Made by a program: the position numbers and the translations under genes
The notes under the pieces: model-generated
Database searches by the model: none
What the model was told of the DNA's origin: nothing
What the model saw: only the letters and a program-made list of their open reading frames with translations
NCBI GenBank assembly: GCA_030220185.1
Contig: JASPKZ010003432.1
Coordinates: 1,364,001-1,428,000 of the forward strand
Reading direction: 5' to 3'
Source of the DNA: Diploptera punctata
Lineage: Eukaryota; Arthropoda; Insecta; Blattodea; Blaberidae
DNA: 64,000 nucleotides
Part shown: in pieces, positions 1-64,000 of the stretch
Layout of the letters: each line of letters begins with the position of its first letter
Position numbering within the stretch: the stretch's first letter is position 1

Positions 1-505
1 TAAAAAAGTCAATGTTCCAGACAGTAAGAAATCTGGAATTTATCAAATAAATTGTGAAGATTGCAATAAAGTTTATATAGGAAAAAAAAATTGTGAAATT
101 GTGAAATTGAAAAATCTGCAATTGCTGCACATAGTTTATTAGAACATCATAAAATTGGAAGAGAAGCTAAACTTTTAAAACAAGTAGAGAAACCTTTGGA
201 ATTGACAGTTTGGGAAAAAATATACATTCAGAAAAACAAAAATAGATCAATGAATTTTGATATCCCTAACGAAATTACATTGATTTCGAAGTTCATAAAT
301 TCAACCATAGATGGCAGCACTGAAGATGGCGACAATAGAATAGTTGACGGCCGAAGAATTTCATCAGTCGGAGTTATGGCTGACGATGAACATGATTATG
401 TTTGAAATCGCGATATCATGGAAGCATGAATCCTATGAGGTGAGTTGTTTAAACAATATGTTCTCCGATGAATTTTAATGATTATACCTCATAATGTTTA
501 CTTCC
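1..505 (+). mobile_element. Penelope-like element, family A, 3' end (runs off left edge)
   Basis: A broken GIY-YIG endonuclease reading frame (KSGIYQINCEDCNKVYIG, then LTVWEKIYIQKNKNRSMNFD) is followed by a hammerhead motif and the terminal TATGAGGTGAG...ACCTCATAATGTTTACTTCC. It is near-identical to the palindromic copy at 52020-53430. An internal deletion follows the YIGK motif at about position 90. Confidence 0.9.
374..421 (+). ncRNA. Hammerhead-ribozyme-like motif, PLE family A
   Basis: Helix I is TTATGG (374-379) with TCATGG (416-421) including G-U pairs. The core is CTGACGA, one extra T, helix II GAACAT-GATT-ATGTTT, then GAAA. Helix III is the tiny ATC-GC-GAT, and the predicted cleavage triplet is AUA with cleavage after 415. 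Compact hammerheads are known in PLE terminal repeats. Confidence 0.75.
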
Positions 506-780
506 CAACATTAATTAAATATATCTATTGTCTCAATTTTATTTTTATCAGAGATTGTTAAAGGCCAAGTCTCAGACCCATATGTTAATTTTGGAACGGC
601 TACTGCTTTGTAAAATTTTAATTGAGTTTCCCTTGTGGTCTTATTTCTCAAATATCTTCTTATTAAACCACATATCTGTTGAAATTTCCTAATTTCTTCT
701 CCATGTCCAAATTTTGCTGGTACGATATCATGCATTCCAGATAATTGAAACAAGTTACTTGTTCAATTATGTTTGCTCCA
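505..780 (-). mobile_element. LINE reverse transcriptase C-terminal fragment
   Basis: The minus-strand frame reads KFYKAVAVPKLTYGSETWPL before it ends, the xxxLTYGSETW motif typical of the C-terminal part of non-LTR retrotransposon reverse transcriptases. It is 5'- and 3'-truncated and abuts the preceding PLE. Confidence 0.7.
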
Positions 781-819
781 ATTATAATTTTTGTCCTTTT
801 ATGCTGAGTTAGGTAGGTA

Positions 820-1090
820 TGGCCACGCCAGAAATTATAACGGCTTGACTGTAGTCAGTATAGGGATGACATGTGATCAGCATATCAAGTCCCCCAATCA
901 TTATAGCTGGCTTTTTCAACCTGGAGCTGCTCCTTATTGTAGCTACCTGCTTTTCTCATGAAGCTAGGTGGGCACCGTTCCCATACTAGGTGAAATTTCA
1001 TGAAAAAATATCTACCCATATGGGTATTTGATTCCTTGCATGTCCTGTAGCTCTGCACCAAGGCATGATGCCTTAAATCATTCATCTACA
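820..1090 (-). repeat. SINE family 3 (Leu/Ser-tRNA-like head), truncated
   Basis: Shares with the copies at 23800-24125, 36111-36448, 49945-50290 and 56775-57125 the segment ending in CATGTCCTGTAGCTCTGC and the body containing GTCAGCATGTCG-like and GGTAGCTACAATAAG-like words. The tRNA-like head is at the right end. Confidence 0.7.
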
Positions 1091-1300
1091 GAACAGGAAG
1101 TGGTGTATTATCTTCTTCTTCTTCTTCCTTCCAAGTATTAGGCCAAGGCCTGTTACGATCATATAAAAAATTATCCCTCCAGCGTTTTATAGGATGGCCC
1201 AGAGATCTTCGTCCTCTTGGTATATAATTATAAACAGCTTTGGGGATCTGATTTAAACTCATTCTTTCAAGATGGTGTTTCCAATTTAGTTGGTACTTTT

Positions 1301-1711
1301 TTGAACTTTTATAGGAATTAATCACTATGAGGTTTAATTTATGGTGAAATTAAATGTTTCTTACCTCTCCTCATATAAATTTTCTAAGTTGATCGCGATT
1401 TCGAGACTATAACTGTCTCATCATCAGAACTTTGTTGGCGAGTGGTGTTATGTCGATCGGAAGAAAGTCTTCTTCTTCTCTCTGTTGGTGGACCGAACCT
1501 CTGGATCAGGTCAAAATTTGCGGGAAGTTCATAAGTTTCCCTTTGTTTTTCTGAATGTGGATCTTTTCCGAAACCGTGAGTTCCTTTTGTTTGTCTATTT
1601 GTTTAATTAGACTGGCTTTTGATTCAATTAAATGTTTTTCGGACCAAGCATGAGCAGCTATTGCTGACTTTTCCACTTCTCCATTTTTGATGTTTCTAAG
1701 ATGTTCTTTCA
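1301..1711 (-). mobile_element. Penelope-like element 3' end inserted in a LINE
   Basis: The minus strand reads VKEHLRNIKNGEVEKSAIAA and LTVSEKIHIQKNKGKLMNF, the C-terminal part of a PLE GIY-YIG endonuclease. This is followed by a well-formed hammerhead (1386-1432) and the terminal hairpin ending at ATCACTATGAGG on the plus strand. Confidence 0.88.
1386..1432 (-). ncRNA. Hammerhead-ribozyme-like motif, complete
   Basis: Read on the minus strand: helix I AAGTT/AACTT (5 bp), core CTGATGA, one extra T, helix II GAGAC-AGTTATA-GTCTC (5 bp), GAAA, helix III ATC-GC-GAT, then C as the cleavage nucleotide (predicted cleavage between 1391 and 1390). Every catalytic core base is present, making this one of the best-formed examples in the window. 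Confidence 0.85.
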
Positions 1712-2004
1712 CTAGTTGGTATTGTTTAATATGTTCCAAAATTGGCGTAGTCTTCAATTCTTTTAAGACATCAGTGTTTCTTTTCCAATCTCATCTGGTA
1801 TAACCCGCAGTTCTACGCATGAATCTCATTTCACAAGTCATTATTCTGCTTTCATGTTGTCTTTTTAGTGTCCATGCTTCACCACCATAGGTCAACAGTG
1901 GTCTAGCAAAAGGGTTATATAAACGTAATCTGGTGTTTTTTTGTGCAAGGGATGGTTTCATAACTTGATTAAAAATCAATAGGATTAATGTAACCTATTT
2001 CCAG

Positions 2005-2425
2005 CCTTCTCTTCTTCTTCTTCTTCTTCCTTCCAAGTATTAGGCCAAGGCCTGTTACGATCCTATAGAAAATTTTCCCTCCAGCGTTTCATAGGACGGC
2101 CCAGTGATCTTTGTCCTCTTGGTATATAATTATAAACAGCTTTGGGGATCCGATTTGAACTCATTCTTTCAAGATGGTGTTTCCAATTTAGTTGGTACTG
2201 TTTAAAATATATTCCAAAATTGGCTTAGTCTTCAATTCTTTTAAGATATCGGTGTTCCTTTTCTGATCCCATCTGGTGTATCCCGCTGTTCTGCGCATGA
2301 ATCTCATTTCACAAGCCGTTATTCTGCTTTCATGTTGTTTTTTTAGTGTCCATGCTTCACTACCATAGGTCAACACTGGTCTAGCCAAAGTGTTATATAA
2401 ACGTAATCTGGTGTTTTTTTGTACC
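2005..2425 (-). mobile_element. LINE 3' end family (GAA-tailed)
   Basis: The minus strand reads MARPVLTYGSEAWTLKKQHE, CEMRFMRRTAGYTRWDQKRN, then LNWKHHLERM and the IPRGQRSLG block, ending in a TTC run (GAA tail) at 2007-2028. Same family as 1086-1985, 36640-36970, 43855-43985, 44110-44355 and 46940-47357. Confidence 0.85.
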
Positions 2426-3330
2426 CTTCTCCTGCTAACTAGCCATCATAGCCTCAGGTCTATTCCAAATGCATTTTTTTTTCAAGACCTAGGTTGCCAA
2501 CAACTGATCTTTCTGGCTTTTTCGGTTCCTTCTTTTCTTAGCAAATTTTTTTTTTTTACAGGCTGGGATAGCTAACTTCTTCCCAATTACCCAGCAATTC
2601 TGAGTAAACAATGATTTTTTTCTTGGAGTTTTCTCCCTTGGCTGAAAAATCCCAAAATATAAGTGTTATTGGTGGTGATAGCTTAGAAACAGGTTGAATT
2701 TCTTTAATTTCACTTACACCAGTTTTCATAAAATTTCAAATCTTCTTCATTTCTCTCACAATACTTCAATCCAGAAACACACATACTTTTCTGCTATACG
2801 AGTCAATTAAAAGCACATTTATCTCATAATCACTTCTTCACATTTGTTGATGTCTCCTATTAAAACATTTTCTTCACTATTCGCTCTTCAAATCATGTTC
2901 ACTGGTCCACTAATCAGACATGACTAACTCTCAAGACTCAAGAACTGACTGACTGATTTGTCAGAATAATTGCATCAATTTTGTATCGATGGAGAAACAA
3001 TCTGGAAACCCACTCTAGGCCCGTCTCGAATAGAAACCCTGAGAGGCCAAACTCTTCAGAATCGAATCACAGATGCATCTGGAAGTTCCCAGATAGTCCC
3101 ACCAGCTCATGAGTCACAAGTTCACAAATCCTCTTCTACCACATAAGGTGAGAGCTGATTCCTGCCACTACCCATGAATTTTAAAAGTCAGCCCAACAAT
3201 GCATCACAATAGTATTGAGGAATTGTTTATATTCCCCCTCACATACCTAATCTATTCCAAGAAACACAATGAGAACTTGCATGTATTGGACTTGCTAAGA
3301 CTAAGTAGCTTTGCTCGAGCTTTTACTTGT
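2425..3330. other. No recognisable feature
   Basis: AT-rich sequence with short T runs. I see no long ORF, tRNA-like head or PLE terminus. It lies beyond the last SPG11 exon seen, so it could hold 3' gene sequence, but nothing in either strand resembles the remaining spatacsin C-terminus. Confidence 0.4.
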
Positions 3331-3334
3331 GCAT

Positions 3335-3620
3335 AATTGTTAGGAGGTTAAGCATATTTGAGACCAAATAACACTCCTCTGACATACAATTAAATAATGG
3401 AATGAGATGTCAGCCAGGTAGTCAGGCCTCCATGACTGCCACCTTTATCCCCAGAATAAGTGATTGATATTCATTTTAATTAAAGGCTGAGTCAACTCCA
3501 GGGTCATGATGCCACCAGAAGGTTTAGGCTAGTTTAAAAATCCTCATCCAACCAAGACTCAAACCCCCAACCTTCCAGATTGTACTGCCTTAACCAACTA
3601 TGCTATGGCTTGCCCTCATT
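3335..3620 (-). repeat. SINE family 5, degenerate
   Basis: The right end (3560-3615) reads, in reverse, as a tRNA-like head with GGGTTTGAGTCTTGG. The body shares GTCAGCCAGGTAGTCAGG/GACTCAGCC words with the copy at 44385-44690, in opposite orientation. Confidence 0.6.
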
Positions 3621-3817
3621 TGTCTTGGTATCTTTCCAGTTTTCATTCCTTTATTGTAGTCATACCATCTTATTCTATTATCCTCCATTTCATCTTAGCC
3701 TTAGAAAGATAGATATTTTAAAAAGATGACTTGGCAAAGGTCTACAAGTAGGAACATTAATGCAATAACATTAAATAAAGTAGAAAATGACATAAAATAA
3801 TTCACTAATACTACTAA

Positions 3818-4165
3818 TAGTCCACCGCTGTGGTCTCGAGGTAGCATGCTGCTGCCTTGTCACGCAGTGGGCCCGGGTTCGATCCCCGGTCGGGTCAGTT
3901 TTTCTGGGTTAGGTTTTTATCGGCGTTTTTCCTCACCTATAAGACAAATGTCAGGAAAACTTTAAGGCCCAAACAGTCCCCGAAATCATATGGCCATCAT
4001 CATCATCCTTATCATCATCATCACCATCATCCTTTATCGGTGTGGAAAGCAATGGGAAGCTACCACACCTACACAATTCCCTAGTAAAGCTGCAAGCATA
4101 GCATGAAAATGCTATGATTACAGTGAAGAACCTGCCTTCGGGCAGAATTACTATGGATAGACTAC
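3818..4165 (+). repeat. SINE family 4 (tRNA-like head, Ala/Val-like T-arm)
   Basis: The head at about 3825-3900 contains the B-box-like GGGTTCGATCCCCGG. The body holds CATCATCATC simple repeats, GTGTGGAAAGCAATGGGAAG and the tail GCAAGCATAGCATGAAAATG. Partial copies are at 32915-32975, 43705-43830 and 55240-55470. The short ORF with a histidine run here is an artefact of the CAT repeat. Confidence 0.75.
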
Positions 4166-4196
4166 TAATATTTACCAGAAATTGAGTTTCAAAGTA

Positions 4197-4680
4197 ATTA
4201 AAATAAATAATAGTTTAAAAAACTAAAACAACACACTTTATTAGAAAACTGAACTAAAAAAATGAAAAATAATTTTAATTTCCAACACGCTTGGAATAAA
4301 ATTAAAGTGGTCAATAAAAAAATTATCTTCAACACATCTAGAATAAAACTAGAGTTATCTACAAAAAAAAATAATTTTACCATCAAAAGCATGGGGTGCT
4401 CTTTATGAATTAATATATTTGATTATAAATAGATATTGGTAAAAGTAAAGTCTCTAAGAAGAAAATGTAAAAACCATAAAAAGCACCCCACGCTTTTGAT
4501 GGTAAAATTATTTTTTTTTGTAGATAACTCCAGTTTTATTATAGATGTGTTGGAGATGAAATATGTTGATCACTTTAATTTTTTTCAAAGCGTGTTGGAA
4601 ATTAAAATTATTTTTCATTTTTTTAGTTCAGTTTTCTAATAAAGCGTGTTTTTTAGTTTTTTTAAACTATTATTTATTTT
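4197..4680. repeat. Large inverted repeat (MITE-like)
   Basis: Arms 4197-4402 and 4475-4680 are about 200-base imperfect inverted repeats sharing AAAGCATGGGGTGCT / AGCACCCCACGCTTT and terminal TTTAGTTTTTTTAAACT-type sequence. There is no ORF beyond shadows of the AT-rich arms. The transposon class is not identified. Confidence 0.75.
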
Positions 4681-4969
4681 TTATTTTTTAGTTTAATTGA
4701 ATGTCATAAACTGGAATCTCATGAAAATTGAATTGCTTACAATATTTTTAGTGTCTAGGCACGAATATAATTATATATTTTTTAAATAATTATTATTATT
4801 ATCTAACATTATTATAATATTTTTGAATATTTTAATATAGATAAATAGTTACAGTTAATCGTATCCTTCTCATATTTATTTGGATAAATTGCAATGTGGT
4901 AATTAAGTTGTGTAGGTAGGAAATAACACTATGAGGTTTATTTTAATTTTGTTGAGTTGTTCAATACGA

Positions 4970-5320
4970 TTTTCACCCATTTAAAAACATTGGATCGACT
5001 TGAGACTTTGTATACTTGTAAAGGACCAATGATAACACAATAATTTTATAAATAATATATAACAGGTTGCAGACTTATCGACTTTTTAGTCCATCGTTAT
5101 AAGAAATTAATATTATATCCTCTGATAGCTCAGTTGGTAGAGTGGTAGACTGTAGTGGTATATAATTTCAGTAATCCATAGGTCATGGGTTCAAATCCGG
5201 CAACCTATTATATATTATTTATGAAATTATTGTATTGTCATTGGTCCTTTACAAGTATACAAAGTTTCAAGTCGATCCAATGTTTTTAAGTGGGTGAAAA
5301 TCGTGTTGAAAGATTCCATT
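4970..5320. repeat. Palindromic element enclosing a tRNA-Tyr-like sequence
   Basis: Arms 4970-5070 and 5208-5310 are inverted copies (CACCCATTTAAAAACATTGG / CCAATGTTTTTAAGTGGGTG). The loop holds the tRNA-Tyr-like sequence at 5119-5207. A PLE terminal GGAAATAACACTATGAGGTT motif lies just left at 4918. Confidence 0.75.
5119..5207 (+). pseudogene. tRNA-Tyr(GTA)-like pseudogene with intron
   Basis: TAGCTCAGTTGGTAGAG forms the D arm. GACTGTAG carries a GTA anticodon (5152-5154) and is followed by a 17-base intron-like insert (5156-5172), as in eukaryotic tRNA-Tyr genes, then AATCCATAGGTC and GGGTTCAAATCC. The acceptor ends (CCTCTGA / AACCTAT) barely pair, so it is probably not functional. Confidence 0.7.
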
Positions 5321-5452
5321 ACGTAGACAGATACAAGTCAACCTAATATAAAGCGTGTAAAAACATACATTTTGCACTTTACATCTGTTTCTTGGCTCTT
5401 GTTAGGAACCAGCTTTGGACATGCACATTCATGACTGTCTCTTTATACATAC

Positions 5453-5725
5453 CTTTAAGTAATATTCAGCTGCATGTGTAAAGTACTGCATTGCATTGTG
5501 CAATGATTGGCGTGTCTCCTGTGTGTTAGATAACAACACAGGCGAAGTTTTCTGTGGTGAAGAACTTGTTAACAATTCCAACACTACTTCATGTCCTTCA
5601 TTCTCCCACAACTTGGCAAGTTCGCTGAACATAGAGTAATGAAGAGAAACAAGCTTGAAAGACTCTCGATCCTCAGGACAATGAGCCTTTAAAAAGTCTA
5701 ATATTGCTGATTTTAGATTTCCTAC
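5453..5725 (-). CDS. SPG11: SPG11 exon k (last seen)
   Basis: Acceptor TTTATTTGCAG, then VGNLKSAILDFLKAHCPEDR and RESFKLVSLHYSMFSELAKL, ending HAAEYYLK; donor AAG|GTATGT. Phase 0 at both ends, 91 codons. It joins exon j without a gap relative to the vertebrate protein (LRK...GNLKSAILD), so no exon is missing in the 8.5-kb intron between them. The next exon should continue an AAESYxKDxC-like motif but I did not find it in positions 1-5400. Confidence 0.96.
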
Positions 5726-8700
5726 CTGCAAATAAAAAATTCTGTATTATAAACAAGTAGATATTTGCAATGTTATATGTAAATTTGTATACTAGGTAGC
5801 TCAGATGAAAGAGCATTGACATAGAGAGTCAAAGGTCCTGGGTTCAAACCCCAGTCTAGGCGTATATTTTTCTTTTCAAATATAATTTATCCATCATTAA
5901 GATGTTCAAAAACGAATAATATTAATACTCATATTGAATAATAAATCAATTTTTTAAGAGAAAATCACAGTTCAAGCAAAAATGTTTCTCTTAAAAATTA
6001 GATAGAACTATGTTTATCATCTGGATAATATAGAAAATCAAGTAGAATCTGTTGTTATTGCTATTGACTTCCAGGATTGGTGACTCAAGTAATTTTCCCC
6101 CCAGTTTCCCAATAAAAGGGTTCCAAGTTTCCAGTTTTTTTGTTTATTTTCATCCAGCTTTCTGCAGCTGTTCCTTTTTTAAAATAACATTATTGTTGTC
6201 AAAGAGTGAGCAGTATTTCTCCATTTCCAGTTTCATCCTTAAGATATATTCTTGAAGACAGTAATGTCTTAAAATTAGCAGGAACTGAGCTACTTAAATT
6301 TTTCTAAGTTTCAACACCAACAGAGTTGTGAACGTGACATAGCATTGAGAATGTCACAAAGGATGTGATGAAACCCTGGGTATGCTAGGAGTTATGAAGT
6401 ATGAGGTGAGTGAAATAAAAAATAAACAATTTCAACACCAAAGTTTATATTTAATCAAATTTTCACAAACTTTTCCCTTCATGCATTCTCTTATTCTTTC
6501 TTGTTCTTGATGCCTAACTGCTTTTCAATTAGTTTAAGTTTTGAGGGTAGTTCTAGTTTAGAATCTGGTTTCATTCTAACAGTCAGGGCTTTTTTATTAG
6601 GCTATCTGTAGTTTCATTTCCTTGCAAGTCGACATGTCCAGATATCCACTGAAGTACTATTTCTGAGATTAACTTTTATAAGATTCATGATGTGTTCCGT
6701 TTAGGTTTATTCAAAATTAATATAAAATTATAGAATTATAGAATCAGGTCATTATTCTATAATTTTATATTAATTTCTGAGATTGCAAAACAAGTAAAAT
6801 TTTGTACATACACTAAAGTAAATTACATATGATAAATCAAGTCAAGTCCAATAATAATTATTGGTTGATCAATGTAATTAAAATAATTCACCAATTCAAC
6901 TTCTTTAATGATTTCTAACAGAATGATGAAAATATTCTGCAACTTCCACTTTAACAAAATGTATCAGAGATACAGGGTTCAAGTCCCAGTTCTATTATTA
7001 ATTTTTCATTCTTAAAATAAAATAAAATGAAATGTACGGTACTATTTTCAACATTATGGTATTAGAGTAGAATCTAGATAAGAATTTTGAGAAGTGTAGA
7101 AATAAAGATAAGATGAGGTAGAGTAAGAAATACAGAAAGCTAAGAATTTCATAGTTAGATATGGGAAATAACATTATGAGGTTCTTAATTCGTAAATTAA
7201 CAAGTAATTTTTTCACATCTTACCTCATATTTTATGCTTCTTTAAACACGGGAACTAGTTTTCAAGAGAAGGATCTCTCTCATTTTCAACCGACATTATG
7301 ACTACCGGATTTTCATTGGAATCTCCATCAATAACATGGCTCACTGTGTTATATTTTAGCAAAATGACTAACCAAGAAATTTAAAGAATTACCAAGTTTC
7401 GACAACAAAAGCATTGAAAATTCTATTGAATTAGTAAAAGAACTAAATAATGTATCATTGGATTGTAATGACAGATTGGTTTCTTTCGACATCATTTCTT
7501 TATTTCCGAGCATCCCAATTGGGAAGATGTTAACTATTTTAGAAAAATGGCTAAATTCCTTAAAACTAAAAAGAGAAATAATAGAAGAATATTTAAATCT
7601 TACAAAACTTTGCATTGACAATAATGTTTTCACCTTCAATGGAAAATTTTAAAAACAAATCTCAGGTCTAGCTATGGGTAACCCACTTTCACCATTTTTG
7701 GCAAATTTATTTATGGGTTATTTAGAGTGTCATATCACCAATGCTTATCCCTGGATGTTCAGATGTTGGTATAGATATGTGGATGACATATTCTCTGTGA
7801 TAAATTCTAAAATATTGAAGATGCATTGAAATTACTCAACCTTCAAGATGAAACTGTAAAATTTACTATGGAATTGGAAAATCCCATTTTTGGACCTTTA
7901 CTTAATAAGGAATGAATTACAAGGAAAAATTGAATTCAATATATATAGAAAGGATACTCATACAGACAATTATATAAAATCCTCAGGTTTCAATCATATT
8001 GCACATAAACATGCAATTTTCAACAGTTTGATATATAGATTATTAAATGTTACATTAAATAATATTTTAAGAAAGAATACAATCACATTTTGAACATAGC
8101 CAATTTAAATGGTTTTGGAAAAGAAATAATTATAAATAAATTAAAGAAATTCAGACAACAAAAAAGATTAAAAGAATACACTACCCTGCAATCAGATTCA
8201 AAGAAAGGAAAACAATTTAAGAAAATTACTTATCATCCTGAAATACATAAATTAAAAAAAAAAAATTCAAGAAATTCAATAATACATTGGCACCGATAAA
8301 TAAATTTAGCCTTGGTAATTTATTAATAACTAATAAGAAATTGAACACCCCAAATAGCAAAAAATCTGGAATTTATCAAATTAATTGTAAGGACTGCAAT
8401 AAAGTATACATAGGAAAAACAAAAAGGAATTTGTGCACTCACCCTAAGGAACAATTTAGAAATATTAAAAATGGTGAAATTGTTGGTTGGTTGGTATCTA
8501 ATGTTGAGCACTTGATAGTGAAATCATTCGCTCTCTTGCACTCCAATATTTAGCAGAAAGGCTGGTCTCTTCTACAAAAGCTGGACAACGGAGGAGATGG
8601 TTTCTTTCCATATCTTCATTTAAATTGCAAAAAGGGCATTTAGGTGAATCTGTTATGCCAATTCTGTGTAGGTGTTTATTCAAGCAGTCATGTCCCGTTA

Positions 8701-11700
8701 GCAGTCTGAATGTTGCTACTGCAGATTTTCTTTGTAATGTAGTAATGTCATAAGCTTGTAGATTTTCCCATTCCTTTCCAGATGTTTTGGTGGTGTATTC
8801 TTCTCTAAGTTTATTGATGTATTTATTTGAGATAATTCTTTTGATAGAGTGAAAGGAAACTGGAGCAGAAGTTGGGTTTGAAACAATTTTGCTACCCTTC
8901 TTGGCTAGAAAATCGGCTATTTCATTGCCTGTCACTCCACAATGGGCCGGAATCCATTGAAGTACAACTTTTTTATGTAGACGGGATAAATGTTTTATCA
9001 TTTTGTGACATTCGATAATTTTGATGCTTTTGGGTGTTGTGTCTCGTGTTATAGCAAGAATGGCTGCTTTGGAGTCGCATAGAATTACAACTTGTGTAAA
9101 TTTTTGGATGTGATATAAAAGATTTTGTAAACTTAAGAAAATTGCTAGAATTTCGCCATCAAAGTTTGTTGAATTTGTGTTTAGTTTACGATAAAAGGAA
9201 AAAAGTGGACATACTGCACCAGCACCAGTGCCACCATCATTTGGTAGGCTGGAGCCATCTGTAAAAATATGTATCCATTCAGGAGCTGGGTATCTTAGAT
9301 TTATCATTTCCAGTGACATTTGTTTTAAAATATATGGAGGAGTTTCAGATTTCTTGATGTCTTCTGTTAAATGAAGGTTATATTCGATTTCCAAAAATTC
9401 TAGAGGGTTGTTTCTCATCTGCATATTTTCTTTTGAATGTGGAAGTTGCAATTTCTGTTTGATTTCTTGTACAATGCTTAGGAAGCTTTGCTGAGATTTT
9501 AAACATACTTGTGGTTTTCTTTGGGTCCAGTTATTATGGGGTAGCCTTAAAAATTTTTCATACTGTGTGACTGCTGTTTTCTCAATTTCAGATGCTATGT
9601 TTGGGTTATTTGTTAAAATGGTGAAATTGTAAAATCAGCTATTGTAGCACATAGTTTATTGGAGAATCATAAAATTGGAAAAGAAGTCAAACTTTTAAAA
9701 CATTTGGAAAAACCTTTAGAATTGACAATTTGGGAGAAGATATATATTCAGAAGAACAAATTTAGATCCATGAATTTTGAGATTCCTGATGAACGTGACC
9801 TCATCTCAAAGTTCGTAAAATCAACACCAGATGACAATGTTATTGATGGAGTTTCCAACGAAAATCCGGTAGTCATAATGTCGGTTGAAAATGAGAGAGA
9901 CCCTTCTCTTGAAAACTAGTTCCCATGTTTAAAGAAACATAAAATATGAGATTTAATTGTAATTATAAGCCAATGTTTTCCCTTTACAGAGATTTTAGGC
10001 GCTTTCCCCCTACAGGGAAGAATTTGAACCATACTAATTTAGTTACACTTGTTTTCATATAGATGTCATTTTGAGTGGTCTATGGTCAGCGTTCTGTCTC
10101 ATACGGGCATCTAGGAAACCAAGGTAGTACTAGGACGGGAAAATTCGGTAAATTTTGCTTAGAGCCCTTTTCATTCAGGCTTAAGGATTTTTTATGAGCC
10201 TGAAAATCTTCAGACTCGGGACCCATGGCTTAAAGTCCCTCCCGGAGGACTTGCTCCTTGGATTTTTCCATCCTAAAAATCCATCGATCCCGGCCTGGTT
10301 TGAACCTGTGACCCTCAGGACCAGAGGCAAGGAGCATAACCACTAGTCCACTACGGCTGACAAAATATGAGATAAGATGTGAAAAAAAGACTCATTAATT
10401 TACGAAGCTAAGAATTGCTTGATATTAGACCATTATATGAATATATTGAACAGAAGAGGATAAAATTAGTTGTGCTTGGAATTAGAAAGACTATGAAGGA
10501 AAATATTAAAAAAAACAGAAAGCAACCATTGTGAAAAATCAAGATTGAGGGGATAGACCACATTCGGGGAAACCTACAGGTAAGAGAAGTAACATGGACA
10601 ACAATCATGAATAAAAAATGCTGGGAGGATAGAGATGTCTGGAGGAGGCTAAGTCAGATAACCCATATAGAAAATGAAAACATCCCATACAAAAAATCTT
10701 AAGTCTTATATTTCAAGAGAAAAATTTTCGCCTAGACCGGGACTCGAACCCGGGACCCTTGGCTTTCCGGGCCAAGTGCTCTACCAACTGAGCTACCGAG
10801 GCGAGTTACGATCTAGACGCAAATTTTTCTCTTATGTACGTTGTAATTCCCTGGCGCCAAATGCTTGAAACCATAGCTTCTATCTTTGCAAATGGCGGCT
10901 TCTTAGTTAAGAAGACATTTATTGGGAATTTAACACTACTTTATAGCCAGTAGGGCTTCTATTGACGATTTTATTATTAATTTAACACTTCTCATTGAAG
11001 GATAAATTATATTTCAAGAGAAAAATTTTCGCCTAGACCGGGACTCGAACCCGGGACCCTTGGCTTTCCGGGCCAAGTGCTCTACCAACTGATAAAATCG
11101 TCAATAGAAGCCCTACTGGCTATAAAGTAGTGTTAAATTCCCAATAAATGTCTTCTTAACTAAGAAGCCGCCATTTGCAAAGATAGAAGCTATGGTTTCA
11201 AGCATTTGGCGCCAGGGAATTACAACGTACATAAGAGAAAAATTTGCGTCTAGATCGTAACTCGCCTCGGTAGCTCAGTTGGTAGAGCACTTGGCCCGGA
11301 AAGCCAAGGGTCCCGGGTTCGAGTCCCGGTCTAGGCGAAAATTTTTCTCTTGAAATATAATTTATCCTTCAATGAGAAGTGTTAAATTAATAATAAAATC
11401 ATCAATCTTAAGTCTGTTCTTGGTTGAGATAAATTAACTCATTATTTTAGTTGACAGTAGAAACAGCAGAACTAACACTGTTTATATGTTTGTACTGTAA
11501 AGTTTATTAAAGACATGGGAATTGTTTTAAAAAATAATTGTATTAAATTAATATTGAGAAGCTAAAGCTGTTACTATAATTGAAATAAGTAAATTAATTA
11601 AGGTAGAATATGTTTATCACTCACCTCATATTGAAAATTTAGAAAATTCACATATCATCCATTAAAACACCACAAGTTTCAAAAAATTTTTAAAGATTTC

Positions 11701-14700
11701 AACATAAGGTTAGCACCCAAAAATGACTACAGCATCAGTAGACTGATTAGACCTAATAAGAATGAGAAAATTAAAGAAGAAAACAAATCAGGGATTTATC
11801 AAATTAAATGTGAAGAATGTGAGAAATTCTACATAGGAAAACTAAAAGAAATTTGAAAACTAGAGTTAAAGAACATCTCAGGAATGTCAAGAAAGGGGAA
11901 GTAGAAAAATCTGCAGTGGCTGCCCATGCATGGTCTGAAAAACATCTTATCGAGAAAGAAGCAAAAATTATTAAAACAAATAGCGAAAAACCAAAAGAAC
12001 TGACATGTTGGGGAAAAGATCTACATTCAAAAGAGCGAAAAGAAGAAATTAAGAAACTTTGAAATATCCCCAGGTGTGTGAGATGACCTGGTTTCAGAGG
12101 TTTTTCAGTCAGCCAATGGAAATGGGAACGAGAAGGACAACTCTTCAAGACGACAGCAGAACAATGGTCGTGATGATAATGAGGATGGAACAGAAACTAT
12201 GTTCCGAAACTAGTTGTATAATACAAATAAGAAGAAACAAAATAATGAAGGTAGAAGTAGATAAAAAACACATACTTTCTACCTTAATGCAATATTACCT
12301 AATAGTGAGAATTCCTACAAAAATAAGTAAAGATAAAATTAATGGATTTAGCACAACTAGATGTATTGTGAAGGTATAAAATGGTAAAGAGAAAAATTTC
12401 ATGCCTGAAACCGGGGAGCGAACCACACCCGAAACACCTTCAGCTTTTCGTGTTGATGCTCTATCCATTGAGCTAATTCATGCTTCCTTCCCATCCAAGC
12501 ATAAATCCTTCCTTTACCTTACTCTCATGGTCCCACATTCAAATGCAATAAATCATCATTCACAAATACACAATGAATGGCTTCTACAGTAAGAAGACAT
12601 GAAGGGACTCCACACAGCTAAAGCATTATTTATTAAATTAAATTTCTCTTTACCGTTTGATTACGATAATTTAGCTGTATACATTAATTTACTTATTTCA
12701 ATCATAGTAACAGCTTTAGCTTCTTAATATTAATTTAATAAATAATGCTCTAGCTATGTGGAGTCCCTTCATGTCTTTTTAATGTAGAAGCCATTCATTG
12801 TGTATTTGTGAATGATGATTAATTGCATTTGAATGTGGGACCATGAGAGTAAGGTGAAGGAAGGATTTATGCTTGGATGGGAAGGAAGCCTGAATTAGCT
12901 TAATGGATAGAGCATCAGCATGGAAAGCTGAAGGTTCGGGGTTCGATTCCCGGTTCAGGCATACATTTTTCTCTTTACCATTTTATTACAATAATTTAGT
13001 TGTGCAAAATAATTGTATGTTCGGTACAGAGAAAAAAACTAGTCACTTTTCTAAGAAACTTAGAAAACAGACTTTTAATTATACAATGTACCAACTTCTT
13101 TGTCCATAAGTCTAAATTTGAATGTAAATAAACCCATGACTAAAATGTTTATTTTACTGTGTCACACTTCTACTAAATAGTTTTTTCCATTTGCAAAGAT
13201 AATGGCATTTCAAATTCCATTTTGACAAAATAGTGACTTAACCGGTTCTTTTTCTGTATTCTTCATGTGTAATTCTGAAATGTCTTTTGAAACATGCCCC
13301 AAGTAAGAGATTGAATTTCTTTAATAAAAAATTTAATATATTACCTCCTGTCAATTTTGAAAATATAAGTCACCAAGTTCATTATTTTGTACATTTTTAA
13401 GAATATTACGAACACACGTGAAAGAAACTTTACAGTTTTCTGGTAAAAGAAATAAAAGTGTTATAACATTGGATGGAGCACCACAGCTTTTTGAAAGAGC
13501 AGTTAAAGCTGTCAAATGAGCAGTTGCAAAACTAGCTGATAAAACCTTAGGAATGTTTTTTCTTGATAGACTCATAAAGTGCCATCATAGCTATTACTAC
13601 ACCAAGTTCAATAGAAGATATAAGTTATATTTGAAGAGAAAAATTTTCGCCTAGACCGAGACTCGAACCCGGGACCCTTGGTTTTCCGGGCCAAGTGCTC
13701 TACCAACTGAGCTACCGAGGCGAGTTGCGATCTAGACGCAAATTTTTTTCTCTTATATACATTGTAATTCCCTCACGCCAAATGCTTGAAACTGTAGCTT
13801 CTATCTTTGCAAATGGCGGCTTCTTAGTTAAGAAGACATTTATTGGGAATTTAACACTACTTTATAAAGCCAGTAGGGCTTCTATTGACGATTTTATTAT
13901 TAATTTAACACTTCTCACTGAAGGATAAATTATATTTGAAGAGAAAAATTTTCGCCTAGACCGAGACTCGAACCCGGGACCTTTGGCTTTCCGGGCCAAG
14001 TGCTCTACCAACTGAGCTACCAAGGCGAGTTGCGATCTAGATGCAAATTTTTTCTCTATCTGACGATAAAACAGAATTGTTTTGAAACATGTTCAAGAAC
14101 AAATCAACATTAACATTGAGGTAAGATGTCCAGACTAAAAATAATATAACAAGTATAAATGTTGAAAAAAAATAAGATACTTACATCACCTTGTCCTTTT
14201 CGAAGTAAATATTCAAACTGTTCATTGTCTTTCAGAATTTGGAAAATATAATTCATTTCCGTATATCTTCCAATTCCAGTCAGCAACCTCACCTGCATTA
14301 GAAGTCAATTAATTAAACAGAAACACACTACATTGAATTGCACAAACTAATTATATATAACTATATGACTATGGACTTATGGAATCAGCAGAAACAACAC
14401 ATTCAGTAAAGTTCTCCAATGGTCCCTTTCCTCAACCTGCTGCAACCAGTTTGTCTCTCTAATATCCAGTTCACTAAGATCTATGGTAATATCAAATGTT
14501 TCTTACCTCTCCTCATACAAATCTTCTAAGTAGATCGCAATTTCGAGACCATAATGGTCCCATCTTCAGTACTATTTTTGCAACTGATGTTATGTTGATC
14601 GGAAGAAACTCTTCTTCTTCCCTCTGTTGGTGGACCGATGAACCTCTGGATCAGGTCAGAATTTGGGGAAATTTAGAAGTTCATAAGTTTTCCTTTGTTT

Positions 14701-17700
14701 TTCTGAATGTGGATCTTTTCCCAAACCGTGAGTACCTTTTGTTTATCTATTTGTTTAATTACACTGGCTTTTGATTCAATTGAATGTTTTTCGGACCAAG
14801 CATGAGCAGCTACTGCTGACTTTTCCACTTCTCCATTTTTGACGTTTCTAAGATGTTCTTTCATGCTTGTTTTCAAATTTCTTTTTGTTTTTCCAATATA
14901 AATTTTGTCACAATCCTTGCATTTTATCTGATAAATTTCTGATTTTTTTTCTTCAATTCTTTCATTTTTATTAATTTTTAATTATCCTATTAAGGCTGTA
15001 TTCATTCTTTGGTGCTAATTTTATATTAAACTTTTTGAAAATGTTTTGGAACTTATGGTGTTTCAATGGATGGTAAGTGAATTTCTTGAATTTTATTTTT
15101 TCTGTTTCTTTTATAAGTGTGCTTTCATTAATTAATTTTTGTCTTTTAAATTTATTTATTTTCTTGTGTACCACATTTTCTTAATAACCGTTATCTACTG
15201 CAACATTAATTATGTGTTCTTTTTCTTTTTCATAGTTTTCTTTGCTCATAGGTATATTTACCAATCTATGTGTCAAACTATTGAATACTGCCTCTTTGTG
15301 AGCAAAATGGTTGAATCCTGAAGCTTTAATATAGTTGTCTATATGTGTATTCTTTCTATAAATTCCAAATTCTATCTTGTTTTCTTCGTTTCTTTTAAAA
15401 GTGAGATCTCACAGCTTAATGTCCCTCCTGGAGTACTTGCCCCTTGGATTTTTCCATCCTAAAAAAAATCCATTGACCCCAGCTGGGTTTGAACCCATGA
15501 CCCTCAAGACCAGATGCAAGGAGCTCAACCACTAGTCCACCATGGTCGAACATAATTAAGCATAAAGGAAACATAGACTTGAAGGTAAACAAAAGTAACA
15601 TTTGTAATCAAAATCAAAGTGGAAGGTTACAGAAGATGGTATTAACAGCAAAATTTCGACAGTTTGAGTTTGACTGAAGATATAAGTAAAATTATACTTT
15701 TGAAACCAGTATCGTGAAAACACACAACTTTATGAGGTGAGATATTACAAAAATTTTCTCCACCTCATTCATAAAAATAAAAGTAACATTAAAAAAAAGA
15801 TAAATCTGCAAAAATTGATACTATTCTTATTTACAATAAAAAAAATGACTTATTCCAAACATATACGAAAAATGTCTCATTAATTACTGCAACAAAAACC
15901 GAGTCACAAATAAATATAAGCAAAAACAAAAAACTCAACTTAAATGAAAAGCTCTATAGTGAAGAGTTGAAGGCCAATAGGCAGTGCAGAGGGAAGAACA
16001 CACTAATATTTAATTTTAGGAAGTTATATTTTGAGGTTATTTTAATTATATTATTTTTGGTCTGGACATCTTACCTCAATATTAATGTTGATTTGTTCTT
16101 GGACATGTTTCAAAACAATTCTGTTTTATCTTCTGGGAAAGCTGAAGATAAAACAGAATTGTTTTGAAACATGTCCAAGAACAAATCAACATTAATATTG
16201 AGGTAAGATGTCCAGACCAAAAATAATATAATTAAGAACACACTACTTCAGAGCACATCACAATGCAGACTGCAGTGCACATTAATTTTTTAATTCTTCT
16301 TGCCTCTGTCCTGAGGATTGGCAGATTCAAACCTGGCCAGGGTTGATGGATTTTTTAAGGTGCAAAATATCCAAGGAACAAGTCCTGGAGGAACTTTAAG
16401 CCATGGGTCCTGAGTCTGAAGATTTCCAGGCTCATAATAGAATCTTAAGCCATAAAAAAGAGGCCTCTATGTAAAATTTACCAACCCTCATACATCCAAG
16501 TAATACCTTAGTTGCCTACTAGGTATCTCATTGGGTCAGTGTGCTGACCATATGCCACTCATGAAATATGTACTGAATTAAGCATAACTAAATTAGTTTG
16601 GTCAAGAAACTCCCAACAAAGGAGTGGCTAAGGCCAGACTCAAAGGGCCCTGAAGCCAGAGAGAGAGAGAGAGAGAGATAGTCTGTTGTGGCAGCTGAAA
16701 TCCCAAATTATGAGGAGGAGGAAATAAAGAGGTGCTAAGGGAAGAGAAAGCAGAATGAGACAAAAATATGGAAACAGAACATTAAAGGTATCCTCTGAAC
16801 CAAGTAAATAGTTCACTGCACTTATAATGAGTAGTAAGACAGTGTTTTGTCTTGATTCCACATACAAACAGTTGAGTAATATATACTGTCACTGTTGCAA
16901 TCTTAACTTGTGGTACATAAAACTCCTTTCTGTAGCAACAAGATATTTTGACTATATTTATTTCAAGGTATTCTTACTTAAAGTTACCTACCATGAGAGG
17001 CCATTCTTCTCTCTGCAGCAAGTTGCTGGTGAGTGTTCGAACTCTTTGTAAGATGGCTGCTATTCCTTCCATATTCAATGCAGCTGTGTAGCAATCATGT
17101 GCACGAATCAATATTTCAACAACTGAAAATTAAAAATATCTCATCACTCTTGGATGGGGTGTAAGGAGTAGAAATGCATCATGCAGAGACTTTACTATAC
17201 AATTTCTTAACTTCACCTTCATATGGTACACCCTTTTTTAAATACTAACGAGGATAAGGGAGACCGAGTCACAGCAAGATAATTGTCAAATTATGCAATA
17301 GAGGAAATGCCATTTCATACCTTCCTTGCAAATGGAAGTTAAGAGTGGGCTAACTACCCGCCTTTTAAAAACAATGAGTTGTGGACCATTCACAAATATA
17401 CTTGGATAAAAGAAAAGACTTTCTGGAAAAACCAGATCAAGAAGAAAGAAGTGAACAACAGGGAGTTGTGGAGTATCTCTGTGAACGAGGCAAAAAAGAA
17501 TTTGGTATGAAATTGTCCAAAATTTATTGATAAGTCAGTCATGGATATTTTAAGGAAGTAAAAACTATCAGTACCGAGTTAAATATATATCCATTGAATG
17601 AGAAAATTAGAGAATATAGAGAGAAATGGTTTACACATGTGGAAAGAATGAATGTAACAAGATTACCAAGAGCAGCATTCAACTACAAGCAAGAGGTTCA

Positions 17701-20700
17701 AGGAATGTAGGAAGGCCAGTGAAAAGATGGACAGAACAACTGTGAGGCAGAATAGGCAATTTTTTCCTAGCCCATGAAGTGAAGAAGAAGAAGAAGAAGA
17801 AGAAGAAGAAGAAAAACTATCAATAATGGCTCCCTTCAGAAGGGAAGTAAAGTCAAATAAAAGGCCTTTCAGCAAACTTTGTCAGCTCCTTCATATCTAG
17901 ATTTGAATTGCGATACTAATGACCTGAGTTGTTAAAGAGCAATGTTAAATAAAAGCTAACATTTCGATCTTAAACATCACAGGTACTACTTAATATTAAT
18001 TTTTTTCACATTTTAGTATCTAAATTTTTGGACAAAGAGAGATAAACAGACAGATAAGCTAAATGATCTTAATGGGAAACCAAATGCAATAAGAATAGTT
18101 ATATTTGAAGAGAAAAATTATATGCTCAGACTGGGGTTTGGCTTTCTAAGCCAATGCTCTACCACTGAGTTACATGGGAAACTCCAATCTGAATGCAAAT
18201 TTTTCTCTTCAGCGAGAAGTGTTAAATAATAATAAAAACATCAAAAGAATAGTTATTTTTAGATTTAAATTAAAATGTTTTATACCTCACCTCATATCCA
18301 GTCTTCTAATTATTCTAATAGTTATATCTAGTAGACTGCATTAGATGGAACATGTGGCACAAAGGAGGAACCTAAGAGGGGGATGGAAACTCCTTGTATG
18401 TAAAACTGAGAGAAAATTTGGAGTAGGTGACCCAAGAATGAGATAAGAAAATAATATTAACCATAATTTGAGGGAGATAAAAATGTATAATGTTATGGCG
18501 GTTCCCACAATATTGTATGGATGTGAAACTTGGGCACCAATGAAAAAACAGAAGGATAGAATACAGACGGCGGAGATGAGGGTCCTAAGACAAGTAAAAG
18601 GATGTACAAGACTTGATAGAATAAGAAATGAGGATATAAGAGAAGAATTGAAAGTACAGCCTTTATTGGATAAGGTCACGAATTACAGACAGAAATGGAT
18701 TGATCACATGGATGGAATGAGTAAGGAGAGCAAGAAATTATCAAGCAAGAGGAAGACGTGATATTGGAAGACCTAGAAGACGTTGGGCTGATGCATTATG
18801 AAGTCAGAATGGGCAATTGCCTAATCCCTGGAGTGATGATGATGATGATGATGATGAATTATGTAGGTACTATATGGTAATTAATAAGCTTGGTCTGTAT
18901 GTGTATATATACATATATATGTTACATTGCAGATTTTCGCGGATATAAGTATGAATAAGAAAGTTTTCTTAGGTTTTCCGCGTCTTGGATTCAGGAGTCG
19001 GTGGCCAGGGGCCGAACTTGAATCCAAGATGCAGAAAACCCAAGAAAACTTTCTTATTCATATATATATACATATACAGACCAAGCTTAATAATTAATTA
19101 TAACCTTTTAATGTTACTTCCTATTGTATTTTTAAAACTATATACTAATGTTTTTATTATTAATTTAATACTTCTCACTGAAGGACAAATTACATTTGAA
19201 GAGAAAAATAGATGCTCAGATTGGAGTTTGAAGTCCAAGCATATATTTTTCTCTTTAAATATAATTTTTCCTTCAGTGAGAAGTGTTACATTAATAATAG
19301 AAACATCGAAATAAACCCTACTGGCTTTATAAAGTAATGTTTAAATTCCCAATAAGAATCTTCTTAAAAAAAGAAGCTGTCATTTGTGTGATCGAGCAAA
19401 GGTTCATAAATTTGGCACTTGGAATTAACAATGTATAAGAGAAAAATTTGCATTTAAGATTGGAGTGCTCAGGTAGCTCAGTTGGTAGAGCATTGGCATA
19501 GAAAGCCAAAGGTTCTGGGTTCAAATCCCAGTCTGAGCGTATATTTTTATCTTCAAATACTATATAGTATTTCCCATTAAAAACCAGAAGGCATATCGAA
19601 AAATGGATCATAGCCTTTGACGTTCTAGGGAATTGTATAAATAAGAGAGAAATTCACATTTATATTGGAGGCCTTGGTAACTCAGTTGGAAAGAGGACTA
19701 GTGTATAGAACTAGAGATCTTGGGTTCAAACCCCAATTTAGGTATACATTTTTCTCTTCAAATATAAATACAAATATGTAAATATGTAGGTAATGATTGA
19801 AAAATATTAGCTCATGCTAGAGATTGTATGGAGGACTTATGTACATGCAGCCATGAACCACTGAATTTGATAGTGCTAATGAGTTGGTTGGTTGGTTGGT
19901 TAGTTAGTATCATTAATATTCTGTATAGGCATACCTTCTGTATTTGAATCTGGGTCAAGAGTTCCAAGTTTGATAGCTTCTTTCAGAAGTTTGGTGCCTA
20001 ATTTTGAAGGTTCTTCACAGAGTTCCAACACACGATGAAAATTATTTTCCATCTTACATCCCCATAACATTATTCCCAGAGACTCACTTGTTTCACCTGA
20101 AACAAAATTAAGAAACTGTACAATTTAACAATTTACAGAATTTTAAAAATGTCTACACTATATTTAACTTTCACAGGGAAAAAATCACCATGAGGTTTAA
20201 TTTAATTCTTAATGTTTATACTAATTTATACAAAAAATGGAAAGTGACACTATAAGATAATAAAAAGGTTAAAATAATAAAATACTAACTGAGATCTTCA
20301 ACAGTTTTTAAACACCTTTTCAACAGCTGAAACTGGAACATGTACCAAAAAGCCTACAATATCTTCTAACTGAAATTTTACTTACAATGGAACTGCCAAC
20401 AATTGCATGTCGAAACCTACCATGAAATTTCTTCCAGAGAAGCATTGTGATGTACAAAGGCCATGTCCAAAAAATGATTTGCCACTTTAACTGCAAGACA
20501 CAAAAATCGAAGCTAGAATCCAGCACTGACAACCCATTTTATGGAGCAGATGGACTCCCTGCTTGAGTAAAAGCAGAGTGGAATGAGGGCGGACTCAGTG
20601 CAATTATAGGTAGTGAAGTTTTTATCCAATCTACTGGTCATGAGTTGTATTACTTCCTCTCTATCTATCTATCTTCGGGTTTTTACAGCTGCTGCCATCT

Positions 20701-23700
20701 TCCCATGCCAAACCTTCAAAGCCTATGGTCTTGGGCATCTTCGATGCTTAGCCCTCTAGCTTGCATTACTGTCTTCATGTTTTCCTTCCATGTTAACCTT
20801 GGTCTCCCTCTTTTTGTATTACTTCCTAATAGTCTAAATGAGAGATTTGATGCTGGATTTTAGCGCCTTACAGTTAAAAAACCAGGATTTTTTTTGGATA
20901 TGCATTTGGTAGATCACAACACTTCTATGGGAGAAATTTCAAGATAGATGGTTGACAGTTCTCTTGTTAGTTGAGGATGACTGAGATATCAGGTACATAT
21001 TTAGGTAAACTTTAATCATTCACCTCATATTCTTCTTCTTCTTTAAACTAGTTTCAAAACTTTAATCAGTTCCATCACCAGTATTTTGACAACTGCTGTT
21101 CTGTCGTCTTGAAGAGTGTCTCTTGCTCCCTCTGTTGGTAGACTGAAAACCTCAAAATCAAATCATTTTCCATAGGAATTTCAAAGTACATTAATTTCTC
21201 TTTTTCGTTTTTTTAATGTAGATTTTTTCCAAACAGTGAGTTCTGCAATAGCTGCTCATGCATGGTCGAAAAAACATCTTATCGAAAGGAAGTCTAAATT
21301 ATTAAAACAAATAGAAAAACCCAAAGAACTCACTGTTTGCGGAAAAATCTACATAAAAAAAGCAAAAAAGAGAAATTAATGAACTTTGAAATTCCCGCAG
21401 ACAATTATTTCATTTTGAGATTTTTCAGTCTACCAACAGAGGGAGCAAGAGATGGCTCTTCAAGACAACAGAACAACGGTTGTCAAAATAGTGATGATGG
21501 GACTGATTAAAGTTTTGAAACTAGTTTAAAAAGAAGAATATGAGGTGAGTGATAAAAATTTACCTAAATAAACAATACCTCATAGTGTGGATTCCTAAAA
21601 AAGTAATCTCAGGTATATATTTTATTAATTTTCTATAGAAGAAAAAGGATATGAGGTGAGGTAATAAAAACATTAATTTAATTCTTAAATTAAACCTCAT
21701 AGTGCTCTTTCTCTGTGAAAGTTAAATATATATTTTATTTATTTAACTTTCACAGGGAAAGAACACTATGAGGTTTAATTTAATTCTTATATATTTTATT
21801 ATCTGACCTTATATATAGTAAACTCAATTGTGGTTCATAATGAGGTAAATATCAACAAAATAAAAAACATAAATTGTAAAATTTATACCTCACTTCACAA
21901 AATATGATCCTCCGACAAAAGTCTGACATGTTTCAGGAAGCAACATCCCCATTCTCAACCAAATACCACTGTTTGAAATGAGCCGCCTACTTCAGCTTTA
22001 CCTCATGCATCTGATGGAGAGTGAATGAATTTTGAAATCAAATCGTACTTGCCAGGATTGTCATAAATCATGGATCTGTTCAAGAAAAATTCCCAGTGAG
22101 GAAGATTTGAGGTGCACACGGCAAAGCGATGTTGATGGCTTGCTTTAAATAGTCAAATAAAAAATGACAATGATTTAATATAATAAATTTGAGAATTTTT
22201 ACATTATGAGGTTTTCTTAATATCAATTCTTCTTACCTCATACATCAATGTTTTTTAAACACAGAATTGCAGTATCAGAAAAAAACATCTTTTCCATCTT
22301 CAGCTGTTTTCACGACTGTCAATTTTTTCTTTTGCGGTATTCACAATTCATGATTCATTTGATTCCTATTAATGACAATGATTGTCTTCAAAATATATCC
22401 AAGGGAAAGGATCATATTTTATGAGATGAGTTATAAAGTTTCAAATTTTTATTTTTTATTTTATTGAAATTTATTAATGGTGGATTCTGGTAGCATTTAT
22501 GTCTCCTGACCAGAATATCTGGGCTCAATACTTAATTTGACACTTTGGGAGAAAAAAATACTACCTTGAATAAAATTGTTACACATATACCACTAATCCT
22601 TAATTTATTGAGACATCTTTCAAAGGAAATCTTCTCCATCCTCAAACCTTTTGTTGTATAACATATGACTTTATTGAAAATTAAATGCAATAAAAATTGG
22701 TATCTCTTAACAATACAATATAACACTTTGAATAACACAAATAGAACACAATATAAGTCAGGAAATATGAAGTTAATTAATTTTCCTTCTAGTGCTCCGA
22801 TATAGAGCTGATAAATTGCCCTGTACTTGTTGAATTGGGTTGGGTCTTGTGCAGTGAAGTAGGTGATTCAAGTCCATTATTGATTCAGATTCTTTGCAGA
22901 TGGTACATTCCTTCCTTCGGGTATAATTTGATTCTAACTAGATGTGCAGCTAGACAATCAAGTCCTGTTTTCAATCTAAAGGCAGCCATAGCCTATTTCA
23001 GAGATTATGTTTGTGATGATCTTCTTGGTTGAAATGATTGCCAGGGGTTTTGTTCCCATGATTATTGTAGTGATTTTTTTTGGCTAATTCATCTGCCAGC
23101 TCATTGCCTGCAACTCCAACATGAGCAGGGATTCATTGCATAGTAATAGTTCTCTTTGAGGTCTTCAACTTTGTTAATAGATATTTAATGTCTTTACTAA
23201 TAAATTTCTTGACAAAATTCCATTTGAGGTGTTAGAGTATATAAGAAATTGTAATATAAAATTACAAAATTATGCACCTTGTATGTATTCTCAACTGTTA
23301 AAATGATTAAAACATTGTAGGTCTTTCAGGACCAGTCCCATCCTCAGCAGAAAACAATGTTTCAATAAATTTAACAGTTAAGGAGACAGCATACAAAGTT
23401 CATAATTTTATATTATAATTTTTCATATACTTTAATATTGTGGATTTGAGAACAATCAGATTTGCTATATGAAGATATGGCTTGTATAGCAGTCTGTGAA
23501 TCCATATGTAAAACAGCTTTTTGTAATGGTTTGACACTATATATCAAATTTTGGAGGGCTTCTATTACTCCATCAAAGTTGTTGATCTATCCACTGGAGA
23601 ATGAGAGAACAATCAGCATTAAACATCAGCACCTGCACCTCTTATATCTATCTGTTTGCCATTTCTGAAGACCCATAACTTTCTCACAACTATTGGAATC

Positions 23701-26700
23701 AGTTTTCTATATGACTTCAGTTACTGGGTATCAGAGTTTCAAAAAGAGGAAGTCTTTAAAAATTCGCTCAAATATTGCTAGAAAGTCGCTAAATATACTC
23801 CTACTCCACGACTCGACAGGACCAGAGGCTGATGGTTTACAAGCTGGCTGCTATCCTTACATCCACATGTGTAGACAATCAATCAGCCAGTATAGGGATG
23901 ATTCATGGTCAATATGTCGGATCCTCATGCCGTTATAGCTGGTTTTCTCAACTAGCAGCTGATATTTGTTGTAGTTACCCAAATTCCTACAACGATGAGT
24001 GGTGACCAACCCATATTGGCCAAAATTTCATGAGAAAATTTCCACCCCCATAGGGACTCCAACCAGTGCATGTCCTGTAGCTCTGCATTAAAGCATGATG
24101 CTTTAAACAGCTTAACTATGATGCAGGACTTATCACAAATAATATATTGGAATTAACATACAAAAATCTGTAATGTTACTACTGGTTTTTTCCCATACTA
24201 GATAAATTAAGAAAATTTTATCAATAAACTACAATCAAAATCCTCCAGATTCAGTTACTTGTTGCCAGAAATGGGTACTACACTACATTTAGTGTAAGTA
24301 CATTGTGATTTGCTTAGGCAGATCAAGATATGTCAGAATTTCAACTTGTGCCTGTAATATGTATAATTCCAACAACTAGAATACCTTTCCTGTAGTTCGT
24401 TATAGCTGAAACAATTTCATCACATAAAAGAGTTGTCAAATCTTCATTATTCAACTGTGCTGCCATTAAAATATCACTTGCCATCTGCCACTTATTGCCA
24501 CTTTCTTCAGCCATAGCTGCATTCAATAGTCTCAAAGGATCTTCCAACTTCAAAATATCCTGAAAATTAATATATTGCTTATTAATATTGTGCAAAATTC
24601 CCACTCATTTATCTGTTAATGTCTTAATATTAAAATAGAATTAACAGATCTTTAGACTTTCGACAGTTACAACTGTCACAATTCCAGCTGGTAGTCTCAC
24701 GTTGAAAGTAATTAACTATTTTCATTCCCTACTATATATATGAAGCAGACAGGAAAAATCCAGGTAAGTCACTTTTCCATGAAACCTAAAAAATTGACTT
24801 TTAATTATACAATGTATCTACTTCTTTACCTGCATGCCAAACTTTGAAGGTAAATAACACAGAATAAATGTTATATTCAGTTTAACATATTCCAGTCTTG
24901 GACAAATTTATTTTTTTGAAAAGAAAAATTAATACTTGAACTGGGAATCAAACCCCGGATCTCTGACTCTCTACATCAGTGTGCAGTCCATTACATCATT
25001 CAAGACCCGACATAACAGCTAAATTTTCTTTCCACTTTTACAATTCTCTTATGTAAGAAGGCACTAGCACATGCTATTAACAATGACATCAGACAACTTC
25101 TATTCAAAGCACTTTTAACGAGAATTTTACATTAACATATTTTAAGCAGTAAAGCTTAATATTTTAATTTATTTTGCAGTGCCCCAGGTTGTCATTTTAA
25201 CATTTCTGGTATATTTTGATGTTATGAATGGTAAAATGGAGTCAGAGTCAGAGCTCCGGGATTCGATTTCCGGTTCAAGCATTAATTTTTCTTTAAAAAA
25301 AACTGTCTAAATTTTTTCTTTTATTTTTTCAAATTTCTAAAAAGATAGCCCTTCCACAGAGAATCTAATGCTCAAATTCCATTTAAAAAAAAAGACTCAC
25401 TGGTTCTTTCCCTGTTCCCTTTGTAAGTGTATATATGATTAAATATTTATTTAACCCTCTGCATGCCACTGGTAAAATCTCTTGTGTCAGAGATTTAAAT
25501 CGCACCCGCCGATGTGATCGGCTTTGCAAGTAGTTTGAGTATATTGTCTGGCAGGTAATGGACAGGAGCACCAGAGCCGATCTAATCGGCTCATGACACC
25601 TAAAGGGTTAAACTAACAGAGTTAAGGTCACAAGGTCTTATCTTCCAATGAATGCAAAATGAATGCATTTATACACTTAAATTATCTTAATGCTTTTCAC
25701 TATAATTTGTTAAATAGACTTATACCTTCTTGCTAATCCACAGATAAAAAGCCTACATCTGAATTATAATAAAAATAACTTTTATCTCGGACTTGAAAAA
25801 ATGAAAGTTATCTTGAGTTATAATGCTTTTGCCACCATTTCCCATGATGATTTCTAAAGCAAGTATACTTTAAAGTGTTGCTAAACTGGCACGGGTGAAA
25901 AATTTTGCTAAAGTTTGTTAATTTAGATTTACGCAGCACATTAATGAAATTGTGTTGTGCAGATAATGTGTGATCTTGCTGCCAGTGAGCATGTATGTAC
26001 TTGCATACAGAATGGGAATTCTCATATTGCTACAATAACTAACAGCTGATAGCAGTAGTGCAATTGTCTATGAAATAAGGCAGTTCTTTAAGCTTGCTAA
26101 TATCTAAACTTTCACACATATTATCCAGTTGTATAATTTGTGATGGTCTTTTATGGAATTCTACAAATCTAGAACTGTACAAAGTTCTCCATGAAAAATC
26201 AGGTGAAGGTCAGAATGATCAAATAAAAAATTTGTTTCAATTTGTGTTAAATTCTATAAACATTGACAGTATCTCTGAATATTAATGTGAAAATAACTTG
26301 TGTATAGGTGTCGCTGTTCTATAGAAAAATACTTAAAAGTGAAAAGAGTGAAGTGTTTTTAGTTCCTAGTTCATCTGCTCCTACTGTTCTAAAAAAGCAA
26401 AGAGGATGCCCTAGTCGTCAGTTTTGAAGATAGTAGTGATAAAAGTAAAAAAGCGAAAGACTGCAGAACTTCAACATGAAAACTCATCCAAAGAACCTGC
26501 TTTTGCAACTAAAGCACATTTAAAGGAGTAAGGAGAGGAAAAGGCATCTTAAACAGCTCCAATAAGAGCAGAAAAAACCCTTCGAGTTTTGAAATCATCA
26601 AAACCACAACTCCAAATAAAACCTTACAATGAAAGTGAAGTTATTTCATTAATTTATTGAAGCTAATTTAAACTAAAGGCAATTCAAGTTTATAAGAGCA

Positions 26701-29700
26701 CAAGCAAAAGAAAGGCATGCTAATATCTATCAGTCATTTAATTGTATCCTTAAAAGTAAAAAAACGTTGTTACTCTAGTATGGATATTTAATGAATCTTT
26801 TGCAGATGTGCAGTTACAGAATTTGTTGGATCAAACAACCTGGCATACAGTTACATTACAAGATCCAGTTCTTATAATAATAATATTATTATTATTTTTT
26901 AAATGCATAGGCCTATTTGTGACTGTAGATTAATTTATTTTTCAAAGTATCTCGCAAATAAATTGTGCTTGTTAAATCAGTCATAACAAATACTTTGCAT
27001 TTAACAACTAATTAAAGGCCCTCGTATCAATTATGCTGATCGAGATACTTTTTACTCTTAAATTGTTAATATTACATATGTGGAATTATTTGGAGCCCAA
27101 ATAGTGACTTCCAGATTTTTGCCAACTTTTTCGCATTTTGGATCACTGTGCCACAGCTTAAAGTCCCTCCCAGAGGACTTGCTTCTTGAAACTAGTATTG
27201 GAAATTATTTAAAATAGGAGGTGAGGTTTACAGTATGATTAATTTACTGATTAAGTTATGTAGATAGGAAATAACACTATGAGGTTTTTTAATATTGTTT
27301 AAATAAAACCTCATAATGTTACTTCTTAACAGATATATCTAGCCATTTTGTTCCAGTTGTAATATTATCAGTAGTTGTTTAATTGCTGATTCATAGCTTG
27401 TTGTAGGAGTGTCACCATTCTCAACCGATATCCGCCTCTTTTGTTGACTGTTGGATGTCCAACACCTGAGGAAAAGAATATACAAACCACCCAAAAGTCA
27501 ACACAAAAGTTGGATAATAGTTGAAAATGTGACAATGATTCCTGAAACATCTTCAAGTGAAAAAACAAAATGTGAAGTTAGATCTATATTTCACATTCAA
27601 TCTCTTAGTAAAGTTAAGACTTTTTTTTTCCAAAGGTACTGCAACTGTAGAAGAAGATTTCTGTCCATCACTGATTTTACTTTACTGCTACGTACACACT
27701 GTAGAGCTGAAATCTACATGAATTAAACATGTAGATGGGCAGTAGTATTAACAAGAACATTAAAAATAAAACTATATAAAAGCCCAATGAGACCAATAGT
27801 TATACACAACTGCCGAGACAATTCTAATGAGAATGCACTAAGAACATTGTAAAGGAAAATTATAAGAACAATATATTGCCCTGATCATGAGGAAAACATC
27901 TGAAGAATAAGAACAAACTCCAAAATAATGGAATATTATGCGGAAAAGATATATTAAGTTTCTAAGACATAGTTGGCTTAGAGTACCAAAAAAAAAAAAA
28001 AATTGAACAGTAAGTTTATTGGAGTTTGTCATAGAGAAAGATCCTGGAAAATATGGCTTCAGAACTCAGACAAAGATATTAAAATGATGAGGATAAATAG
28101 ACGATGAAAAAAAATACAAGATCAAGATTTTATTTAATTAATGTTGGGAAGTAAACATTATGAGGTATAATCATTAAAATTCATCGGAGAACATATTGTT
28201 TAAACAACTCACCTCATAGGATTCATGCTTCCATGAAATCGCGATTTCAAACATAATCATGTTCATCGTCAGTCGGAGTTATGGCTGACGATGAACATGA
28301 TTATGTTTGAAATCGCGATTTCATGGAAGCATGAATCCTACGAGGTGAGTTGTTTAAACAATATGTTCTCCAATGAATTTTAAAGATCAAGATTATTGGG
28401 GGAAAATTGTGAAGGAAGCCAAGGCTTACCAAGGAATGTAACGCTGAATGTGATGATGATGATGAGATGGGCAATAGGCAGTCATGTTTTGTATACAGTC
28501 TATAAAAAGAACAACAGCATTTATTCGTGAAGAATTGGGAGTTAGTCATTTATCCTTCAATATACAACTCCATTCTTTAGAATCATTTTCACTAATAGTT
28601 GTACATAAATTGAATAAAATTTGTTTGGTATTTTTTATTTCAATTTTTTAGTTTGAAAATTTAAAGGTGTTTATTTGATGGTATTGGAGAATTAATAAAA
28701 TAAGATACAGTCCTTACCTGAAATGGTTTATCTAAATTGATAGAAACACACAAAAAATGATACGACATCCAATCTTCTGACCATGTTGTAGATTTTCAAC
28801 TAGTTTTTCCAAAACTGAAAGAGATTCTTTTTTCTCTATTATAGCAATTTCTGATATTTCCAAGCTGAAGCTTTGATTCAAAGTACTGTGTGAAGAAGCA
28901 GGAGAGACCACTGAAAACAAAATAAACTTAAAATCATCATCATAAATATTTTCATTGTTTCTTATTTATAGGCACTTATAAGGTAACATCTAAGGTCATA
29001 GAGCAGTTATTTTTATTTATTTATTATTTATATGTATTTATTTATGTTATCATAAAATGGTGAGTGTGATGTAATGTATCCTCGATGAGACAGGAAAACC
29101 AGGAGAAAATCTCAATCAGGTCAGTCAGCATTGAAGTTCAATCCAGGGACCTCTAAATATAAATCTCAAATTTCTATCACTTGAGTTAATTCACTTGGTA
29201 TTTTTATTTTTATTATTAAATGGTATGAATTAATTACAATTAATATAATTATAACAAAGAAATAAACAAAAATATTTATCTACACTATAAGGCTACTGTA
29301 GATAGTATTATGTTATATGGATCAGAGATATGGACAATTAAAATGTGTCAAGCCAAGTTATTAGGAACGGAGATGGATTACTGGAGAAGATCATCGCAGG
29401 AGCCAGGATTAGAAAAAAAAATAGAAACATGAAATTAGAAAAATTATGAAATTTGAAACAAATGTATCACATACAATTGAAGAAAGACAAATAAGATGAT
29501 ACGGACATTTCAAGAGGATGTTATCTGACAGAATCCCTAAGAAGACCTTGTAATGGAGAATAAATGGAAAAAGAAGGGAACATCTTAAGAGGGTTAGATG
29601 GATGGAGTAGTATGGCTGAACTGGAACTTACAGATGAGGATGTTCAGGACCATTATAAATGAAGAAGGTGAATTTGTTGAGGGTGACAGAAAACCATAGT

Positions 29701-32700
29701 ATTGTTGATAAATTCCAAAACAAAAAAATATTATTGTTATTATTATATTATTTTATTGTTACTGTTGTTATAATTAATTATTATTATTATAACACAAATG
29801 TAGGTCATTCAAATAATTTTCATTTTGTTGTATTATTTATCATGATTAGAATTATCTAACTCTTACTTACTTTTACTCTGTTGTGTTTAGCATTTTTTTT
29901 CTTTTGTAATTTAGAGTAGTAGATAGAATTTAACTTAATGACACTCTTTAACAACTCAGGTTGTTAGTATTGCAATTCCAAATCTTGGTATGAAGGGACT
30001 GGAAAATATTACTTAGTGGCCTCTAATTTCAAGCTTTTATGTTCTGAAATTTATGATACATGACCCATGGCTTTACTTCTTTTCTGAAGGAAGCCACACC
30101 AGGAAAGGAACCAAAATAAGACATCTCTGAGCAAAATTTGTCTGTTCTTTCATATCCATATTTAAGCTGCGATACTTATGAGCTGAGTTACTAAACAGCA
30201 TATAGATGGCTCCATGGTTAGACACTTGTCTTCCACCTGTTGGTCCCAAATTTTCATTGTATCACTCCATGTGGATAAATCAGAGTCAGGACAAGTTTTT
30301 CTAAAATTGTATCCTATTTTCACCTGCCAACAACTTAATTCCACCACTTATCACACTTATGTCATCCATTTAGTTCCATTCCATTTCATCTGTCCCTGTG
30401 ACAGTTCAACAGGTCTTAATATTAATATTGACTATTTAACTCATGCCCCAGATGGGAGTCAATGACCAATCATATTTCAATGATTTTTTATTTACAACCA
30501 ATCACAGTCGTGTTTCGCCTAGAATTTACCAACTAAAGAAAGCACCTCCTTTTTAACATTCTGAATAGGTCATAGCATTATTTTGCAGTGAGTGACTCTC
30601 CAAGAAATATGGCTACCAGTTTGTATATATAGTGCATGAATCAACTTTTATAAGATTCATGATGTGTTCCGTTGAGGTTTATTCAAAATTAATATAAAAT
30701 TATATTCACCTGAATATTCTATAATTTTATATTAATAGTGCATGAATGTCAACACATAGCGCATGCGGAAGTTAATATAAAAACATTTGTAGCAATTGAT
30801 TATACCACCAAGAAAAGAAACCACTGTTTGCACTTTCTTAAATGTATTTTTTCCCAGGTAATAACATTCCAGAAAAATATAATTGTCATATTAACATCAC
30901 AGCTTCAGAAATTAATTCATATACAGTTTGATGTGTTTCATTTTTTCTCCACTAGAGTGCATTCTTACAATATTGCATTCCTTTGGCAATAAATAATATG
31001 ATCTGGTTGCAGTGATAAAGAAAAGAAGCATACTATTATAACCTTTATAGGACAGATTATAAGGTAGCGAGGATGAGCCCCAAAGGGCAATGGTTTTAAT
31101 GTAATAGAATTCCAGCTGACACCAGTCTGCTGTGGAAGACGTTTAGTTGTTATCAAGGGTAGGGTGGTTTTCAAGGTCTACTTCTATTTATGGGAAGGAA
31201 TGTCTGTACCGTTATAAATTCCACACATAACCCAGCGATACCAACTTTATTTTAACAAATATATATTAGAACTCTTGTATGAAATAATTCATACATAAAA
31301 ATACACGTAATTTTAGCTTTATATATACAGTAACAGTATTTAATTTATGACGCTAACTGATACGTTTAATAATGAGAGAACTCAGAAGTTATGACATATG
31401 ACGTCGTAAAGGTTGAAGTCCTTCCTTCAACTTTATTGTTAAAGATCAAATCCTATTTATTCAACTTAGAGTTTTCAAACTAAAATCTCAATAAAATCTT
31501 AATTTATTCAAGTTATATATTGTTTAATGTAATAATATATTCAAGTTAATTCAAAGTGAATTCATTCAAGTTATATATGTTTAAATCTTAATTTATTCAA
31601 ATATTTTAAAGTTAATTATTCAATAAAGTTAATTATTCAACCTGGAACTTATTTTAAATTGCAAATATACTCACACACTCCGAGATACGAAATCATGTCC
31701 GTCCTAGATCGTTCCAAAAGCTGCCCTCAGTCTGATCTTTCGTCTACAAGTCACGATTATTTATTTCACCGATCTGCCTTGATTCGCGGGGGAAAATCTC
31801 GGGTGGAAAGTTTACTTTCCATGTGGAAATTTCATCAGCCACCCTTCACTTCTAACCCACATTCGCCCTTCACTTCTAACCTACATATGACTGTTCAAGA
31901 CTTTCGTCAGGTCAAAATGGAAATCTTTATTTTTTCCATCAAAACATGTTGATATTTTGGCCCACATTCTGTTGTTGTTGTGACCGATTTCAACAATAAG
32001 TTCCGGATATCACGCATTTTACTCGTTTTTTTACTTCCTAACAGCCCTTGTATGAACTTGAATCTAAAATAATTAGTATTTTTAACGGTGATTATTTTCT
32101 CCCTATCTTCCGGTATAAAACATTAGTATATCTCGCCTCTGTTTCCATCTTTTTTGTCCTTTTTTTATGTTATCTGCAGTTAGGCCCTGTTGTATTTATA
32201 ATACATACCAATTGTTTCTCAATTGCTTTCAAACATTGCCGTTTACATTAAATATATAAATATTTTAAAATAACTATATTTAAATAATGATTTGTGAGTA
32301 AATGGCTTAATTTTATTCATTAAATAGTCCTAACAAATGCCACTCTTGATTTCCAAATTATCTAGATAAATTGGAAACCACTCGTGACATTACTTATGAA
32401 AATGTAGTCATTAAATAGATTAGTAGGTCCTTTTTTTTACTCCATAGAGAATACTCAATTGGGTTCAAATCCTAAAATGACAAATGATGAGTCTGAAATT
32501 TATAAATAATTAGTCATCCACTTATATCATAGACTTTCAATAATAAGGACTTCATATTTAATATATGTAGGAAATAGCACTATGAAGTTTCTTTTAATTA
32601 TTTTTGAGTTGGATATTTTGACTTACCTCATATTTCTTGATTTTTATGCAGACCTAATTTTCATCGCTTTTGCATGGCATTGTTGATGCTTGGAAGCATT

Positions 32701-35700
32701 ATATAAGCTTCAGTTTATAAATAGGATATATATATATATATTAATGTTTTCTTAATACATCTAAGTTTCTACTTAGTCCACACAAAGAATTTTAATAACG
32801 TGAGCCCATAAAATTACTGTTATCTTATATTAAAATAAGTAAAGAGAAATTATTATAATGAGTTATGTATTTTGACTCACCTTTTTTTTTAAAATTTTTT
32901 GCAGACTATAGTTTCATCCATGAAAATGCTATGATTGCATTGAAAGACCTGCACTTGGCAGAATTACTACAGAATAGAATAGAAAGAAGAAAACAAATCA
33001 GGGATTTACCAGATTAAATGTGAAGAATGTGAGAAATTCTACATAGGAAAAACTAAGAAAAATTTTAAAACTAGAGTAAAAGAACATCTCAGGAATGTCA
33101 AGAAAGGGGAAGTAGAAAAATCTGCAGTGGCTGCGCATGCATGGTCTGAAAAACATCTTATCGAGAAAGAAGCTAAATTATTAACACATTCAGTACCGTA
33201 AACCAGTTAAGGCGTTTAAAGAGACTATCGTGTATGCGGCCGTCGGTCAGTTAACTCGCTTTAGAGCGGGCACGAACAAACCGCGTTTATATTCGGCGCA
33301 TAAATATTGTGTTGGCTTAGTATGTCTTGGAGATCATAGATGGCATGTAAATGTACATTTTCTATTCCCATTTGACATGTTTAACCTTGGTGAATCCCCT
33401 TTTATTTTTAAAACAAACAACACATGGAATTCGTTCACCCAAACTTGCTCCAATGCTGTCGTATATGTTTTTCGTTATCGCGCTGTTGTTTGTGCGTGAG
33501 TGAAACCATGGTGAAAGAAAAATATCTCACTGAAGAAGAATTAGTGATTATTTTGTATAATGATGACTCAGGTGATGAACTGCTTCCTGAATTATAAGAT
33601 TCACAAAGTGAAATTGAAGATGAACTTCCACTTCCTGAAATTGATACGCCGATACCATCTGATGTCAATCACCCATGTTATTTCACCATCAAATCCTACT
33701 AGGATATCTCCTTTAGGTATGTACAAAATTTGAATTTTCTAGGACTAATAGTTAGTGAATAATGGTCCATTTTCTGAAGTGCCACGAAAAGGGTAGCTGG
33801 GGTATTTAAATGGCTGGCCTGTGGGTTTAAATGCCCTGCTCAGTGCCTGGTACTGAATGTGAAACAAATAGAAAAGCCAAAAGAACTTGCTGTTTGGGAA
33901 AAGATCTACATTCAAAAGAGCAAAAAGAAGAAATTAATGAACTTTGAAATTCCCATGAGAATGACCTGGTTTCGAGATTTTTCAGTCTGCCAATGGAAGA
34001 AGCGAAGGATGGCTCTTCAAGACGACAGAACAACAGTCTTGATGATACTGAGGATGAAACAGAAACTATATTCTGAAAACTAGTTTATAGTTAAAGAAGA
34101 ATAATAATATGAGGTGACTGATAAAAAATTTTACCTATTCCATTATGTGACATTGTCGACGCATCATAAAAAATAGATAAATCAGAGCCAGGACAGGTTT
34201 TTCTCAGAATTTATCCTATTTTCACCTGCCAACAACTTAATTCCACCACTTATCACACTTACATCATCCATTTAGTTCCACTCCATTTCATCTATCACTG
34301 TGACAGTTCGATGCATCGACAATGTCGCATAAATGTGACAAAACTATAGTCTGCAAAAAATATTAAAAAAATATGAGGTGAGTCAAAATACATAACTCAT
34401 AATAATTAAAAGAAACCTCAGTGACATTTCCTACAAATATTAATAAAAAATAAAGAAATGGCTTACTTTCATTGGAAGATGTTGAATTTAATCTAACTGA
34501 ATGAAGTGATCTTCTTTTGTAGCCTAGAGTCGGTCTTGTTTTCTTCTCTGTGAGTAACGATCTATGCTCTGGAGTTAATTGGTAAGGTGTGATTTCACCT
34601 TCTGCTAAATCCATACACACTAGAAGCAGTTGTAAATCCTGAAACCAGTATTATTTCAGTTTATAATGTTCACAAATCTCAGGATATCAGTTGATGTTAT
34701 GTGATAATTTTTAATAACTAACAATATCACCAAAGAAATTAAATCAGTTCATAACATCTTGTCTCAAATTTTGCTCTCTCATCTGGAACTAGTTTCATAG
34801 TTATTACAACTCTATCAGTCAAAACCAACTATTGAGATGATCATTGGAAGCCTTGTATGTCCTCTCTCTATGATGTTAGATAAACAAACCTCATGAACAA
34901 ATCCTTCTCCCTAGGAATTTTAAAATTAATTTTTATGGATGTAGACATTCTACGAAATTGTGAGTTATGTTAGTTTTTACAGATGTTTTAGTAATTTTCA
35001 CCTCTTTCTTGATGGTCCCTTTTATTCGTTCCGTCCACAAATGAACACCTACTGACATTTTTCTTTTTCGATTTCTCCCTATTTCACAGTTCTAAAGCTT
35101 CTCTTTCTCTTTTCATTCCGGTTGTGTAAGAACTTTTATCCTTTAGTTTTCCTATGAAGATGTATTTTACATTTTTAAACACTTTAATCAGGTATCTACT
35201 TTTATTTATTTTTTTTTTTTTCCCCATTTTGCTAGGTTTAATTAGTTTGTGCGATACTGAAATAACTTTTTTATGGGCAGTTTGTTGAATACTTTTTGAA
35301 ATTTGTTGCTGCAAAGTAAATGTAAAGTACAAGTAAATTTCCCTTACAACTTCTTATTTTCTAGAAGTAGAGAATATTTCTTTAATTAATCGCTGTTTGT
35401 TTTAATTTGAATATTTTATGTACAAGGTTTGTCTGTGAATTTATTCTTCGTTACTGTGTTTATTACACATATTTTTTCTCTCTCTTAAATTTTTCTTTGT
35501 TCATGGGAAGTTTATTAATCTATCTGTCAGAATATTGAAAACTGCACTAAACATGATTTATTATCAGGAAACTATTAAAAAAAAGATGATAAAAAACAGG
35601 AATTTTATCAGATAATTGTTGGGAATGTGAAAAAAAATGTACATAGGAAAAACTAAATGAAATCTAAACACCAGAATGAAAGAGCACCTTAGAAATGTGG

Positions 35701-38700
35701 AATGTGGAGAAGAAATAGAAAACTTGGCAATAGCTGCTCAAGTGTGGACAGAAAAATCTTAGAATTGGAAAGATCAGCAATATGTATTGTTTGGGAGAAA
35801 CAGAAAAATATAGACAAATTAATGATTTTTCGAAGAAAAATTTTTTTAGATCTTGGGCTCAAATCCCAGTTCAGGGAAAAATAAATTTTCTCTTCAAAAT
35901 ATAATTTATCTATCAACCTAAGTATATAAATTTACATTACATCTTACAAATTAATGGATTTTAAAGCAGAGAAGGATTTGATCATGAGGTTTGTCTGCCC
36001 AACACCAGAACGAGAGGATGTGCAGAGCTTCCAATGGTCATCTCAACAGCCATTTTTGGCTGAGAATGGGGTTATGTCCCTTGAAATTAGTTCCAGGTAA
36101 GAGATCAAAAAGTCCCGTGCCATAGCCGAGTGGTTAAGGCAAGAAGCCTTGGTGCAGAGCTATGGAACTTGCGCTGGTTCAAGTCTATGGGGGAAGAAAT
36201 TTTTCTCATGGAATTTCGGCCAGTATGGGACTGTGCCCACCCAGATTCATGAGGCATTTGGGTAGCTACAATAAGTAGCGACTCCAGGTTGAGATGACCA
36301 GCTATAACGGCTAGAAGACCCAACATGCTGACCACATGACACCCCTACACTGGCTTATGATCGTCTACCTCTGTGATTAACACATGTGGACGTGAGGCCA
36401 GCAGCCAGCCTAGGGCCTTCATGGCCTGTCACACTTGGAGTTTTTTTTTAAGAGATCAAAATATGAGGTGAGATGTAAAGAACCAATTCAATTTCATACA
36501 TAAAATACCCTTAGTGTTACTTTCTATCATTTTATGTTTACATCATGGCTACATTTAGAGTTGTAGGAAATGGTAGATTGGTTTCTAGTATCAAATGTGT
36601 TTGAAATTTAAAGGAATTATCATTAGGAGGTATATATTATGTTATAAAACGCACTTTGGGGATCTGATTTGAACTCATTCTTTCAAGATGGTGTTTCCAA
36701 TTTAGTTGGTACTAATAATTAAATTAAACCTCATAGTGTTCTTTCCCTGTGAAAGTTAAATAAATTAGTTGGTACTGTTTAATATATTCCAAAATTGGCA
36801 TAGTCTTCAATTCTTTTAAGATATCGGTGTTCCTTTTCCGATCCCATCAGGTGTAACCCGCTGTTCTGCACATGAATCTCATTTCACAAGCCATTATTCT
36901 GCTTTCATGTTGTCTTTTTAGTGTCCATGCTTCACTACCATAGGTCAACACTGGTCTAGCCAAAGTGTTATGCTACGGTTTATTATACAGCGTGTCGCGC
37001 CCAACGTGACGTGAATTCGCGTTTCATTCGGCGTGATGCTGGTTTCGCATGGAGCGCATACGCTAGAGCACATATGTTTATGGAATTGTCGCCAGATGGC
37101 ACCACATATATGGAAAATCAAAATGACCAATGTTCATAATAAATTTCCAAATGTGTTTACAAAAACTAATGTATACAAACCTGTCCCTGCATAACCTAAT
37201 AAAATAAATTACATACATACTATTTAGTAAACTATAAACTAATCTGATGTACACTAAACTGACCCATCGGAATCTAACAAAATGAAGTGATTGAACATTT
37301 ATTTCTTAAAATATGGTTTGGAATTAAATGCAAATGTTGGTCATTCACACATATGTCCTGCCATCTGGTGGATTTACTGTTATGAGCGTTCACGTATGCC
37401 AACTTCAATTCTAATAAAGAACTTTGAAAATAAATTGAGAGGAAAAGTCATAATTTGTCTTCATAGATAAACATATTAAAATTCTTCATAAAAAAAGTTT
37501 CACGTGTCGTTGCAAAACGATTAAAATAGTTCGAAATATTAGTAAAGACAGAAAGAGTAGCTAGAGCAACAGAATCATATGAATGTTGTATGGAAAATTA
37601 TAGAATAAATTATTCTTTAGTTCTTAAATAAACAGATGGTTGATGAATATACCAGATTTTAGAATACTTCAGATTTTCGCCTGAGCAATTTTATCAGGTT
37701 TTGAATTTAATAGAAGACGAGATACAATATTTACAGCTTTTATTTATCTCTTGACTAAGTTCAAGCCACAATAACTTTTTTCTATACATCTTTGTACTCC
37801 TTCGTGCTCATATTGTATAAAATATGTACAGAACTCAATGATTTGCAACAAAATCATCAAACTTTCGTCGTTAAAATTGGAAAGTTATAAAACAAGTACT
37901 GTATTTCCGACATTTTGTTATAAAATCTTAGTTTGTTTTTAGCAATTACACCAATGAGTACGGGTAATATCTTCTATATTCTTTGTTTGCACTGGCAAAT
38001 TGCGTCCTGGATTCAAGAGATTCCAAAACACGACGCGACATGTCAGCGCAAATTTTTTTGTGCCAGCAATTTGCGTTGTAGATAAACCACTTCCATTTAA
38101 ATACATGGGGAGCAATTTTTGCACTGGCGCGTTGCGTCGTAGATAAACCACAGCATTATATAAACGTAATCTGTGTTTTTTTGTACAAGGGATGGTTTCA
38201 TAACTTGATTAATAATTCCCAAACTTTTATTATAACTAGTAATTTTTTCAGGGCTATCCTTTTCATCCCAGATAGAGAGATAATATCCAAGATATTTAAA
38301 TTGATTAGATCTCTCTAAAATTTTATTCTGGAGACAGATTTTACTTTGTATGGGTCCTTCCCATGAAATGTCATAATTTTAGTTTTAATTGATATTTACA
38401 TATTATTTAATAAAATAATTGGTAATTAATATATTTCGTGAATATCTGAAATTAATATATTTCATAAATATCATCTTTTATGTTGACTGTACATTCAAAA
38501 ACATATTTGTAGAAATAAGGTGAAAGTAAAGTTTCTAATGATATAAATAAAAACAGGAGATATGACATTGGGTTGGCGGCAAGGTTGGGAGTCTAGAGGT
38601 GGAAGATGGATCTGCAGAACGAAAGAGAGACACCATGAACGCAGGGTAAGCAAAGGCTTATATATTATATTCAAAATAATTTCCAAAATCTACTAAAGTA

Positions 38701-41700
38701 GAAAATCATTATTTTGAAGTTGAAAATCTATCAGCATAATTTTAAATTATGAATTTAGACTTAGGGTCGAATGTTTGAACGCATTAGACAGTAAAAGGCG
38801 TTCTCTGCTGATAAAGTTTTATTCAAACACATTTTTCTTACTCAGAAATCTATTCACGCGGTAATAATTGTAAAGCTACCTGACAAGGTACCTTAAGATC
38901 GTAGCTCAAGATATAAACTTATGTGAAAATCCCGAAGGGAACCGATGGTAACCAATGTAGTTTGAAACTTATCCAAGAAGTCGGACCTTGAAGACTTCGA
39001 TCATGTTTTCGGTATACGCGGAGAAGAGGAATTTGATAGAGTCTACCAAAGGATTCAACTGGAAGAACAGGAGAATCGGTGTAATATTGCGCGTCGCAGA
39101 CGTGTTTGTATACGGTATTATTTGCGGGATGCAAGCATAAATGCATTCCTCTATAGCAGATGAAAATAACGGAAGTGGTTTTATCGCTGAGAATTCTGCG
39201 TAATTCATTGCCAATATTACGAAAAGTCAACATTCATGCATGACCGGTTAAGGCGGCCGTTAATTCAATCTCAGCTCACCAGTGATTGGAAGTAATTTGA
39301 GTAGAGAGTAATATATTTGCATACGACCCTTAATGTCTTTCAGTTAAATGCACTTAATACAAATATATATATATATATATATTTTTTTTATATTTGATTA
39401 TAAAAAATTTTTAAACATTGTGATACAAAAAGATTTCATTTTCAAATGACTTTCTGTAATCAACTCTATCAATATGACACTCTCTCTCTTTCTGGAAGAC
39501 AAAATTAATACTAATTAAACTTTAAAACACACAGTAATGAGAAATCATGGGCAGTTATCCTGCAGAATAAGAATGTAATACCTGAACAACTGAGGCATGA
39601 AGAAGTAGCAACATTCAGACCGTTAACAGGACATGACTATCTGGAAGCACACCTACACAAAATTGGAATTTTCAACTCTCCAAATTGTATACTGTGTCAA
39701 GGTAATAAGTCAACACTGGATAAAGACCACATTATTAACTTCAGGCTCTCAAGATGTCACCTACAAAAACTCTGGCTAGACTCTATTGAGAAGCAAGGAT
39801 GCTAATGGAACACATCTAAGCTAATGGGCATTATTGAAATTCATCGGAGAACATTTTTCGACAACTCACCTCATAGATTTCATGCTTTTCACAATACTGC
39901 AGTTTCAAACAAAATTTCGTTCATCTGGGTTGTGTGTTGACTGCATGCCATCTACGACATCTATGAGCAAATAAGGTAACTAAAAATTAACTTAGAGTCG
40001 TATCTATGAACGCATTAGACCGTAAAAGTCGTTCTCTGCTGAGAAAGTTGCATCCAAAGACGTTTTTGCATTCTCAAAAATCTGTTTATGCGATAATAAT
40101 ATCTGATGAGGTGACTTTGCAGAGAACGAATTGTGAGCAACCCGATGGGAACCGATGTAATTTGAAACCTTGCTGCTTTATCCAAGATGTCAGGCCTTGA
40201 AGACTTCGATCATGTTTTCGGTATACGCGGAGAAGAGGAATTTGATAGAGTCTACCAAAGAATTCAACTGGAAGAACAGGAGAATTGGCGTAATATCGCA
40301 TGATGCAGACATTGTCGTATATGGTATTATTTGCAGGATGCAAGCGTAAATGCGTTTCTCTAGCAGATGAAAATAACAGAAGTGGTTTTATCACTGAGAA
40401 TTCTGGGTAATTTCATGCCAATATTATGAAAAAAAAACTACTTTCATGCATGACCAGCCAGCGACTCGCTAATTTGAACTTTGCACGTTCTCACAGAAAA
40501 CTCAACTCACCAGAGACTAATGTTTTTGCATGTGGCCCTTAGTCTAGTAACTACTTATAAAGGAGAGACTATAGCTCAACAATGGGACTATGCCATTATA
40601 GATAGATATGACATTATAAGACCAGTGAAAATTAGACAATTTTAATCTATCTGCAATGGTGTAACAGCCCGAAGTTGGGCCTTACCTTCTCCTTTTGTTA
40701 GGAGTTACAAGACCAATTTAGTTAAGCTTATTTCTCTAAAGATGTTGTAAATGGTATGCAGTCAACATACCGACCCAATGAAACATCTAATATGCAACTA
40801 AGGTATTACTAGGATGAAGGAGGTTGGTAAACTTTAATTATATTATTTTTGGTCTGGACATCTTACCTCAATATTAATGTTGATTTGTTCTTGGACATGT
40901 TTTTTGAAACATGTCCAAGAACAAATCAACATTAATATTGAAGTAAGATGTCCAGACCAAAAATAATATAATTAAAATAACCTCAAAATATAACTTCCTA
41001 AAATTAAATATTGGTAAACTTTGCTTAGAGGTCTCTTTATTTAGGCTTAAATATCTTTTTTACAAGCCTGAAAATCTTCAGACTCAGGACCCACAGCTGA
41101 AAGTCCCTGCTGGAGGACTTGTTCCTTGGATTTTTTTATATAAAAATCCATTGACCCCAGCTGAGTTTGAATTCACAACCAATTAAATAAAAATGATGCT
41201 CTACTTATATTTTCTATGGAAAACATAAGGAAATATAAATATGAGATGTTATATACATCTGCACTCTAAATAAGATAATAATTTCTGGTTCATGTAAAAA
41301 AATAGTATTGAGAATAAAATGAATCGTGAATTCTTCTTACCTCATACTTCTATGTTTTTTTAAACACAGCACCGCAGTATCGGCGACCATCGTCACCATC
41401 ATCAGCTGTTTTCACGACTGTCAATTTTTTTCTCTTTTGCCAGTAATTATCCAAAACTTCTTTTGAAGGAATAATTTTCTAAACTGCCATCTGTTGTATT
41501 TTTTAAGAACTTTGTAATCAAGCTTGGTTCGTTTGGAATCTCGAAGTTCATGGTTCTAGTATGGTTTTTTTGAATATATATCTTTTCTCAAACTGTTAAA
41601 TCCAAAAGTTTGAATAGATGTTTCAAAAGTTTTGCTTCTTTTTCAATTCTATGATTCTCTAATAAACTAAGTGCTGCTATAGCTGATTTTTTAATAATTT

Positions 41701-43654
41701 CTCCATTCTTTATGTTTCTGATTCCTTCAAAAGAACACCAGATGGCAGTTTGGATAATTACCAGCAAAAGAGAAAAAAATTGACAGTCGTGAAAACAGCT
41801 GATGATCGTGACAATGGTCGCCGATATTGCAGTGCTGTGTTTAAAAAACAACAAAGAAGTATGAGGTAAGAAGAATTCACGATTCATTTTATTCTTATCA
41901 ACAAAACCTCATAATGTTAAAAATTCCCAAATTTATTATATTAAAGAAATATTATCTTTAGAAAATAATATTAATTACCTGATTATGATGATTAAACATG
42001 GCTTCCAATCTGCAAGCAGTACATATGTCTCCTTGATCTAGTAATTTTCCAATCAACACATCAAGTCGCATTATCTGTTGCGAATCATCCAGCTTTGTTC
42101 TGTTTTCAATACCAGACACAGATTGCACCTCTGCTTTGGTTTTACACAATAATTTACCATCTGTAACTGTAACTCCTTCAATCAAGGTCTCCTGAAAAAA
42201 ATATTATTTTATTTAATTCTACTGAAAAAAATTAATTCCAACCAGAATAGAATATTTTCTTGACTGCAGAGAGGAAATTGACTAAAGTTTGGCCATAAAA
42301 AAATATATTTTTTTTGTAAAAAAATTCAGTAAACTTTTATTCATAATAATTGTAATAATCATGCAAGAATTTTTATGCTACAAGTTTAGATTGCAACATA
42401 TATATAAAATGTGATTCAACTGTTTATATGTGGAACCAAAATAAAAGAGAGTCAGAAGTCTTACTTCTCATTATACTGTGTTACAATCTTAACTTTTAGC
42501 ACATAAAACTCCTTGCCCTATTTAACAATAATAATGACTGCAACTACAACAAAAAAAAAATAATAATGGTGGCACTAATAAACCTTTCAAAACATTTGGA
42601 TACATTAGATTAGGATTTGGGTAGGTTAAAACAGGATTTGGATATATTAATTATATTTAATTTATTTTTATAAACTTTATCTTAAGTTTTTGGATATTGC
42701 AGGATATTGGAAACAGTGACGCCGAGTGAGGTAACATGACCAATCTATTCTATAATCTGTTTTCCCATGATTCATAGCTATCTTTTCAGGATCCACGTAA
42801 TATTACATATATCATGATTTTTAGGTTTTTTAGGCCAAATTCTAATTTTTTTTTCCATATTGTTTATTTTTTATTATTTCACTCACCTCATACTTCATTT
42901 TTTCCATATTTCTCCTACTTTTTTTTTTCAACATGAAATATATATATCTATAAAAATTTGATTCGGAAGTTAATCGGTCAGCCAATAGAGGGAGCAGAAA
43001 TCAACCTACATGATTGTCAACCGCCGATTCAACAGTTAGAAAGAATTGATAATTATATGTAATGTATCAACTAGTTTTCAAGAGGTAAGTCATGAAAATT
43101 TCTAACTCTATATATATATATATATTTGCTAATTACATTCTTCAACAGTAATTTTTCCTATTTTTGGTTTCTTTTCTGAAAATTATGGTAGTGTATCATT
43201 TCTGGCTTCCGCCAAGAAAGATCAAGTACGGATACGATATACACAGTGAAAGGTATTGCTGGAAAGTTTTGGAAGTATGATCGTGATCTTTTCCATCTTT
43301 CTATGGATTTTGAAACAGCCTATGATAGTGTGGAGAGGAAAAGATTATATAGGAATATGGCAAAATATGGAATACCTAAGAAAATTATAAGACTTGATAA
43401 AATAACTAGGATTTGAGAACCAAAATTAAAATATGTGGAGGTGTTTCATTGTAAGAAACTGAAATTGTGGCTGCTAGAGCAATTTTTAAATTTTGCTTCA
43501 GGTGAACTCCTACTCCTAATGATTCAATTTTGTTGGTTACAGAATTTGACTCTACTTTTCTTAACTGATCACTATACACCAAATTTGGTTCCAGGAGATA
43601 AAAAACTGCAGCTGCTAGAGCATTAACAGACATACACAAGCATGCATGCATGTA

Positions 43655-43701
<47 letters not shown>

Positions 43702-46700
43702 CCATCCATAGTAATTCTGCCCGAAGGCAGGTCCTTCACTGCAATCATAGCATTTTCATGCTATGCTTGCAGCTTTACTAGGGGATTGTAGGTGTGGTAG
43801 CTTCCTGTTGCTTTCCACACCGGTAATATGTTATATGGGTCTTATATCTTCTTCTTCTTCCTTCCAAGTATTAGGCCAAGGCCTGTTATAGAAAATTTTC
43901 CCTCCAGCGTTTCATAGGACGGCCCAGTGATCTTCGTCCTCTTGGTATATAATTATAAACAGCTTTGGGTCTTATATAACAGAAAATATGATAGAGATTC
44001 TTCACCAGTCCAACTTTATCAACCATGATGTAATAAATTAAGATTATTGAAGTACTATTGAACACAGCAAAACCAATTATTATTGAATTCTCCAAAAGAA
44101 AATTTAAAAAATGCATATATATATATCTTAAAAGAATTGAAGACTACGCCAATTTTGGAATATATTAAACAGTACCAACTAAATTGGAAACACCATCTTG
44201 AAAGAATGAGTTCAAATCGGATCCCCAAAGCTGTTTATAATTATATACCAAGAGGACAAAGATCACTGGGCTGTCCTATGAAACGCTGGAGGGAAAATTT
44301 TCTATAGGATCGTAACAGGCCTTGGCCTAATACTTAGAAGGAAGAAGAAGAAGAAGAAGAATATATATATATATATATATGGGGCACGCCTTAGCATAGG
44401 GGTTAAGGCACTGCTATACAAGCCAGAAGGCCGAGGGTTTGAGTCCCAGTGGGGTCAGGATTTTTAAACTGACCCAAACATTCTGGCGGCCCTATAGCCC
44501 TGAGGTCGACTCAGCCTCTAACTGAAATGAGTGCCAGACGCTTGTCCTGGGGTAAAGGCGGCCGTCACGCAGGGCTGACAACCCAGCTGACATCAAGTGC
44601 CGATTGTCTAGAAAAAGTGGGAGCCTTAACCTCCTACTACCCCAAGGGCCTCCTGAGGCCTGTAGTGGGATGACTTTACTTTAAATATATATACTTTTTT
44701 CTTCATTTTCTGTGATTACTAAATAGGATTGATGAAGATTTGTAATGTTAAATACGTGGGAAAGTAAAATATTAAGGAAGGTATATGGAGCAGTACATGA
44801 ACAAGATATATGGAGAATTAGAACGAACCAGGAATTCAAAGAATTATATAGGGATTTAGATCTGGTACGAGATATTAGAAGAAAGAGACTGGAATGGGTA
44901 GGACATATGTTGAGGATGGAACAAGAAAGAGGTGCAAGAAAGATTTTAGAAGGGAAACCGGAAGGAAGAAGAAAGGTTGGAAGACAGAAACTAAGATAGT
45001 TAGATAAGGCTGAGGAAGACTTAAGACAACTGAAGGTTAAAAGATGGAGACAGAAAGCCAGGAATAGGGAGAATGGGCAGATGTTATGAAGGAGGTCAAG
45101 GTTCTTAGAGGACTGTAGAGCAAGGAAGAAGAAGAAGAAAAGTTTTGTAAAAAATAAAAAATAAATATATTCATGGCAATAACTCAATAGCTTCTTTCCT
45201 TCAGAATTCATTAAAAATTGTCAGAAATAAAAGGAAGAAAGATTATATTTGTAAAGAAAAATATATTCAACTTTTATATATGCCTAGACTGGGGTTTGAA
45301 CCCAGGACCTTTGACTCTTGGATAGAGCATTGACATAGAGAGTCAAAGGTCCTGGGTTCAAACCCCAGTCTAGGCGTATATTTTTCTTTCCAAATATAAT
45401 TTGTCCATCATTAAGATGTTTAAAAATGAATAATATGAACATTAGGAAGAAAGATATTAATATTATTAATTTCATACATCTCATTGATGGATAAATCATA
45501 TTTGAAGAGAAAAATTATACACACAGACCGGGGCTTGAACCCGGGACCCTTGGTTTTCTAGTCCAAGTGCTCTACCATCTGAGCTACCTGAGCAAATACT
45601 GATCTAAATGCAAATCTTTCTCTATATACGTTATAATTCCCGCCCACCAAATGCTTTGAAGCCTTTGCTTCTATCTTTGCAAATGGCGGCTCATTTATTA
45701 AGAAGACATATTTGGGAATTATACATTACATTATAAATGCCAGTACGGCTTTTTTCTATGTTTTTATTATTAATTTCATACATCTCATTGATGGATAAAT
45801 CATATTTGAAGAGAAAAATTATACGCTCAGACCCGGGACCCTTGGTTTTCTAGTCCAAGTGCTCTACCATCTGAGCTACCTGAGCAAGTACCGATTAAAA
45901 TTTTTACTTCAATAAACTAAAATTATTTTTCGTTCTGTGTTTGTACATCCTTTCTTAGCAATACTTTGCACATTCCTTACAGAATAACGGTACAGGCTGG
46001 TTGTAAATGGGTTTTCTAAAGGAGGGTGTACATTCATGTCTGAAGGCCTTCTTTTTTTGGCTATGGAATATTGCAATTTCAGGATTTTCTCTTTATTTAT
46101 TTTATTTTTAGTTGAAAAGATACCTGACCAAGGGGTAGGTCGTGTTGTGAAACACAGTGATTCATGTCTCAAAGTTGAAAAAAATACAATATGCGTGTTT
46201 ATTGTGTCAGTTTTATCAGAAGATGAGAGTGACAGTAACAGTTCATCAAATATTGTTTATTTTTTATCATTTCACTCACCTCATACTTCATAATTTATAG
46301 CAGACCCAGGGTTTCTTCACGTAATTCGTGACATTGTCAATGCTGCGTCATGTTCACAACTGAGTTGTGAACATGACGCAGCATTGACAATGTCACGAAT
46401 TACGTGAAGAAACCCTGGGTCTGCTATAAATTATGAAGTATGAGGTGAGTGAAATGATAAAAAATAAACAATATTAAAGAACCTCATAGTGTTATTTCCT
46501 ATCTACATAACTTAAGTTCATCAAATGATTATTCGTTTGACGAATGTGATAGTAGTCCAGTTTCTAAGAGAATATTATTACAATCTAAGCCTGTAAATAA
46601 TAAAGCAGGTGATGTAGACCTAAATGAACAGGGTGTGAGTGACAGTGGTGGGTGTGTCGCGCCAGACGAAACATGTGGCATAAAACAGCTGTTTGACTGG

Positions 46701-49700
46701 AATTGATTCGAACCCAGGACCATAAAAATGTTCAACAATATTTAATATTATAAGTGTTTAGTGATAATGCCATCAAAATTATTCAATAGGATAAACTTTT
46801 AGTGATAGTGATAACAAATTTCAATACAGACACCGTGCTGAATTCGAACCTGGGATCTTTACATGTGGAAGCAACACTACCTAACCTTCAAATAAATGTA
46901 TAATGTGAGTTTAAATTCAATTTAGCATGGCATGTAGACAGTTAATTCTTCTTCCTTCCAAGTATTACGCCAAGGCCTGTTACGATCCTATAGAAAATTT
47001 TCCCTCCAGCGTTTCATAGGACGGCCCAGTGATCTTTGTCCTCTTGGTATATAATTATAAACAGCTTTGGGGATCTGATTTGAACTCATTCTTTCAAGAT
47101 GGTGTTTCCAATTTAGTTGGTGCTGTTTAATATATTCCAAAATTGGCGTAGTCCTTTAAGATATAGGTGTTCCTTTTCCGATCCCATCTGGTGTAACCTG
47201 CTGTTCTGCACATGAATCTCATTTCACAAGCTGTTATTCTGCTTTCATGTTGTCTTTTTAGTGTCCATGCTTCACTACCATAGGTCAACACTGGTCTAGC
47301 CAAAGTGTTATATAAATGTAATCTGGTGTTTTTTTGTACAAGGGATGGTCTCATAACTTGATTAATAATGATGTTTTTATTATTAATTTAACATTTCTCA
47401 ATGAAAGATAAATTAAATTTGAAGAGAAAAATTTTCGCCTAGACCGGGACTCGAACCCGGGACCCTTGGCTTTCCGGGCTAAGTGCTCTACCAACTGAGC
47501 TACCGAGGCGAGTTACGATCTAGACGCAAATTTTTCTCTTATATACGTTGTAATTCCCTATCGCCAAATGCTTTCGAAACCATTGTTTCTATCTTTGCAA
47601 ATGGCGGCTTCTTAGTTAAGAAGACATTTATTGGAAATTTTAACATTACTTTAAAAGCCAGTAAGGCCTCTAATGATGTTTTTATTATTAATTTAACATT
47701 TCTCAATGAAAGATAAATTAAATTTGAAGAGAAAAAAAAACATCATTAGAGGCCTTACTGGCTTTTAAAGTAATGTTAAAATTTCCAATAAATGTCTTCT
47801 TAACTAAGAAGCTGCCATTTGCAAAGATAGAAACAATGGTTTCGAAAGCATTTGGCGATAGGGAATTACAACGTATATAAGAGAAAAATTTGCGTCTAGA
47901 TCGTAACTCGCCTCGGTAGCTCAGTTGGTAGAGCACTTGGCCCGGAAAGCCAAGGGTCCCGGGTTCGAGTCCCGGTCTAGGCGAAAATTTTTCTCTTCAA
48001 ATTTAATTTATCTTTCATTGAGAAATGTTAAATTAATAATAAAAACATCATTAGAGGCCTTACTGGCTTTTAAAGTAATGTTAAAATTTCCAATAAATGT
48101 CTTCTTAACTAAGAAGCCGCCATTTGCAAAGATAGAAACAATGGTTTCGAAAGCATTTGGCGATAGGGAATTACAACGTATATAAGAGAAAAATTTGCGT
48201 CTAGATCGTAACTCGCCTCGGTAGCTCAGTTGGTAGAGCACTTGGCCCGGAAAGCCAAGGGTCCCGGGTTCGAGTCCCGGTCTAGGCAAAAATTTTTCTC
48301 TTCAAATTTGATTAATAATTCCTAAACTTTTATTATAACTAGTAATTTTTTCAGGGATATCCTTTTCATCCCAGATAGAGAGATAATATCCAAGATATTT
48401 AAATTGATTAGATCTCTCTAAAATTTTATTCTGGAGACAGATTTTACTTTGTATGGAGTCCTTCCCATGAAATGCCATAATTATAGTTAATTATACTTTA
48501 TATAGGTTTTTATTATATAGTATGGCGTAGTACTTTAAATTTAAAAAACCTGGCACCCACAGCCCAGCTGGCAAAAGGGAAACTCGGCGGTCAAAAGGTT
48601 AAAAATGTTGTTGTTGTTGTTGTTTTCAAATGCTGGGCCTTGGCACCGAAGCCATTAGCGTTCTTGCTCTCCAATATTTCTCTATTGTGGATCCAACAGG
48701 TAATACTTCACAGGTTTGTAGGTTAAAAATGTTAAGATTGAGTTTGTTAAACAGCAAAACCAGACTATTAGAAATAGAAGTTCACCAAAACAAATATTTA
48801 AAAATCGCTCCACAGTCACAATTTTCTGTATTTTGCAACAAAACTCAGTGTACGTTTTTGAAATAAAATGAGGAGGTATTCTCAAAAAATCAGCAAAATC
48901 TGACATTAGAAGTGGAGTTTACCTGTAATCTGAAATTTAAAAAAATGTTCTAAGTTTGTTTCATTGTAATGTATCTGTATATCATAAAATTCAATTAACC
49001 GTTAAATTGGCAATATATCCCATAAATATACATCGGTTTAATTTATTTAATAATTTAAATAAAATAATGAAAAAAGTGAATCAGTATAAATTATTTAAAT
49101 GTATCTCAAATTATATAATAATACGCAATTGATAATAACTTATGCATGGTTTGTTTCCATTGCAGTTCAACATGTTTAAGTAATACATTTGAAGAGAAAA
49201 ATTATATGCTCAGACTGGGGTTTGAACCCAGGACCTTTTGCACTCTAAGCAAATGTTCTACCAACTGAGTTATCTGAGAAACTCCAATCCAAACACAAAT
49301 TGTTCTCTTATATCTTCTTCTTGTAAGCCCATGTTTCCCTTAACAGAGATTTAGGCACTCTCCCCCTATAGGGAAGAATTTGAACCATACTAATTTAGTT
49401 ACACTTGTTTTCGTATAGATGTCCTTTGTGTGGTCCGTGGTCAGCGTTCCACCTCATATTGACATCTAGGAAACCAAGGTAGTACTAGGACAGGAATATT
49501 CAGTAAATTTTGCTTAGAGGCCTTTCATTCAGGCTTAAGGATCTTTTACAATGTTAATTCCCACATACCAAATGCTATGAAGCCGTTGCTTCTATCACGC
49601 AAATGGTGGCTTCTTTATTAAGAAGACCTTTAACTGGAAATTTCACATTACATTATAAAGCCAGTATGGCTTCTTTCGATGTTTTTTATTATTCATTTCA

Positions 49701-52700
49701 TACATCTCAATGATGGATAAATTATATTTGAAGAGGAAAATTATATGCTCAGACTGGGGTTTGAACCCAGGAAATTTTGCACTAATGCTCTACCTCTGAG
49801 CTATCTGAGTAACTCCAATCTAAATGCAAATTTTTCTCTTACATATGCTGTTAATTCCCGTGCACCAAATGCTATGAAGACATTGCTTCTATCTTGCAAA
49901 TGGTGGCTTTTTAATTAAGAAGACCTTTAATTGGGAATTGTCCCGCGCCGTAGCCGAGTGGTTAAGGCAGGAACCCTTGGCGCAGAGCTACGGGACTTGC
50001 ACTGGTTCGAGTCTCCATGGGGGAAGAAATTTTCTCATGGTATTTCGGCCAGTATGGGACCGGTGCCCACCCAGCATCGTGATGCATTTGGGTAGCTACA
50101 ATAAGTAGCGGCTCCAGGTTGAGAAAACCAGCTATAACGGCTGGGGGACTCGACATGCTGACCACATGTCACCCCTACACTGGCTGATTATCATCTACCT
50201 CTGTGATTAACACATGTGGATGCGAGGCCAGCAGCTGGCTGGTAGGCTAAGGGCATTGTAGGCCTGTCGTGCCAGGAGTTTTTTTTTTTTAATTGGGAAT
50301 TTCACATGACATTATAAAGCCAGTATGGCTTCTTTCAATGTTTTTTATTATTCATTTCATACATGTGAAATAAATAATGAACAATAAAAAAAAGTTTAAG
50401 TAAGTTGACATAAGAAATTGAGTTTCTCCAATTTAAGCATTAACAAAAGAATTATACATTCTACAAACTAACACAATCAGATTATAACTTTGACTTGCTG
50501 AGGAATTCGTTTAGTTTAGTCCTGGGCAAGACATTTTTTGTGATAATATGTAATTAAAGATTAAATAAGATACTTTACCTCCAGTTCTATCTCAGACTGA
50601 AGCAAACATTTCCACATCTCCAGTTCTATGCTGTTTTCCTCATTTACAACAGCTGACTCATCCTTTGCAAACTCCTTCAACTCCCTCAACCACTTGAGAC
50701 AACATTTCAGGATGTGATACCTGCAAAATATAAAACCATATGCTGACTTATGTGATAGTATATCTGCTTTAATAAAAATGTTCTTGGGAAGTAACACTAT
50801 GAGGCAAATTACCAATATTACATAATTGAATTGGAAATTTTTACACCTCACCTCTTAAAAATAAATTTCTCTCCAGACTAGTTTTGAAGGCTATCGCCTC
50901 CATCATCAACTACACTTGACTCAATGAAATTGAGTCATTAACACCAGCATTCCTTTTGCCATCTGGTGCAGGTTGAATGAACTTCAATATCAAATCTAGC
51001 TTGTCAAGAACTTCAAATCAATGGCTCAATATTTGTTCTTCTAAATATATATCTTTTCCCAAGCTGTTAGTTCCATAGGTTTTTCTAAATGTTTTAATAG
51101 TACTGTTTCTTTTTTAATTATTTTAATTATGTGACTATATATCAAACTATGAGTGCAATCATCAATGTTTCAATTTTGCTATTTTTAATATATCTACAGT
51201 GTTCTTTAGTATGACTCAATTAGTATATTTTAAAATACAATAGGCAGTAACATTAAGAGATTTGTTTAATAATTAAGACATTTAGGCTCAAATCTATGAA
51301 TGCATTAGACCTTAAAAGTCGTTCTCTTCCTGTACTCTGCTGAGAAAGTTGCATCCAAATATGTTTTTGCATACTCAAAAATCTGTTCACGCAATAATAA
51401 TTGTTGAAATTCCTAAGCTACCTGGCGAGGTGACTTAGCAGAGAAACGAATTGTGAGCAACCCGATGGGAACTGATGTAGTTTGAAACCTTGCCGCATAC
51501 CTTGCTGCTTTATCCAAGATGTCGGACCTTGAAGACTTCGATCATGTTTTCGGTATACACGGAGAAGAGGAGTTTGATAGAGTCTACCAAAGAATTCAAC
51601 TGGAAGAACATGAGAATCAGCGTAATATTGCACGATGCAGATGTCGTCGTATACAGTATTATTTGCGGGACGCAAGCGTAAATGCATTCCTCTAGCAGAT
51701 GAAAATAACGGAAGTGGTTTTATCGTTGAGAATTCTGGGTAATTTCTTGCCAATAATACGAAAACGATGACTTTCATGCATGACCAGTTACTGGGTAGCT
51801 AATTCGATCTTTGCACTTGCTCATGGAAAGTCAGCTCACCAGTGATTGGAAGTAATTTGAGTAGAAACCAATGTATTTGCATGCGGCCCTTAGTCTGTAC
51901 ATTCTTACTCTTATGGTTGTTTTTGTCAAACATATGTTTCAAGGCTTTTGAGCCCCATCGTCAGCGATTACAGAGTATAGCTAATGATGGTAAAAGAAAA
52001 CGATAAGAAATACATATTTAAAATTCATCGGAGAACATATTGTTTAAACAACTCACCTCATAGGATTCATGCTTCCATGATATCGCGATTTCAAACATAG
52101 TCATGTTCATCATCAGCCATAACTCCGACTGACGAAATTCTTCGGCCGTCAACTATTCTATTGTCGCCATCTTCAGTGCTGCCATCTATGGTTGAATTTA
52201 TAAACTTCAAAATCAATGTAATTTCGTTAGGGATATCAAAATTCATTGATCTATTTTTGTTTTTCTGAATGTATATTTTTTCCCAAACTGTCAATTCCAA
52301 AGGTTTCTCTACTTGTTTTAAAAGTTTAGCTTCTCTTCCAATTTTATGATGTTCTAATAAACTATGTGCAGCAATTGCAGATTTTTCAATTTCACAATTT
52401 TTAATATTTCTGAAATGTTCTTTTATCCGAATTTCCAAATTCCTTTTTGTTTTTCCTATATAAACTTTATTGCAATCTTCACAATTTATTTGATAAATTC
52501 CAGATTTCTTACTGTCTGGAACATTTACTTTTTTATTGGTACTTAGAAGATTACCCAGACTAAATTTATTTATTGGTGCCAAAGAAATGTTGTATTTGTC
52601 AAAATTTTTTTGAAATTTCCTATGCATTTCAGGATGGTAAGTAATTTTCTTGTATTTTTTCTTTTCTTTGCAATTTTGTAGAGTAGTATATTCATTAAGT

Positions 52701-55700
52701 CTTTTTTTGTGTTTGAATTTCTTCAACTTATTTATAATTAATTCAAACACAAAAAAATACTTAATGAATATACTACTCTACAAAATTGCAAAGAAAAGAA
52801 AAAATACAAGAAAATTACTTACCATCCTGAAATGCATAGGAAATTTCAAAAAAAATTTGACAAATACAACATTTCTTTGGCACCAATAAATAAATTTAGT
52901 CTGGGTAATCTTCTAAGTACCAATAAAAAAGTAAATGTTCCAGACAGTAAGAAATCTGGAATTTATCAAATAAATTGTGAAGATTGCAATAAAGTTTATA
53001 TAGAAAAAACAACAAGGAATTTGGAAATTCGGACAAAAGAACATTTCAGAAATATTAAAAATTGTGAAATTGAAAAATCTGCAATTGCTGCACATAGTTT
53101 ATTAGAACATCATAAAATTGGAAGAGAAGCTAAACTTTTAAAACAAGTAGAGAACCTTTGGAATTGACAGTTTGGGAAAAAATATACATTCAGAAAAACA
53201 AAAATAGATCAATGAATTTTGATATCCCTAACGAAATTACATTGATTTTGAAGTTTATAAATTCAACCATAGATGGCAGCACTGAAGATGGCGACAATAG
53301 AATAGTTGACGGCCGAAGAATTTCGTCAGTCGGAGTTATGGCTGATGATGAACATGACTATGTTTGAAATCGCGATATCATGGAAGCATGAATCCTATGA
53401 GGTGAGTTGTTTAAACAATATGTTCTCCTTATATATTAAATTTGGGAATTTTTAACATTATGAGGTTCAATTAATGATAATTAAATGAATCGTGATTTTT
53501 AAATGTAATACCCCAGACAACAAAAAATCTGGGATTTATCAAATTGATTGCAAAGATTGCAACAAGATATATATAGGAAAAACAAAAAGGAACTTGGAAA
53601 CGCGTAAAAAAGAGCACTTCAGAAACATGAAGAATGGAGAAATTGAAAAATCAGCTGTAGCAGCACATAGTTTATTAGAGCATCATAGGATTGAAAAAGA
53701 AGCAAAACTTTTAAAACATCTATCTAAACCTTTGGATTTAACAGTTTGGGAAAAAATATATATTCAAAAAAAACATACTAGAACTATGAACTTTGAGATT
53801 CCGGAAGAACCAAGCTTGATTACAAAGTTCTTCAAAAATACAACAGATAGCAGTTTAGGAAATGATTCATTCAAAATAACACCAGATGGCAGTTTGAAGA
53901 GGAATTCCTTCAAAAGAACACCAGATGGCAGTCTAGATAATTACCAGCAAAAAGGAGAAAAAATTGACAGTCGTGAAAACAGCTGACGATGACGACAAAC
54001 TGTCGCCGATACTGCAGTGCTGTGTTTAAAGAAACATAGATGTATGAGGTAAGAAAAAATCACGATTCATTTAATTATCAATATGTTCTCCGATGAATTT
54101 TAATGATTATACCTCATAATGTTTACTTCCCAACATTAATTTAATATAAATACATATTTTCTTTATGAGGTGAGATGTAAACATTTCCAATTCAATTATG
54201 CAGTAAGATTATCTGCTTCATGACTAAAGAATCTAAGTTGATTCATGTGGTTGGAAATTTTAATACTAAACCTCTTGGCTATTATAGCACAAACATCTAT
54301 ATGTGGGTATTAGAACAGGATACAGATAACAAACTATTGAAATTTTTTTGTATTATTATCCATCGCAAATTAAGTAATATCTAGTTGGAATACTTCAAGG
54401 TTAGGGTGAGTCATTTTTGTTAACTTGGGAAGTTAAATCAACAATAGAAACCAATTTAATTCAGTGAGGAGCAGGAGAAGAGAAAAACAAAATACCTTCT
54501 GTAACATTTAGTTTTCTGGAGTTGGGAATTCTTTTTATATTGAATGGTTTAAGTACAAATAATCTATATAATGTGGTCTGCTGAAATGGTTCCTAATTGA
54601 AAAACAGACTACATGAATGCCTTCTATTCACTTAATGCAGAACACGAAGCATGAAAATTCTAGTGGGTTGCATTCAAACACACACATAATAATTTAATAT
54701 TGTAGGAAATAACACTATGAGGTTTCATTTAATCATTAATGAGTTGGTTATGTTGATTCACCTCATAATTCTTGATTTTTATGCAGACCAGGTTCTGTCA
54801 CTTTTGTGCGACATTGTCAATGCATTCCAACCGCAGAACAAAAGTTAGAATGCATCGACAATGTCACGCAAAAGCGACGAAACCTGGTCTGCATAAAAAT
54901 CAAGAAATATGAGATGAGTCAGAATAACCAACTCATTAATAACACACATAATAAATTGTACTAGTTTTTTTACCTTTCTCTATGCAGTGATATTTCATCA
55001 GCAAGTTGTTTGAAGAAATTAGTAGCTGTCCTACAGTTTAACTTAGCTAATAAAAATGCCTCATCACATTTATTCAGCTTATGTACAAAGTCATCTTCTT
55101 GATGGCTTTCTGCTGCATCATTCCATTTCTTGAATTCATTTGACCACTGAACAACAAAATAAAAATATTTATCAAAAGTCATGTTAAACAAATTAATGAT
55201 TTTCCATTAAAACTTAGTGGAAGACATTAACTGTACCATGATGATGATCCATCCATAGTATCCATTGTAATTCTGCCCGACGGCAGGTATTTCACTGCAA
55301 TCATAGCATTTTCATGCTATGATTTGCAGCTTTACTAGGGAATTATAGGTGTGGTAGCTTCCTGTTGCTTTGAACACCAGTTAAGGATGATGAAGATAAT
55401 GATAAGGATGATGATGATGGCCGGATGATTTTTGGGGACCGTTGGGCCCTAAGCATCCTGACATTTTCTTTACTATAAGCTAAGGGATTAATCACTTCTG
55501 AATTTAAATTGTATTTTCCAGTTACTGTAATGAAGTTTGAAGAAATAAAAGATGGAAATGCTTCAATACACAATTATTTTAAATCTTGGAGTATCCAAGA
55601 AAAGTGCTATTGCATCTTTAAATTGATAATGGGTCATTTTGTCTGTCAAAACATTTACACAGAATTGGAATTATCACTTCCAACTTTGCTCCTAGTGCAA

Positions 55701-58700
55701 TCTACAATAAGAGATGGATTAGCACCAACTTCAAAACTTTAATTATATTATTTGTAGTCTGATCATCTTACCTCAATATTAATGTTAATTTGTTCTTGAA
55801 CATGTTTCAAAACAATTCTGTTTTATCATCAGCTTGTTCAAACTGGTTTTATTTATGTTGCATTATGTTGCACAACCTGGATGTCAATGTCAACTCCATC
55901 CTGTGGTTGGCCAAAGAATCTCCAAACAAGGTTACGCTCCATCGGTATATCAAAATTCATAACTCTGTTTTTGTTCTTCTGAATATAAATTTTTTCCCAA
56001 ATAGTCAGCTCTTTTGTATTTTCTAACTGTTTTAATAATTTAGTGTCTGAATTTATATTATGTTTTTCAGATCAAACATGAGCAGTAACTGCAGATTTTT
56101 CTATTTCCCCATTTTTAATATTTCTCATGTGTTCTTTGGTTCTAATTTTTAGGCTTCTTTTTGTTTTTCCTATATATATCTTTTCACAACCCATGCATTC
56201 AATTTGACATATTCCTGACTTTTTATTTTCATCAGTTTTTTCATTTCTATTGGTGTTTATTAGTTTATTTAAACTGTAGTTATTTTTCAGTGCTAATTTA
56301 ATATTAAGCTTCTCAAATATCTTTTGGAATTTATTACGTACCCAAGGGTGATATGTGAATTTCCTTTATTTTTTCATAGGAGGTTCAAAACTTTCACTAA
56401 ATCTATATTTGGGAAACATTCAAGAGGAAGAGAACTAATTGCTGCATTGCTAAGTGTTCAGTATTAGTAAACAACAACATTTCTAAAAGTGTAAAACGGT
56501 ATTCTTGTAAAAATTTAACTTATTTATTGGAGCATGAACTGACAACTTTATCTTAAAGCATTATCTTAATTACTTGCATGTCTTATACATATAGTTCATA
56601 TGCTTTATCTTTAAGTTAATAGCTCTACCATTTCACAACACTTTTGCAAGAAATATGATGGCCGTTACCATGGGAAATTACAGTTAGGCATGACATAATT
56701 ACAGATAAATTATCAGTTACAAGGACATATATATATGGTGTTAAAAATATTAACATGGCTTTAACTGGATATCATAAAAAAAACTCCAAGCGCAACAGGC
56801 CTAGATGGCCCTTGGCTGACCATCTGGCTGCTGACCTCACATCCACACATGTTAATCACAGAGGTAGACTATTATCTAGCCGGTGATGGGGTGACATGTG
56901 GTCAGCATGTCGGATTCCTCAGTTGTTATAGCTGGTATTCTCAACCTCGAGTTGCTACTTATTGTAGCTACCCAAATGCCTCACGATGCTGGGTGGGCAC
57001 CAGTCCCATACTGGCCGAAATTCCATGAGAAAAATTTCTTCCCCCATGGAGACTCGAACCAGCGCAAGTCCCGTAGCTCTGTGCCAAGGCTTCTTGCCTT
57101 AACCATTCAGCTATGGCACGGGACAGATATCATCATGGACAATGAAAACAATGGATGAATATCATCTTTTGTAATTTAAATTAAAATGTTTTATACCTCA
57201 CCTCATAACCAGTCATCTAATTATACTGGTTTCAAAGCTTAGGCAGTATCATCTTCAGTAATATCTTGTTGATGTAATGTCAATGAAGAGAAGCAGTTTT
57301 CCTGATCACCATAAAATCAGTCGAAAAAAAATTATTGAAGATGAAGCTGCCTAAGCTTTGAAACCGGTATAATTAGAAGACTGGATATGATGTGAGGTAC
57401 AAAACATTTTAATTTAAATCTTAAATTAAATCTCATAGTGTTTTTTTCCTATAAAAGTTCAATATATTTTGGCTTCAAATATAAAATTGTCAAATGGCTC
57501 AGTATGTGTATAAATTTATTTAACTTTCACAGGGAAAGAACACTATGAGGTTTAATTTAATAATTAAATTAATGTTTTTATTATAGTAATAAAAACATTA
57601 ATTTAATTATGTGTATAAATGATTACTGAAGAAATAAGATTAAATTAAAAAACTGATGAGTTATTATAATGAGTTTTATCAAGTTAAATAAGATGAAGGT
57701 AACTGGGTCACATAGTATTTACTTACTCACTGGCACTATCCAACCCATAGGTTCATGGCCGCACATATATATAAGCTCTCCATACATCCCTATCATGAGC
57801 TAATGTTTTCCAATCATTCCCTGTATAATCTACTTCCCTCAAATCTTAATTAATGTTATTCTCCCACCTCATTCTGGGCATTTTCTTCTTTGGCTTTCCT
57901 ACAAGAAGCTTCCATGCACGTCTTTCATTCCCCATGGGTCACATAGTAAAAATGTAAATTTTCAAAACTTATATTAGATGCCAGAATGAAGGTAGAAAGA
58001 TGGAGAGGTTGATCAAGGAAAAGATGGATGGACAATGTGTCAAAGACTTTATAAGTTTGAGATTGAAAAACTGGAAAATGGAAGTTAACAATAGAGGACA
58101 ATGGAAGGCTGTTGTGAAAGAAGCCAAGATTTCATTTTGGACTATTCTGGCAGAGCTAAGAAGAAGAGGTGATAACCATCATCAACAAAACACATTTCCA
58201 TAGCTGAGGTCATCTATGTGTAAATAGTCTTCCACAATCATTTATCATGGAATTAGTCCACTTTTTGGTCTATTCTGGTCTCACTGGATGATCACACCAA
58301 GCTGTTTCTTCATGGGATCCCTTCATTAACTTTTTCTCTATTAATTTATAGTTTTTAGAATCTTTGCTATCTGTCCACATGTTCTAACCAATACATTTAA
58401 ATTTGTGTGATTGAGCAAATGCTCGTAGCATTTGGTGATCGGGAATTAACAGTGTATAAGAAAAAAAATTGCATTTAGATTGGAGTTTCTGAGGTAGCTC
58501 AGTGGTAGAGCATTGGCCTAGAAAACCAAAGGTCCTGGGTTCAAACCCCAGTCTGAGCATATAATTTTTCTTTTCAAATATAATTTATACTTCAGTGAGA
58601 AGTGTTAAATTAATAATAAAAACATCAAAAAAAGCTCTACTGGCTTTATAAAGTAGTGTTTAAATTCCCACTAAATGTCTTCTTAAACATGAAGCCACCA

Positions 58701-61700
58701 TTTGTATGATCGAGCAAATGCTTAGCATTTGGTGATCGGGAATTAACAGTGTATAAGAGAAAAAATTGCATTTAGATTGGAGTTTCTGAGGTAGCTTAAC
58801 GGTAGAGCATTGGCCTAGAAAGCCAAAGGTCCTGGGTTCAAATCCCAGTCTGAACATATAATTTTTCTCTTCAAATATAATTTATCTTTCAGTGAGAAGT
58901 GTTAAATTAATAATAAAAACATCAAAAGAAGCCCTACTGGCTTTAGAAAGTAGTGTTTAAATTTCCAATAAATGTCTTCTTAAACATGAAGCCATCATTT
59001 GCATGATCGAGCAAATGCTGATAGCATTCGGTGATCGGGAATTAACAGCATATAAGAGAAAAATTTGCATTTAGATTGGAGTTTCTGAGGTAGCTTAACG
59101 GTAGAGCATTGGCCTAGAAAGCCAAAGGTCCTGGGTTCAAACCCCAGTTTCTTCAAATATAAGAAAAAATAGAAAAATGTATAGTCTTATCATGTTGGAA
59201 TTCTACCTTTGAGATATCCAGCCATCCATGGACAGACACAAATTTGTTTCACTTTAAAATCCCTTTCACTATTCACATTACAGTAAGGACTGCTTCCACT
59301 AAGGCATTGTGATAGCATTTTATCATCCCATAACAGCTAATTACGAATGTAATATTGAAATTAATATACTCAGGCTAGCCTTCTGTATGCAATAGTTAAT
59401 CCCACATGAAATAGTTAATATAACTAAAGAGAACAATTTATGCTGGAACCAGGATTTGAACCCAACCATTTATATTTACAATTTTATATTTTTGTTAAGA
59501 CTGAACTTATTTTCAGTTATTCTGCTATTTCTACATTAATTTTTATAGTCTTATCATGTGTAAGCAGCTGTTTTTTTGTAAAGTATCTCATTTCTGCTGT
59601 TCTTATTCTTGATGATCTGTTGCTTTAAATAACAAAAACTCTCTTCTACTGGTCTTTAATTCTCTAATTAATTAAATACAGTATACTTTATTTCACGCCA
59701 CTCTTTAACAGCTCTGTTAATTAATCATATAAATCAAACTGGTGTCAAATTTTGCACAGAGGCCTCTTTTTTTCTGGCATGAAGTTCTTTTACGTGCCAT
59801 TAAAACAATGACATGGGACCCATGGCTTTACTTCCCTTCCAAAGGAAGCCTGTTGGCTCAAGTACCCAGACTCAATTTAGTATTAGCTTTTCTAATAGTG
59901 ACTTTCAATCTCATACAGTGAATTTTTATTCTTGGTGAATTATTGGCTGATATAAAATAAATGCCATGACTTAAGGAATTACTCTTGTGTGACAAAACTA
60001 ACCTAATCTTAATATGACATATATGATTTGTTATATTTCTTCTATTATCTCTAACATTGTTCAATTTTGTTACTTTTTAATATCCAGGCACTATTACTTA
60101 TATTTTGTTTTCTTACCTGGAACATGTTTTGACTAAATCTTTGCCAATTTCAGCCACAATGTGACTACTGTGTTGACCACAGCAAATCTTGTATCTTCTT
60201 GTGGTGAGCAGACAAACCTCACAATTAAATCCTTTTTCCCGGGAACTTCAAAATTCATTTTTTTGAGTATATTTTTCTACATTCTAATATAATTAATATT
60301 TTTCTACATTCAGAAAAATTCATTATTTTGTCTTTAAATTTCTACATACAGAAAAAAAAACAGAAATAAAATAATTGCATTTTGAAGTCGCTAGGAAAAT
60401 GATTTAATTGTGTCTACACCCAGGAAAAAGTGTGATTGTTCTCATTTCATTCCCAGTCATACCACATGTCCTGCCCACCTTAGTTTATAAGATTTAACTG
60501 TTCTTATTAGATCTGGTTTCCCACAAAGATCATGGAGTTCAATGTTAAGTACTTTTCTTCATTCACTTGTCTATTCAACTCTATTTTGTCAAAAAATTTA
60601 CCTATGCAGTTTATTCTCAAATAATCTTTTTATTCCTCTCTTAAAGTAAGATATCATGTTACACATCCATATAACTGAAAGAATCAATGTTTTATATAAT
60701 TTTAATTAACATTTTTTAGAGAAACTGAGATGACAAGAGTTCATTCCTTAATTGAGGCGCTCAGAATAATAACGGCAGATCCCAACCGACATCGAATTTT
60801 GAGATAGAAGCATGACCATGCACAGCTGTCATCTACCTTTCATGTGATGAAGTATCATACAAATTGGAATATGTCAAAGCTCTCATTTTCTACCTTTAAA
60901 ATTTGTCCGTAGTGAAAACGAATACATTCTCAGCGAAAAAATTACATTTGTCTCAAAATGAACTTTGGTTTGGATCTGTCGTTATTATTCTAAGCGCCTC
61001 AATTGTTTCAAAATAAATTAGGTTTGTGGATTCAAATCGACTGGAGTCAATGAATTTTTCAGAACATAAAAAAAAAGTTTGAATTTAAAAAAATTGATCA
61101 GAGATTCTATGATTCTTCTATTAATAAAGTTAATTTCATCACAATACCATATGCTCCCTTTTTGACAAGAGGTTTGAGCAAGATACTTAAAGGATTAGAT
61201 ATTAAATTTGTTTATACTACTGGTTCATCATTACATACCAACCTCGGAAATCCTAAAGATACAGTATATTTTTTGTTTTTTAAATTCGGTATTTGTGAGA
61301 TCGGGTATAAAAACTGTAATAAGAAATATGTTGGGCAAACAAGAAGATTTATTTTAACCAAATTTAAAGAGCATATTGCCCATTTTCGGTTGAATAGAAT
61401 TGACAAATGCTCAACATATTTCTAATTATGGTCATGCTATTGATAAAAGTAATCTCAGACTGGTTAGATCGGTTATTAATTTCAAATTCCTTGATGTCCT
61501 TGAAAGTTTAGAAATTTATAAAAACAAAGATAACATTATGAATAATGACAGGGGAGCTATTCCAGTCAGCACCCTCTTTTCTTTAATTAAAAGAGAAGAG
61601 GATTAGATTTATGATGTCAACAAGTAATTACAAATTATTAATCACATCATGTGATGTAGTCAAAATTTTAATTGTTATTTTGCTTACCTATTTTAGTTTA

Positions 61701-62283: not shown

Positions 62284-62289
62284 CTACAA

Positions 62290-63040
62290 CATGCAAAACA
62301 TGTTTTATAGTATTTTATCATCACAGTTAAACATAACTTAGTTTAAAGATAAGTGAACGGTAATAAGTGCCAGGAAAGGCGGAAGAAAACAGCTCTCAAT
62401 AAACAAACATGCAAGAAGCTATAAATATTTACCTTCAATATTTAAATTTAAAAAAGTGCATAATATTTTTAAAAAATATATCAGAGCAAAAATGACTTAA
62501 ATCCAATATTAAATTGCCATATTTTAACATTTCATTATTTGGGAAGTAGCTAAAAATATCACAAACTTTAGTGAGGGAATTGAAGTAATAAATGTTTCTC
62601 TTCAATATTTTTTTACATGATTACAACAATCTAAGAATTTTGTCATGTTATCTGATTCCAGGACTAGAATTCAACGAATATCATTTACAACATATCTTAA
62701 AATTATATTTATATAAAGAAAATTAATAGCATAATAAAAAAATTGGAATATAGCAAATTACACAGATCTACATGGATATCAGTACAGTGCAGCATAGAAG
62801 AATAATAAAGACCTAATATATTAACTAAAAAAGGCTCTAAAATTGATTACCCAAACTCCCAGAAACTCCCCTTTGAATCTATAAAGAGAATAATCAAAGG
62901 AAAATATCTAACAATTATAATTCCAATTTTATCAACACAAATGATAGCTCTAACTAGATGACTGATAATGTAGTAGTAATCTATTGCCCAGGACCTTGGA
63001 TGAATTCCATTTTCCTTAGATTGATATAATTATCTAATCC
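62290..63040. other. Unassigned intronic sequence
   Basis: AT-rich, between SPG11 exon a and a LINE remnant. No further spatacsin exon recognised. Confidence 0.35.
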
Positions 63041-63044
63041 AAAT

Positions 63045-63135
63045 AATTACTGGACATGACTGCTTGAGTAAATACCTTCATAGGATTGGAATAACCAACT
63101 CACCAAATTGCTTACTGTGTCATAAGGAAGTGGAA
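63045..63135 (+). mobile_element. LINE C-terminal zinc-tail remnant
   Basis: Reads TGHDCLSKYLHRIGITNSPN-like sequence followed by CLLCH, homologous to the end of the LINE at 8484-9614. Only this patch survives. Confidence 0.65.
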
Positions 63136-63708
63136 ATGCATACACCTATTCTTCCTTCTCCCTACAGCCCTATATAGCCCTTTCCTTCTCAATGTACCTC
63201 CTCCAGGTATTTGCATCCAATAATGTTTGCTTTCAATACCAGGTCCTCATGTATACTCCCTCTAGGCCTAGATTCTTGCGGCTAAGTAGAAAATATTTGT
63301 TTCACTTTCTATATGTACTCATTTTATTCACATGACCATCTTCTTATTTAAATTAGTGTTATTAAATCCATTTCTTGAAGTAACTCCATTAATTCCTGAC
63401 TGTGAGACCCGAGGTCAGCTGAGATATAGATGGGAAGAACAAGTTAAGAAGAATATAAAAAAAAACTGAGTTAAATTAATGGAAATGATAGAAGAGGAGA
63501 CATGGAATGACCAAGATAGATGGAGGCTTCTGTCCAAAACTTGATCCCTGAAACAGGGACACAAAACTAGATGATGATGAATTTCTAATTATATTGTTTT
63601 CTCTAATTGTTATCTATTTCAAATAGCTCCAATTATTTTCCTTAATACCTTCCTTTCACAAATATTAAGTCTCTTAATAATATATTTATTTAGCAGATCT
63701 AAGTTTTA

Positions 63709-64000
63709 GGGTTGTATGCAAATACATTAGTCTCTACTCAAATTACTTCCAATCACTGGTGAGCTGAGATCGAATTAACGGCCGCCTTAACCAGTCATGC
63801 ATGAATGTTGACGTTTTCGTAATATTGGCAACGAATTACCCAGAATTCTCAGCGATAAAACCACTTCCGTTATTTTCGTCTGCTATAGAGGAATGCATTT
63901 ATGCTTGCATCCTGCAAATAATACTGTATACAAACACGTCTGCGACGTGCAATATAACACCGATTCTCCTGTTCTTCCAGTTGAATTCTTTGGTAGACTC
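63709..64000 (-). mobile_element. PIF/Harbinger-type MITE, copy 4 (cut by window edge)
   Basis: Starts after TTA (63706-63708) with GGGTTGTATGCAAATACATT, the reverse of the 3' ends of the other copies, and continues through ATTACTTCCAATCACTGG-like sequence to the ORF region at the window end. Confidence 0.83.

Follow-up and report, generated by a model that had tools for sequence, protein, structure and literature searches.

Head-to-head, one-tailed PLE insertions in Diploptera punctata are consistent with reverse transcription primed from both sides of the target

Our results on the Diploptera punctata window (the whole stretch of 64,000 nucleotides that was analysed) and on other loci of the genome point to short palindromes that are probably single insertion events, made by the machinery of Penelope-like elements (PLEs) acting simultaneously on the two sides of the target. 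These palindromes look like scars of a PLE RNA copied onto both ends of one chromosome cut. PLEs, which are relatives of telomerase, make up the third class of retroelements in eukaryotes. How they integrate is not settled: a self-priming hypothesis dates from 2013, and the later steps were left open by an in-vitro study in 2024. Insertions of this kind are a natural record of cut spacing, target motif, start-site pairing and cDNA joining, which makes the question testable.

The initial annotation had located five palindromes, which are indeed present at 16006-16233, 28130-28382, 40836-41010, 46252-46514 and 54693-54941. All five are inverted pairs of PLE 3' ends, with ungapped arms of 92 nt (100% identity), 103 nt (97%), 70 nt (99%), 130 nt (94%) and 97 nt (88%), respectively. 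The flanking duplications are exact, as had been read, and measure 12 bp in the first four elements and 13 bp in the fifth. At least three PLE subfamilies had been claimed, and four were found. Foldback 1 (subfamily C) has its duplications at 15994-16005 and 16234-16245 (AAGAACACACTA; whole feature 15994-16245) and its tail at 16006-16043, in the antisense, left arm. Foldback 2 (subfamily A; 28118-28394 with its duplications, AAGATCAAGATT) carries its tail at 28130-28174 in the left arm, and its 12-nt centre belongs natively to the arm without a tail. Foldback 3 (40824-41022, TTGGTAAACTTT; tail at 40974-41010, right arm) belongs, like foldback 1, to subfamily C, and the two have different centres. 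Foldback 4 (subfamily D; 46240-46526, AGTTCATCAAAT; tail at 46473-46514, right arm) is centred on the 5' end of D, AGTTGTGAAC. Foldback 5 (subfamily E; 54680-54954, ACACACATAATAA; tail at 54693-54733, left arm) has the most divergent arms, and may be either older or heterogeneous. The palindromes are asymmetric, the outer end of one arm extending 37-45 nt further than the other, a feature that was at first overlooked. The hammerhead, assigned initially to both arms of each palindrome, holds for 28130-28382 alone. The CTGANGA..GAAA core is present in both arms of that element, in one arm of 16006-16233 and in none of the other three, that is in two of the five elements, and the motif is seen in several copies. 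Rfam gave no hammerhead at the gathering threshold in the whole window, nor any in 52000-54200 when E values up to 5 were allowed.

The recurring structure and nearly constant duplication length that had been proposed are borne out, the same anatomy being found at 15 sites in the window and 14 in a 200-kb sample. The whole-window scan gave 27 rows, of which 13 were kept; repeats within palindromes, and rows like 18242-21661 whose repeat belongs to a tail, were dropped. An end-based search added two, giving 15 two-armed insertions. Chance is excluded, because the scan of five windows shuffled in 10-base blocks found none; a reversed-sequence control was uninformative, as palindromes survive reversal.

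Besides the five foldbacks, these insertions include a large foldback of subfamily A (52008-54159; element 52020-54147, duplication AAATACATATTT, tail right), whose arms enter PLE GIY-YIG coding sequence. Nested within it is a PLE of subfamily B (53416-54091; element 53429-54078, CAATATGTTCTCC), whose antisense arm is short (about 72 nt) and tailed and whose sense arm is long and tail-less; its empty site is shown. Pfam PF01541 (GIY-YIG) scores above the cut-off in 52091-52777 (minus strand) and 53489-53986 (plus strand), both inside 52020-54147, the one window element shown to carry this domain; PF00078 has 150 scored matches in the genome, RT types pooled. Other insertions are of a tRNA type: 47358-48319 (element 47370-48307, TTGATTAATAAT, tail in the left arm), built of tandem 305-bp units that each hold a tRNA-Ser-like sequence, 10695-11415 (10707-11403, AATCTTAAGTCT, tail right) and 45232-45455 (45244-45443, AGGAAGAAAGAT, tail right). 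Ends of the tRNA type are also found at 18091-18256 (18103-18244, AAGAATAGTTAT, tail right, with an offset of 30 nt and a weaker match). The others are a long two-armed insertion at 7137-10416 (7149-10404, AAGCTAAGAATT, tail left, offset 42 nt), two foldbacks of one short AT-rich family at 6659-6784 (6671-6772, ATTTCTGAGATT) and 30629-30747 (30642-30734, ATAGTGCATGAAT), both with the tail left, and a foldback of subfamily F at 57503-57620 (57516-57607, TATGTGTATAAAT, tail left). Arm lengths run from about 40 nt to more than 1 kb, and PLE coding sequence or repeats with tRNA-like units lie within some of the arms. A candidate foldback at about 13626-14149, chimeric between tRNA-type and C sequence, was not accepted for want of proof.

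A tail is present on one arm only in 15/15 insertions of the window and 13/14 of the 200-kb sample, that is in 28/29, and is 30-54 nt long; the sole exception, L056:4076-4936, has two tail-less arms. Seven of seven further tRNA-type loci that were fetched are likewise one-tailed. Outer ends stop at two places per family, which in the tRNA unit are positions 260-269 and 304/305/1-3 (seven loci). The sample (a grid of 197.5 kb of read sequence) comes from the same 3.12-Gb assembly. Its scan gave 39 rows, of which 12 were kept; simple repeats (L055:434), repeats within palindromes, repeats below 10 bp and a few longer repeats with ends not read as matching were dropped. The end search gave 26 rows and five two-armed loci, of which four were counted; L049:3712-4246 was left out as ambiguous, its tailed end being interrupted and its 11-bp repeat itself tail-like. 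Two loci with short repeats, L037:7933 and L055:7436, are one-tailed by eye and were left out of the count. Family A and D loci do not enter this statistic, because they were selected with tailed queries. Two candidates for tail-less ends on both sides (C6394 and C3766) were ruled out, as their sequences (L099, L100) have one tail each. The ends are not the symmetric terminal inverted repeats of DNA-transposon foldbacks or MITEs, since the tail offsets them. The offset of 30-54 nt in 28/29 is that of the optional 30-40 bp 3' tail of EN-containing PLEs, and the inverted or tandem arrangement of pLTRs with a target duplication is likewise found. By a crude extrapolation, 14 insertions in 197.5 kb would correspond to roughly 200,000 genome-wide, and such insertions may be a major source of palindromes in cockroach genomes.

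Among 65 duplications (13 loci from the window, 12 from the grid, 7 of tRNA type, 17 of family A and 16 of family D), 33 are of 12 bp and 19 of 13 bp, within a range of 10-16. This set omits L063, one of 18 A loci, for a mismatch in its duplication, and L083, L087, L095 and L101 of the 20 D loci; the four counted end-search loci also lie outside it, with exact repeats of 12, 12, 16 and 17 bp. The target tends to symmetry, with AAN before the 12-13 bp and NTT after them: AA stands at -3,-2 in 41/65 and TT at +2,+3 in 39/65. Both halves occur together in 23/65, against 1.5% at random positions, for a motif that was found post hoc and is weak in window PLE loci (1/8) and grid loci (1/12).

The ten tRNA-type loci that were characterised all have a duplication of about 12-15 bp and head-to-head arms, one of them tailed, with AA at the target in 8/10 and TT in 5/10. 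The CCTCATA motif is absent from their tails in the sequences inspected. If it is true that tandem tRNA-bearing repeats use PLE machinery, they are a new kind of PLE passenger. Two candidate features were set aside. The tRNA unit has what looks by eye like a degenerate hammerhead (GATAGAAAC..GTTTCGAAAGC), which is unsupported by Rfam and is not claimed. The q256 fragments, and similar 50-nt partner fragments from another search, resembled defined 5' ends, but the search display ends about 50 nt past the match, as fetched loci showed.

These features can be brought together in one scheme, which we consider probable. A GIY-YIG endonuclease, probably a dimer, would cut both strands at inverted RTT-like sites about 12 bp apart, and each of the two resulting 3' overhangs would prime reverse transcription of a PLE-type RNA. 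One cDNA would begin at the outer start site and be tailed, the other at the inner one and be tail-less. The one-tail rule should depend on the RNA start sites and on the TATGAGGT/ACCTCATA stem. Each cDNA would extend a variable distance toward the RNA 5' end. A short stretch of complementary sequence, or a filler of a few bases, would join the cDNA 3' ends, and the 12-bp duplication would result from gap filling. The foldback would be the short form of the product; longer cDNAs would yield tandem tRNA elements and PLEs with an ORF, all with the same ends. The order in which the strands are cut, and the use of a single RNA or of two sister RNAs as template, are parts of the scheme that we infer. 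A broader proposal, to which we give about even chances, takes two-sided target-primed reverse transcription as the usual way in which EN-containing PLEs insert. A dimer sitting on a single RNA hairpin would allot the two flanking start sites to the two target ends, and every insertion would begin as two head-to-head cDNAs, just one of them tailed. Tandem tRNA-bearing repeats would be inserted by this machinery too, and foldbacks would be its commonest product in the genome.

In LINE-1 twin priming, the second target end primes on the element RNA, which leaves an inverted 5' piece and target duplications. The arms of twin-primed L1 copies derive from separate regions of the RNA, whereas in D. 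punctata both begin at the 3' start sites of the element itself. Twin priming of LINE-1 is treated in PMC2837659; 'twin priming' and 'head-to-head' are both missing from the available text of PMC11167929, where 'inverted' occurs once, for an inverted dT. That study, conducted in vitro with the purified Poseidon PLE of Anolis carolinensis, reports that the GIY-YIG endonuclease cuts both strands near ATT, with a preference for 5'-ATT-3', that both strands are extended, and that reverse transcription begins at two internal sites flanking the 30-40 bp tail (PMC11167929). One start site per target end is not an in-vitro result, because the start sites are reported there to be alike on both strands.

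Inverted, one-tailed PLE ends are already known. The EN-containing PLEs of Adineta vaga share with our insertions head-to-head inverted pLTRs, palindromic junctions and flanking duplications, with a 31-bp tail optional on one inverted pLTR, and may carry unrelated sequence (an NRPS gene) between pLTRs (PMC3846280). In the available part of that paper their duplications measure 8-10 bp or are lacking, whereas those of D. punctata are mostly of 12-13 bp, and frequent short ORF-less foldbacks and a strict one-tail rule are features of D. punctata that the available part of PMC3846280 does not report. As far as our searches of the literature go, three features are apparently unreported: the one-tail rule, the symmetry of the target and the insertion of tRNA-bearing repeats in the same way. 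Metazoan retrozymes are also small, non-autonomous, multicopy repeats, with type I hammerheads and, when present, target duplications (PMC7229834), but the word 'inverted' is absent from the available text of that paper, and the hammerhead core is missing in three of the five named elements.

For Adineta vaga, self-priming on an antisense template was favoured (PMC3846280), and a self-priming hairpin RNA had also been suggested for the present palindromes. A cDNA or antisense RNA would fold back on an inverted repeat near its 5' end and copy itself, and the hairpin would integrate. Head-to-head arms and palindromic junctions would be accounted for (PMC3846280), and the family A junction does sit on a native inverted repeat. 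A rare variant is common to both arms in 4/8 tRNA-type loci, and over 240 nt arms differ on average by 3.0 positions within a locus and by 4.3 between loci, which weakly suggests that both may come from a shared source. A second arm made by self-copying cannot, however, outreach its template, so that self-priming fails for eight of the nine tRNA-type cases measured, because the tail-less arm reaches further 5'. The nested 53429-54078 also has its longer arm tail-less, the central loop of family A is native to the tail-less arm, and the symmetric target motif is left unexplained. The tailed arm does reach further 5' in the tRNA-type L082 and, by eye, in the C-type L040:9346, as self-priming could also give. 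We consider self-priming unlikely.

The initial annotation had favoured a discrete class of non-autonomous foldback elements, transcribed and copied as units, which is improbable given the varied arms and junctions and the presence of PLE coding sequence and tRNA repeats in the same anatomy. Family A speaks most in its favour, with a single junction in 38/40 scored matches, the window copy included, and an exact 30-base junction string in 17/18 fetched loci. As one junction dominates, copying of a ready-made foldback could apply to this family, although its outer ends vary by a few nt on both sides. In family D, the commonest centre is common to 8/19 elements, but these elements, with similar arms, have nine different centres; near-identical arms meet at different junctions. 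Nine tRNA-type loci have nine different junctions, the two C elements have two centres, and an ORF-bearing PLE has the same anatomy. A genome search with the native family A query returned no candidates though the sequence is present, so that empty answers of this search mean little. When collections of viral and bacterial sequence were scanned for the pattern, 28 loci came up, none in a PLE context.

Solo ends do exist, and two of them inserted independently, or recombination between copies, might have produced opposed arms by chance. This is very improbable. A single duplication encloses both arms, and on 9/9 contigs with both orientations in the tRNA search the antisense arm lies left and the sense arm right. 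Arms inserted at different times should have been betrayed by empty sites; in the two nested cases compared, the joined flanks match uninterrupted copies, and the arms were inserted together. Fold-back chimeras can occur among long reads, but a palindrome made by assembly or sequencing is scarcely credible here, as it would yield no target duplications, one-tail asymmetry or target motif.

The window also holds a single-armed, tail-less D insertion on the plus strand (6309-6441; element 6321-6429, duplication TTTCAACACCAA), which starts near the 5' end of the D foldback arms.

The five palindromes described by the initial annotation (16006-16233, 28130-28382, 40836-41010, 46252-46514 and 54693-54941) are all present, each bracketed by exact 12-13 bp duplications. 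They are asymmetric, one arm being 37-45 nt longer at its outer end, and this extra piece, the tail, is shared within each subfamily. The hammerhead core that had been attributed to both arms is found there in 28130-28382, in one arm only of 16006-16233, and in neither arm of the other three; no hammerhead reaches the Rfam gathering threshold in the window. A scan for 10-16 bp direct repeats enclosing an element with inverted ends yields 27 rows in the window, corresponding to 13 separate insertions, each with a duplication of 12-13 bp and ends offset by 37-48 nt; five block-shuffled windows yield no row. An end-based search adds 7149-10404 (offset 42) and, with a weaker match, 18103-18244 (offset 30). 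The source assembly (3,123,318,691 bases) was sampled at one fixed position on each of 20 long contigs, giving 20 ten-kilobase regions with 197.5 kb readable. The scan returns 39 rows there, corresponding to 12 insertions, to which L038:4373-5017 (offset 51) and L045:8854-9814 (offset 46) are added by the end search; L049:3712-4246, of ambiguous structure, is left out of this count. The two-armed structure is real and frequent, with the same end anatomy throughout sizes from 92 bp to more than 2 kb.

Exactly one tail is found in 15/15 window insertions and 13/14 sample insertions (28/29 together), the lone exception being L056:4076-4936, both arms of which are tail-less. If the start site were chosen independently for each arm, one-tailed insertions would be expected in at most half of the cases.

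At 53429-54078, nested in 52020-54147, the empty site rebuilt from the flanks and one copy of the duplication is identical to the other arm over 63/63 aligned bases, and matches the 418-522 copy at 106/107 and the 28130 arm at 104/105. Similarly, the joined flanks of locus L094 differ from the L044 element by 3 mismatches over 101 aligned columns. Uninterrupted copies are thus restored, and in these two cases both arms came in along with the duplication, in one event.

Such an event probably results from priming at both ends of one target. Purified Anolis PLE has been shown to cleave and extend both strands, most often at 5'-ATT-3', with reverse transcription beginning at two internal sites that bound a 30-40 bp tail (PMC11167929). 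Applied to both ends of one target, these in vitro properties would produce the observed features: head-to-head arms, a short duplication of almost constant length, symmetry of the target, and two places at which the arms stop. However, no difference in start site between the strands is reported in vitro, which does not predict the use of each site once that is seen here (PMC11167929). A shared RNA hairpin, held between two reverse transcriptase subunits, would probably account for it.

Among 65 loci oriented with the tailed side to the left, 33 have a duplication of 12 bp and 19 one of 13 bp, the full range being 10-16 bp, and the flanks are symmetric, with A at -3 and -2 (0.74 each) and T at +2 (0.75) and +3 (0.83). 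Unoriented flanks have AA in 41/65, TT in 39/65 and both in 23/65, compared with 1.5% for both halves at random genomic positions of the same geometry. This motif was identified after the fact and is uneven across sets, both halves being found in 8/17 family A, 8/16 family D and 5/10 tRNA-type loci (whose arms are linked to repeats with a tRNA-Ser-like sequence), and in 1/8 window PLEs, 1/12 sampled-region loci and 0/2 loci of an AT-rich family. As the arms directly adjoin the duplication, the primer ends would be 3' overhangs, and we infer that each strand is cut immediately before an RTT-like site. One sequence, TTAGTTGGTACT, is the duplication or flank at three insertions (window 1250-1300 and 36700-36775; L074) and is possibly a hot target within a repeat. 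In L056:6129-6487, the duplication AAACCTCTTAAT is present in three copies (6129, 6201 and 6476), which bracket first a tail piece of tRNA type (60 bp) and next a foldback; two insertions lie side by side at this target.

Self-priming on an antisense template has been hypothesised by authors who call for further experiments (PMC3846280). Under this model one arm is copied from the other and cannot pass the outer end of its template, so that the arm with the tail would be expected to extend further inward as well. The tail-less arm nevertheless extends further 5' in 8 of the 9 tRNA-type foldbacks measured (45244 being outside this set), taking the tail as 45 nt, a value that decides L061 and L081, and 53429-54078 has its tail on the short arm. 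L082 and, by eye, the C-type L040:9346 go in the opposite direction, which is compatible with either model; the bias towards a longer tail-less arm is accounted for by neither. Both arms share a variant that is rare among other loci in 4 of 8 tRNA-type loci compared: G174A in L058 and L082 (the latter also with an inserted A at 101), G96A in L081, and lack of G102A in the window locus. Such sharing is consistent with a single RNA, or with two sister RNAs of the same locus. Arm distance per 240 nt gives a weak signal overall, with a mean of 3.0 differences within and 4.3 between tRNA-type loci, gaps at position 21 being an edge effect.

Inverted pLTRs, an optional tail and palindromic junctions are already published (PMC3846280). 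In an open-access subset of the literature, mostly at listing level, we found no work that treats the one-tail rule as a two-ended signature, describes target symmetry in genomic copies, or ascribes this signature to tRNA-bearing tandem repeats; Penelope is unmentioned in the available part of a Blattella germanica SINE paper (PMC9191728). The foldback structure makes its insertion mechanism testable.

The discrete element proposed by the initial annotation is not the rule, as junctions and centres vary in the tRNA-type, D and C, family A being the exception. Nine tRNA-type loci have nine junctions, all different; the D set (the window's element and 18 of 20 retrieved loci) has 9 centre forms among 19 elements, a string being equated with its reverse complement, and 16006 and 40836, of the same family, have unlike centres. 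Post-insertion instability of palindrome centres could contribute to the D variety. In family A, the 28130 junction is found in 38 of 40 scored matches (of 887 candidates; the window's own copy among the 38), and an exact 30-base junction string is common to 17/18 retrieved loci. Of these 18 loci, 17 have an exact duplication (10-13 bp), the sites being different, and the outer ends shift by a few nt at either side, a pattern suggestive of new initiation at each end. The shared junction coincides with a native inverted repeat and may represent a hotspot.

One-armed insertions are also present, among them the D copy 6321-6429 and tail-only pieces near 36763 and 21739. L101 likewise consists of one D arm, with a duplication of 12 bp by eye. 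The end search over 264 kb gives 156 distinct ends, 79 of them outside the foldbacks then known, and 26 rows with a candidate duplication; by row reading, about eight insertions are one-armed versus 29 two-armed, detection rules differing between the two. One-armed products are compatible with a second cDNA that failed or remained very short. In the window, 27252-27345 contains two back-to-back PLE tails of different families, with no duplication by eye.

Families A, B, C and F resemble PLE ends in their tail and in the paired T(A/T)GAGGT...ACCTCA(T/A)A motifs, and GIY-YIG coding sequence lies within 52020-54147; D and E have the same tail motifs but no hammerhead core. Among 30 hits of the PLE endonuclease, every relative with a named source is a Diploptera punctata protein. 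The elements at 10707, 45244 and 47370, together with 18103 on the basis of its end match, are linked to ~300 bp repeats with tRNA-Ser-like sequences. Such repeats, with one tRNA-Ser-like sequence per unit, occupy 10707-11403, 13620-14027, 47370-48307 and 58401-59148, in tandem in several places, and TTTTT closely follows this sequence in the 47370 and 10707 units. They are tandem and inverted in the manner of PLEs rather than of ordinary SINEs. A genome search with the tRNA unit (113 matches; 40 of 315 candidates scored) finds both orientations on 9 contigs, antisense left and sense right on 9/9 among scored matches; the remaining matches show a single orientation, the search displaying little sequence beyond each. 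The seven inverted tRNA-type loci retrieved have one tail in 7/7 and duplications of 12-15 bp. An antisense tRNA-type array adjoins a sense C-family end at 13626-14149, with no clean enclosing duplication, possibly a chimera of two different templates.

Another family, with ends CTTTCACGGC and GACGTTTCG, has the same signature and a 31-nt tail at L039:3701-3926 and L056:2698-3386, the latter with a hammerhead-like core by eye. The long two-armed element 7149-10404 contains an RNase H-bearing ORF (8498-9634, minus strand) resembling that of a non-LTR retrotransposon. Finally, palindrome centres at 47617-47803 and 52608-52851 give sub-threshold Rfam matches to several microRNA families on both strands, and are a trap for microRNA annotation.
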